Positions 1 to 64,000 of a stretch of 64,000 nucleotides of DNA are shown piece after piece. A program made the translations under genes and the position numbers. This DNA is from Pythium myriotylum (lineage: Eukaryota; Oomycota; Peronosporomycetes; Pythiales; Pythiaceae). Every line of letters starts with the position of its first letter. The first letter of the stretch is position 1. The stretch lies in the NCBI GenBank assembly GCA_023091665.1, contig JALJCQ010000001.1, positions 2,728,001 through 2,792,000 of the forward strand. Reading direction: 5' to 3'. The notes below the pieces were generated by a model that was given only the letters and a program-made list of their open reading frames with translations, searched no databases and had not been told where the DNA came from.

Positions 1-234
1 TGATGGAGAGAGGTCTCTTTTCTGGGAAGAGGCCATTCCAAGTCGATGTGAGACCAGGCAAAAGAAAGTATCGCAATGGCAGAATAGCGAAACCCTCAAG
101 TACAGATGGCACTGTCCCTTGTGACCGTTCCACCCACTTCTGTTGACTCCATTCATGCAGGCAGCCGCGACAGAGAAGATCCGTGTGTGCCGAGGTGGCG
201 AGGTGAGCAGCCGTATTCATTTTCTCTATGCATA

Positions 235-1092
235 CTACTCGGATCTACGCGACCGCGAGTCTCGCCGCACACGTTGGAAGTCGTTCAGGCAGTTTGGCGA
301 GATCTGGCCCGTTGAGAACGAGATATTGGAGTTCTGCATGCACACGACGACTTTCGAGAGAGATCCAAGTGCACGTTGGAGTCCAGCGACGAAGTCCATG
401 TCAGTGCCTAGCCAACTGCAGGTGCCGTTTTCGTTAAACACGAACCGCAGCCGACCAGGCACGGAAATAGTGTTGCCCACGAGCTCCTGGATCGCTTCCT
501 CGTCGCCGCGGAGGCTCGGGTACAGGCACGCGACTCCTTCCCGTCGCGGCCGGAGCGTGAGCACGATGTTGATGACCACGGCCGTGGACGCGTCCATGGG
601 CGCGACCTCGAGCCCGCTCGAGAGGTACTGCGTCGTGTGGAAGAAGCTTCGGTAGAGCCTCCACTGCTCCACGAGCTCGTCGATGCCCTCGTAATCAGGT
701 CCGCCGACGTCGGCGACCATGACAGCGCGCAGGAACTGCTCCTGCTCGCGCTCGCGGCGTGGCACGAGGCCGAACTCGAACTGGCGGAGATACTCGAGCG
801 CGATGCGCCCCGGTGCCCCGCCTGCCGTCGACCGCGAGTGGAACACGTAGCGGCTCTCTACGAGCGCGCGGTGGTCCATCTGCAGACGCGCGACGGTCTC
901 GGCGAGCCGACAGACCTCGCTCTCGAGCTCGTGCGTGCGGTCCTTCTGCTTGGCGCGGTGCCGTCGCTGGTGGAGCTTGTACTGGAGCCGTCGGCGGTGC
1001 GCTTTCTCTTCGGGCGTGAGCTTGCGTCGCGGCCGCGTCGCGAGCAGGAGCTGCTCGAGCTCGACGATCGACTCGTAGTCGGCGAGGTCCAT
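235..1092 (-). CDS. bZIP-type transcription factor
   Basis: A 285-aa protein that should act in the nucleus as a dimeric DNA-binding regulator. Residues about 32-50 form a strongly basic stretch (RRRLQYKLHQRRHRAKQK). It runs straight into a heptad of leucines at about L56, L63, L70 and L77, the layout of a basic-leucine zipper. The canonical bZIP asparagine and alanine pair are replaced (YKLHQ where N-x-x-A-A is usual), while the later R is kept; altered basic regions are known in oomycete bZIP families. The remaining ~200 residues are a conserved-looking C-terminal domain that I cannot name. I chose the ATG at 1092; a GTG two codons upstream is also in frame. No intron is needed. It is transcribed in the same direction as the zinc-finger gene behind it, 554 bp away. 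The reading frame is intact and the GC-rich third positions fit a real host gene. Confidence 0.75.
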   Translation of the reverse strand: MDLADYESIVELEQLLLATRPRRKLTPEEKAHRRRLQYKLHQRRHRAKQKDRTHELESEVCRLAETVARLQMDHRALVESRYVFHSRSTAGGAPGRIALEYLRQFEFGLVPRREREQEQFLRAVMVADVGGPDYEGIDELVEQWRLYRSFFHTTQYLSSGLEVAPMDASTAVVINIVLTLRPRREGVACLYPSLRGDEEAIQELVGNTISVPGRLRFVFNENGTCSWLGTDMDFVAGLQRALGSLSKVVVCMQNSNISFSTGQISPNCLNDFQRVRRDSRSRRSE

Positions 1093-1646
1093 GGGCACAA
1101 GTCAAGTGGCGACTGGGGGAGGGGAGCGAGCACGGCTGCGGGAAGTTGTAGCTGCTCGATGAGTCGAACGTCCAGTGAGTCAGCGTGCGCGGGACGGACG
1201 ACATGGAGCGGAAGGTTAAGTGATGCCGTCGCAAACGGACGGGGTGAAACACAGAAGAGCGGGTCTCGGTGGACAGAAGTACCACCCTCGCACCACCTGA
1301 GCTTTGTGCCCCCATCACGCACTCGCGAATTCGTCGTTGATCGCGTCGCGACCTGCGGATAGTGGCACGCGTCTCGTCCTCCAGACTGCTGGGGAAACGG
1401 GAAGCGAGGCGCGTGGGAATGAACTGGGTCTCGCGTTCGTTGTTTTGCTTTGCCACACTACATACTAAGACCTATCTAGCTTCGCCGCTCGACACTACGC
1501 TAACTACACTACAGCTAAATATCAACAGATCCTATAATATATCCTTCTCCACTATCGTCCTTGTCACCCCACACCACGACACACGTCTTGACTGGCTCGG
1601 TCGACCCGCAGGGGCCTTATATATACAACCTCGAGCCGCGAGGGAT
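1093..1646. other. intergenic region between two minus-strand regulator genes
   Basis: This stretch holds the upstream region of the bZIP gene and the 3' end of the C2H2 gene. Reading frames on both strands here look like shadows. An AT-rich patch around 1500-1560 is the only compositional change and could hold the 3' end of the zinc-finger transcript. I could not identify a specific promoter element. Confidence 0.4.
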
Positions 1647-3170
1647 CTAGTAGTACGAGTCCTTCATCAGCTCGAGCACGACGCTGAGCTCCTCGCCTGT
1701 GAACTCGGGCGCGGCCGGGTTCATGGGCGGAGGCACCGCGAACTTCATGCCGTCGTGGTCATGGTGCGACGGCGGAGGCGGGCGAAGGATGTGGTGGTGC
1801 GCTGGTGACGCGTGCGGGTGCGGCTGGTGTTCGTACTGGCCGCCCTCGCTCTCGTTCTTGAAGTTGCCTTCGTCATGACGCAGCGTGTGCGCGAACACTC
1901 CCGACCGGTGAGACGGAGCCCCGTACGACGAGCTCTCGGAGCTGATGGAGAGCGTGCCGCTCGACTCGTACATGGACGACAAACCCGAGCCGCTCCGCGA
2001 GCCGTAGTGCGACGAGACGTCCGCCGGCGGGAAGCTCGATGGCAGCGTGTAGCCGTTCGTGGGCTTGGGACGGCGCGCATGGTCGCCGTACAAGTGGTCG
2101 GCGTCCTGGTTCTTCTTCGTGTCCCGTGCGAGACCGCTGAGCGACGAGAAGCCGTTGTCGTAGTACGCGCCGCTGCTGCTGGAGCTGTGGCTGCTGGTGC
2201 TAGCAAGCTTGCGGGACGACTGCGAGGACGAGGACGACGGCGGCGGCAGCGTGGGCTGCTTGGCGTAGCCGTAGAGGTAGCCGTTACTGGAGCCTCCGTA
2301 GGTCTGCTCCGCCGACTGGTCGTACTGGGGCGATCGGTCGCCGTTGCCGTGGTCGATGTTGCCGGTCGCGGCGGCGATGGCGGCGGCGGCAGCAGCCGAG
2401 ACGGCCTCGAGCCCGGCGCCGACGATGATGTTGTGCTGGAGCTTCTGGTGGGCCGCGAACTCCTTGTAGTTGTCGCAGCTCCAGGCACAGTTGAGTCCGA
2501 CGCATCGGAAGACGTTCTGTCCTTCGGGGAAGTGGATGCGCATGTGCCGCTTGAGCTTGGTGCTCGTGTTGAACTTCTTGCCGCAGGTGGAGAAGATGCA
2601 CGGGTAGGGCCGCTCGCCGCTGTGGATGCGCTTGTGGCGACTGAGGTTGCCGGACGTGTTGAAGCGCTGCGTGCAGCCGTCGTAGTCGCAGGCGTAGGGC
2701 TTGGTGCCCGTGTGGATGCGCATGTGCCGCCGCAGCGCGAACGAGCGCGGGAACTGCTTGCCGCAGTTGGGTTCGTGGCAGATGAAGATCTCTTTCTTGG
2801 TCTTCTTGCGCTTGGAGCTCGCGGGCGTGGGCGTGACCGTGGGCGGCTCGCTGTCGCCGCCGCCGACGATCACGTCTCGCCACGACGCGCCGCCCATCTC
2901 GGCGTCGCTCGCGTGGTGCCAGAGCGCCGCGGCCTTGTGCGCGAGCGGCGAGGCCGCGTAGGACGCCGCGAGGCTCGTGGTCTCGGGGCTGCGCGTGCCG
3001 TCGCTCTCGGCCGGGTCGCCGGCGTAGGGGCGCGCTCCCATCTCCCGCTCCTCCCGCTTCTTCAGTCGGGCGGCGGGCTTCTCGAGACCCAGACGCATCA
3101 GCTCGCGGGTCTTAGGCGGGATGGGGAAACTTGGCGAATGGGACTGGACCGACCCGGAGCCGCGCGCCAT
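1647..3170 (-). CDS. C2H2 zinc-finger transcription factor (four fingers)
   Basis: A 507-aa predicted nuclear DNA-binding protein. Four tandem C2H2 fingers lie at about residues 131-153, 161-183, 191-213 and 223-246. Fingers 1-3 have the spacing C-x4-C-x12-H-x3-H with TG-x-KPY-type linkers, and finger 4 is C-x4-C-x12-H-x4-H. A lysine/arginine cluster (KRKKTKK, about 120-126) just before finger 1 is a likely nuclear localisation signal. After the fingers come an alanine run (about 259-268) and a long Ser/Gly/Tyr/His-rich tail of low complexity, as in many activators. The start is the ATG at 3170 (MARGSG). The frame stays open for 84 more codons upstream, but that part reads as a hydrophobic, non-conserved 5' leader. 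No intron is apparent. A 457-codon open frame on the opposite strand is a GC-driven shadow. Confidence 0.85.
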   Translation of the reverse strand: MARGSGSVQSHSPSFPIPPKTRELMRLGLEKPAARLKKREEREMGARPYAGDPAESDGTRSPETTSLAASYAASPLAHKAAALWHHASDAEMGGASWRDVIVGGGDSEPPTVTPTPASSKRKKTKKEIFICHEPNCGKQFPRSFALRRHMRIHTGTKPYACDYDGCTQRFNTSGNLSRHKRIHSGERPYPCIFSTCGKKFNTSTKLKRHMRIHFPEGQNVFRCVGLNCAWSCDNYKEFAAHQKLQHNIIVGAGLEAVSAAAAAAIAAATGNIDHGNGDRSPQYDQSAEQTYGGSSNGYLYGYAKQPTLPPPSSSSSQSSRKLASTSSHSSSSSGAYYDNGFSSLSGLARDTKKNQDADHLYGDHARRPKPTNGYTLPSSFPPADVSSHYGSRSGSGLSSMYESSGTLSISSESSSYGAPSHRSGVFAHTLRHDEGNFKNESEGGQYEHQPHPHASPAHHHILRPPPPSHHDHDGMKFAVPPPMNPAAPEFTGEELSVVLELMKDSYY

Positions 3171-5290
3171 GTCCCGGCTGAGTGAGTGAGTGCCCGGGGA
3201 AGAAAAAACAACAACAAACAAAACCCGTTTTGGGGTTTCCACACTTCTGCTCTCTTCTCGGTCAGCACAACCGTGGAAGCCACTGTGGAGAAAACGCGGC
3301 TGCTCCGGACCAACACGGCGGCCCATCCCCCCCCGGTTCGGCCGAAGCACAACCTGCAATAAAAAGCGATGCAAGAACAAAAAAGGCCAAACAAACAAAA
3401 GCAAAAAAAGCCACCGCCGCAAAACTTGGGCGGAATCGGCAAACGCCGTTTGCTGATATTGGATCGGCGCCGACGCGGCAGACGGGGTTCTCGCCCCTCA
3501 ACGACCCGCGCGAAACGGTGAAACGGCCGGGAGAATCGAAATCCGGGCAGATTTTCTGTCGGCCGGAGCGAAGTGAGCGCGGGTTTCGGCTCGATTGTTC
3601 AAACCAGATGGTCAACGAAATCGGCGCGGTTTTCACGCGCCCGAGGGCAGAGTTTAGCGCGTTCCACCCACCCTTGGAAACGCCACTTTTCTGTGGATAG
3701 GAACGGCGCCGCCCCTTGTTTACTCAGCCGCGAGCGGCGTTTTGAGGTTGTCGCGGCCACCTGATTGTGGGATCGGCGGCACTCGAAGATCGCCGTGCTC
3801 TGAACCGAAGCGCCACAGGTCAGCCTGGCACGTGCATAGCGCGTCCATCTTAGACTTGGAGATGCGCGATCAAATGCAGAGTGGCCAGTGCAGCAAGGGA
3901 AGCCCTCGTCACGCCATCGCAGCGGACAAGAGAGCGCAAAAAAGTCTTTGGACGCAAGTCAGAAAACCCACAAACAAAACCAACAAAAAAAAAAAAAAGA
4001 AAAATCAGCACGAGTGGGGGGTGGGAACATCATGGCCCCCCCCCCCCCCCCCCCCCCCCCACAAACGCAGAACCGTCGCCGACGGCGCGCCAACTCATGT
4101 TGAAGCCAGGCGGCTTCTCGTCTTGGACTTTACGCATGGCTCGTCTCTGTCCCACATGGCTTAGAAGTCGAAACGCGTGCGAGGGAAAGCCGGAGGGTTG
4201 GAGTCGCGCGCGCGAAAACCCTCGCGCCAACACGAGATTGTTTTCCCACAGAGACGCCAACGAAACGAGTTTTTCTGTTCCACGGTGGGTCGTCCTCCGC
4301 GGCGTTGGACGCTCGGCGCTCGGCATGCCATAGTCCGACGGCCTCCTCTGCTAAGTCGCTGCCCAGTCCACGCCGCGAGTGTATATAGCCGAGCGTCCAG
4401 TCTGCATGCGGGCCCGTGACATCTACGGTACGCCTGCGAGAACAAGCGCCTCGTGACCAGACCCTTTCTCCCGGCCGTTTCACAGCCCAAAGAAAAAAAA
4501 AAAGCAAAAAAAAAAACCACAGCGTCGCGTCTGCGTGGGTTCGCTCGGGTGGAAAGGTCCTCCGACGAGATCCTCTCGTGGGCTCCATTGGTGCTCGCGA
4601 AAAAGACTCATTTTTGTCAGAGCGGCGCCCGGGTGCCTGGGTGCATTGGTCGGCGAACTGCAGGACGATTGCATCTGGGCGTCTCTCGTTCGCGACGCCC
4701 TGCTCAACAATCGGCGGTCCTGCTGTCTCCCGTTGTCCTCGTGCTGTGCCGCAAGAGAGATGAGCTTCCCCGTTTCTTTGCAGAATGCGTAGACGGATGG
4801 GCACACCAAAATGCCTTCGACAGCCGCAGCCGAGTGCTCAACGGCGATCGAGAGAAAGAACGACCGCGGGGCATCAACAAACAAAGGGGCACGGAGCCGA
4901 CGTCAACCGCGTCGTTTGGAACTTGGAACGAAAGTGATTTCCGCCGACGAAGTCCTATCGATTCGCTGGCGGTCCGCCGCGGAAGAAATGGAGTCATGAC
5001 GCCTTTCGTGATCCAACTGAACAGTATCGCTCAAGAGTTACATCGATGCCCCATTGTCATATCTGATGCGGAAAGTTTGCATAGATGAATTTATTCATCC
5101 AACGTTATGCAATTCTGCTTCTTTGGGTAAATTTATAAATTTATGATCATCTGTCAGACACAACGAGATTTCTGTATGCCGCGTTTTGACCAATCGAAAT
5201 ATTTAACTAAGACTAAAAGCCAGGCACAGATTAGTGACGCAAAATTCTGACCAACCACATTAAGCAAAATACTGAGTTAGGCAGTACTTT
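3171..5290. other. gene-poor region upstream of the C2H2 gene
   Basis: About 2.1 kb in which I recognise no protein family on either strand. Several open frames of 70-220 codons exist, but all are arginine-rich and mutually overlapping and contain translated homopolymers, so I read them as chance. The stretch holds A-runs near 3988 and 4493-4520 and a 25-bp C-run. Composition becomes AT-rich after about 5090. The first part should include the promoter of the zinc-finger gene. Confidence 0.4.
4036..4060. repeat. poly-C tract (25 C)
   Basis: An uninterrupted run of 25 cytosines. A comparable run occurs at 16681. Such runs are prone to length errors in sequencing and are likely to be polymorphic. 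Confidence 0.9.
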
Positions 5291-5340
5291 CGTCAGGCTA
5301 AGGGGTCGCTGCTAGAGCAGTATCCGCAAGCAACGCGCAT

Positions 5341-6069
5341 GTGGAGAAAGCGCTGCATAAGAGAGATAATCAACTCGAGCGTTACTGTATCAGGTGTCCG
5401 TCTGAGGGCCTGGTCAAGCAAGCAAGCGCTTGTACCAAGCAAGATATCGAACGCCTCATAAACCTCGTGCATTTAACTGCAAGCAGAGCTTCTGACTACC
5501 AAGATGCTGCTCTACCCACAGCTATGTGGTACCTCTTTGGGCGTGCGTCGGACCTGACCTTGCTGCGGAAAACTTGTCGTTGTGCTCGCCCCGAGTGCTC
5601 TTTGTCCGCCTCGTCCGAATGAAGACGACGGAAGAACAGGGTCTCTCGCTGTTCACAGATGCACGTGTCCAATCACCGCGTTGGCCGCAAAACTTGTTAT
5701 GCAGGTAGTGCCGTCCCTATTGCTGCTGCTTCACCTCGCAGTGGCTGAAGTCTCGACGCGGAGGTTCTCGGTCCAGTTGCGCCGCTTGTGGACGTGCTTT
5801 CTGGTGATACCGCTGATCGTAGCTTGTTGGGTGAGGGTGAGGCAGAAGGAAGTGCCAGCGCAGTCGTCTCGAAGAAGCCGCAACCTACGCAAGGCATCCA
5901 CCCCTACGTTAACCGCCTCCTTAACCGCGTGGCCCCAGCAGCGGGCGTTGTGACTACGCTGGCGTTACACTCGTCCTATCGTGGAGGCGCGCAGGCTGCA
6001 AACGTAAATGCGGATCTGTGTAGAGGTGCCCGGTCCCTCCGAGGTCGCTACCATCTGGCCGTTGATGAC
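5341..6069 (+). pseudogene. Crypton-like tyrosine recombinase, 5' part (broken)
   Basis: Fragments in three frames read as one tyrosine-recombinase-like protein. An N-terminal helical part (5341-5575) contains the block WYLFGRASDL. A middle block around 5590-5650 contains MKTTEEQGLSLF, followed by a block in another frame near 5665-5710. A C-terminal block (5890-6069) contains HPYVNRLLNRVAPAAG and HSSYRGGAQAAN, the latter matching the catalytic H-x-x-R box of tyrosine recombinases. At least three frameshifts separate the blocks, so it is a pseudogene. The reading is lost at about 6069, where the Ty3/gypsy element begins. A matching downstream part resumes at 13247. Assignment to the Crypton class of DNA transposons (tyrosine-recombinase elements reported in oomycetes) is from memory of motif style, not a search. 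Confidence 0.55.
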
Positions 6070-6649
6070 TAGCCCCCTAAGCCTAGGGGGAGCCGAGTCC
6101 CTGGCTGAGAAAGATAGGAGTAGACCCAGCCGTATCGAGTATAGTCTGTGGTAGGTGAGGTGGCAGTAGCCACGGCACACCGTGTGCCACTCACCTGGTA
6201 CCTAGTGCCATAACACCAGGTAAGCCTGCATTAGTGTCGGTGTGCCTTAGTGGACATTGCGCGTGAGACCGGGTAGTAGGGTAGCAGACTGATGGGGTGT
6301 GCGTGTGGGAGGAGGAGTCGAACCCCCTCAAAACCCCTGCTGACGATTCCGACCCACCCCCCAGAGTCCAAGGCATTTCATATTCTGCGCTAGTCACCTG
6401 GCGCACTTCATATTGGTGTGAAGATTGTAAAGAGTGCTGCCTGGGATCGAGTGAGTCACCGTCCCAGGCGAGATAGCTAGCGAATCGAAGGCAACCTCCG
6501 TCCTAGCTCTCGCTTCTATTGTATATTATTTATATATATCGACTGGTTTGAGCTGGCAGCAACGTAGGCGTGGTTGTGCGGGAGGCGCCTAGTGGGCGTA
6601 TTTCCTTTTTGCTTAAGCTTCAAAGGACCGCTCCCCAGAAAGGATACAC

Positions 6650-7683
6650 AACGGGAGGTACGAAGCTAGAGCAAGTGTCATCGAGCTGCTCCGACGCGGC
6701 TCCGGCGAAGTCCTCGCCCATGTCGCGCGTTTTCGCGACCACGAGGCAGCCCTCAAGAAGTATCTTCTCGACGTCGTGACGTCCCGCGTATCCGCGACTC
6801 GGGCTAGTCAGCCAGCTCAGGTGCCGCCGACGGTTACGTATGTGCCGTCGCCGGCACCTCTGGAACGTCCGAAGGCCGTAAAGGTTACGGTATCCCCGTA
6901 TTCGGGTAAAGAAAACGACAATCTTGCCCTCTGGCAACGCGAGATCGAGCTCGCAACAGCAGCCGGCTGCATCCGTGATGAACGGCAGAAGATCGCCTCT
7001 GCGATCTCGAACATGACGGGCCGGGCGAAGATCTGGGCCCTCACGTGCGAGACGTCGCACCCGGATGTTTTTCCGACTGGGCAACGCTTGCCAAGGCGAT
7101 GAAGTCGATGTTTCAACCGCCAAATGTGGCGCATCGTCAGCGAGCTGCGTTCCTCGCTTGTCGGCAAGGTGGCCGCGAGCTGCACACGTATGTGCAGGAG
7201 TTACGTCAACTCCGTGCCAACATGGCTGCGAATGCGCTCGCAGAAGACGTCATGCTGACGACGTTCATGGAAGGGATGGATCCCGGTCCTGAGAAGGCTG
7301 CGGTTTTCCGCGAGGAGCCCATGCTCCTAGAAGACGCGTTCGTCGCTGCGCTGCGAGAGGACTACGTTCAGCGTCTCTCGCGCGGTTTATCCGCGAGTCC
7401 GGCAGCGCCGCCTCCGGTCACGCCGGTTCCACCACCGGTCGTCGAACCGATGGACCTGAGCGTCATCGACCTCAGTGGAGTCGATCTCAGCACGGTCGAC
7501 TTGCGTGCGATCGACGTGAAGGCTCTTCACATCAAGTGTTCTACTTGTGGGAAGTTCGGTCACTTCCAGCGGAATTGTCCGCGCAAGAGGGGCGGTGGTC
7601 GTGCCCGCCGTGGTCGGCCGCGGCGCTCGGGAAACCGAGATGGATCTGCTTCCACGTCGCAGGGAAACGACAGTTCCCAGTAG
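6650..7683 (+). pseudogene. Ty3/gypsy Gag (frameshifted)
   Basis: Structural Gag protein of the retrotransposon. The N-terminal part can be followed in one frame from about 6650 to about 7075 and the rest in another frame to the TAG at 7681-7683, so one frameshift near 7070-7080 breaks it. The C-terminal part has the helical retrotransposon-gag region (QELRQL, MEGMDPG). It then has a proline-rich linker and a zinc knuckle CSTCGKFGHFQRNC (C-x2-C-x4-H-x4-C) followed by an Arg/Gly-rich tail. I see no convincing ATG at the start of the open frame. The TAG may be the natural gag/pol boundary rather than damage. Confidence 0.7.
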
Positions 7684-7799
7684 ACGCGGGGCAGTCTACT
7701 GGGGCGATCACTCCTCGCCCCGCGACGCCGAGTTCGGCAATATCGCAAGGCGGGGTGCCCTCGGAAGAAAATCTCTTCTCAGCAGTTGATGAGCTGCGC

Positions 7800-10700
7800 A
7801 TCAGTGGCGAGCTCAACGTCGTCACTGCTCAAGGGAAGGGATTTGCACGTCCCTTCAGAGTCTTAATCGACTCTGGTGCGACGCGCAATTACGGTCGCAA
7901 GCAAAGTATTGCTGAGAATGCTTCTCTATTTGCGAGCGAAATCTCGGAAGAGTCTCGGTGCGTCTTGCGACGGGCATCGTCGCAGAGACGAAGAAGATCG
8001 AGGTCGATCTGCGCATTGCGTTTGTCGATTTCGACTCAGTCGAGCGCTTTACAGTGCTCGACATGGATGAGAGGTTTGATCTCATCCTCGGCATGCCGTG
8101 GCTCGAGCGCCACGAGCCATGGATCGACTGGAGGACCAAGTCGATTGGGAGCACGTCTCCCGGCAGGAACGGAGCTCAGGAGCGTCATGAACCCTCCTTC
8201 GTCCGCCGGCTGATGAGCCCCACCAAAGATGATGGAAGTGCCTACTTCATTGGCGTAGTGAACGCCATGGACACCTCGGGTGTTCCGGAGACGGTCGTGC
8301 CGTCTGCCGTGGAGTACGGCGTAGAAGAGGGCGTCGAGTTGTCTCCGCCCCCTCCGAGTACCAGCATGGAAGATGCTTCCGGGATTTGTCCCCTTGTCGC
8401 GTGTCCGCGTGCGGTCGAGCCGCTTTCAGGGTCGTCGGATATGACCGAGCCCAGGCCTGAGCCACTCCCGCTCTCGGACGCGTCGTATGACGTGCACATC
8501 GTTGATGTGCTGACGGGATCGTCGATCGATCCGTCCACGGTCGATATGGCACCGTTGCCCGAGTTCTCCGAGCTGACTAGCTTGGAGGAACTCCCTATGG
8601 ACGATTTCGTCCGCGAGCTCAAAGCTGGTGAGATCGCTGAGGTTGTGATCCTCCGATCTGAGCGAGACCTCGCTCAACTCAACACCTCGACGGTGATTGA
8701 CGAGGATGTCCTCGTTGAGTTTCGTCAGAAGTTTGACGTTCGCCGTGGTTCGGCCATTCTCAAGAATCCGAAGGATCGGTTCTATCCGCTGGTCAAGCGG
8801 TTTGCGGAGACTTGCCTCAGCAAGAACCCGCCGGCGGGGCTACCTCATGATCGTGGCGTTCGCCACGAGATCAAGCTCAAGCCTGGCTCGAGCTATGCGA
8901 CGGTTCGCCAGTGGGCTCTGCCGGCCGAACAATCGGACTTCATTGATGAATTCTTTGCCAAGAAAGCCAAGGCTGGCCTGGTGCGCGAGAGCGTCTCGCC
9001 GCACAGCGCACCAACGTTCTGTGTGCGCAAGCCAAATGGCAAGTGGAGGATCGTCCACACGTACAACAAGTTGAACGCACAGACGATTCCTGCGTCCACT
9101 CCGATCCCTCGGAAGGATGTGATCATCCACCGGATGTCCGGCGCGAAGAAATTCAGTTCTCTCGACTTGGTCGACGGTTATTACCAAGTGCTCATGGAGC
9201 GTGGGGACATCCCCAAGACTGCCGTCAGTACGCCGAGCGGCATGCTCTGGGAGTGGCTCGTGATGCCACAGGGGCTGTCGAACGCCCCAGCGACGTTCAA
9301 TCGCTTGGTGACCCATTTGTTCCGTCCCCTGCGAGCGTTCGCGCAGACGTACTTTGACGACATCTACGTCCACACGAAGCCGGAGCCCGGTCGTGATTTG
9401 GATACGCTCCATGAGGATCACCTCCGCCAAGTTCTCGAATGCCTCGAGGAGCATAAGCTTTATGCTAACTTGGATAAGTGTATCTTCGGTGCCGAAGATA
9501 TCCCAGTGCTTGGGTGTTTCGGAGTGACGGTGTTCGGGCGGATCCCGAGAAGGTGAAGGCAATCGCCGAGTGGCCATCGCCACGGTCCGTGAAGGACCTA
9601 CGCAAGTGGTTGGGTCTCGCCAACTACTTGCACCGGTTCACGAAGAACTACGCCGAGATGGCTCGGCCGCTGACTCAGCTGCTCAAGAATGACGTTGAGT
9701 GGTCGTAATCTCACGACACGGAAGCTGCCTTCCAGAAGATCAAGGAGAGTCTCCTCCAAGCGCCGATCCTGGCGTTGCCGGATGACTCCGCTCCGTACAG
9801 CGTCGTCTGTGACGCCTCCGACTATACGATCGGCTGTGCACTTTTGCAGAAGGACCAAGATGGTCACGAGAGAGTCATCTCGTATCAGTCTCGCCAGCTG
9901 CAAGCGGCCGAGAAGAACTATCCAGTTCACGACAAGGAATTGTTGGCGATGAAGTACGCCTTGGTGAAGTTCCGCGTTCACCTTCTCGGCGCGTTGCCGT
10001 TCGTGGTCTACACAGACCATGCATCTCTACGCACGGCGACACAGTCCTCGCACTTGTCGCCGCGAATGGCTCGCTGGTTGTCATTCTTTTCAGCAACTTT
10101 ACTGTTGAGTACAAGCCGGGTCGGCTCAACGTGCTGGCGGACGCACTCTCTCGGCGTCCCGACTACGAGATGAACCATCTCACATCAGTTGCTTCTGATG
10201 TCTACGACTTGATTCGTGACGCCTACGCAGGCGACGCACAATGTGCGGAGATCATTCGTGCTCTCAAGTCATCCGACTCGGAGAAGTCTCTCTCGCCTCG
10301 TGTTCGAGCCCGACTCCATCGGTACACGTTCGAAGACGGCCTCCTGAAATATCAGGTCTCGAACAGCGAAGCAGCTCGCGTTGCCGTTCCTGCAGATGAC
10401 GACCTGCGATATGTGATCGCGCATGGTGCCCACGACGCACCTGGTGCTGGCCATCTTGGCCGTGAGAAGACGTACGCGCTTCTCAGCCCAAGGTTTTGGT
10501 GGCCCAAGATGTACAAGTGGGTGTCGCGGTATGTCCGCACGTGTGACGTCTGTCAACGAGTGAAGCCAAGTGCACACTCTCAGGCTCCGCTTCAGAGCTT
10601 GCCTGTCCCCAGCGACTGCTGGCGCTCAGTGAGCATGGACTTCTTCTTTGGCATGCCAAAGACGTCCGCTGGGCACAATGGTGTGCTGGTCTTTGTTGAC

Positions 10701-12087
10701 CGTTTGTCCAAGATGGTGCATCTTGTTCCGGTTTCGGATACCTGCACAGGTCTCGACTGTGCTCGACTTTTCGTCGACACCGTGTTTCGACTACACGGTC
10801 TCCCCGACTCAATCGTATCGGATCGGGATCCCAGGTTCACTGGTGATCTGGGAAGGTATCTTCCAAATCCTGGGCTCCAGGCTCGACATGTCGACGACGG
10901 ACCATCCGGAGACCGATGGTCAGACCGAGCGCGCCAACCGCGTCGTCGAGGATATCCTCCGCTCGTATTGTGCGAGTGACCCACTCTCGTGGTGCGACCA
11001 CCTCCCCATGGTGGAGTTCGCCATGAACAACTCTGTTCATGCCTCGACAGGTCTGTCGCCGTTCTACGTGAACGGGTTGAGACACCCAGCGCTGCCGCTC
11101 TGTCTCATGGGCAGTGCCCAGTCTGGTGAGGGAGGGGCTCGGCAATTACTTGTCTCCCAGTTGGAAGGTGTTTCCAAGTCGGCGGAGCGCCGCAAGATCG
11201 ACGAGTTCTTGTCGACACGTGTGAACGTCATCACCCGCGTGCGTGACGCGATGGCAGCTGCCCAAGATGTTCAAAAGGAACAAGCCGACAAACACGGTCG
11301 GAAGAACACGCACGTGTTCAAGCCAGGCGACTATGTGGTTGTCAGCACGAAGAACCTGTCTCAGAATGCTGTGTCCAGCTTGGGCAGCTCAAAGCTGCTG
11401 CCGAGATATATCGGCCCGTTCAAGGTGTTGAAGCGGAGTGGAAACTCCTACAGGGTCGACCTGCCAGCATGGTTGCAGACGCACCCGACGTTCTACGTCG
11501 GCTTGCTCAAGCCATATCTCCGCCCTGATGGAGATGCATCAGACGAAGAGTCGTCGGAAACAATTCCAAGCGGAGTTGCCGCCGATATGCAACCACCCAC
11601 AGTCGCGCACGAGAACGTGCCAGTCACGGATGGTTCCTCCAGCGACTCTCTCGCAGTGCAGGGTTCTGCAAGTGGCGTGGTTCACCCACACAGCGAAGCG
11701 CCAAGACGCTCTGCACGGCTTGCTCAAGCCCGTCGAAGTTCGACATGGTCGTCAAATGCGACCGCAGCGTCGTCAATACGACGTCGGGTTACGTTTGCTG
11801 AACCCAAAGGAGCACGTCGGGTCCCCGACACTGGTGTCAAGACCAGAAGGAAAGCGCTGCGATCGGTGCGCGCTCCTTTGCCTGTGATCGACAGGAATGG
11901 CGAACGCCATTATCACGTCGAGTCTCTCGACAGTGTGCGTGTGCACAATGGCGTCCGCCAGCTCTTGGTCAAGTGGCTTGGGTATCCAAGCAACCAGAGT
12001 CCCTGGGTTGATGAGAGTATTCTCAGGCAAGATTGCTCTGATCTTGTTCGCGCATGCGAACATGATCATCCTGGATGGTTCCAGTAG
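7800..12087 (+). pseudogene. Ty3/gypsy Pol: protease-RT-RNase H-integrase-chromodomain (multiply broken)
   Basis: Protease: active-site block RVLIDSGATRN near 7855-7890, with the flap and C-terminal part (LILGMPWL) in another frame from about 7958. Reverse transcriptase: blocks SLDLVDGYYQ, MPQGLSNAPATF and the catalytic YFDD at about 9350. RNase H: VVCDASD, HDKELLAM and YTDHASL between 9800 and 10030. Integrase: an HHCC zinc region ending CDVC near 10550, then the D, D and E positions (SMDFFF; VSDRDPRF; DGQTERANR). Chromodomain: SLDSVRVHNG and LVKWLGYPSNQSPW near 11920-12010, ending at the TAG at 12085. Damage: frameshifts near 7950, 9535, 10095 and 10855, plus an in-frame TAA at 9706. The element cannot make its own enzymes. 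Confidence 0.8.
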
Positions 12088-13049
12088 GTGGAACCGACCA
12101 CCTCCATCAAGATGAGAAGTGTCTCAAGTTCCTCAAGGAAGACGCTCAGTGGAGCACACGGAAGGTCCGTCTCAGTCAAGTCGACTGTCCCTGTCTATTA
12201 TAGACATGGGTACAAGACCCAAGCAGAAGGCCATGAAGATGGCGAGAACGCCGCGCTCGGCGCAGTCGAAGCTTCGACAACGTCCACCGACCTCATCGGT
12301 TGCGTTGGACAACGCTCGCACCAAGCCAGAGTGGCTGGCTCAGTTTGGTGTTGCTACACCGAGCAGTTCTCTGCGGTGTAGCCATCACGCCCGAGCGAGC
12401 GTGTGGCCGACAACACGAAGTTGTCCGGTAACGTTGTTGTTCGACTGCCACGTGTATCTCCGCACTCCACGCACTTAGTTGAGTCGCTGGATGAGGTTAG
12501 CCAGCCTCTTGAGTACTTGGTAGTACTCGCGGTGGACATCCACCGACCACAGTCTCCAGTATTGGACTGGACCCAATTCTGGGCACCGTCAAGAGAGACG
12601 AAATTTGCGAGTTCGCATCGTACAGGTCTGTACGCTTGCACAGGGCAAGAACCCATCGCACTGAGAGTGTGTGCCAAGTTTGGATTTGCCGCGAGCTCTG
12701 CTCGTCTCGCAATGGTCGTCTGACCATGCCATTTTGGCTTGCCGCCGTCAGACGGCAAAATGGCCCAGTTTTGGGGGATCGTCATGACCCAGTGGTCGCT
12801 GGCGACTGCGCGCACGTCTGCATGCGTCTCATGACGCAGCGAGGTGTTGCGCCAAGCCGCTGCGGCTCTCGATCAGTCGTTGTCGAAAAATCGGCACGCG
12901 ACTTCGCGCTCATGGTCGCCATCAGTCTGTACCCATTTCCGTGTGGGTCCTCGGAAATTCCGTACTGGAATAGGCTCGTGTTCCTTTTCTAGGACACGGC
13001 TGTTCCTAAAGTAGGGACAAGGGTGTTCCTCATTTTGGGTGGGGGGTGG

Positions 13050-13246
13050 TGTAACGGGGTACAAGGTTACACAAGTAGGTTAGGTTGTGTAGGTACATAA
13101 TGTGTGTGGTCCACTTAGGGGAAATGTTACCCTAAGTAGTGACTCTCTTTTATTAGATTCAGTAGGGGATATCCCTGGGTATTAGATACCAGGGATATCA
13201 GGTATAGGGGGGATTATTCACCAGGGGAATAATCTGAATACAATCA
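13050..13246 (+). repeat. right LTR-like terminus of the Ty3/gypsy element
   Basis: It begins TGTAAC and ends CAATCA, thus TG...CA as for LTRs, and follows a purine run at 13037-13049. It contains a perfect 11-bp inverted repeat (GATATCCCTGG at 13168-13178 and its complement at 13189-13199). Its length of 197 bp would be a short LTR. No matching left copy was found in the window. Confidence 0.5.
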
Positions 13247-13840
13247 GTTTGCCTTTTGCCAAGTCCTTGGCGCTCGTCGACAGGGGTCGACTCGGAGCGG
13301 CTGCTCACGCTTCCTCAAGCGCAGGTGCTGTGTACGGTCGTGGACCGTTACATTCCTCTTTCACCCACGTTTGCTTCTCCTCCTGCTCAAACAACCACGG
13401 CAAGTATTAGCGAAGCTATTCAAACTGGAGGAAAGAGCAGCGGTTCGACAACAAACCTTGCGGATGCTTGGTACGCTTGGTTTGCCGGTAGCGTGCAGGG
13501 TGGACGTAGTGTAGACCGACGAAAGAAGAGCACCGTCGGGTAGCTTGTGTCATGCTGCGCCTCTTCATCGGCGAATGCGCGCTCGATCCACGCGCTTCTG
13601 ATTTCCGCGAGGCTGTCATTCACTACGGAGCGCAAACGCTGAGCCGTTCTTTGCGTCGCGCAAGATTACGGCGAAAGCCGCTGGAACGGCCTTAGACGCG
13701 TTGAGAATTCTCCACCCTGACGGCCACCTTAACGATCACATTGCGAGCAATCATGGGCGTCTTCGCGCCGGCACGATTCGAGAATCCATCGCCGGCGACG
13801 TCACTGGACACGCTCAAGCCGGTTGAGCATCATGAAGCGA
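13247..13840 (+). pseudogene. Crypton-like tyrosine recombinase, 3' part (broken)
   Basis: Downstream of the retrotransposon, readable blocks resume in the style of oomycete recombinase C-termini: RSSTGVDSERLLTL and LADAWYAWFAG (13270-13490). Next come MLRLFIGECALDP and DFREAVIHYG (about 13550-13620), then TALDALRILHPDGHLND (about 13685-13740). The blocks are in different frames, so several frameshifts are present. The order and strand continue the fragment at 5341-6069, which supports a single ancestral gene split by the retrotransposon. I cannot confirm the nucleophilic tyrosine. Confidence 0.4.
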
Positions 13841-14490
13841 GTGCAGAAGGCGAATATGGCACCCGAAACACATCGAACTAGCCTCGTTGCAGAGCCCAAG
13901 ATTTTCTGTTGCATAAGTGCTGCATCACTGACGACAGCTCACGTCAACCCGCACGCCGTGTTTCCTTCCTGCCATGCTTCGTAGTTACATGCCCGAATAA
14001 TATCGAATAATCACATAAAAACGCCAGCACCTGGAATTGAACCAAGACCTTGGAGCAAGTCAGCATCTTCAGAACGAAGCACATCGTAATGTCTTTATGT
14101 CACACGGCTTTAGCCGAACAACGCCCCACTCCGACATCCGTAGTTAGTCTGGGTTATGGTTTTGGTCTGTGTTCAGAAATGCTCTGTGACAGACCAATTT
14201 TAGTAAACCCGATTTTCTCATTCATACAGACTAAAACCGGTGGCTCGCTTCAATCTGGGACGACGCAGAAAATCTCAGCTAGATCGCTTGGATCGCGTGC
14301 GATCAAGTCGGGTGTGTGATGTGCAGGTAGCCACATTGTTGCACAACTTCTCTTCCATGGCAAGGTTACAGACGAGAGAACACATTGGATTCGTTGCACG
14401 AGTGCGTGGGTGTGTTGGCTACTGCGATGTATCAGAAAGAGAATTCCTGTCGTGGCACAACATCACTAGCAGAACGTCAATTCAAACAGA
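13841..14490. other. unassigned interval
   Basis: No recognisable coding family, repeat border or RNA gene. Open frames here are short and lack known motifs. Confidence 0.3.
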
Positions 14491-14664
14491 TTCAACGAAC
14501 ATCACCAGCATGCTGAAAAATTTGAGGGCATCTTGGCTTCAGTACCTCCAACAACTAAGAACGAGAACGAGTTCGGCCTCGAAAGGTTGGTTGCCGAATT
14601 GCTTGGTCAAGTGCGAACACTCGGTGACCGGATTCAAATCCTAGAAAATTTTGTCGAGTCATGA
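14490..14664 (+). pseudogene. C-terminal coiled-coil gene fragment
   Basis: A short open stretch ending at TGA 14662-14664 reads as an amphipathic helix, including LERLVAELLGQVRTLGDRIQ, with leucines in heptads. The upstream part of the frame is closed by a stop near 14465, so only a C-terminal remnant is visible. I do not recognise the family. The helix style resembles small coiled-coil proteins carried by oomycete DNA transposons, but this is a guess. Confidence 0.25.
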
Positions 14665-15006
14665 AGGTTAGCGCCGGCGAATGAAGTGTCTTTGCAAGAA
14701 AAAGTCGCCCAACGTTGAACTTCATCGCTACCTCGCGTTCATCGAGCTGCCAAGAAGCATCTGCGTGATATCTGGATGCAATGGAAACTGCTGTTTCACG
14801 GTGCTTGGCGACGGGGTCTCTGCGCAGCCTCCAGCAAAGGCACGAGTACCATGCCGCGTGGACTTCACGTCTCTCGTCCTCAATATGGGCTATCACTTCA
14901 ATCCCAGTAGGGCAGCCTTGTCGATCGAAATCCGACAGTGTGGTGAAGTAGCCCAAACCAGATTGCTCGAATTTTTGCGTGAAGGACAAATCCGCTGCGC
15001 CTTTAA

Positions 15007-16325
15007 CCCTTTCGTGGTAAATGGTACATTTTTTGCCCTTCTGATGTGTTTGCAAAAGTGGGTAGTTGGAACCCCCTCAGAAGGGAACAATTTGTTCCCT
15101 TTGGAAAAAGTGGGTATGGTTGCTGAGAAAATCTGAGTCAACCAAAGTTTTCCCATATGGTGTAATGTCCCATATGGTGGGTTTTGTACAAAACACGTGT
15201 GGTGAAGTGCCTCCGGTTTCGGGCAGCCCGCCGTCACCAAGGCACTGCGAGGTATTGTGACGAAGCGATCCGGCGCTGTGGGCGACAGGGAGCATGCGAG
15301 GCGCCGCCGAGCGACTTAGACAGTTTCAGGTAGTCGATTGAAGAGATTAGTCTCGGCCTGGATTGATATGCCGGACCGGTCCGGTTCACTTGAACCGGTC
15401 CGGATTCTCGGCACCAGGTCCGTCTTTCCGACTTAGTGACGTGTCATAGTGATCCGGACATTGTGACATCATCCATGTCACTGTCGCGGGTCATTCGCAA
15501 GGTAGTCAGTCTAGCCAGTCTAGGACCCGGCTAAGTACGAGGGGCGACTTGCCTCACGTCCTACAATAATAGACTTTGGATTCTGCGGTCAAGTGCTCAA
15601 GTCGCTCGCCCTCCAAGCCAAGAAACCGGACCCTCTTCGGCATCCCAGACCCAGCAAGGTACGCTTGCTCGTGTTAGGCCTGCGCGTAGTGGATTTGGCT
15701 CTGGCTCGGGTGTGCATTGGTGTGTTGAGTGCTTGATTGTGTGAGTCCGGAGCAAAACTCCCGAGACTTTGTCTAAAGGGACTTGGTCAACTCCAACACC
15801 CCAAAGACACTCCATATTAGCGTGTGTAGTAGTTGCTCTGGCGAGAAGCCGGAGCATTTCATATTAAGGAAGGAGAGAGTGTGAGAGAAGTTGCGAGTAT
15901 ATTGATAGTTGGTTGAGCGAGGCTCTCTAACTCATATAATATATTCACCCCCGATTTTCCTGTGCTTGTTGGTCTTCTTGTGATCGCTTCTGGACCGATC
16001 GAAGTGGCTCTTATTCGCTGGCTTCCAAAGAGCTGCAAAAGGGTACACAACGTGAGGGCGGAAAGCTAGCGAAAGCTTGAAGCCGATTTATTACTGTCTG
16101 AGTGCTTAGCCCGACGCTACCCCTTCGTCGGAGTTTAGCGAGAGTGGATTAGAAAGGTCGCTAGCTTGCTACATACGCAGGCTTTTGAACCCACTTCATC
16201 ACACACGGTGCGAAATATTTATAACGTCATTTCCAGAAGGGAACAATTTGTTCCCTTCTGTAGCATATACTTGACTTTTGTAAACTGATACTATTCCTAT
16301 TGCAAAAATTATGACCACGAAAGGG
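15007..16325. mobile_element. piggyBac-type TTAA MITE, family A, split by a later insertion
   Basis: The ends CCCTTTCGTGGT... and ...ACCACGAAAGGG are flanked by TTAA at 15003-15006 and 16326-16329, the piggyBac signature. Both halves align, in reverse orientation, with the uninterrupted 325-bp copy at 23213-23537. They include the palindrome GGGAACAATTTGTTCCC near each end (about 15085 and 16239). The middle is occupied by a ~1-kb insertion (15198-16203). Without it the element would be about 309 bp. It has no coding capacity. Confidence 0.8.
15198..16203. mobile_element. 1006-bp insertion in the TTAA MITE, possibly LTR-derived
   Basis: Termini TGTGGTGAAGTG and CACTTCATCACA are inverted repeats (11 of 12) and are flanked by CACG on both sides (15194-15197 and 16204-16207). 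The borders are confirmed because the flanking sequences rejoin into the family A MITE. Internally it shares short blocks with the 5' region of the Ty3 element: GCATTTCATATT near 15854 (compare 6371) and ACACAACG-x-GAGG with GAAAGCTAG near 16045-16070 (compare 6645-6670). It may be a solo LTR, a short non-autonomous LTR element, or a TIR element with a 4-bp duplication. There is no coding region. An imperfect palindrome built on CCGGTCCGG lies at about 15370-15405. Confidence 0.5.
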
Positions 16326-16329
16326 TTAA

Positions 16330-17073
16330 GAACCATCGTGAAGGCTATGTGTGAGCTGTACTCGCACGGTTTGCTCAGCAGCTTCATTTGCCAGCATTTG
16401 ATACTATTGCGAGGCGGAAGTGTTGTGGAGAATCTACCAAGCGCACTCCAACCGGCGGTCATGCTTCCGTGTAGCCAGTTTTTTCGCACCCTAGCGCCGC
16501 GCTCTGATTCTTTCCCCAATGTTTGGAGTTGTTTGTCCCCTCCTGTTTCTGCTGTCCCACAGAGTTAATGGCCACAGAGGTGGCCACAGACGCATCTCGA
16601 ATTTTTATTTCTTGCTTGACCATCAGAAGTTGCATCTCGCTTGTTTTCTTGGCTTGGCCTCCTGGGGTGTGGTGCCCTTTCCCCCCCCCCCCCCCCCCCC
16701 CCCTTTCCCCCCCCCTCCCCTCCGCCCGCTTCCGTTGCAGTCTAGTTGCCGATTACAGATCCAGAGATCGCTTGGGGGTGTTGAAGCAGATCTCTTGGAA
16801 GTGGAGCATCCGGATCCGCCAGAACAAGATCATTGCAAGCTGCTTTGGCTTCTCCAGCTTGCTTGGCGTACGCATCACCGATCCGCCTCGCGCTTAGCGC
16901 CTGGTCAGTAAAGTGGACCACCACCTCCCCCTGACGACTACTTTCATCGCTTCCATCTAGTCCACGGCGCAACCGATTTGTCCGGCGACATATTGAGCAT
17001 GAGCACGTGGTAAACTGAGTGCAATCTGGGCGCCGATGCAATTTTCTATCCATACTAAAGCCAAATGTATTAT
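16330..17073. other. non-coding interval with poly-C tract
   Basis: No protein family recognised. The interval contains the C-rich tract at 16681. A minus-strand open frame (16742-17083) follows the SET relic and has a CSC-x-C-like patch, but it is in a different frame and too weak to call a post-SET domain. Confidence 0.3.
16681..16735. repeat. C-rich low-complexity tract
   Basis: Twenty-three consecutive C, then TTT, then further C-runs. It is the second long C homopolymer in the window after 4036-4060. Confidence 0.9.
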
Positions 17074-17529
17074 TTATCTGCATTTTAATGTAGCTACAAT
17101 TGCCAATCTTGAAGTCGAACCGTAGTTAAGAGTCAGCTCCCTCCCTCGGCAGACTACCTTATTCGCGAAAATACCAACACGAGGCTTACCTGTCACCCGC
17201 CACAGCTCAGTACGGCAAGTGCTGTCGCGGGGATGATTCATTAGTCGCGAGGAATTGCCGTGGTGCATTGCGTCGACATGAAATCCATTGACGAGCACCA
17301 TGATTTGGAGACTACGGCCTCGTTACAACAATTGGTCCAGGTCGCTTCGATCAATCACCACACCAACGTATTCTTGGATGAACTGTTCTATGTCGATCCT
17401 CTCGCCCACAAACAACCCGAATCCTCGCTCAACACAATCGCGCTTCTCTAACATAGTTTGGGATAGTTGGATTGCTCGATTTCCGCAGTCTAGACCGTTG
17501 CTGTAGATCTCGTCGCAGCACTCACTCGC
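17074..17529 (-). pseudogene. SET-domain histone lysine methyltransferase relic (AWS-SET)
   Basis: The minus strand reads CCDEIYSNGLDCGNRAIQ, a typical AWS cysteine motif as in SET2/ASH1-type enzymes. It is followed by RGFGLFVGERIDIEQFIQEY, the start of a SET domain. The same frame continues after an in-frame TAA (17323-17325) with GNSSRLMNHPRDS, VGIFANKVVC and RELTLNYG, the C-terminal SET core. The substrate-binding NHSC box is changed to NHPR, so even without the stop the enzyme would probably be inactive. Only about 150 residues remain, and the 5' end stops exactly where a tRNA-Arg gene begins. It is a truncated pseudogene of a chromatin enzyme, with its parent elsewhere in the genome. Confidence 0.7.
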
Positions 17530-17601
17530 GTCCAGACGAACAGAGTGGTCCGCATTCCGCCTACGAAGCGGGAGATTGCGGGTTCGAGTCCCGTCGAGGA
17601 C
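17530..17601 (+). tRNA. tRNA-Arg (ACG), 5' half degraded
   Basis: The 3' half is excellent. An anticodon stem TCCGC/GCGGG encloses the loop CTACGAA (anticodon ACG). The T arm is GCGGG-TTCGAGT-CCCGT, the acceptor strand is CGAGGAC, and T-rich DNA follows. The 5' half does not fit: only four of seven acceptor pairs form and the D arm is not recognisable. The likely explanation is that the gene was broken in its 5' half and joined to the SET-domain fragment. It is probably a tRNA pseudogene. Confidence 0.55.
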
Positions 17602-18061
17602 TTTTCTTTTCCTCTCTTTCCTCACCATCCCATCCCACCCGGTCAATGCCACATGCACAACACATCGTCTCCTACTCCCTCCAATTCACCTCGCGTCCAA
17701 CCTGGAACCCGTTGACACCCCAACGCGTCCCTCCCTCCGTGTACCCGGTCCCTCCATCAAACGGAAGAAAAGATGCGGGGGATTTAGTCGGAGCCGGGAT
17801 TTCGTCGGAGCCATTACTCTGGGTATTAATCGTGTATCGATCTCCTTCTTTTAGAAACTGGAGTCGAACGCGTACGGCAGCTTTGCAAATTGCCTTGAAC
17901 TCGCTGCGAGCACAGTACTCTGGATCTAATGCCTTCATCTGCCTTTAGACGAATTGGATTGCTGGCATTTTGCCACCGTCGCCCACAGCAGTTCGAAGTC
18001 AAACAACTGTTGGTCGGGCTTTATTCTTGCTCAGATGTATTGTGTTCGCGTCATGTAACTA
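17602..18061. other. unassigned interval between tRNA and hAT element
   Basis: No recognisable gene. It begins with the pyrimidine-rich DNA behind the tRNA and runs to the C/A-rich microsatellite that the hAT element targeted. Confidence 0.3.
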
Positions 18062-18125
18062 TTCCCCATCCCCCCCCCCTCCCCCACCCCCACCCCACCC
18101 CCACCACCACCACCACCACCACACG
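18062..18125. repeat. C-rich and (CCA)n microsatellite
   Basis: Runs of C interspersed with A, grading into at least seven CCA/ACC repeats. It ends at the left target duplication of the hAT element, so the transposon landed at the edge of this microsatellite. Confidence 0.85.
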
Positions 18126-18399
18126 TAGGGATGTTTTTGTGATGGGAGACTTCAGAATGTCCAAAACTTCCGAAACCGTACTTAACTCTACCAAATCCTA
18201 CCAAAGTCTACTAAAGTCTGCGAAAGCTTTATTGGCTGTAATTCCAAATTATCAACCAATCAGACTTGTAATAGGGTGCGTGTCATCAATCATGTGGAGC
18301 GGACTGAGTGCAATGCACTCAGGGCATTGGAACGTATCCACTGCTTCCACCTGCAATATCAACGTTGTCTGATCATTATCGCATGGGAAAACTGTCGAC

Positions 18400-20720
18400 A
18401 TGAACGGTTCAAGCGGTGACGAGCTGCTCACTCCCATTGAGCGCTCACCGAGCACGCCTTTGCCGGTGAATTCCTTTTCCATCCAGCGCATGCTCCATTT
18501 TGAAGGTCCAGCCGGCGATCAACAAGCGACGCCGCAGCGCGTCACGCCATCGAAGAGGACTGCCTCCGCAGCGTTGAGAGCGACAGCAACAGCTGGTCAA
18601 CCTCCGGTTGCTCCTCGTCCGTCGGCGACTCCTTCACGACAAGAAGATGAAGCAACGCCTCGTCGGTCGACCAGGTTTAGGGCGGAAATTGATTCTCCTG
18701 CGATGCGTAATGAACACCAACGGGAAATGACAACTTCAACACCTCCAAGGAGATCATCACGCCAGCCATCGCCAGTTCAAGGGCGCAACAACGTCAAACA
18801 GGGACGGCCTCCAAGTGACATGTGGGAGCACTTTGTGTCGGAGAAAATCGGTGGAAAGAAGACAGCTGTGTGCAAGTACTGTAAGCACCGTCTCAACAAC
18901 CCGAAGCCAGGTAGCAACATGACTTCTCACTTACTGCGCAACTGCAAGAGCGTGCCACAAGTAGTCAAGGAGAAGTTCACTCCCACCGCATGCGAGCCCA
19001 CGCCCCAAGAGCCACCACCTAAAAACAACGACACGCGAGACCAAACGTCGAGCCATCGAATTGACCAAGAAGCGTTCAACTTGCTGGTCCTCAAGTTCAT
19101 TATCATCTGTGCTCTACCATTCTCGATTTTGGATTCCGTTGCGTTCCAAGAGTTGCTCCACGGGCTGGCGCCAAATTTGAAGATTCCAAAGCGCCAGTTC
19201 GTCACCACTGAGGTCCTCCAAGCTGTTGCCAACGCCCTCCGTGAGGACGTCATAGCCCGGCTCAACAAACAAAAGTTTGTATCGCTTGTGACAGACGGGT
19301 GGACAGATCCAAATGGCGCAAAGATAATTAACTTCATGGCGGTTGCCCCAGAAATGCCTCCATTGTTCTGGTCATCATGGGCGTCCGGTTCAGCAGCGCA
19401 CACGTCCGACAATCTAGAAGCCGAGACGAAAGAAGTCATGAAATAGATTGAGTCGGAAACGACAGCTCGCGTCGTCGGAATCGTCACGGATAACGCGCAA
19501 AACATGCGGGGTCTTTGGAGTCGGCTTAAGCGCCTCGCGATCGTCGCTGGTGGATGTGCTGCGCACGTGCTCAACTTGCTGATGAAGGACCTATTTGCTC
19601 ACCACGTGTTCAAGAAAGATCACTCCAAATGTGTTCAGCTCTCTCGATTTGTGCGCGACCACAGCGGCCTACTTGATATTTTTCGCGTCCAGCTAGCCGA
19701 GATTCGTGCTGGTGGTGAAAAGCGAAAAGGCCTGACGCTACCAGTCCCAACTCGATGGTACTCGGTTTTCAACTGCCTAGAGAATGTGCTTGGCAATCAT
19801 GACGAGTTGTACGAGCTGTTTACATCCCCAAAACATCGAACGCCGAACGATACGTGCAAGAGGAGGCATCGCGTGAAAAACGACAGTATATCGCCGCAAT
19901 GGTGGAAGACGGAGTTTTCTGGGAAAACCTGCGCATCGTTGTGCGATTGATCAAGCCGATCAAGACCGCGTTGGGCAAGATCGAGTCCGACAACGAGTTT
20001 GCATCGGGTGTCTACTCGTGCTTTAAGTCTTTGCTGCATCATGAAGTGTATCGTTCACGCGTTCTTCCCACCAGCACTAGTGACGAATCTACACCATCTG
20101 CAGGGGAAGATACCGCCGATTGCGATGAGGTGCCGGACCCAGCTTACTCAGCAGGTTACGAACGATCGCAGCCTATTGTTCCGGGTTCTCTCGAGGACTT
20201 CTTCCGCAAGAAGATACGTCAGCGTTGGACATACGTCCACACCAATGCCATGGGTATCGCCTTCTACCTTGATCCAAGATGCAAGTTCACCGACTTCGAG
20301 GGTGAAGATGAAGTGAATACCCAAATGAACATCGTGAAATTTGCTCTCGAGAAGGAAATTATTTCAAATAACACGGAAGAGATTGGCGAACTGAACCGTC
20401 AGATATTCGATTTTGCTGACGTGAAGGAAAATGAGTACACGATGGACAAAACAAGCCCAAGGACCTATTGGAAATGAAGGGAGCGAACATTCCCGCTGTT
20501 GGGCAAGATTGCTAACATTGTTTTTTCTCTACCAACGTCCTCTGCGGCAAGCGAACGAGCATGGAGTATATTCAACCACATCCACACAAAGAAGCGCAAT
20601 AGCCTCTCTGTTGACAAGGTCGAACTTTTGGTGTACATTTACATGAACTACGCTGCCCTCAAGAACGAAAAGGTCGACATGGCGATGCATGTCTCTCGTC
20701 CTGAGAGTTTTGACGACTGA
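18400..20720 (+). pseudogene. hAT transposase (broken)
   Basis: The N-terminal ~140 residues are a Ser/Thr/Pro/Arg-rich tail. A BED zinc finger follows at about residues 142-182, with cysteines near 158, 161 and 182 and H177 and the block AVCKYCKHRLNN. The RNase H-like transposase core follows, with VSLVTDGWTD and GIVTDNAQNM carrying expected acidic positions. The C-terminal hAT dimerisation region reads SLPTSSAASERAWSIFN (about 20525-20575) and ends at 20720. Damage: in-frame TAG at 19444-19446, a frameshift near 19850, and an in-frame TGA at 20475-20477. Identity of the family is clear; the gene cannot make a full enzyme. Confidence 0.85.
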
Positions 20721-20884
20721 AAACTCGTTAAAGTTGCTTGGCAACTTCGCTATCGGACTATGATCTCACGTACGATTCATGCTAAGTGTTTTACGGCGCT
20801 CTTGCTCGTGCAGAGTGCGTAGATATCTGTTTTGGTAGTCAGGAATAGCGATAAAGCAATAAAATGTTTAGTGTGGATGAAAGT

Positions 20885-21840
20885 CTATTGATCAGTAAAC
20901 AATGCTTCTACCTCAAAAGCGCCTCCTATAATCGTCGACGTTTGGTGGAGAAGAAAGGTGAAGTCGATGGCTGCTGGTAGGCGCTCGTACGCGTCGATGG
21001 CTGCATCGATAAGCCGTTCAAGTCTCTCTTCAGCGAGGCGCGTGCCGTTTGCAGTGGTCCACTGAGATCTGCGGATTCGCTGGACTGTATGATGAGTGAG
21101 AGAAAAATCAACCAAGTAAATAGAGCGCAAACTTACCAGATTCACGTGCCCGCGCAACCGCCTGCGGACTCGTACTTCATCTTGAATAAAACTCGTGACA
21201 AAAGCGCGCATTGTTGCTGCGTTGCCCGTGAGGGACGCACGTCGATAAACTGGCGCATCGGCGTAGACTCGGTCGATCCTTCGACGCTGGCTGCTCCGCA
21301 ACTTGCATACAGTTACGCCGTCGTCTTGCTCTTCCTTTAGCACCACATAGTAGTGCTCGTCGGCAACTGCGCCTGGAAAGCGGCTACCACGCTCAACGTG
21401 GTGGGCCTGTTGGACCGCCGCTGCGTTTGCAAGCAGCGCGCGTGTGTTGCGCTACACCACCGCAAGCCTCTCGAAAATCTCGGCGCGGTGCTCGCGCGTC
21501 TGTTCGACCAGAGCGTTCGCGAGGTCCGCTAGGGCACCAGCGCGTTCGTCGGCAAGTCGTCTGGCCTCGCGCGCGTCATTTCGCGCCTCGCGCTCACGGT
21601 TTTGAGCCTCCCGCTCACGGCTTTGAGCCTCGCGCTCATGGTTTCGAGCCTCGAGAAGGAGAGCGGCAAGACCGACGTCTGGTGTGGCGGCTCGCGTGGC
21701 GTCGTCGGCGACAACAGTATCGGTAATCGAGACGGAATGTCGGTAGCGGCGCGCGCTTCGGCGAGCTCGACTTGAAGGCGCTCGACGGTAGCCTGGAGGT
21801 GCACGACGTTGGCGCGCAGATGCAAGAGTTCATCGGCCAT
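20885..21840 (-). pseudogene. second gene inside the hAT element, coiled-coil protein of unknown function (broken)
   Basis: Reading from the ATG at 21840, the protein starts MADELLHLRANVVHLQATVE, a leucine-heptad coiled coil. After a frameshift near 21660 the coil continues with repeated REREA units and ends at a TAG near 21450. The same frame then stays open to 20885 and includes LKEEQDDGVTVCKLRSSQRR and LAEERLERLIDAAIDAYERL. A probable 57-nt intron (GTAAGT at 21136 to AG at 21080) keeps the frame. I do not recognise the family. It lies wholly between the hAT termini and ends 164 bp from the transposase stop, facing it. It is either an accessory protein of this hAT family or a captured host gene. 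Confidence 0.5.
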
Positions 21841-22360
21841 GATCGCTCTGGGAACTTGGTATACGCTTCCTGAGAAACTTTCGGAGAATTCCTTTCAGAG
21901 GTAGTTCCCTCGTCCACAAAAACAACTACTCCTCAAGGTTTTTTGCTACGCAAAGACTCAGATATGACAAAAGTCTTCCAAAGTATTGATTGGTAGGGTG
22001 AAACACTTTGAGCCAATTAGCTTGCTCTGAATCAGACATTACCAAAGTCTACCAAGTTTTTCATTGGCTGATGTGGTATCGTTATGGCCAACAAACGCCT
22101 TGATGAAGTTTGGTAGACTTTTGGACTTTGGTAGGGATTTGGAAGGAATCTAAAAGTGTTTTGGGAGACTTCAGAAATGTTGCAAAAACATCCCTAACCA
22201 CACGGGTGCAAACTAAAACCTGTTATTGTGAACCCATAAACGTGTTGATGCACCCGAGACGCTGATCATCTGTTGTTTGTACCTAACACGCGTCACATTT
22301 ACTTTTGCCCAGAAAAGCCAAAATATCACTAATTAGCCGATCAGAATCATCAATTGGGCT

Positions 22361-22428
22361 AACGCCCACCCTTAGCCACGAAGAGTCAACCAATCACAAG
22401 TAGCTTTTCGAGGCTAACGGTGGGCGTT
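22361..22428. repeat. short inverted repeat (22-bp arms)
   Basis: Arms at 22361-22382 and 22407-22428 match at 20 of 22 positions around a 24-bp loop. The repeat lies about 40 bp upstream of the dioxygenase-like pseudogene. It may be a tiny foldback element or a palindromic regulatory site. Confidence 0.6.
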
Positions 22429-22467
22429 GTTCACAGCTCCCACAACCGTTTTGGCGCAAGCAAAGCC

Positions 22468-23212
22468 ATGGAAGGACCGCGACTGCCCGCGCGCGGGTAT
22501 ATAGTAGTATCTCTTGATCTAGACCCTAAGATCATCCAGCAAGCTCTAGAGGAGCCGACTGAGCGCAGTTACATCCCCGTTTTTGGGAAAGTGCACGGCA
22601 AAAAGACCCAAAGAGGCTTTAGTCAAGGGAAAAAAAAGTCAATACGGCTGCTCAACGAGCAATCAATGCGGCTCTAAGGGAGCTTGTGAGACTGGTGGGC
22701 CCCCGTTGGACCCCGTCCACCTTTTCATTCATAAAGGCCCTCCCTGGTGGAGCTATTCAAGAAGCTCATCACGACTATACTACAGAAGATCATGATAGGG
22801 CACCTACTGTCGGCGGCAATGGATGTATTCCAGGCTCGGCGATTGTGGCGCTGGAAGAGGGAGCGACTCTGTGTGTCTTCAAGGGGGTATTTTGCGACAA
22901 AGACCCGGTCTGTGAGGCGTATGTGAGCACCCACCGGGATATGCGCTCATTTTTCGTGGCGACCTGGTACACAGTGGTGCGGCATACACCACTATAAATC
23001 ATCGTTTCCACTGCTATCTGGCTGTTGATGACAAAGAATGGGTGCCTGATGTCGTTGAAGATGCTCTCCCAAAAGTATTCTTGTGCAACTGGGAGGGGTG
23101 TGGTCATTTTGACGACGACAGTAACCGCATTTGTAACCATCGTTACTACTGCAAGTATAACCCTCAAGGTGACGACAACAGGATGAAGAAGCGCATCAAA
23201 CGTATTAATTAA
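22468..23212 (+). pseudogene. 2-oxoglutarate/Fe(II)-dioxygenase-like protein with C-terminal Cys/His motif (broken)
   Basis: From the ATG at 22468 (MEGPRLPARG) the reading runs to an A-homopolymer near 22630, where it shifts frame. It continues through LPGGAIQEAHHDYTTED, which contains the iron-ligand H-x-D. It shifts again at the T-run near 22950 into GDLVHSGAAY, which would supply the distal histidine of the double-stranded beta-helix fold. The C-terminal part has cysteines and histidines in the pattern CNWEGC...CNHRYYC, a possible zinc site. Both frameshifts sit in homopolymers, so they could be sequencing errors; otherwise this is a pseudogene. The TAA stop at 23210-23212 is formed by the TTAA target of the neighbouring piggyBac-type MITE. 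Family assignment is from motif reasoning only. Confidence 0.5.
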
Positions 23213-23537
23213 CCCTTTCGTGGTCATAATTTTTGCAATAGGAATAGTATCAGTTTACAAAAGTAAAGTATATAAGCTGCAGAGGAGAACAAATTGTTCC
23301 CTTCTGGAAATGACGTTATACATATTTCGTACTGTGTTTTGTAACAAAAAATTTACAAAAAGCTACAATACGGAATAACTCGCCTTCCTGACCAATTGTT
23401 TTTGACTCAGACTTTATCAGAAACCTATCCACTTTTGCCAAACGGAACAAATTGTTCCCTTTTGAGGGACGTTCCAACTACCCACTTTTGCAAACACATC
23501 AGAAGGGCAAAAAAATGTACCATTTACCACGAAAGGG
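23213..23537. mobile_element. piggyBac-type TTAA MITE, family A, intact copy
   Basis: A 325-bp element with ends CCCTTTCGTGGT and ACCACGAAAGGG, flanked by TTAA at 23209-23212 and 23538-23541. Palindromic motifs of the type GAACAAATTGTTC occur near both ends. It is the uninterrupted relative of the split copy at 15007-16325, in the opposite orientation. It has no coding capacity and would depend on a piggyBac transposase in trans. Confidence 0.85.
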
Positions 23538-23630
23538 TTAACCCTTTCGCAATCAACCTTGTAAATTTTGCACGTTCCGAGGGTTTCTCATAAGACGGTG
23601 TGATTGATCCCTCTGAACGTGCAGATTTTA

Positions 23631-25201
23631 CACTTTGCGCCAAACGTTTTTGAAAATTCGGGTTTTCGCACCGATCGGACCGAATGAGTGGCTAAAACGC
23701 GAACCAATACCACTGGATTGTAGCAAATCAAATTCTGCGTCGATTGGTACAGCTCGCAGCACCGAACTCGGTTTGGAGCCGAAGCTGCGTTCGATTTATC
23801 AAAACACGGTTGAAAATCGAGTGTGGGAAAGAATCGGGAAGAAATTTTTGACGAGCGTAATTAAGCTTTTGACGAGCGCTACAGCGGTTGCAAATGCGCG
23901 GGAACACTTCCCGCGCATTTGGGCTCTTTGGCAAGCTTCTCTGCATTTCGGAAAGATGCCCCGACCTCCCAAAATCACCTCTCCCGTTCGACGTGCGGCT
24001 CGCGCCCTCCGCGACTGCGGTTTCACGCTCACTGCCATCCGTGAGCGCCTCGAGCTTAGCGTGGGAAGCGTCCACAATGCCCTCAACGGGTCGCCATCGT
24101 TGGAGACTCCAAAAGCGCTCGGTAGACCACGCAAAATTGATGAACGAACCCAGCGACAACTCGTACGTCACGCCGTTTCTGGTGCTGGGAACTCTAAAAA
24201 GCTTCGTGAGCTATTCAAAGTTGCCGCGTCGCCGCGTACTGTCCAACGCTGCTTCCAGGAGGTCCCATGGCTGAAGTTTAAGAAGCCACGACGCGCCCCG
24301 AAGCTCGAGCGCCACCACATCCGCAAGCGATTCGCATGGGCCCAAGAGCACAAGGACCTGGACGCGTTCTTCTGGGCGGGAGTGATGTTTTCTGACGAGA
24401 AGCGTTGGCGGCGTGACGGTCCAGACGGTGGGAGGCGTTGGATGGACACACGTGCTCCCCCGCCTCTCGATTGGCGACGCCAATGTGGTGGGGGTTCCAT
24501 CACGTCATGGGGCGGCTTTTGTGGCGCGAAAAAGACGGCCCTCCACTTCTTCGACGGCACCGTCGACGCGAGGACGTACGTGGCAACGCTCGAGGAGCGT
24601 TTGCTCACCGTGTTCGACCCCGAGATACATATCTTCCAGCAAGACAATGCGTCCGCACACTCTGCTCGGTACACCAAGGCCTGGTTCCGGGCCAAAAATA
24701 TGGAAGTTCTACCGTGGCCAGCGAAGTCCCCGGACTTAAATCCGATTGAGAACGTCTGGAGCTACCTCACGCAGAAGGTCTACGAGAATGGGCGGCAGTA
24801 CGAGCCGTTTGACGACCTCAAAATCGCCATCAGCAAGGCCTGGGACGAGATGCCCGATTCCTACCTGTCCACACTCGTCCAATCGATGCCCAGGCGAGTA
24901 CAAATGGTTCTAGAGGCGCGTGGAAAGAACATTCCATACTAGGCAAGCCAAGGATACGTCTTAATAGACTTCGTTGCATTGCTTCGGTGTCCCAAAACTT
25001 GTCCTCGGATGTTGCATTGTGTAGCCATTCCAGAAAATTTCTGATTTTGTTGGACCCACGCCTCACTGGCAACTGCTTTGGGTACCAATCGATGCAGAAT
25101 TTGATTTGCTACAATCCAGTGGTATTGGTTTGCGTTTTAGCCACTCATTCGGTCCGATCGGTGCGAAAACCCGAATTTTCAAAAACTTTTGGCGCAAAGT
25201 G
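23631..25201 (+). mobile_element. Tc1/mariner transposon, 1571 bp, complete
   Basis: Long terminal inverted repeats of about 120 bp (23631-23750 and 25082-25201) differ at about three positions. Termini are CACTTTGCGCC and its complement, and the TA target is duplicated at 23629-23630 and 25202-25203. The related element at 60770 shows the uninterrupted target, with a single TA at 60857-60858 in the same context. One intact transposase gene occupies the centre. Confidence 0.92.
23956..24942 (+). CDS. Tc1/mariner transposase (DD34E), intact
   Basis: A 328-aa protein from the ATG at 23956 (MPRPPKITSP), the usual size for Tc1-type transposases. The N-terminal ~110 residues are helix-turn-helix DNA-binding domains, including a GRPRK hook near residues 56-60. 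The catalytic triad is visible as D147 (FSDEKRW), D230 (FQQDNASAH) and E265 (LNPIENVW). There are 34 residues between the second aspartate and the glutamate, so DD34E. A glycine-rich patch (GGGSITSWGGF, about 178-188) is typical of the family. The frame is open for 107 codons further upstream through the TIR, but MPRPP fits the family start. There is no stop, frameshift or intron. It would cut and paste the element by recognising the 120-bp ends, and it may still be functional. Confidence 0.92.
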   Translation: MPRPPKITSPVRRAARALRDCGFTLTAIRERLELSVGSVHNALNGSPSLETPKALGRPRKIDERTQRQLVRHAVSGAGNSKKLRELFKVAASPRTVQRCFQEVPWLKFKKPRRAPKLERHHIRKRFAWAQEHKDLDAFFWAGVMFSDEKRWRRDGPDGGRRWMDTRAPPPLDWRRQCGGGSITSWGGFCGAKKTALHFFDGTVDARTYVATLEERLLTVFDPEIHIFQQDNASAHSARYTKAWFRAKNMEVLPWPAKSPDLNPIENVWSYLTQKVYENGRQYEPFDDLKIAISKAWDEMPDSYLSTLVQSMPRRVQMVLEARGKNIPY

Positions 25202-25458
25202 TACACGTTTTACAAAACCAGTCCTTGAAGTTTCGCAAAATCTCAACAAAACCTCAAAATCTTCCAAGGTTAAATAACAATAATCTCGAAACTTGTTTGG
25301 ATTTTTGCGATGTTTTATTACAAAAGGTGGTATACTTGCGGAAAACTTCACCTGTCGCAATTCCAGAACGTGTAAAATTTACACGATCTGGAAATTTTGA
25401 CTTGATTAAAGTATCCATACAATCCCTGTTTGCACGGAGGTGATTGCGAAAGGGTTAA

Positions 25459-25880
25459 TACATTAATACATGGTTTTCTTGCGGTTCAACATGTTCTGTA
25501 TTTGGTCAGATCTGTACTATTAAACATGTCTCTTAGTTGAAGTGGGAGAGCAAATAGAATATGTATATTGTTTTCGTTTATGGTGCCCTCTTTTTCTTAT
25601 CCCGCCACACTATCATGAAATATAGAAATAAGTCGGGGGCATTTCTAGCACATAACCTTAGGTTTCTATCCAGTAATGTTGACACCAGCAACATGATCTC
25701 GATTCACAGCACGAGCAAGATCTTCTGCTTCGTAGTCACGATGATCATCATCGCTAAAACGTGCTGTCCACAGTCACACGCCGTCATCCGAGATACGAAA
25801 ACCAACGACGGTCCCGACAAAGTGGCTAGTCCTAAGTTAGCTCCCATGCCAACATCCACCTCGTCGAGGAGCTTCGAATG
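25459..25880. other. flank left of the Merlin element, probable far side of the MULE
   Basis: AT-rich DNA without a recognisable gene of its own. It ends with TTCGAATG (25873-25880), the left target duplication of Merlin. The sequence on the far side of Merlin (the first array unit) is the MULE C-terminal region, so this stretch should be the original continuation of that MULE. I could not identify a MULE terminal repeat here. Confidence 0.4.
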
Positions 25881-27288
25881 GGCTCTCCTTACTTAACAGT
25901 CCACATTGGTTAAATAGAATCGTACTTCAACGAATCGTACTTACATGAAGTTATGCAGTACAAGTACTCGTACTTAGACGAGCTGTGCCACTACTTGTCA
26001 GTGGTGAACCGAGCAGGGTGCTTCACGATGACGCGAACCAACCGAAGTACTCATTGACGGGAGCTTGCGGCTGGAAGTACCAGCTGCGCCAGAGCATCTC
26101 GTCGATAAGCGCCGCCGCCAGCTTCTTGGGAACGCCGCGCATGACCTTGATGTGGCGCTTCAGCTTGGCCTCCCAACAGCCCTCGATGCCATTGGTGTGG
26201 GCCCCTGTTGTGGGGTCCACAGTTCTTGGAGTGGTTCACGTACGTGTGGCGGTAGCGGAGCGCCTCGAGCAGTGGGTTGTTCTCGAGCGTGTGCAAGGTC
26301 ACAGTTCCGTTCTTCTTTCGCCCCTCTGAAACGTAGGACGCGAACATGTCGCTAATAATGTGTGTCCTACAGAGCTCATAACGGAACCATAAGAAAGAGA
26401 ACTCCAGCAAGAAACATAAACACGTACTCTGGGCGGATGTAGCGTGCGATCTGTGCACACAAGGTTGGCTTCGTGCGGTTCTCGTATGTGACGATCGCAA
26501 ACCACTTCTTGCTCGTGCGGTCGAAGCCGCCAAACACCCAGAAGTCAGGATGCTGCTTGCCTCTGTTGTACTTGGACTATTTTTTCAATGACGTCACGTC
26601 AATCTCCACGACATGGCCAGGTCCGCCGACCTGCGAGTGCAAAAACAAATGTTAAATGGTGCGGAGACGAGTAGTCTCAGAGGATACGTACAATCATGTC
26701 GCAATCGATCATCTCCTTGCTGCAGTAGCCGCGGCAGATGCCGTACCATTCGGTGACAGCCTTCTGGCTCACCGAGCACAGCTGGGCGGCTGTTGTTACC
26801 GCCGTGCCAATCGCAAAATGATAGAGAAGCTCACGCAGCAGCGCAGGGTGAGACGGCTGTGGAAGAACACCGTCCCCGATCGCAGGCTGAGGGCCTTGCG
26901 GTACTCTGTATTGTTACAGCGCCAGAGGCGCCGGTTCTTGTCGACCCTCATGGGGCCTGTGCACGTCGGGCAGGCCATGGAGGTGGGCAGCAAGCCGACC
27001 TCCATGCACCACGCGATCACAGCGTCACCCGAGGCCTGTGTGCACACGTTCATGACGAGATCGTGTGCGTACAGGCCCATGTTGGCCACCAGGTACTCGT
27101 AGGTGCACGGCTCCATGCGGACTGTTACTTCCCTTGATGGTCGATTTTTGTGTGACTGTCTGGAGGGCAGGGGGGGACTTTGGGCGGGAGGCATTTGGGC
27201 GGCAAAGGGGGTTGTTTGAACTCGACCCCGGTACACTGCATGTTCTACTAAGTACGTATCAGTTGTGGACTGTTAAGTAAGGAGAGCC
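25881..27288 (-). mobile_element. Merlin (IS1016-like) DNA transposon, 1408 bp
   Basis: Terminal inverted repeats of 25 bp (25881-25905 and 27264-27288, beginning GGCTCTCCTTACTTAACAG) match perfectly. They are flanked by the 8-bp duplication TTCGAATG at 25873-25880 and 27289-27296. A transposase of the IS1016/Merlin type lies on the minus strand. The last 81 bp of the element (27208-27288), with its terminal repeat, are also the first part of every unit of the adjacent tandem array. Confidence 0.9.
26023..27116 (-). pseudogene. Merlin transposase (two introns, broken)
   Basis: It starts at the ATG at 27116 (MEPCTYEYLVANMG). A zinc-ribbon-like N-terminus (CPTC...WRC) is followed by a helix-turn-helix region (AAQLCSVSQKAVTEWYGICR). 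The DDE core follows with GGPGHVVEID, HPDFWVFGGFDRTSKKW, ISDMFASY, YVNHSKN and TGAHTNGIEGCW, the order and spacing of IS1016/Merlin enzymes. Two 61-nt GT-AG introns are apparent at 26631-26691 and 26367-26427. Damage: a frameshift near 26848, an in-frame TAG at about 26580 just after VEIDVTSLKK, and a 1-nt frameshift near 26218. The gene is therefore probably dead, although the element's ends are perfect. Confidence 0.8.
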
Positions 27289-30200
27289 TTCGAATGCACG
27301 GGCTGACCGGGCCGTCTGACGAAAAGGCGAGTCAAACGTCCACGTCGAAGTAACCTTCCTGCCCCCCTCCACCGCAAGACCGGGGCCACGTCTCCGGGGT
27401 CTGCCCGGACCGCGGTGAACTGGAACCCCTGCCATTGCTGCATCCAGGTCGATAAGTCAGTGGATACGCAGCGTGACAAGTACGTGAGAGCATACCCAGC
27501 CAGAGCGGGCGTTGGCTTTCCAAGCGCACCGAAGACATGAGCGAACCTGTCTGACGGCGTCGTCTTCTCAAACGCGGGGGAGGTCGAATGGCTCTTGAGG
27601 CAGCCGGCGAAGTATCGTCACTCGGTGACGGGAGAGGACTTCGTATCGAAGCTCTTCTGCTGTGATACCGTCTGAAATAACGCTTTCCAGGGACGCTGAG
27701 AACCGCTTTGCGCGTGCTGAGCACCGATGACGTTCCCAGGCCGTGCAATGTAGCGACGAGAATTGAACAACAGGGCGACGACACGGCGGATGCGACCTCT
27801 CCCTCGATGAAGGCGCCGATAGTTACTTGAGTTCGTGAGTAGCTGAGCCTTAGCTAGGGGTTGTTTGAACTCGACCCCGGTACACTGCATGTTCTACTAA
27901 GTACGTATCAGTTGTGGACTGTTAAGTAAGGAGAGCCTTCGAATGCACGGGCTGACCGGGCCGTCTGACGAAAAGGCGAGTCAAACGTCCACGTCGAAGT
28001 AACCTTCCTGCCCCCCTCCACCGCAAGACCGGGGCCACGTCTCCGGGGTCTGCCCGGACCGCGGTGAACTGGAACCCCTGCCATTGCTGCATCCAGGTCG
28101 ATAAGTCAGTGGATACGCAGCGTGACAAGTACGTGAGAGCATACCCAGCCAGAGCGGGCGTTGGCTTTCCAAGCGCACCGAAGACATGAGCGAACCTGTC
28201 TGACGGCGTCGTCTTCTCAAACGCGGGGGAGGTCGAATGGCTCTTGAGGCAGCCGGCGAAGTATCGTCACTCGGTGACGGGAGAGGACTTCGTATCGAAG
28301 CTCTTCTGCTGTGATACCGTCTGAAATAACGCTTTCCAGGGACGCTGAGAACCGCTTTGCGCGTGCTGAGCACCGATGACGTTCCCAGGCCGTGCAATGT
28401 AGCGACGAGAATTGAACAACAGGGCGACGACACGGCGGATGCGACCTCTCCCTCGATGAAGGCGCCGATAGTTACTTGAGTTCGTGAGTAGCTGAGCCTT
28501 AGCTAGGGGTTGTTTGAACTCGACCCCGGTACACTGCATGTTCTACTAAGTACGTATCAGTTGTGGACTGTTAAGTAAGGAGAGCCTTCGAATGCACGGG
28601 CTGACCGGGCCGTCTGACGAAAAGGCGAGTCAAACGTCCACGTCGAAGTAACCTTCCTGCCCCCCTCCACCGCAAGACCGGGGCCACGTCTCCGGGGTCT
28701 GCCCGGACCGCGGTGAACTGGAACCCCTGCCATTGCTGCATCCAGGTCGATAAGTCAGTGGATACGCAGCGTGACAAGTACGTGAGAGCATACCCAGCCA
28801 GAGCGGGCGTTGGCTTTCCAAGCGCACCGAAGACATGAGCGAACCTGTCTGACGGCGTCGTCTTCTCAAACGCGGGGGAGGTCGAATGGCTCTTGAGGCA
28901 GCCGGCGAAGTATCGTCACTCGGTGACGGGAGAGGACTTCGTATCGAAGCTCTTCTGCTGTGATACCGTCTGAAATAACGCTTTCCAGGGACGCTGAGAA
29001 CCGCTTTGCGCGTGCTGAGCACCGATGACGTTCCCAGGCCGTGCAATGTAGCGACGAGAATTGAACAACAGGGCGACGACACGGCGGATGCGACCTCTCC
29101 CTCGATGAAGGCGCCGATAGTTACTTGAGTTCGTGAGTAGCTGAGCCTTAGCTAGGGGTTGTTTGAACTCGACCCCGGTACACTGCATGTTCTACTAAGT
29201 ACGTATCAGTTGTGGACTGTTAAGTAAGGAGAGCCTTCGAATGCACGGGCTGACCGGGCCGTCTGACGAAAAGGCGAGTCAAACGTCCACGTCGAAGTAA
29301 CCTTCCTGCCCCCCTCCACCGCAAGACCGGGGCCACGTCTCCGGGGTCTGCCCGGACCGCGGTGAACTGGAACCCCTGCCATTGCTGCATCCAGGTCGAT
29401 AAGTCAGTGGATACGCAGCGTGACAAGTACGTGAGAGCATACCCAGCCAGAGCGGGCGTTGGCTTTCCAAGCGCACCGAAGACATGAGCGAACCTGTCTG
29501 ACGGCGTCGTCTTCTCAAACGCGGGGGAGGTCGAATGGCTCTTGAGGCAGCCGGCGAAGTATCGTCACTCGGTGACGGGAGAGGACTTCGTATCGAAGCT
29601 CTTCTGCTGTGATACCGTCTGAAATAACGCTTTCCAGGGACGCTGAGAACCGCTTTGCGCGTGCTGAGCACCGATGACGTTCCCAGGCCGTGCAATGTAG
29701 CGACGAGAATTGAACAACAGGGCGACGACACGGCGGATGCGACCTCTCCCTCGATGAAGGCGCCGATAGTTACTTGAGTTCGTGAGTAGCTGAGCCTTAG
29801 CTAGGGGTTGTTTGAACTCGACCCCGGTACACTGCATGTTCTACTAAGTACGTATCAGTTGTGGACTGTTAAGTAAGGAGAGCCTTCGAATGCACGGGCT
29901 GACCGGGCCGTCTGACGAAAAGGCGAGTCAAACGTCCACGTCGAAGTAACCTTCCTGCCCCCCTCCACCGCAAGACCGGGGCCACGTCTCCGGGGTCTGC
30001 CCGGACCGCGGTGAACTGGAACCCCTGCCATTGCTGCATCCAGGTCGATAAGTCAGTGGATACGCAGCGTGACAAGTACGTGAGAGCATACCCAGCCAGA
30101 GCGGGCGTTGGCTTTCCAAGCGCACCGAAGACATGAGCGAACCTGTCTGACGGCGTCGTCTTCTCAAACGCGGGGGAGGTCGAATGGCTCTTGAGGCAGC

Positions 30201-33200
30201 CGGCGAAGTATCGTCACTCGGTGACGGGAGAGGACTTCGTATCGAAGCTCTTCTGCTGTGATACCGTCTGAAATAACGCTTTCCAGGGACGCTGAGAACC
30301 GCTTTGCGCGTGCTGAGCACCGATGACGTTCCCAGGCCGTGCAATGTAGCGACGAGAATTGAACAACAGGGCGACGACACGGCGGATGCGACCTCTCCCT
30401 CGATGAAGGCGCCGATAGTTACTTGAGTTCGTGAGTAGCTGAGCCTTAGCTAGGGGTTGTTTGAACTCGACCCCGGTACACTGCATGTTCTACTAAGTAC
30501 GTATCAGTTGTGGACTGTTAAGTAAGGAGAGCCTTCGAATGCACGGGCTGACCGGGCCGTCTGACGAAAAGGCGAGTCAAACGTCCACGTCGAAGTAACC
30601 TTCCTGCCCCCCTCCACCGCAAGACCGGGGCCACGTCTCCGGGGTCTGCCCGGACCGCGGTGAACTGGAACCCCTGCCATTGCTGCATCCAGGTCGATAA
30701 GTCAGTGGATACGCAGCGTGACAAGTACGTGAGAGCATACCCAGCCAGAGCGGGCGTTGGCTTTCCAAGCGCACCGAAGACATGAGCGAACCTGTCTGAC
30801 GGCGTCGTCTTCTCAAACGCGGGGGAGGTCGAATGGCTCTTGAGGCAGCCGGCGAAGTATCGTCACTCGGTGACGGGAGAGGACTTCGTATCGAAGCTCT
30901 TCTGCTGTGATACCGTCTGAAATAACGCTTTCCAGGGACGCTGAGAACCGCTTTGCGCGTGCTGAGCACCGATGACGTTCCCAGGCCGTGCAATGTAGCG
31001 ACGAGAATTGAACAACAGGGCGACGACACGGCGGATGCGACCTCTCCCTCGATGAAGGCGCCGATAGTTACTTGAGTTCGTGAGTAGCTGAGCCTTAGCT
31101 AGGGGTTGTTTGAACTCGACCCCGGTACACTGCATGTTCTACTAAGTACGTATCAGTTGTGGACTGTTAAGTAAGGAGAGCCTTCGAATGCACGGGCTGA
31201 CCGGGCCGTCTGACGAAAAGGCGAGTCAAACGTCCACGTCGAAGTAACCTTCCTGCCCCCCTCCACCGCAAGACCGGGGCCACGTCTCCGGGGTCTGCCC
31301 GGACCGCGGTGAACTGGAACCCCTGCCATTGCTGCATCCAGGTCGATAAGTCAGTGGATACGCAGCGTGACAAGTACGTGAGAGCATACCCAGCCAGAGC
31401 GGGCGTTGGCTTTCCAAGCGCACCGAAGACATGAGCGAACCTGTCTGACGGCGTCGTCTTCTCAAACGCGGGGGAGGTCGAATGGCTCTTGAGGCAGCCG
31501 GCGAAGTATCGTCACTCGGTGACGGGAGAGGACTTCGTATCGAAGCTCTTCTGCTGTGATACCGTCTGAAATAACGCTTTCCAGGGACGCTGAGAACCGC
31601 TTTGCGCGTGCTGAGCACCGATGACGTTCCCAGGCCGTGCAATGTAGCGACGAGAATTGAACAACAGGGCGACGACACGGCGGATGCGACCTCTCCCTCG
31701 ATGAAGGCGCCGATAGTTACTTGAGTTCGTGAGTAGCTGAGCCTTAGCTAGGGGTTGTTTGAACTCGACCCCGGTACACTGCATGTTCTACTAAGTACGT
31801 ATCAGTTGTGGACTGTTAAGTAAGGAGAGCCTTCGAATGCACGGGCTGACCGGGCCGTCTGACGAAAAGGCGAGTCAAACGTCCACGTCGAAGTAACCTT
31901 CCTGCCCCCCTCCACCGCAAGACCGGGGCCACGTCTCCGGGGTCTGCCCGGACCGCGGTGAACTGGAACCCCTGCCATTGCTGCATCCAGGTCGATAAGT
32001 CAGTGGATACGCAGCGTGACAAGTACGTGAGAGCATACCCAGCCAGAGCGGGCGTTGGCTTTCCAAGCGCACCGAAGACATGAGCGAACCTGTCTGACGG
32101 CGTCGTCTTCTCAAACGCGGGGGAGGTCGAATGGCTCTTGAGGCAGCCGGCGAAGTATCGTCACTCGGTGACGGGAGAGGACTTCGTATCGAAGCTCTTC
32201 TGCTGTGATACCGTCTGAAATAACGCTTTCCAGGGACGCTGAGAACCGCTTTGCGCGTGCTGAGCACCGATGACGTTCCCAGGCCGTGCAATGTAGCGAC
32301 GAGAATTGAACAACAGGGCGACGACACGGCGGATGCGACCTCTCCCTCGATGAAGGCGCCGATAGTTACTTGAGTTCGTGAGTAGCTGAGCCTTAGCTAG
32401 GGGTTGTTTGAACTCGACCCCGGTACACTGCATGTTCTACTAAGTACGTATCAGTTGTGGACTGTTAAGTAAGGAGAGCCTTCGAATGCACGGGCTGACC
32501 GGGCCGTCTGACGAAAAGGCGAGTCAAACGTCCACGTCGAAGTAACCTTCCTGCCCCCCTCCACCGCAAGACCGGGGCCACGTCTCCGGGGTCTGCCCGG
32601 ACCGCGGTGAACTGGAACCCCTGCCATTGCTGCATCCAGGTCGATAAGTCAGTGGATACGCAGCGTGACAAGTACGTGAGAGCATACCCAGCCAGAGCGG
32701 GCGTTGGCTTTCCAAGCGCACCGAAGACATGAGCGAACCTGTCTGACGGCGTCGTCTTCTCAAACGCGGGGGAGGTCGAATGGCTCTTGAGGCAGCCGGC
32801 GAAGTATCGTCACTCGGTGACGGGAGAGGACTTCGTATCGAAGCTCTTCTGCTGTGATACCGTCTGAAATAACGCTTTCCAGGGACGCTGAGAACCGCTT
32901 TGCGCGTGCTGAGCACCGATGACGTTCCCAGGCCGTGCAATGTAGCGACGAGAATTGAACAACAGGGCGACGACACGGCGGATGCGACCTCTCCCTCGAT
33001 GAAGGCGCCGATAGTTACTTGAGTTCGTGAGTAGCTGAGCCTTAGCTAGGGGTTGTTTGAACTCGACCCCGGTACACTGCATGTTCTACTAAGTACGTAT
33101 CAGTTGTGGACTGTTAAGTAAGGAGAGCCTTCGAATGCACGGGCTGACCGGGCCGTCTGACGAAAAGGCGAGTCAAACGTCCACGTCGAAGTAACCTTCC

Positions 33201-36200
33201 TGCCCCCCTCCACCGCAAGACCGGGGCCACGTCTCCGGGGTCTGCCCGGACCGCGGTGAACTGGAACCCCTGCCATTGCTGCATCCAGGTCGATAAGTCA
33301 GTGGATACGCAGCGTGACAAGTACGTGAGAGCATACCCAGCCAGAGCGGGCGTTGGCTTTCCAAGCGCACCGAAGACATGAGCGAACCTGTCTGACGGCG
33401 TCGTCTTCTCAAACGCGGGGGAGGTCGAATGGCTCTTGAGGCAGCCGGCGAAGTATCGTCACTCGGTGACGGGAGAGGACTTCGTATCGAAGCTCTTCTG
33501 CTGTGATACCGTCTGAAATAACGCTTTCCAGGGACGCTGAGAACCGCTTTGCGCGTGCTGAGCACCGATGACGTTCCCAGGCCGTGCAATGTAGCGACGA
33601 GAATTGAACAACAGGGCGACGACACGGCGGATGCGACCTCTCCCTCGATGAAGGCGCCGATAGTTACTTGAGTTCGTGAGTAGCTGAGCCTTAGCTAGGG
33701 GTTGTTTGAACTCGACCCCGGTACACTGCATGTTCTACTAAGTACGTATCAGTTGTGGACTGTTAAGTAAGGAGAGCCTTCGAATGCACGGGCTGACCGG
33801 GCCGTCTGACGAAAAGGCGAGTCAAACGTCCACGTCGAAGTAACCTTCCTGCCCCCCTCCACCGCAAGACCGGGGCCACGTCTCCGGGGTCTGCCCGGAC
33901 CGCGGTGAACTGGAACCCCTGCCATTGCTGCATCCAGGTCGATAAGTCAGTGGATACGCAGCGTGACAAGTACGTGAGAGCATACCCAGCCAGAGCGGGC
34001 GTTGGCTTTCCAAGCGCACCGAAGACATGAGCGAACCTGTCTGACGGCGTCGTCTTCTCAAACGCGGGGGAGGTCGAATGGCTCTTGAGGCAGCCGGCGA
34101 AGTATCGTCACTCGGTGACGGGAGAGGACTTCGTATCGAAGCTCTTCTGCTGTGATACCGTCTGAAATAACGCTTTCCAGGGACGCTGAGAACCGCTTTG
34201 CGCGTGCTGAGCACCGATGACGTTCCCAGGCCGTGCAATGTAGCGACGAGAATTGAACAACAGGGCGACGACACGGCGGATGCGACCTCTCCCTCGATGA
34301 AGGCGCCGATAGTTACTTGAGTTCGTGAGTAGCTGAGCCTTAGCTAGGGGTTGTTTGAACTCGACCCCGGTACACTGCATGTTCTACTAAGTACGTATCA
34401 GTTGTGGACTGTTAAGTAAGGAGAGCCTTCGAATGCACGGGCTGACCGGGCCGTCTGACGAAAAGGCGAGTCAAACGTCCACGTCGAAGTAACCTTCCTG
34501 CCCCCCTCCACCGCAAGACCGGGGCCACGTCTCCGGGGTCTGCCCGGACCGCGGTGAACTGGAACCCCTGCCATTGCTGCATCCAGGTCGATAAGTCAGT
34601 GGATACGCAGCGTGACAAGTACGTGAGAGCATACCCAGCCAGAGCGGGCGTTGGCTTTCCAAGCGCACCGAAGACATGAGCGAACCTGTCTGACGGCGTC
34701 GTCTTCTCAAACGCGGGGGAGGTCGAATGGCTCTTGAGGCAGCCGGCGAAGTATCGTCACTCGGTGACGGGAGAGGACTTCGTATCGAAGCTCTTCTGCT
34801 GTGATACCGTCTGAAATAACGCTTTCCAGGGACGCTGAGAACCGCTTTGCGCGTGCTGAGCACCGATGACGTTCCCAGGCCGTGCAATGTAGCGACGAGA
34901 ATTGAACAACAGGGCGACGACACGGCGGATGCGACCTCTCCCTCGATGAAGGCGCCGATAGTTACTTGAGTTCGTGAGTAGCTGAGCCTTAGCTAGGGGT
35001 TGTTTGAACTCGACCCCGGTACACTGCATGTTCTACTAAGTACGTATCAGTTGTGGACTGTTAAGTAAGGAGAGCCTTCGAATGCACGGGCTGACCGGGC
35101 CGTCTGACGAAAAGGCGAGTCAAACGTCCACGTCGAAGTAACCTTCCTGCCCCCCTCCACCGCAAGACCGGGGCCACGTCTCCGGGGTCTGCCCGGACCG
35201 CGGTGAACTGGAACCCCTGCCATTGCTGCATCCAGGTCGATAAGTCAGTGGATACGCAGCGTGACAAGTACGTGAGAGCATACCCAGCCAGAGCGGGCGT
35301 TGGCTTTCCAAGCGCACCGAAGACATGAGCGAACCTGTCTGACGGCGTCGTCTTCTCAAACGCGGGGGAGGTCGAATGGCTCTTGAGGCAGCCGGCGAAG
35401 TATCGTCACTCGGTGACGGGAGAGGACTTCGTATCGAAGCTCTTCTGCTGTGATACCGTCTGAAATAACGCTTTCCAGGGACGCTGAGAACCGCTTTGCG
35501 CGTGCTGAGCACCGATGACGTTCCCAGGCCGTGCAATGTAGCGACGAGAATTGAACAACAGGGCGACGACACGGCGGATGCGACCTCTCCCTCGATGAAG
35601 GCGCCGATAGTTACTTGAGTTCGTGAGTAGCTGAGCCTTAGCTAGGGGTTGTTTGAACTCGACCCCGGTACACTGCATGTTCTACTAAGTACGTATCAGT
35701 TGTGGACTGTTAAGTAAGGAGAGCCTTCGAATGCACGGGCTGACCGGGCCGTCTGACGAAAAGGCGAGTCAAACGTCCACGTCGAAGTAACCTTCCTGCC
35801 CCCCTCCACCGCAAGACCGGGGCCACGTCTCCGGGGTCTGCCCGGACCGCGGTGAACTGGAACCCCTGCCATTGCTGCATCCAGGTCGATAAGTCAGTGG
35901 ATACGCAGCGTGACAAGTACGTGAGAGCATACCCAGCCAGAGCGGGCGTTGGCTTTCCAAGCGCACCGAAGACATGAGCGAACCTGTCTGACGGCGTCGT
36001 CTTCTCAAACGCGGGGGAGGTCGAATGGCTCTTGAGGCAGCCGGCGAAGTATCGTCACTCGGTGACGGGAGAGGACTTCGTATCGAAGCTCTTCTGCTGT
36101 GATACCGTCTGAAATAACGCTTTCCAGGGACGCTGAGAACCGCTTTGCGCGTGCTGAGCACCGATGACGTTCCCAGGCCGTGCAATGTAGCGACGAGAAT

Positions 36201-39200
36201 TGAACAACAGGGCGACGACACGGCGGATGCGACCTCTCCCTCGATGAAGGCGCCGATAGTTACTTGAGTTCGTGAGTAGCTGAGCCTTAGCTAGGGGTTG
36301 TTTGAACTCGACCCCGGTACACTGCATGTTCTACTAAGTACGTATCAGTTGTGGACTGTTAAGTAAGGAGAGCCTTCGAATGCACGGGCTGACCGGGCCG
36401 TCTGACGAAAAGGCGAGTCAAACGTCCACGTCGAAGTAACCTTCCTGCCCCCCTCCACCGCAAGACCGGGGCCACGTCTCCGGGGTCTGCCCGGACCGCG
36501 GTGAACTGGAACCCCTGCCATTGCTGCATCCAGGTCGATAAGTCAGTGGATACGCAGCGTGACAAGTACGTGAGAGCATACCCAGCCAGAGCGGGCGTTG
36601 GCTTTCCAAGCGCACCGAAGACATGAGCGAACCTGTCTGACGGCGTCGTCTTCTCAAACGCGGGGGAGGTCGAATGGCTCTTGAGGCAGCCGGCGAAGTA
36701 TCGTCACTCGGTGACGGGAGAGGACTTCGTATCGAAGCTCTTCTGCTGTGATACCGTCTGAAATAACGCTTTCCAGGGACGCTGAGAACCGCTTTGCGCG
36801 TGCTGAGCACCGATGACGTTCCCAGGCCGTGCAATGTAGCGACGAGAATTGAACAACAGGGCGACGACACGGCGGATGCGACCTCTCCCTCGATGAAGGC
36901 GCCGATAGTTACTTGAGTTCGTGAGTAGCTGAGCCTTAGCTAGGGGTTGTTTGAACTCGACCCCGGTACACTGCATGTTCTACTAAGTACGTATCAGTTG
37001 TGGACTGTTAAGTAAGGAGAGCCTTCGAATGCACGGGCTGACCGGGCCGTCTGACGAAAAGGCGAGTCAAACGTCCACGTCGAAGTAACCTTCCTGCCCC
37101 CCTCCACCGCAAGACCGGGGCCACGTCTCCGGGGTCTGCCCGGACCGCGGTGAACTGGAACCCCTGCCATTGCTGCATCCAGGTCGATAAGTCAGTGGAT
37201 ACGCAGCGTGACAAGTACGTGAGAGCATACCCAGCCAGAGCGGGCGTTGGCTTTCCAAGCGCACCGAAGACATGAGCGAACCTGTCTGACGGCGTCGTCT
37301 TCTCAAACGCGGGGGAGGTCGAATGGCTCTTGAGGCAGCCGGCGAAGTATCGTCACTCGGTGACGGGAGAGGACTTCGTATCGAAGCTCTTCTGCTGTGA
37401 TACCGTCTGAAATAACGCTTTCCAGGGACGCTGAGAACCGCTTTGCGCGTGCTGAGCACCGATGACGTTCCCAGGCCGTGCAATGTAGCGACGAGAATTG
37501 AACAACAGGGCGACGACACGGCGGATGCGACCTCTCCCTCGATGAAGGCGCCGATAGTTACTTGAGTTCGTGAGTAGCTGAGCCTTAGCTAGGGGTTGTT
37601 TGAACTCGACCCCGGTACACTGCATGTTCTACTAAGTACGTATCAGTTGTGGACTGTTAAGTAAGGAGAGCCTTCGAATGCACGGGCTGACCGGGCCGTC
37701 TGACGAAAAGGCGAGTCAAACGTCCACGTCGAAGTAACCTTCCTGCCCCCCTCCACCGCAAGACCGGGGCCACGTCTCCGGGGTCTGCCCGGACCGCGGT
37801 GAACTGGAACCCCTGCCATTGCTGCATCCAGGTCGATAAGTCAGTGGATACGCAGCGTGACAAGTACGTGAGAGCATACCCAGCCAGAGCGGGCGTTGGC
37901 TTTCCAAGCGCACCGAAGACATGAGCGAACCTGTCTGACGGCGTCGTCTTCTCAAACGCGGGGGAGGTCGAATGGCTCTTGAGGCAGCCGGCGAAGTATC
38001 GTCACTCGGTGACGGGAGAGGACTTCGTATCGAAGCTCTTCTGCTGTGATACCGTCTGAAATAACGCTTTCCAGGGACGCTGAGAACCGCTTTGCGCGTG
38101 CTGAGCACCGATGACGTTCCCAGGCCGTGCAATGTAGCGACGAGAATTGAACAACAGGGCGACGACACGGCGGATGCGACCTCTCCCTCGATGAAGGCGC
38201 CGATAGTTACTTGAGTTCGTGAGTAGCTGAGCCTTAGCTAGGGGTTGTTTGAACTCGACCCCGGTACACTGCATGTTCTACTAAGTACGTATCAGTTGTG
38301 GACTGTTAAGTAAGGAGAGCCTTCGAATGCACGGGCTGACCGGGCCGTCTGACGAAAAGGCGAGTCAAACGTCCACGTCGAAGTAACCTTCCTGCCCCCC
38401 TCCACCGCAAGACCGGGGCCACGTCTCCGGGGTCTGCCCGGACCGCGGTGAACTGGAACCCCTGCCATTGCTGCATCCAGGTCGATAAGTCAGTGGATAC
38501 GCAGCGTGACAAGTACGTGAGAGCATACCCAGCCAGAGCGGGCGTTGGCTTTCCAAGCGCACCGAAGACATGAGCGAACCTGTCTGACGGCGTCGTCTTC
38601 TCAAACGCGGGGGAGGTCGAATGGCTCTTGAGGCAGCCGGCGAAGTATCGTCACTCGGTGACGGGAGAGGACTTCGTATCGAAGCTCTTCTGCTGTGATA
38701 CCGTCTGAAATAACGCTTTCCAGGGACGCTGAGAACCGCTTTGCGCGTGCTGAGCACCGATGACGTTCCCAGGCCGTGCAATGTAGCGACGAGAATTGAA
38801 CAACAGGGCGACGACACGGCGGATGCGACCTCTCCCTCGATGAAGGCGCCGATAGTTACTTGAGTTCGTGAGTAGCTGAGCCTTAGCTAGGGGTTGTTTG
38901 AACTCGACCCCGGTACACTGCATGTTCTACTAAGTACGTATCAGTTGTGGACTGTTAAGTAAGGAGAGCCTTCGAATGCACGGGCTGACCGGGCCGTCTG
39001 ACGAAAAGGCGAGTCAAACGTCCACGTCGAAGTAACCTTCCTGCCCCCCTCCACCGCAAGACCGGGGCCACGTCTCCGGGGTCTGCCCGGACCGCGGTGA
39101 ACTGGAACCCCTGCCATTGCTGCATCCAGGTCGATAAGTCAGTGGATACGCAGCGTGACAAGTACGTGAGAGCATACCCAGCCAGAGCGGGCGTTGGCTT

Positions 39201-42200
39201 TCCAAGCGCACCGAAGACATGAGCGAACCTGTCTGACGGCGTCGTCTTCTCAAACGCGGGGGAGGTCGAATGGCTCTTGAGGCAGCCGGCGAAGTATCGT
39301 CACTCGGTGACGGGAGAGGACTTCGTATCGAAGCTCTTCTGCTGTGATACCGTCTGAAATAACGCTTTCCAGGGACGCTGAGAACCGCTTTGCGCGTGCT
39401 GAGCACCGATGACGTTCCCAGGCCGTGCAATGTAGCGACGAGAATTGAACAACAGGGCGACGACACGGCGGATGCGACCTCTCCCTCGATGAAGGCGCCG
39501 ATAGTTACTTGAGTTCGTGAGTAGCTGAGCCTTAGCTAGGGGTTGTTTGAACTCGACCCCGGTACACTGCATGTTCTACTAAGTACGTATCAGTTGTGGA
39601 CTGTTAAGTAAGGAGAGCCTTCGAATGCACGGGCTGACCGGGCCGTCTGACGAAAAGGCGAGTCAAACGTCCACGTCGAAGTAACCTTCCTGCCCCCCTC
39701 CACCGCAAGACCGGGGCCACGTCTCCGGGGTCTGCCCGGACCGCGGTGAACTGGAACCCCTGCCATTGCTGCATCCAGGTCGATAAGTCAGTGGATACGC
39801 AGCGTGACAAGTACGTGAGAGCATACCCAGCCAGAGCGGGCGTTGGCTTTCCAAGCGCACCGAAGACATGAGCGAACCTGTCTGACGGCGTCGTCTTCTC
39901 AAACGCGGGGGAGGTCGAATGGCTCTTGAGGCAGCCGGCGAAGTATCGTCACTCGGTGACGGGAGAGGACTTCGTATCGAAGCTCTTCTGCTGTGATACC
40001 GTCTGAAATAACGCTTTCCAGGGACGCTGAGAACCGCTTTGCGCGTGCTGAGCACCGATGACGTTCCCAGGCCGTGCAATGTAGCGACGAGAATTGAACA
40101 ACAGGGCGACGACACGGCGGATGCGACCTCTCCCTCGATGAAGGCGCCGATAGTTACTTGAGTTCGTGAGTAGCTGAGCCTTAGCTAGGGGTTGTTTGAA
40201 CTCGACCCCGGTACACTGCATGTTCTACTAAGTACGTATCAGTTGTGGACTGTTAAGTAAGGAGAGCCTTCGAATGCACGGGCTGACCGGGCCGTCTGAC
40301 GAAAAGGCGAGTCAAACGTCCACGTCGAAGTAACCTTCCTGCCCCCCTCCACCGCAAGACCGGGGCCACGTCTCCGGGGTCTGCCCGGACCGCGGTGAAC
40401 TGGAACCCCTGCCATTGCTGCATCCAGGTCGATAAGTCAGTGGATACGCAGCGTGACAAGTACGTGAGAGCATACCCAGCCAGAGCGGGCGTTGGCTTTC
40501 CAAGCGCACCGAAGACATGAGCGAACCTGTCTGACGGCGTCGTCTTCTCAAACGCGGGGGAGGTCGAATGGCTCTTGAGGCAGCCGGCGAAGTATCGTCA
40601 CTCGGTGACGGGAGAGGACTTCGTATCGAAGCTCTTCTGCTGTGATACCGTCTGAAATAACGCTTTCCAGGGACGCTGAGAACCGCTTTGCGCGTGCTGA
40701 GCACCGATGACGTTCCCAGGCCGTGCAATGTAGCGACGAGAATTGAACAACAGGGCGACGACACGGCGGATGCGACCTCTCCCTCGATGAAGGCGCCGAT
40801 AGTTACTTGAGTTCGTGAGTAGCTGAGCCTTAGCTAGGGGTTGTTTGAACTCGACCCCGGTACACTGCATGTTCTACTAAGTACGTATCAGTTGTGGACT
40901 GTTAAGTAAGGAGAGCCTTCGAATGCACGGGCTGACCGGGCCGTCTGACGAAAAGGCGAGTCAAACGTCCACGTCGAAGTAACCTTCCTGCCCCCCTCCA
41001 CCGCAAGACCGGGGCCACGTCTCCGGGGTCTGCCCGGACCGCGGTGAACTGGAACCCCTGCCATTGCTGCATCCAGGTCGATAAGTCAGTGGATACGCAG
41101 CGTGACAAGTACGTGAGAGCATACCCAGCCAGAGCGGGCGTTGGCTTTCCAAGCGCACCGAAGACATGAGCGAACCTGTCTGACGGCGTCGTCTTCTCAA
41201 ACGCGGGGGAGGTCGAATGGCTCTTGAGGCAGCCGGCGAAGTATCGTCACTCGGTGACGGGAGAGGACTTCGTATCGAAGCTCTTCTGCTGTGATACCGT
41301 CTGAAATAACGCTTTCCAGGGACGCTGAGAACCGCTTTGCGCGTGCTGAGCACCGATGACGTTCCCAGGCCGTGCAATGTAGCGACGAGAATTGAACAAC
41401 AGGGCGACGACACGGCGGATGTGACCTCTCCCTCGATGAAGGCGCCGATAGTTACTTGAGTTCGTGAGTAGCTGAGCCTTAGCTAGGGGTTGTTTGAACT
41501 CGACCCCGGTACACTGCATGTTCTACTAAGTACGTATCAGTTGTGGACTGTTAAGTAAGGAGAGCCTTCGAATGCACGGGCTGACCGGGCCGTCTGACGA
41601 AAAGGCGAGTCAAACGTCCACGTCGAAGTAACCTTCCTGCCCCCCTCCACCGCAAGACCGGGGCCACGTCTCCGGGGTCTGCCCGGACCGCGGTGAACTG
41701 GAACCCCTGCCATTGCTGCATCCAGGTCGATAAGTCAGTGGATACGCAGCGTGACAAGTACGTGAGAGCATACCCAGCCAGAGCGGGCGTTGGCTTTCCA
41801 AGCGCACCGAAGACATGAGCGAACCTGTCTGACGGCGTCGTCTTCTCAAACGCGGGGGAGGTCGAATGGCTCTTGAGGCAGCCGGCGAAGTATCGTCACT
41901 CGGTGACGGGAGAGGACTTCGTATCGAAGCTCTTCTGCTGTGATACCGTCTGAAATAACGCTTTCCAGGGACGCTGAGAACCGCTTTGCGCGTGCTGAGC
42001 ACCGATGACGTTCCCAGGCCGTGCAATGTAGCGACGAGAATTGAACAACAGGGCGACGACACGGCGGATGCGACCTCTCCCTCGATGAAGGCGCCGATAG
42101 TTACTTGAGTTCGTGAGTAGCTGAGCCTTAGCTAGGGGTTGTTTGAACTCGACCCCGGTACACTGCATGTTCTACTAAGTACGTATCAGTTGTGGACTGT

Positions 42201-45200
42201 TAAGTAAGGAGAGCCTTCGAATGCACGGGCTGACCGGGCCGTCTGACGAAAAGGCGAGTCAAACGTCCACGTCGAAGTAACCTTCCTGCCCCCCTCCACC
42301 GCAAGACCGGGGCCACGTCTCCGGGGTCTGCCCGGACCGCGGTGAACTGGAACCCCTGCCATTGCTGCATCCAGGTCGATAAGTCAGTGGATACGCAGCG
42401 TGACAAGTACGTGAGAGCATACCCAGCCAGAGCGGGCGTTGGCTTTCCAAGCGCACCGAAGACATGAGCGAACCTGTCTGACGGCGTCGTCTTCTCAAAC
42501 GCGGGGGAGGTCGAATGGCTCTTGAGGCAGCCGGCGAAGTATCGTCACTCGGTGACGGGAGAGGACTTCGTATCGAAGCTCTTCTGCTGTGATACCGTCT
42601 GAAATAACGCTTTCCAGGGACGCTGAGAACCGCTTTGCGCGTGCTGAGCACCGATGACGTTCCCAGGCCGTGCAATGTAGCGACGAGAATTGAACAACAG
42701 GGCGACGACACGGCGGATGCGACCTCTCCCTCGATGAAGGCGCCGATAGTTACTTGAGTTCGTGAGTAGCTGAGCCTTAGCTAGGGGTTGTTTGAACTCG
42801 ACCCCGGTACACTGCATGTTCTACTAAGTACGTATCAGTTGTGGACTGTTAAGTAAGGAGAGCCTTCGAATGCACGGGCTGACCGGGCCGTCTGACGAAA
42901 AGGCGAGTCAAACGTCCACGTCGAAGTAACCTTCCTGCCCCCCTCCACCGCAAGACCGGGGCCACGTCTCCGGGGTCTGCCCGGACCGCGGTGAACTGGA
43001 ACCCCTGCCATTGCTGCATCCAGGTCGATAAGTCAGTGGATACGCAGCGTGACAAGTACGTGAGAGCATACCCAGCCAGAGCGGGCGTTGGCTTTCCAAG
43101 CGCACCGAAGACATGAGCGAACCTGTCTGACGGCGTCGTCTTCTCAAACGCGGGGGAGGTCGAATGGCTCTTGAGGCAGCCGGCGAAGTATCGTCACTCG
43201 GTGACGGGAGAGGACTTCGTATCGAAGCTCTTCTGCTGTGATACCGTCTGAAATAACGCTTTCCAGGGACGCTGAGAACCGCTTTGCGCGTGCTGAGCAC
43301 CGATGACGTTCCCAGGCCGTGCAATGTAGCGACGAGAATTGAACAACAGGGCGACGACACGGCGGATGCGACCTCTCCCTCGATGAAGGCGCCGATAGTT
43401 ACTTGAGTTCGTGAGTAGCTGAGCCTTAGCTAGGGGTTGTTTGAACTCGACCCCGGTACACTGCATGTTCTACTAAGTACGTATCAGTTGTGGACTGTTA
43501 AGTAAGGAGAGCCTTCGAATGCACGGGCTGACCGGGCCGTCTGACGAAAAGGCGAGTCAAACGTCCACGTCGAAGTAACCTTCCTGCCCCCCTCCACCGC
43601 AAGACCGGGGCCACGTCTCCGGGGTCTGCCCGGACCGCGGTGAACTGGAACCCCTGCCATTGCTGCATCCAGGTCGATAAGTCAGTGGATACGCAGCGTG
43701 ACAAGTACGTGAGAGCATACCCAGCCAGAGCGGGCGTTGGCTTTCCAAGCGCACCGAAGACATGAGCGAACCTGTCTGACGGCGTCGTCTTCTCAAACGC
43801 GGGGGAGGTCGAATGGCTCTTGAGGCAGCCGGCGAAGTATCGTCACTCGGTGACGGGAGAGGACTTCGTATCGAAGCTCTTCTGCTGTGATACCGTCTGA
43901 AATAACGCTTTCCAGGGACGCTGAGAACCGCTTTGCGCGTGCTGAGCACCGATGACGTTCCCAGGCCGTGCAATGTAGCGACGAGAATTGAACAACAGGG
44001 CGACGACACGGCGGATGCGACCTCTCCCTCGATGAAGGCGCCGATAGTTACTTGAGTTCGTGAGTAGCTGAGCCTTAGCTAGGGGTTGTTTGAACTCGAC
44101 CCCGGTACACTGCATGTTCTACTAAGTACGTATCAGTTGTGGACTGTTAAGTAAGGAGAGCCTTCGAATGCACGGGCTGACCGGGCCGTCTGACGAAAAG
44201 GCGAGTCAAACGTCCACGTCGAAGTAACCTTCCTGCCCCCCTCCACCGCAAGACCGGGGCCACGTCTCCGGGGTCTGCCCGGACCGCGGTGAACTGGAAC
44301 CCCTGCCATTGCTGCATCCAGGTCGATAAGTCAGTGGATACGCAGCGTGACAAGTACGTGAGAGCATACCCAGCCAGAGCGGGCGTTGGCTTTCCAAGCG
44401 CACCGAAGACATGAGCGAACCTGTCTGACGGCGTCGTCTTCTCAAACGCGGGGGAGGTCGAATGGCTCTTGAGGCAGCCGGCGAAGTATCGTCACTCGGT
44501 GACGGGAGAGGACTTCGTATCGAAGCTCTTCTGCTGTGATACCGTCTGAAATAACGCTTTCCAGGGACGCTGAGAACCGCTTTGCGCGTGCTGAGCACCG
44601 ATGACGTTCCCAGGCCGTGCAATGTAGCGACGAGAATTGAACAACAGGGCGACGACACGGCGGATGCGACCTCTCCCTCGATGAAGGCGCCGATAGTTAC
44701 TTGAGTTCGTGAGTAGCTGAGCCTTAGCTAGGGGTTGTTTGAACTCGACCCCGGTACACTGCATGTTCTACTAAGTACGTATCAGTTGTGGACTGTTAAG
44801 TAAGGAGAGCCTTCGAATGCACGGGCTGACCGGGCCGTCTGACGAAAAGGCGAGTCAAACGTCCACGTCGAAGTAACCTTCCTGCCCCCCTCCACCGCAA
44901 GACCGGGGCCACGTCTCCGGGGTCTGCCCGGACCGCGGTGAACTGGAACCCCTGCCATTGCTGCATCCAGGTCGATAAGTCAGTGGATACGCAGCGTGAC
45001 AAGTACGTGAGAGCATACCCAGCCAGAGCGGGCGTTGGCTTTCCAAGCGCACCGAAGACATGAGCGAACCTGTCTGACGGCGTCGTCTTCTCAAACGCGG
45101 GGGAGGTCGAATGGCTCTTGAGGCAGCCGGCGAAGTATCGTCACTCGGTGACGGGAGAGGACTTCGTATCGAAGCTCTTCTGCTGTGATACCGTCTGAAA

Positions 45201-48200
45201 TAACGCTTTCCAGGGACGCTGAGAACCGCTTTGCGCGTGCTGAGCACCGATGACGTTCCCAGGCCGTGCAATGTAGCGACGAGAATTGAACAACAGGGCG
45301 ACGACACGGCGGATGCGACCTCTCCCTCGATGAAGGCGCCGATAGTTACTTGAGTTCGTGAGTAGCTGAGCCTTAGCTAGGGGTTGTTTGAACTCGACCC
45401 CGGTACACTGCATGTTCTACTAAGTACGTATCAGTTGTGGACTGTTAAGTAAGGAGAGCCTTCGAATGCACGGGCTGACCGGGCCGTCTGACGAAAAGGC
45501 GAGTCAAACGTCCACGTCGAAGTAACCTTCCTGCCCCCCTCCACCGCAAGACCGGGGCCACGTCTCCGGGGTCTGCCCGGACCGCGGTGAACTGGAACCC
45601 CTGCCATTGCTGCATCCAGGTCGATAAGTCAGTGGATACGCAGCGTGACAAGTACGTGAGAGCATACCCAGCCAGAGCGGGCGTTGGCTTTCCAAGCGCA
45701 CCGAAGACATGAGCGAACCTGTCTGACGGCGTCGTCTTCTCAAACGCGGGGGAGGTCGAATGGCTCTTGAGGCAGCCGGCGAAGTATCGTCACTCGGTGA
45801 CGGGAGAGGACTTCGTATCGAAGCTCTTCTGCTGTGATACCGTCTGAAATAACGCTTTCCAGGGACGCTGAGAACCGCTTTGCGCGTGCTGAGCACCGAT
45901 GACGTTCCCAGGCCGTGCAATGTAGCGACGAGAATTGAACAACAGGGCGACGACACGGCGGATGCGACCTCTCCCTCGATGAAGGCGCCGATAGTTACTT
46001 GAGTTCGTGAGTAGCTGAGCCTTAGCTAGGGGTTGTTTGAACTCGACCCCGGTACACTGCATGTTCTACTAAGTACGTATCAGTTGTGGACTGTTAAGTA
46101 AGGAGAGCCTTCGAATGCACGGGCTGACCGGGCCGTCTGACGAAAAGGCGAGTCAAACGTCCACGTCGAAGTAACCTTCCTGCCCCCCTCCACCGCAAGA
46201 CCGGGGCCACGTCTCCGGGGTCTGCCCGGACCGCGGTGAACTGGAACCCCTGCCATTGCTGCATCCAGGTCGATAAGTCAGTGGATACGCAGCGTGACAA
46301 GTACGTGAGAGCATACCCAGCCAGAGCGGGCGTTGGCTTTCCAAGCGCACCGAAGACATGAGCGAACCTGTCTGACGGCGTCGTCTTCTCAAACGCGGGG
46401 GAGGTCGAATGGCTCTTGAGGCAGCCGGCGAAGTATCGTCACTCGGTGACGGGAGAGGACTTCGTATCGAAGCTCTTCTGCTGTGATACCGTCTGAAATA
46501 ACGCTTTCCAGGGACGCTGAGAACCGCTTTGCGCGTGCTGAGCACCGATGACGTTCCCAGGCCGTGCAATGTAGCGACGAGAATTGAACAACAGGGCGAC
46601 GACACGGCGGATGCGACCTCTCCCTCGATGAAGGCGCCGATAGTTACTTGAGTTCGTGAGTAGCTGAGCCTTAGCTAGGGGTTGTTTGAACTCGACCCCG
46701 GTACACTGCATGTTCTACTAAGTACGTATCAGTTGTGGACTGTTAAGTAAGGAGAGCCTTCGAATGCACGGGCTGACCGGGCCGTCTGACGAAAAGGCGA
46801 GTCAAACGTCCACGTCGAAGTAACCTTCCTGCCCCCCTCCACCGCAAGACCGGGGCCACGTCTCCGGGGTCTGCCCGGACCGCGGTGAACTGGAACCCCT
46901 GCCATTGCTGCATCCAGGTCGATAAGTCAGTGGATACGCAGCGTGACAAGTACGTGAGAGCATACCCAGCCAGAGCGGGCGTTGGCTTTCCAAGCGCACC
47001 GAAGACATGAGCGAACCTGTCTGACGGCGTCGTCTTCTCAAACGCGGGGGAGGTCGAATGGCTCTTGAGGCAGCCGGCGAAGTATCGTCACTCGGTGACG
47101 GGAGAGGACTTCGTATCGAAGCTCTTCTGCTGTGATACCGTCTGAAATAACGCTTTCCAGGGACGCTGAGAACCGCTTTGCGCGTGCTGAGCACCGATGA
47201 CGTTCCCAGGCCGTGCAATGTAGCGACGAGAATTGAACAACAGGGCGACGACACGGCGGATGCGACCTCTCCCTCGATGAAGGCGCCGATAGTTACTTGA
47301 GTTCGTGAGTAGCTGAGCCTTAGCTAGGGGTTGTTTGAACTCGACCCCGGTACACTGCATGTTCTACTAAGTACGTATCAGTTGTGGACTGTTAAGTAAG
47401 GAGAGCCTTCGAATGCACGGGCTGACCGGGCCGTCTGACGAAAAGGCGAGTCAAACGTCCACGTCGAAGTAACCTTCCTGCCCCCCTCCACCGCAAGACC
47501 GGGGCCACGTCTCCGGGGTCTGCCCGGACCGCGGTGAACTGGAACCCCTGCCATTGCTGCATCCAGGTCGATAAGTCAGTGGATACGCAGCGTGACAAGT
47601 ACGTGAGAGCATACCCAGCCAGAGCGGGCGTTGGCTTTCCAAGCGCACCGAAGACATGAGCGAACCTGTCTGACGGCGTCGTCTTCTCAAACGCGGGGGA
47701 GGTCGAATGGCTCTTGAGGCAGCCGGCGAAGTATCGTCACTCGGTGACGGGAGAGGACTTCGTATCGAAGCTCTTCTGCTGTGATACCGTCTGAAATAAC
47801 GCTTTCCAGGGACGCTGAGAACCGCTTTGCGCGTGCTGAGCACCGATGACGTTCCCAGGCCGTGCAATGTAGCGACGAGAATTGAACAACAGGGCGACGA
47901 CACGGCGGATGCGACCTCTCCCTCGATGAAGGCGCCGATAGTTACTTGAGTTCGTGAGTAGCTGAGCCTTAGCTAGGGGTTGTTTGAACTCGACCCCGGT
48001 ACACTGCATGTTCTACTAAGTACGTATCAGTTGTGGACAGTTAAGTAAGGAGAGCCTTCGAATGCACGGGCTGACCGGGCCGTCTGACGAAAAGGCGAGT
48101 CAAACGTCCACGTCGAAGTAACCTTCCTGCCCCCCTCCACCGCAAGACCGGGGCCACGTCTCCGGGGTCTGCCCGGACCGCGGTGAACTGGAACCCCTGC

Positions 48201-51200
48201 CATTGCTGCATCCAGGTCGATAAGTCAGTGGATACGCAGCGTGACAAGTACGTGAGAGCATACCCAGCCAGAGCGGGCGTTGGCTTTCCAAGCGCACCGA
48301 AGACATGAGCGAACCTGTCTGACGGCGTCGTCTTCTCAAACGCGGGGGAGGTCGAATGGCTCTTGAGGCAGCCGGCGAAGTATCGTCACTCGGTGACGGG
48401 AGAGGACTTCGTATCGAAGCTCTTCTGCTGTGATACCGTCTGAAATAACGCTTTCCAGGGACGCTGAGAACCGCTTTGCGCGTGCTGAGCACCGATGACG
48501 TTCCCAGGCCGTGCAATGTAGCGACGAGAATTGAACAACAGGGCGACGACACGGCGGATGCGACCTCTCCCTCGATGAAGGCGCCGATAGTTACTTGAGT
48601 TCGTGAGTAGCTGAGCCTTAGCTAGGGGTTGTTTGAACTCGACCCCGGTACACTGCATGTTCTACTAAGTACGTATCAGTTGTGGACTGTTAAGTAAGGA
48701 GAGCCTTCGAATGCACGGGCTGACCGGGCCGTCTGACGAAAAGGCGAGTCAAACGTCCACGTCGAAGTAACCTTCCTGCCCCCCTCCACCGCAAGACCGG
48801 GGCCACGTCTCCGGGGTCTGCCCGGACCGCGGTGAACTGGAACCCCTGCCATTGCTGCATCCAGGTCGATAAGTCAGTGGATACGCAGCGTGACAAGTAC
48901 GTGAGAGCATACCCAGCCAGAGCGGGCGTTGGCTTTCCAAGCGCACCGAAGACATGAGCGAACCTGTCTGACGGCGTCGTCTTCTCAAACGCGGGGGAGG
49001 TCGAATGGCTCTTGAGGCAGCCGGCGAAGTATCGTCACTCGGTGACGGGAGAGGACTTCGTATCGAAGCTCTTCTGCTGTGATACCGTCTGAAATAACGC
49101 TTTCCAGGGACGCTGAGAACCGCTTTGCGCGTGCTGAGCACCGATGACGTTCCCAGGCCGTGCAATGTAGCGACGAGAATTGAACAACAGGGCGACGACA
49201 CGGCGGATGCGACCTCTCCCTCGATGAAGGCGCCGATAGTTACTTGAGTTCGTGAGTAGCTGAGCCTTAGCTAGGGGTTGTTTGAACTCGACCCCGGTAC
49301 ACTGCATGTTCTACTAAGTACGTATCAGTTGTGGACTGTTAAGTAAGGAGAGCCTTCGAATGCACGGGCTGACCGGGCCGTCTGACGAAAAGGCGAGTCA
49401 AACGTCCACGTCGAAGTAACCTTCCTGCCCCCCTCCACCGCAAGACCGGGGCCACGTCTCCGGGGTCTGCCCGGACCGCGGTGAACTGGAACCCCTGCCA
49501 TTGCTGCATCCAGGTCGATAAGTCAGTGGATACGCAGCGTGACAAGTACGTGAGAGCATACCCAGCCAGAGCGGGCGTTGGCTTTCCAAGCGCACCGAAG
49601 ACATGAGCGAACCTGTCTGACGGCGTCGTCTTCTCAAACGCGGGGGAGGTCGAATGGCTCTTGAGGCAGCCGGCGAAGTATCGTCACTCGGTGACGGGAG
49701 AGGACTTCGTATCGAAGCTCTTCTGCTGTGATACCGTCTGAAATAACGCTTTCCAGGGACGCTGAGAACCGCTTTGCGCGTGCTGAGCACCGATGACGTT
49801 CCCAGGCCGTGCAATGTAGCGACGAGAATTGAACAACAGGGCGACGACACGGCGGATGCGACCTCTCCCTCGATGAAGGCGCCGATAGTTACTTGAGTTC
49901 GTGAGTAGCTGAGCCTTAGCTAGGGGTTGTTTGAACTCGACCCCGGTACACTGCATGTTCTACTAAGTACGTATCAGTTGTGGACTGTTAAGTAAGGAGA
50001 GCCTTCGAATGCACGGGCTGACCGGGCCGTCTGACGAAAAGGCGAGTCAAACGTCCACGTCGAAGTAACCTTCCTGCCCCCCTCCACCGCAAGACCGGGG
50101 CCACGTCTCCGGGGTCTGCCCGGACCGCGGTGAACTGGAACCCCTGCCATTGCTGCATCCAGGTCGATAAGTCAGTGGATACGCAGCGTGACAAGTACGT
50201 GAGAGCATACCCAGCCAGAGCGGGCGTTGGCTTTCCAAGCGCACCGAAGACATGAGCGAACCTGTCTGACGGCGTCGTCTTCTCAAACGCGGGGGAGGTC
50301 GAATGGCTCTTGAGGCAGCCGGCGAAGTATCGTCACTCGGTGACGGGAGAGGACTTCGTATCGAAGCTCTTCTGCTGTGATACCGTCTGAAATAACGCTT
50401 TCCAGGGACGCTGAGAACCGCTTTGCGCGTGCTGAGCACCGATGACGTTCCCAGGCCGTGCAATGTAGCGACGAGAATTGAACAACAGGGCGACGACACG
50501 GCGGATGCGACCTCTCCCTCGATGAAGGCGCCGATAGTTACTTGAGTTCGTGAGTAGCTGAGCCTTAGCTAGGGGTTGTTTGAACTCGACCCCGGTACAC
50601 TGCATGTTCTACTAAGTACGTATCAGTTGTGGACTGTTAAGTAAGGAGAGCCTTCGAATGCACGGGCTGACCGGGCCGTCTGACGAAAAGGCGAGTCAAA
50701 CGTCCACGTCGAAGTAACCTTCCTGCCCCCCTCCACCGCAAGACCGGGGCCACGTCTCCGGGGTCTGCCCGGACCGCGGTGAACTGGAACCCCTGCCATT
50801 GCTGCATCCAGGTCGATAAGTCAGTGGATACGCAGCGTGACAAGTACGTGAGAGCATACCCAGCCAGAGCGGGCGTTGGCTTTCCAAGCGCACCGAAGAC
50901 ATGAGCGAACCTGTCTGACGGCGTCGTCTTCTCAAACGCGGGGGAGGTCGAATGGCTCTTGAGGCAGCCGGCGAAGTATCGTCACTCGGTGACGGGAGAG
51001 GACTTCGTATCGAAGCTCTTCTGCTGTGATACCGTCTGAAATAACGCTTTCCAGGGACGCTGAGAACCGCTTTGCGCGTGCTGAGCACCGATGACGTTCC
51101 CAGGCCGTGCAATGTAGCGACGAGAATTGAACAACAGGGCGACGACACGGCGGATGCGACCTCTCCCTCGATGAAGGCGCCGATAGTTACTTGAGTTCGT

Positions 51201-54200
51201 GAGTAGCTGAGCCTTAGCTAGGGGTTGTTTGAACTCGACCCCGGTACACTGCATGTTCTACTAAGTACGTATCAGTTGTGGACTGTTAAGTAAGGAGAGC
51301 CTTCGAATGCACGGGCTGACCGGGCCGTCTGACGAAAAGGCGAGTCAAACGTCCACGTCGAAGTAACCTTCCTGCCCCCCTCCACCGCAAGACCGGGGCC
51401 ACGTCTCCGGGGTCTGCCCGGACCGCGGTGAACTGGAACCCCTGCCATTGCTGCATCCAGGTCGATAAGTCAGTGGATACGCAGCGTGACAAGTACGTGA
51501 GAGCATACCCAGCCAGAGCGGGCGTTGGCTTTCCAAGCGCACCGAAGACATGAGCGAACCTGTCTGACGGCGTCGTCTTCTCAAACGCGGGGGAGGTCGA
51601 ATGGCTCTTGAGGCAGCCGGCGAAGTATCGTCACTCGGTGACGGGAGAGGACTTCGTATCGAAGCTCTTCTGCTGTGATACCGTCTGAAATAACGCTTTC
51701 CAGGGACGCTGAGAACCGCTTTGCGCGTGCTGAGCACCGATGACGTTCCCAGGCCGTGCAATGTAGCGACGAGAATTGAACAACAGGGCGACGACACGGC
51801 GGATGCGACCTCTCCCTCGATGAAGGCGCCGATAGTTACTTGAGTTCGTGAGTAGCTGAGCCTTAGCTAGGGGTTGTTTGAACTCGACCCCGGTACACTG
51901 CATGTTCTACTAAGTACGTATCAGTTGTGGACTGTTAAGTAAGGAGAGCCTTCGAATGCACGGGCTGACCGGGCCGTCTGACGAAAAGGCGAGTCAAACG
52001 TCCACGTCGAAGTAACCTTCCTGCCCCCCTCCACCGCAAGACCGGGGCCACGTCTCCGGGGTCTGCCCGGACCGCGGTGAACTGGAACCCCTGCCATTGC
52101 TGCATCCAGGTCGATAAGTCAGTGGATACGCAGCGTGACAAGTACGTGAGAGCATACCCAGCCAGAGCGGGCGTTGGCTTTCCAAGCGCACCGAAGACAT
52201 GAGCGAACCTGTCTGACGGCGTCGTCTTCTCAAACGCGGGGGAGGTCGAATGGCTCTTGAGGCAGCCGGCGAAGTATCGTCACTCGGTGACGGGAGAGGA
52301 CTTCGTATCGAAGCTCTTCTGCTGTGATACCGTCTGAAATAACGCTTTCCAGGGACGCTGAGAACCGCTTTGCGCGTGCTGAGCACCGATGACGTTCCCA
52401 GGCCGTGCAATGTAGCGACGAGAATTGAACAACAGGGCGACGACACGGCGGATGCGACCTCTCCCTCGATGAAGGCGCCGATAGTTACTTGAGTTCGTGA
52501 GTAGCTGAGCCTTAGCTAGGGGTTGTTTGAACTCGACCCCGGTACACTGCATGTTCTACTAAGTACGTATCAGTTGTGGACTGTTAAGTAAGGAGAGCCT
52601 TCGAATGCACGGGCTGACCGGGCCGTCTGACGAAAAGGCGAGTCAAACGTCCACGTCGAAGTAACCTTCCTGCCCCCCTCCACCGCAAGACCGGGGCCAC
52701 GTCTCCGGGGTCTGCCCGGACCGCGGTGAACTGGAACCCCTGCCATTGCTGCATCCAGGTCGATAAGTCAGTGGATACGCAGCGTGACAAGTACGTGAGA
52801 GCATACCCAGCCAGAGCGGGCGTTGGCTTTCCAAGCGCACCGAAGACATGAGCGAACCTGTCTGACGGCGTCGTCTTCTCAAACGCGGGGGAGGTCGAAT
52901 GGCTCTTGAGGCAGCCGGCGAAGTATCGTCACTCGGTGACGGGAGAGGACTTCGTATCGAAGCTCTTCTGCTGTGATACCGTCTGAAATAACGCTTTCCA
53001 GGGACGCTGAGAACCGCTTTGCGCGTGCTGAGCACCGATGACGTTCCCAGGCCGTGCAATGTAGCGACGAGAATTGAACAACAGGGCGACGACACGGCGG
53101 ATGCGACCTCTCCCTCGATGAAGGCGCCGATAGTTACTTGAGTTCGTGAGTAGCTGAGCCTTAGCTAGGGGTTGTTTGAACTCGACCCCGGTACACTGCA
53201 TGTTCTACTAAGTACGTATCAGTTGTGGACTGTTAAGTAAGGAGAGCCTTCGAATGCACGGGCTGACCGGGCCGTCTGACGAAAAGGCGAGTCAAACGTC
53301 CACGTCGAAGTAACCTTCCTGCCCCCCTCCACCGCAAGACCGGGGCCACGTCTCCGGGGTCTGCCCGGACCGCGGTGAACTGGAACCCCTGCCATTGCTG
53401 CATCCAGGTCGATAAGTCAGTGGATACGCAGCGTGACAAGTACGTGAGAGCATACCCAGCCAGAGCGGGCGTTGGCTTTCCAAGCGCACCGAAGACATGA
53501 GCGAACCTGTCTGACGGCGTCGTCTTCTCAAACGCGGGGGAGGTCGAATGGCTCTTGAGGCAGCCGGCGAAGTATCGTCACTCGGTGACGGGAGAGGACT
53601 TCGTATCGAAGCTCTTCTGCTGTGATACCGTCTGAAATAACGCTTTCCAGGGACGCTGAGAACCGCTTTGCGCGTGCTGAGCACCGATGACGTTCCCAGG
53701 CCGTGCAATGTAGCGACGAGAATTGAACAACAGGGCGACGACACGGCGGATGCGACCTCTCCCTCGATGAAGGCGCCGATAGTTACTTGAGTTCGTGAGT
53801 AGCTGAGCCTTAGCTAGGGGTTGTTTGAACTCGACCCCGGTACACTGCATGTTCTACTAAGTACGTATCAGTTGTGGACTGTTAAGTAAGGAGAGCCTTC
53901 GAATGCACGGGCTGACCGGGCCGTCTGACGAAAAGGCGAGTCAAACGTCCACGTCGAAGTAACCTTCCTGCCCCCCTCCACCGCAAGACCGGGGCCACGT
54001 CTCCGGGGTCTGCCCGGACCGCGGTGAACTGGAACCCCTGCCATTGCTGCATCCAGGTCGATAAGTCAGTGGATACGCAGCGTGACAAGTACGTGAGAGC
54101 ATACCCAGCCAGAGCGGGCGTTGGCTTTCCAAGCGCACCGAAGACATGAGCGAACCTGTCTGACGGCGTCGTCTTCTCAAACGCGGGGGAGGTCGAATGG

Positions 54201-55763
54201 CTCTTGAGGCAGCCGGCGAAGTATCGTCACTCGGTGACGGGAGAGGACTTCGTATCGAAGCTCTTCTGCTGTGATACCGTCTGAAATAACGCTTTCCAGG
54301 GACGCTGAGAACCGCTTTGCGCGTGCTGAGCACCGATGACGTTCCCAGGCCGTGCAATGTAGCGACGAGAATTGAACAACAGGGCGACGACACGGCGGAT
54401 GCGACCTCTCCCTCGATGAAGGCGCCGATAGTTACTTGAGTTCGTGAGTAGCTGAGCCTTAGCTAGGGGTTGTTTGAACTCGACCCCGGTACACTGCATG
54501 TTCTACTAAGTACGTATCAGTTGTGGACTGTTAAGTAAGGAGAGCCTTCGAATGCACGGGCTGACCGGGCCGTCTGACGAAAAGGCGAGTCAAACGTCCA
54601 CGTCGAAGTAACCTTCCTGCCCCCCTCCACCGCAAGACCGGGGCCACGTCTCCGGGGTCTGCCCGGACCGCGGTGAACTGGAACCCCTGCCATTGCTGCA
54701 TCCAGGTCGATAAGTCAGTGGATACGCAGCGTGACAAGTACGTGAGAGCATACCCAGCCAGAGCGGGCGTTGGCTTTCCAAGCGCACCGAAGACATGAGC
54801 GAACCTGTCTGACGGCGTCGTCTTCTCAAACGCGGGGGAGGTCGAATGGCTCTTGAGGCAGCCGGCGAAGTATCGTCACTCGGTGACGGGAGAGGACTTC
54901 GTATCGAAGCTCTTCTGCTGTGATACCGTCTGAAATAACGCTTTCCAGGGACGCTGAGAACCGCTTTGCGCGTGCTGAGCACCGATGACGTTCCCAGGCC
55001 GTGCAATGTAGCGACGAGAATTGAACAACAGGGCGACGACACGGCGGATGCGACCTCTCCCTCGATGAAGGCGCCGATAGTTACTTGAGTTCGTGAGTAG
55101 CTGAGCCTTAGCTAGGGGTTGTTTGAACTCGACCCCGGTACACTGCATGTTCTACTAAGTACGTATCAGTTGTGGACTGTTAAGTAAGGAGAGCCTTCGA
55201 ATGCACGGGCTGACCGAGCCGTCTGACGAAAAGGCGAGTCAAACGTCCACGTCGAAGTAACCTTCCTGCCCCCCTCCACCGCAAGACCGGGGCCACGTCT
55301 CCGGGGTCTGCCCGGACCGCGGTGAACTGGAACCCCTGCCATTGCTGCATCCAGGTCGATAAGTCAGTGGATACGCAGCGTGACAAGTACGTGAGAGCAT
55401 ACCCAGCCAGAGCGGGCGTTGGCTTTCCAAGCGCACCGAAGACATGAGCGAACCTGTCTGACGGCGTCGTCTTCTCAAACGCGGGGGAGGTCGAATGGCT
55501 CTTGAGGCAGCCGGCGAAGTATCGTCACTCGGTGACGGGAGAGGACTTCGTATCGAAGCTCTTCTGCTGTGATACCGTCTGAAATAACGCTTTCCAGGGA
55601 CGCTGAGAACCGCTTTGCGCGTGCTGAGCACCGATGACGTTCCCAGGCCGTGCAATGTAGCGACGAGAATTGAACAACAGGGCGACGACACGGCGGATGC
55701 GACCTCTCCCTCGATGAAGGCGCCGATAGTTACTTGAGTTCGTGAGTAGCTGAGCCTTAGCTA
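27208..55763. repeat. 44-copy tandem array of a 649-bp unit (new satellite)
   Basis: Exactly 44 head-to-tail units (44 x 649 = 28556 bp); unit 1 is 27208-27856 and unit 44 is 55115-55763. In each unit, positions 1-81 are the right end of Merlin including its terminal repeat. Positions 82-89 are the target duplication TTCGAATG, and 90-649 are the C-terminal part of a MULE transposase gene on the minus strand. The units are nearly identical: I found only three substitutions, at 41422 (unit 22), 48039 (unit 33, inside the Merlin terminal repeat) and 55217 (unit 44). The left edge lies inside Merlin and the right edge inside the MULE gene, where non-repeated sequence continues. Three overlapping minus-strand open frames (150, 90 and 68 codons) recur in each unit, but none matches a family as a whole and I do not annotate them as genes. 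Confidence 0.97.
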
Positions 55764-57300
55764 GCATCTCAGGAATCAGAGATCCCTCGCTGATGTGGCT
55801 TGCACTAGAGGGGCACAAATCTTCGCCGCCATAATTGAGGATGCTGGAGGCTGGAGAGCTTGGTGAGCAGGCGCTTCAAGATGCGATGGTGGGATTCCAT
55901 CGGATTCTGGTTCGGTATCACGCCGGTGACATCGGCTCCATTGATATGCCACAGGTCCCACCTCCGTGTGAGGTACACCGAGCGGAACCCGTTGGTATAC
56001 GCCTCCTCACCCATTGCAACCCAACTTGAAGTGATTATCACAGCCATTTTTGTGAACTGTGCTTGACTACGAGCCGCTTGAAGCAAGTCAACGTGTGGCT
56101 TGATCGTAGATGCGTACAAGTCTGAATTCGAAAGCAAGCTTGCCTTTTTCCCTGTCTGCCGTGCGACGTGAGGCCAACAGGTAAGTAGGCGAGTGTTGGG
56201 CAATCTTTGCTCGAGCGCAAGTGCAATCGGTTCCGAGTGATCTAGCGTCCCCAACGCAACTTCAACTTCAACGTCAAGAAACTTTTGGGCCGTACTTCGT
56301 GCGACGTTGAATACGTGTCGGAAGGCATCGGACGACTCGGTGCGAACGAAGATATAGAACCAAGGAACGAATTGCTGGGTGTAGTCATGCCGAGTCCAGC
56401 GTGTGCGAACAGTCCTAGCTATAAGCGTCCAGTCAGCATAGTCCAGCTTATAGGCTCCGTCAGTGGAAATAACAAGTTCATTGCCTTGATCCGCCACAGC
56501 AACCGCAATGTTTCAAAAGACGCGTCGGGACGTAGTGACGACTCCAAACGTGGGTGGATCACCGGGAAAGTGGAAGGTTGAAATGACAAACAGCCCGTCC
56601 ATCCGCGGATTGGCTGGGTCTGTCACTTCGTCGAAGTGCTCACGAGTCGTTCAGAGCTTTGTACTTGCCCATGCATTGAAGGCAGCAAAATTCGTGATGA
56701 CCCAACCTCCAGGCGCTTTACGTGTCAGGTAGGTCTTGCGATTCGCAAGCTGGTGAGCCGTGGGCATAAGACGCGGTGCTTCTTCATCCCGCTCGTAGCG
56801 GAGTTGGAGTAGTGTACGGACTCCACCCAACACTCAAGAGGGAATCAACTTCTTCTAAGAAACGATAATGGATACCACGACGTCTCACTGCCGATGCTCG
56901 ACCTGAATGCCGACCACTGTAGGCGAGCGCGTACGTGATCGCCTTACCCCGCACAATTGATGTGATCTTGACTCGGTACCCACACCCGATATGCGACCGG
57001 CACTCATAGATGCGAGCGTAACGGAGCGCCGTCTCGTACCGTGTCAAGTAGGACAAAACGAATGACGCTGCCTCTTGTCTCGCAGCCGGCGCAGCCTCAA
57101 TCGTACGAAAGAAGCCAACCACAATGTAACGAAGCCAGAGGCATCGCCGCCTAGTGTCATCTCCACCGTCGGCATCGTCCGACACGTCATCGAAGTCAAG
57201 CGTTGATGCGTCTGAGTTGGAATCATCGCTGTCCCCGCAGTTGGCGATGTTTGAAGCGCCGGTGGGACCGGTGTCATCGTCCCGGCCACCCCGCGATCAC
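55196..57300 (-). pseudogene. MULE-type transposase, with its C-terminus in the last array unit (broken)
   Basis: Reading leftwards, an acidic N-terminus (about 57300-57160) precedes a zinc-finger-like region (YECRSHIGCGYRVKI). The MULE transposase domain follows with ELVISTDGAYKLDYADW, PWFYIFVRTESSDAFRHVFN, RLLTCWPHVARQTGKK and IPNQNPMESHHRILKR. Within array unit 44 it continues with a SWIM-type zinc-binding tail (CLRC...GWVCSHVLVTL near 55447-55390) and the basic stretch GPGRPRRRGPGLAVEGG. Damage: a frameshift near 56830, in-frame stops at 56651 and near 56512, a TAG at 55805 and a TGA after the SWIM block. The gene is a dead relic. Its importance is that its C-terminal part is the main ingredient of the satellite unit. 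Confidence 0.8.
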
Positions 57301-57724
57301 CAAAGTCCAAGCTGGCGTCTGTTTCCACTGGGGACTGGTATCTTCGTCGTCGGAAGTCTTCGACTTGGCAATTTTGGAAGTGACTTGATGCCGGATAGCT
57401 CTACGCTTCTCAACACTGTGTTGCACGCAGTACGCCAAGCGGAAGCGTAGAATGATTGCTCTCTTCTATTCGTTTCGGGTGGACTAGCATGCGATTGTAG
57501 CAGTTTTGTCTGCGACATTTGGTGTGCAACAGCACTTTGTAGCCCTTCACTACGCATTCGTGGTTGTTGTTTGTGCTCTATACTTCGTGAGTAATAGCTG
57601 GCCACCACATCAAGATTGTCGCGTGTCTGTTATTCTTTGTGAGTAATTTGTTTGCGTGCACGCAGCTTCCGCCCATCATCCAGGCCCAGTTCTGCTATGG
57701 CTAACACCTGCCGTTAGGGGGATG
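57301..57724. other. unassigned interval
   Basis: Probably the 5' flank of the MULE gene and its terminal region. I see no gene and could not find a matching inverted repeat at the far left side. Confidence 0.3.
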
Positions 57725-58216
57725 TTAACCCCTTGAGCCCGGAGCAATTTTTTTGCACTCAGAAACGAAACCCTAGTTGTGTTTATCCTGTACATATCAG
57801 TGGGTTCGCCAATAGAAACGTCAAGACAAAGCATATCCTGTATGATTTGAAGCCCTAACCACACACCCACAATCCGCCATAGAATGGCGTTATCCTGTAC
57901 ATTATTTATACCGAGAACTGTTATCTTGTACAAATCATGTACATAGCACGGACGATCGAGTGTAAAACTAACCCAGGTCAATACCCATTCGTAGACAAAA
58001 ATGTATATATATATGAAAACAGTGTTGCAAGACCGTCCACTTCAACGACGCACACACAAGGAGGGATGTCCAATACAAACTCCTAGTGATTGAAATGCGG
58101 CATCAATGCGGTGAAAATGAAAATGAACATGTGGCCGATCAGCCCGATCGCATCTTCAACCACGCATCAAGTGGTGGACCACGTGCCCAGTTTCTCGAAA
58201 GAATCCCGTCCACTCA

Positions 58217-58573
58217 ATCTATGGACGTCTCGGAGCAAAAATCGCGGAGGAGATTTTCCGCCATTTCTCAATAATGATTGAGAGAGAAAAATCGCGGAGG
58301 TGATTTTCCGCCATTTCTCTCTCAATCATTATTGAGAAATGGCGGAAAATCTCCTCCGCGATTTGTCTCTCTCAATCATTATTGAGAAATCGCGGAGGTG
58401 ATTTTCAGCCATTTCTCGGAGGTGATTTTCAGCCATTTCTCTCTCAATCATTATTGAGAAATGGCGGAAAATCTCCTCCGCGATTTGTGATTTTCAGCCA
58501 TTTCTCTCTCAATCATTATTGAGAAATGGCGGAAAATCTCCTCCGCGATTTTTGCTCCGAGACGTCCATAGAT
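58217..58573. mobile_element. foldback MITE nested in the piggyBac element
   Basis: Terminal inverted repeats of about 65 bp begin ATCTATGGACGTCTCGGAGC and meet their complement at 58573. The interior is made of several rearranged copies of the same arm (ATCGCGGAGG, TTTTCCGCCATTTCTC and CAATCATTATTG). If the duplication is TA (58221-58222 and 58569-58570), it would be mariner-like. There is no coding capacity. Confidence 0.65.
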
Positions 58574-58828
58574 AAATCACCAAGTGCTAAAGCTCTGCCT
58601 TGTACAGGATCAAACCACGCAGGTGATGCCCTTAGCTTGTATCATACAGGATGATAAAAATCATCCTGATGCCCTTAGCTTGTATCATACAGGATGATAA
58701 AAATCATCCTGATGCCCTTAGCTTGTATCATACAGGATGATAAAAATCATCCTGTATGATACAAGCTAAGGGCATCACCTGCGTGGTTTGATCCTGTACG
58801 AGGCAGAGCTTTAGCACTTGGTGATTTT
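58574..58828. repeat. long hairpin with a 43-bp tandem repeat
   Basis: The outer arms (AAATCACCAAGTGC at the left and its complement at about 58815-58828) pair over roughly 90 bp. Between them a 43-bp unit containing CTTAGCTTGTATCATACAGG occurs about three times and then once inverted. Each unit contains the TCCTGTA/TACAGGA motif of the host piggyBac element. This is likely a cis-acting subterminal region rather than a gene. Confidence 0.65.
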
Positions 58829-58909
58829 TCTGGTGCAGCAATTCGTAGAACAATTACAACTGAATGACAACCGAAAATCACATGTATTGTCCCAACTCCT
58901 GTCGACATC

Positions 58910-60486
58910 CTACGATCTTCTTTTCGACGGTCTATCGCCCTCAAAGTCTGTCGAAGTGTCATCCTCGCTTCCACGACCACTGTTATCATCCTCGCTGCTG
59001 GCACCACCCGTCGCTTGGGGACGCCGACCACGAATCTTGCGCTTCTTCGTTCGCTGAGGAAGTGACTTGCCGTTGTTCCACGCGCGATGCCAGATGTCGA
59101 AACAGGTCATGGGGCTGCCTTGATATTGGCGCCGGACTTTGTTGCAGAGATACACCGGCACGTCACGAATCTTGCAAGTGCTGCAGTGCCACGACGTCTC
59201 GCCTCCAGGAACACTCTCCTCCTCGATTCCTCGCAGCAGTGAGCACACTTTACAGGTGCGTTGGCGTCGCTTCTGGTACCCTGGTGCACCGGCTCTCCAC
59301 TCGTCGACCTGGACGGGAACATGCGTCTGGGCTTGTCTCGCCGTGCCTGTGTTGGCGGGGGTAGCCGCGCTTGCGTTGAGGTCGTTCCACTCAAACTCGT
59401 TCAGCTGACACAGCTGACTGTGAAGCTCCTTCGGGAACTTGACATGCGACACCCGTTCGTTGCCCCTCGCAGTCTTGTAGACAATGAACGCGTTGACGAT
59501 GGCGAGATCAACGAGGCCGATGAACAGCGCCTTGTAGTACTTTTGGAACTTGATTGCTAGCTGGAGCGAGTACCTGTCCAATACAGGATAACGCATCTTA
59601 GCACGGTGAACTGTACAGGATAAGACATGATCGTACCGAGATCGTCATCGGCAACTTGGCGGTTCTCCAGCTCGACGTTGCTCTCGACATCTTGATGGCT
59701 CTCCCTATCGGAGTGGTTTCCATTGGCGCCGTCTTCCACACCTTCTCGTTCGAGCTGATCCCATTCGCTTGCGGCCGGTGGGATGTTTGCGACTTCGGGA
59801 GTGTCTGTACAATACAGTATATCAGCATTCGCCGCAGCATAATAACTTGTACAATACAGACGCACCTGATTCAGACGGAGAGGCTCTTGGTGCCGGCACC
59901 GACATCCGTAGCGCTCGACGTGCCTTGGGCACGGTCGCTCGAGAAGATGGTTGAGGTACTGGCGTTGTCGTTGAGGATCCTGCCGTTGGCTCGGCAGCAA
60001 GCGCAGTTGTTGGCACAGGCGCGGTAGGCAGCATTGCGCCAACCGGCGATCGATTTGTGGGCTCTGGCGCCTCCGTCGCAGCAGGTCTGTGGGGCTTCGC
60101 GACTGAGGGATCTTCCGTCGAGAAGATCGACATCCAATCGAGGGCTATCTGGCCACGCATGTATGCTGAATCGTTCGTCAGTATCGATTGATCATTTCCT
60201 TCATCAGCGTCCAACATTACGTACCGTATTTCACGTATTCAACGACAGCATCAGAGCCAGCGAGTACTTCCTTGCCTCGAATGCCCTTGTACGAACAGCC
60301 CGGCAAAATGTAGAGCTGCGTGTCCTCGAGACCCGTGCCGGCCTTAGTCGTCCAGCCGAGCTTCTTGAGCTCCCGCCACAGCTTGCGCCATGCCGCGGGC
60401 TCGATGTAGCCCGCCCGCGTCATGTTCCCGAGGCGGAAGGGGGTAGAATTCTCGTTGAAACGAGAGGCCACGAGAACACCCTCCAA
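58910..60486 (-). pseudogene. piggyBac transposase lacking the DDE core
   Basis: The N-terminal exon (60486 to about 60220) contains WRKLWRELKKLGWTTKAG and PGCSYKGIRGKEVLAGSDAV, in the style of oomycete piggyBac-derived proteins. Probable short introns follow: GTACGT near 60220 to AG near 60147, about 75 nt, and GTGCGT near 59867 to CAG near 59805. Between them and after lies an acidic and Pro/Ala-rich linker. The reading then jumps to the C-terminal part, LQLAIKFQKYYKALFIGLVD and IVNAFIVYKTARGNE. It ends with a cysteine-rich finger (CKVC...WHCSTC...YLC...CFDIWH) and a basic tail at 58910. The several hundred residues with the catalytic aspartates are missing, with the junction near 59580-59630 between two TATCCTGTA motifs. 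The element is non-autonomous. Confidence 0.75.
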
Positions 60487-60769
60487 TCACTTATCAACGT
60501 TCCCTTCTCAAACCTCCCTCATTTGATTTTTCCGAAATTCCCAGGTACCTTTTTTGGACCGATTCCGCACCATCACCGTTCAACCTTTGCCAAGAGCTGT
60601 GCAGTGCACCCTACCCCTATCTGACTTGGTTTCACTATGCTCAGTACAATATTCTTGTTATTTCGATTATCCTGTATTATACAAGATAAGGTTTTCACCT
60701 AAACCTGTATTATACAGGCATCCGGGCTCAAGGGGTTAAAATTGGGAGATATGGCTATATTGAAGTTAA

Positions 60770-61315
60770 CCCTTTCGCAATCAAACGTGTAAATTTTACA
60801 CGTTCTGCGGGTTTCTCATAAGACGGTGTGATTGATCCCTCTGAACATGTAGATTTTACACGTTTTACAAAACCAGTCCTTGAAGTTTCGCAAAAACCTC
60901 AACAAAACCTCAAAACCTTCCAAGGTTAAATAACAATAATCTCGAAACTTGTTTGCAAATATGCGATGTTTTATTACAAAAGGCGGTATATTTCCAGAAC
61001 GTGCAAAATCTACACGAAACTTCACCTGTCGCAATTCCAGATCGTGTAGATTTTACATGTTCTGGAATTGCGACAGGTGAAGTTTCCCGCAAATATACCA
61101 CCTTTTGTAATAAAACATTGCAAAAATCCGAACAAGTTTCGAGATTATTGTTATTTAACCTTGGAAGGTTTTGAGGTTTTGTTGAGGTTTTTGCGAAACT
61201 TCAAGGACGGGTTTTGTAAAACGTGTAAAATTTACACGTTCTGAGGGGGTCAACCATACCGGCTTATAAGAAACTCTCGGAACGTGCAAAATTTACAAGG
61301 TTGATTGCGAAAGGG
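60770..61315. mobile_element. piggyBac-type TTAA foldback MITE, family B, uninterrupted copy
   Basis: A 546-bp element with ends CCCTTTCGCAATCAA and TTGATTGCGAAAGGG, flanked by TTAA at 60766-60769 and 61316-61319. Most of its length is one large palindrome centred near 61045, so the strand could fold back on itself. Motifs of the type GTGTAAAATTTACACGTTC recur at least six times. It preserves the empty target of the Tc1/mariner insertion seen in the copy at 23542. Confidence 0.88.
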
Positions 61316-61319
61316 TTAA

Positions 61320-61479
61320 TTATTATCCCCACCGCATACACACACACAGCATCATTGTAGTTGATCCAGTGATTTGCCGTTGAAGTCGTAGCCATTCAGC
61401 CACATAACCTGTCACAAATAATATTCTGTTTTGAAAGCTGATCGCTTATTATGAAACCTCTTTATTTCGATTACCGATG
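61320..61479. other. unassigned short interval
   Basis: Contains a short CA repeat near 61340 and no recognisable gene. Confidence 0.3.
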
Positions 61480-61700
61480 CGAAATCTCTGTTCTCCAGGT
61501 TTCGCCCACGAGCGGCTTCGGGTTGGTGATAAAGATAAAAACCAGTTGCGAAACTTCTCTATTGGTGGAGAGTTCTGCAACAAGAAGTTCAAGGACTTCT
61601 GCTCGGCGCATGGAATACTCGACAAGTGCTCTTTATTCCCTGCAGCAAAGGGTAGTTGATCGAGCCCATAGGTCTTTGGGTAAATCTGCACTTCCTGCAA
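61480..61700 (+). pseudogene. Ty1/copia integrase fragment
   Basis: The plus strand reads GGEFCNKKFKDFCSAHGI and, in another frame, QQRVVDRAHRSLGKSA. These are the conserved integrase blocks around the second catalytic aspartate and the glutamate region of copia elements. The residue before GGEF is no longer aspartate-asparagine, and a frameshift near 61650 separates the blocks. The fragment stops exactly at the 5' end of a tRNA gene. It is probably the same copia relic that resumes at about 62.6 kb. Confidence 0.6.
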
Positions 61701-61701
61701 A

Positions 61702-61774
61702 GTCCTTGTGGCCTAATGGATAAGGCGTCGCCCTCCGGAGGCGAAGATTGGGGGTTCGAGTCCCCTCAAGGACG
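61702..61774 (+). tRNA. tRNA-Arg (CCG)
   Basis: A full cloverleaf. The acceptor GTCCTTG pairs with CAAGGAC (7 of 7), with discriminator G at 61774. The D arm is GCCT-AATGGAT-AAGGC type. The anticodon stem TCGCC/GGCGA encloses CTCCGGA, giving anticodon CCG (codon CGG). The T arm is GGGGG-TTCGAGT-CCCCT. No intron. Internal A and B boxes are intact. A T5 run follows. Confidence 0.93.
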
Positions 61775-61777
61775 GAC

Positions 61778-61782
61778 TTTTT
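61778..61782 (+). terminator. RNA polymerase III terminator of the tRNA
   Basis: A TTTTT run 4 nt behind the tRNA, the expected Pol III stop signal. Confidence 0.8.
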
Positions 61783-61832
61783 CGAGTGGTGTGGACCACA
61801 CCACCGGACCACATATCGTATTTGGTGAGCTA

Positions 61833-62198
61833 CTAACGCACTAACAGTTCCTGTAACGGCCCCGTCGCCTTCACGTTGCCCTTCAGCTCACTGGGGCAAT
61901 GGGCGTACGATGATCCGTACGACTTCGACATCGCGCTGCCGAGCGGCGGTTTCTTGTGGGCGTCGAACTCGGACGCCAGCGGCGCCAGTCGCAGCGACTC
62001 GGGGGATGGGCGAGGTGCCGTCGGCCGCCGCGCGATGATCACCATTTGAATTGGGATCTTCCCACATGTCTCAGCCAATGCAGCTCTCGTGGAAACTTCT
62101 CGATGACGATACTCACGCTGATTCGTAACCTCCGGGAATAGCGAGGAGGCATAGATGTAGACGGTGAACGAGCTGAAGTCCTGGAGTCGGAGCCTCAA
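61833..62198 (-). other. open frame of unknown origin next to the tRNA
   Basis: A 121-codon minus-strand frame. The last ~70 residues (from MVIIARRPTAPRPSPESLRL) are low in hydrophobics and Ser/Pro/Lys-rich. I recognise no family. It may be the 3' end of a host gene that came in with the tRNA, or chance. It interrupts the copia relic. Confidence 0.2.
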
Positions 62199-62640
62199 TC
62201 GGTGGAAGTATCCTATCCTGCTGCTGCGCTAGATGTCATGCTACTATTGTCACCAACGTCGGCTGATGTGTCTCACGGGATCGCTGGTCCATGTCAGCGT
62301 CTGTTTCACTTGCTAGTAGTACCCAACATTACCTCCAACTGCAACTGTGTCACGAGACCATCGAGTGATACGCTGCCACTTCTTCCAGCACTTCCAGCTC
62401 GGGCGCATCCGGTCAATCGTCAATGAGAGAGAACCGTAGTGTATTTGGTGGCCATTTTGCGCCTGTTCGCTCTGGTCATCCTGTCGCAGCACCTGTGTTG
62501 CGCTTGAGCTACCGCGACCTCCCCGGCTACTTCAATTGCCTTCACAAGAAGATTCGGTACCATCTGTGACTTGAGAAGACCGTATTGTGCAGTGGTCGCA
62601 CTCGGCGCCTGATCATGGAGGTACTGCATGAAGCGATCGT
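62199..62640 (+). other. degenerate region between copia integrase and reverse transcriptase
   Basis: Readable as a Ser/Pro/Val-rich linker of the kind found between copia integrase and reverse transcriptase (VEVSYPAAALD, LSPTSADVSHGIAG near 62200-62290). It has no conserved motif and is heavily decayed. Confidence 0.35.
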
Positions 62641-63175
62641 GGGTCCGATGGTGCAGAGCCAGATCCCAAGCATCTGCGCCTCACATATGGCCATTCCACG
62701 TTCCTACAAAAAAACGATGGCGTCGCCTCAAGCTGAACAGTGAAAGGAGGCTGTTCGACGTGTGCTTCGTTCCTACTTTCCCAATCATACGTGGGATACA
62801 GTTCGTAGCCCTGAGGATGTACGAACGATTCGATGCAAATGGGTATTTGACGTACGTCAAGGGAGACGCCGACGGGAACATCACACGATTTAAAGCTCGA
62901 TTACTAGCTCAAGAATTTTGACAAGTTTAGCGTGTCAATACCGCGAAACCTACACGCTCGTTACCAGTCTCAACATTGTGTGCACATTTCTGTCCGTCAG
63001 CTTGATGTCGAAACCTGCCTTTCTTAACGGGACATTGGAAAAGGACGTATCCATGCGCCCACCCCAAGGGGTCCGGATGCCTGACAATTTCAATTGCAAG
63101 CTCAGACGCAACATTTATGGCCTTAAACAAGCCGCTGCTGTCCCGACTACTTTAGGGTACGTGCCGGATTTGCAC
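62640..63175 (+). pseudogene. Ty1/copia reverse transcriptase, N-terminal part (broken)
   Basis: Blocks of the copia RT are visible in shifting frames: TWDTVRSPEDVRTIRCKWVF, ITRFKARLLAQEF, YRETYTLVTSL, PAFLNGTLEKDVSMRPPQGV and CKLRRNIYGLKQA, in the correct order. Frameshifts occur near 62850-62930 and elsewhere. The reading ends soon after the YGLKQA block, where an inverted segment starts. Confidence 0.7.
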
Positions 63176-63192
63176 TGTACTGACCGAGTTTG

Positions 63193-63462
63193 TCAATGAG
63201 CTTCTTTCATGAACTGCGACTGGCTGGGATGAACCATTCTATGCTCACAGATGTACTGGAACGAAACGCGCATCACCGAGGTGCTAAAGACTGAATTGCT
63301 TGGTAAGGTTAGCTTTAACGCGCTCTGCCTAGGCATCAAAGGCGAACCAACAAGCGAGTCGTCAACATAGAGAACCAGGTAGACGGATTGGCCGCTTGAG
63401 TGTCGTACAAAAACACACGGACCAGGAATGCATGCCGTCAACTCCATCGACTTGAGTACCAA
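63193..63462 (-). pseudogene. Ty1/copia reverse transcriptase catalytic segment, inverted
   Basis: The minus strand reads PCVFVRHSSGQSVYLVLYVDDSLVGSP split over the catalytic YVDD box, followed by a degraded RT thumb region. In a normal copia element this block follows YGLKQA on the same strand. Here it lies on the opposite strand between plus-strand RT and RNase H parts. The ~270-bp block has therefore been flipped, or a second copia copy inserted backwards. Confidence 0.65.
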
Positions 63463-63469
63463 GACAATA

Positions 63470-64000
63470 GTCTAGTGCCAATGCTGCCATTTGCGTGTTT
63501 CATTACCTCGTGGTAACATCACCGCAAGGTCTTTGATTCAGGCGTGGTGACCCTATGAAGCTTACTCAAACGTGTTCGTTGATAAAAACTGGGGCAACGA
63601 CGTGACCTCGCGGCGTTCGACGACTGGTGTGCTCGCGATGCTTGCCGGTGCCCCGGTCATCTCTAAGTCTAAGTGCCAGAGAACGGTCACTCTGTCGTCT
63701 GCTGAGTCAGAGTATATGCCTTTCAGGAGTTGCTGTGGCTGCGCGATCTCTATAAGGAATTGGGTCTCACTTTGGCGACAACGACTATCGGAATTGACAA
63801 CGAGGCTGCGATTGCCAACACCGAGCGCGTCGGCTATCAATCTCGTGCCAAGCACACCGATCTGCGCCATCACGTCGTGCACGCCGTGCAGCATGGCCCC
63901 ATCACTATCGAGTACGTTCCAACCGCAAATCAAGTCGCCGACTTCATGACGAAATGGTTGACAAAATCCCAGTTCACGAATCCCGTCAAGTCACCTGGTA
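63470..64000 (+). pseudogene. Ty1/copia RNase H (broken, runs off the window)
   Basis: Reads YSNVFVDKNWGNDVTSRRST and LSSAESEYM, the diagnostic copia RNase H blocks. After a frameshift near 63722 it continues LLWLRDLYKELGL, IDNEAAIANTERV, KHTDLRHHVVHA and VADFMTKWL. The TAVDxxTK-like C-terminal end is near the window edge, so the 3' LTR should lie just beyond 64000. Confidence 0.75.

Follow-up and report, generated by a model that had tools for sequence, protein, structure and literature searches.

A probable composite proto-satellite of 649-bp units at a nested Merlin/MULE-like junction in Pythium myriotylum

Organization of the locus

The window analysed in the current study is a 64,000-nt stretch of Pythium myriotylum contig C1 (C1:2728001-2792000). 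Its main feature is a tandem array (C1:2755208-2783763) lying between parts of two putative DNA transposons. The features discussed below are, in window coordinates:

22204-23210: left MULE-like part, two pieces matched by the copy on contig C12 (L065)
25455-25880: MULE-like piece separating Merlin from the left TTAA insertions; identity to the C12 copy (L065 4262-4674) 86%
25873-25880: left 8-bp target duplication, TTCGAATG
25881-27288, - strand: predicted Merlin element, 1408 bp, with a broken transposase frame (from its ends and the sibling alignment)
27165-27211, + strand: Merlin G-quadruplex motif (loops up to 8), with the left array boundary in its last G-run
27208-55763: array of 44 units of 649 bp (from self-comparison)
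27208-27856: unit 1, consisting of Merlin end (27208-27288), duplication (27289-27296) and MULE-like DNA (27297-27856)
27289-27296: right 8-bp target duplication, TTCGAATG, recurring at unit positions 82-89 in all units
55115-55763: unit 44, with the SNP at 55217, joined directly to the remaining MULE (paralogues cross 55763/55764)
55764-57726, - strand: MULE-like element right of the array (weak MULE domain at 55805-56512; paralogues)
60735-60770: last right-hand MULE-like piece, 36 bp, past a TTAA-flanked insertion, 89% to L065 6667-6702

The tandem array

As assembled, the array consists of 44 head-to-tail units without a single indel, and the extent given in the initial annotation proved exact to the base. 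Self-comparison of 27000-56000 at offsets of 20-1399 gave an identity of 98.9% at 649 and 98.8% at 1298, the best other offset reaching 30%. TRF failed to detect the array because its maximum period is 500.

Forty-one of the 44 units are identical, and units 22, 33 and 44 carry one private SNP each (41422 C>T, 48039 T>A and 55217 G>A, at unit positions 586, 64 and 103, respectively). Divergence inside the array is therefore 3 per 28,556 bases, and any two units differ at two positions at most; in length, homogeneity and head-to-tail arrangement the array resembles satellite DNA. Every paralogue that covers one of the three sites (the C12 copy at 103 and 586, a copy at C1:1823 kb at 586 and two Merlin copies at 64) has the majority base, which indicates that the three changes are derived. 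Since the units differ by these three private derived SNPs only, the present array is recent relative to the transposon insertions.

The SNP-bearing units are spaced exactly 11 units apart. The chance of a progression with step 11 is 0.17%, and that of any progression 3.5%; the spacing is without explanation and is taken as coincidence for now. A higher-order repeat of 11 units can be ruled out, as the three SNPs occupy different positions in the unit.

Within the unit, positions 1-81 are the Merlin right end, 82-89 are TTCGAATG and 90-649 are 560 bp of MULE-like DNA, with the boundaries that had been proposed initially. The monomer is thus assembled from parts of different transposable elements, as in composite satellites. 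The longest reading frame in the unit has 173 codons and 649 is not a multiple of 3, which rules out an open reading frame running through the array.

A 29-base pattern across the unit-unit junction, allowing two mismatches, occurs 43 times in the 58.7-Mb, 55-contig assembly, each time within this array, and a control pattern gave no match; a second array with the same junction is thereby ruled out within the assembly. The Merlin/MULE junction itself was not found in the assembly outside this locus, and its pattern had no match in viral contigs. The genome DNA search, which skips very common words and omitted the array itself (the pattern searches listed it), and whose repeat counts are lower bounds, returned four matches to the unit, none of them an unrelated source. 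The search of the whole assembly therefore agrees with the parentage first proposed. The term 'satellite' holds for the homogeneous tandem structure; several arrays with many copies, usually heterochromatic and a further mark of satellite DNA, are not present, the unit junction being confined to one array in the assembly, and with a single locus the array is better described as a proto-satellite.

The Merlin parent

The element at 25881-27288 has perfect terminal inverted repeats of 25 bp that start with GG (GGCTCTCC), as is typical of the Merlin superfamily, and the 8-bp TTCGAATG flanks it on both sides. Members of the Merlin superfamily are described as generating target site duplications of 8 or 9 bp (PMC8101967). 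A sibling at C1:1615600 (L066), 96.8% alike over 1400 alignment columns, carries an 8-bp duplication of its own, read from the alignment as TCTCGAGG; its left end has a 12-bp gap. A third, shortened copy is present on C11 (L067).

Compared with the C1 sibling, the window element shows four indels in its transposase region (1, 1, 2 and 4 bp) and stops in its frames, and a Pfam search with its own pieces gave no transposase domain match. A piece of the sibling matches PF12762 (DDE_Tnp_IS1595) weakly (E=0.014; 15.9 bits against a cut-off of 27). With the same piece, a protein search returned 20 proteins, of which 17 are marked PF12762; the best match, from Pythium insidiosum (59% alike), is itself not marked. 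Pieces of both copies also match the six genome loci marked PF12762, five of which are above the cut-off. Taken together, the ends, the target duplication and the transposase matches, PF12762 included, point to a Merlin element. The description of this copy as 'intact' is correct for its ends and target duplication, and must be dropped for its transposase frame.

A genome search for the 18-base Merlin end with up to two mismatches found 47 places. The array accounts for 44 of these; the others are the left end of this element, the C1 sibling and the C11 copy. A backward control pattern matched three places, so chance matches occur at such looseness, but the C1 sibling and the C11 copy were confirmed through longer alignments. 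The Merlin end of unit 33 carries one substitution.

Two minor observations concern related loci. A match to the IS1595 zinc ribbon PF12760 in the C1 sibling (L066 4923-5519; E=0.022; 15.1 bits against a cut-off of 25.4) is too weak to claim; according to PMC8101967, this domain has so far been absent from Merlin elements. Two of the PF12762 loci, at C9:1272285 and C9:1290751 (L070 and L071), lie ~18 kb apart with equal scores and one internal TAG each, and are possibly a local duplication.

The MULE-like host element

To the right of the array, a match to the MULE transposase domain PF10551 at 55805-56512 (- strand) covers nearly the whole profile and falls below the cut-off (E=4.4e-5; 24.3 bits against 27.6). 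A protein search with the MULE piece gave 522 candidates, none reaching E=0.001. Neither of the two largest frames of the unit has a match in Pfam, so the initial label of 'C-terminal coding' DNA rests on position beside the MULE domain; the MULE-like nature of this DNA is borne out by alignment to the C12 copy.

Long terminal inverted repeats and target duplications of 9-11 bp are characteristic of MULEs. In the C12 copy, two inverted arms of 64 nt with 72% complementarity lie 3351 nt apart. At least three genomic loci contain the right part of the MULE: the present one, C1:1823 kb and C12. The C12 copy matches the window at 22204-22856 (82% to L065 3286-3993), 22936-23210 (87% to L065 3990-4263; 22857-22935 is unmatched), 25455-25880, the unit together with 55764-55908, 56521-57726 and 60735-60770, and has no match to 55909-56520. 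MULE pieces thus flank the array on either side, so that the MULE encloses the whole locus, with the other elements inside it. The earlier placement of the rest of the MULE gene on the right is supported by paralogues that cross the array edge, and has to be extended, as MULE sequence is also found left of the array, at 22204-22856, 22936-23210 and 25455-25880.

The region 22204-61320 can be read as one MULE copy holding a deep nest of insertions, Merlin included. TTAA-flanked insertions were read from the sequence at ~23213-23537, ~23542-25454, ~57729-60735 and ~60770-61315. Inside one of these TTAA elements is a Tc1-like element with an uninterrupted frame of 441 codons, stop to stop (23617-24942, + strand), and a DDE_3 domain (E=5.9e-16); the element is probably young, given a similarity of 97.5% between its inverted ends (23629-23750 and 25082-25203). 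The TTAA element at ~57729-60735 has inverted ends CCCCTTGAGCCCGG, read by eye, and contains clustered tandem repeats at 58217-58831, with units of 50, 24, 65 and 43 bp, as well as imperfect palindromes at 58217-58573 and 58570-58831.

Order of events

Where the window has TTCGAATG-Merlin-TTCGAATG, the C12 paralogue has a single TTCCAATG. The C12 alignment spans the unit and the right array edge, with small gaps (a longer G-run and 10 bp extra in C12), and the C1:1823 kb paralogue also spans this edge, with small gaps and base changes. The left array edge is spanned by the C1 sibling Merlin. With gaps excluded, the unit is 91.6% identical to C12; the left flank reaches 89.6%, and two right-flank stretches reach 91.0% and 91.9%. 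The similar values in flanks and unit indicate that the unit is native to this MULE copy.

The Merlin-empty C12 site and the continuity across the array edges give the order MULE, Merlin, array. This upholds the initial proposal of a Merlin insertion followed by amplification of the junction. The array very probably originated in place from the Merlin/MULE junction, and can with good confidence be regarded as a composite proto-satellite born there from nested transposons.

The first duplication

The unit junction joins TTAGCTA to GGGGTTG, and as the native base after TTAGCTA is also G, there is an overlap of 1 bp. No shared word of 6 bp or more was found within 60 bp of the two breakpoints, which argues against a homology-driven first duplication, with repeat recombination as the first event, and favours end joining or template switching. 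It is likely that end joining with little homology made the first duplication.

A new observation concerns the left breakpoint: it is situated in the last G-run of a G-quadruplex motif of 47 nt (27165-27211, with loops of up to 8), which is common to all three Merlin copies, the L066 and L067 versions having small changes. In the 36-kb window that remains when the array is collapsed to one unit there are five such motifs, this being the sole one between 20000 and 62000; motifs plus 5 bp cover 0.72% of positions, a figure from a post hoc test made after the locus was seen. If loops are limited to 7, the motif stops at 27188, leaving 20 bp to the breakpoint, which then falls outside the motif plus 5 bp. 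G4Hunter gives equally high values near 1.3% of positions. No G-quadruplex motif is present at the right breakpoint.

In worms, breaks arise at G-quadruplex motifs and are mended mostly by polymerase theta, and helq-1 mutants acquire tandem duplications of ~100 bp-10 kb (median ~1 kb) with microhomology/end-joining junctions, as described in PMC8654963. In dog-1 mutants, G-quadruplex sites gave mainly deletions (PMC8078821). As breaks at such motifs in worms yield mainly deletions, the idea that the G-quadruplex caused the first duplication here is tentative, and on balance somewhat doubtful.

The sequence shows that Merlin inserted into the MULE-like element and generated the 8-bp target duplication, and that the 649 bp reaching from 81 bp inside the Merlin right end to 560 bp beyond the duplication were then joined head to tail, sharing 1 bp at the join. 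A proposed cause of the first duplication is a break or stalled fork at the G-quadruplex motif near the Merlin right end, repaired by end joining of the polymerase-theta type. Unequal sister-chromatid exchange, or break-induced copying in the wrong register, might then have raised the copy number from two to 44. Two copies suffice for either process.

Growth of the array and alternative origins

The whole G-quadruplex motif is absent from the array units, so it cannot alone explain growth from two to 44. The lack of variants shared between units suits a fast, recent rise; three SNPs cannot tell such a rise from strong homogenization or from rolling-circle amplification. In the latter case a 649-bp circle carrying the junction would have been released and copied as a rolling circle, and the resulting concatemer would have returned to the source locus by recombination. 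The near-perfect homogeneity, the lack of indels and the restriction of SNPs to single units all fit one burst of this kind, and a circle closed at the same two points would leave the same junction. However, the array is found only at its source, no reinsertion elsewhere, which this route would also allow, was seen, and homologous return to a single place is an extra step. Rolling-circle amplification is thus considered unlikely.

The copy number could itself be an artefact, the true locus holding one unit, or some other number, that was expanded or shortened by the assembler. Units of which 41 are identical are the hardest case for assemblers, and the exact 11-unit spacing of the SNPs is odd. 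Nevertheless, the assembly path is anchored by the two unique flanks and by three SNPs that differ from one another; neighbouring anchors are at most 21 units (~13.6 kb) apart, a distance that should be within reach of long reads. A head-to-tail junction also requires at least two real copies. An error of this type is decidedly improbable.

The position of the unit junction, 81 bp inside Merlin, rules out a direct product of transposition. It also counts against expansion driven by the Merlin transposase, in which cuts at the repeated right ends would have been repaired with gain of units. Every unit does keep a Merlin right end with its duplication, all of which could pair with the single left end, but the local transposase frame is broken and ends of this Merlin family are recognized at three loci only, making this route very improbable.

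Arrays of such size can form heterochromatin, and selection for a useful unit, for example in silencing or chromosome structure, for which no supporting evidence was found, can be set aside as extremely improbable, given a junction restricted to one of 55 contigs and a unit that no reading frame passes through. The array is expected to be without host function. In-place amplification of the Merlin/MULE junction remains the preferred origin.

Comparison with known systems

Most satellites are met long after their birth, when the source has decayed or moved. At this locus both parents are still present at the array edges, so the birth of a satellite can be read from one locus. What is unusual is a monomer that is the junction of two DNA transposons from different superfamilies, with its whole parentage at the edges. 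The open-access literature, searched by titles and abstract openings (most subscription-journal papers lie outside it), yielded no Merlin/MULE chimeric array, no nascent satellite at its source locus and no satellite birth with G-quadruplexes; searches of the same scope on Merlin satellites, nested junctions, oomycete satellites and composite monomers gave no such case.

Satellites derived from transposable elements are well known (PMC3648361, PMC9659126, PMC7004042), and in rye tandem repeats are reported to be co-amplified with adjacent elements (PMC4857426). Maize CRM1TR and CRM4TR resemble the present array in being satellite-like and derived from part of a transposable element, and illegitimate recombination was proposed for their first junction; each came from one centromeric retrotransposon subfamily, with a founder inferred by the authors (PMC3648361). 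Here, in contrast, a single locus combines two DNA transposon superfamilies and has kept its founding structure at both edges. In Drosophila, transposon dimers and a 16-copy hobo tandem (McGurk and Barbash, via PMC12628747) also indicate that transposons seed arrays in place. According to that review, the repeats there are complete elements, formed after two insertions into one site, whereas in this array an element end and host flank are repeated from an internal breakpoint.

The origin of multi-element monomers was treated as an open question in the same 2025 review, in which a graveyard of nested transposable elements was offered as a scenario (PMC12628747). The composite satellites of that hypothesis share with the present array monomers from different elements and nested old insertions; the scenario, as set out there, covers shuffled monomers, whereas the array described here is a single young case with its source visible. 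The locus provides a concrete instance of the nested-element scenario: both parents and the scar of the insertion can be seen, together with the two breakpoints, an empty site in a paralogue and an array almost free of mutations. It also allows sequence-based study of the first duplication and of the rate of copy-number change, in an oomycete.

Satellite DNAs of oomycetes had not been investigated before the 2020 Phytophthora parasitica paper, according to that paper, which described PpSat1 and PpSat2 (PMC7290008). PpSat1 is located where genes are sparse and TEs abundant, and a single monomer prevails. PpSat1 and PpSat2 differ from the array reported here in forming several arrays and in having monomers that, in the available text, are not traced to two named elements (PMC7290008).

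An association of Merlin with tandem repeats has been described elsewhere (PMC8101967); in that account the repeats lie inside the element, whereas here they run across its end and the insertion site. It was suggested by the same authors that Merlin could help spread proto-satellites (PMC8101967). As every unit of the present array keeps a Merlin right end facing the one left end, a transposase from outside could lift Merlin with any number of units. A speculative extension would make this Merlin family a seeder of satellites, the G-quadruplex inside its right end being a recurrent break site that duplicates the end and the DNA beyond, and a transposase supplied from elsewhere moving Merlin and units to new sites; at present this is distinctly unlikely.

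Other features of the window

Long C-rich or G-rich runs are present at 4036-4060, 16675-16731 and 18064-18122. A further long C-/G-rich run occurs in the C12 paralogue of the unit (L065 ~4955-4990), where the window has a short G-run only. On the + strand at 7916-12087 are a reverse transcriptase domain (PF00078), a Tf2-1-like SH3 domain and a chromo-domain match below the cut-off, which look like pieces of a chromovirus-type LTR retrotransposon. A C2H2 protein is encoded at 1647-3497; its best named match is from Pythium oligandrum (61% over 77% of the query), followed by other oomycetes, with a metagenome protein scoring above P. oligandrum and animal zinc-finger proteins ranking lower.
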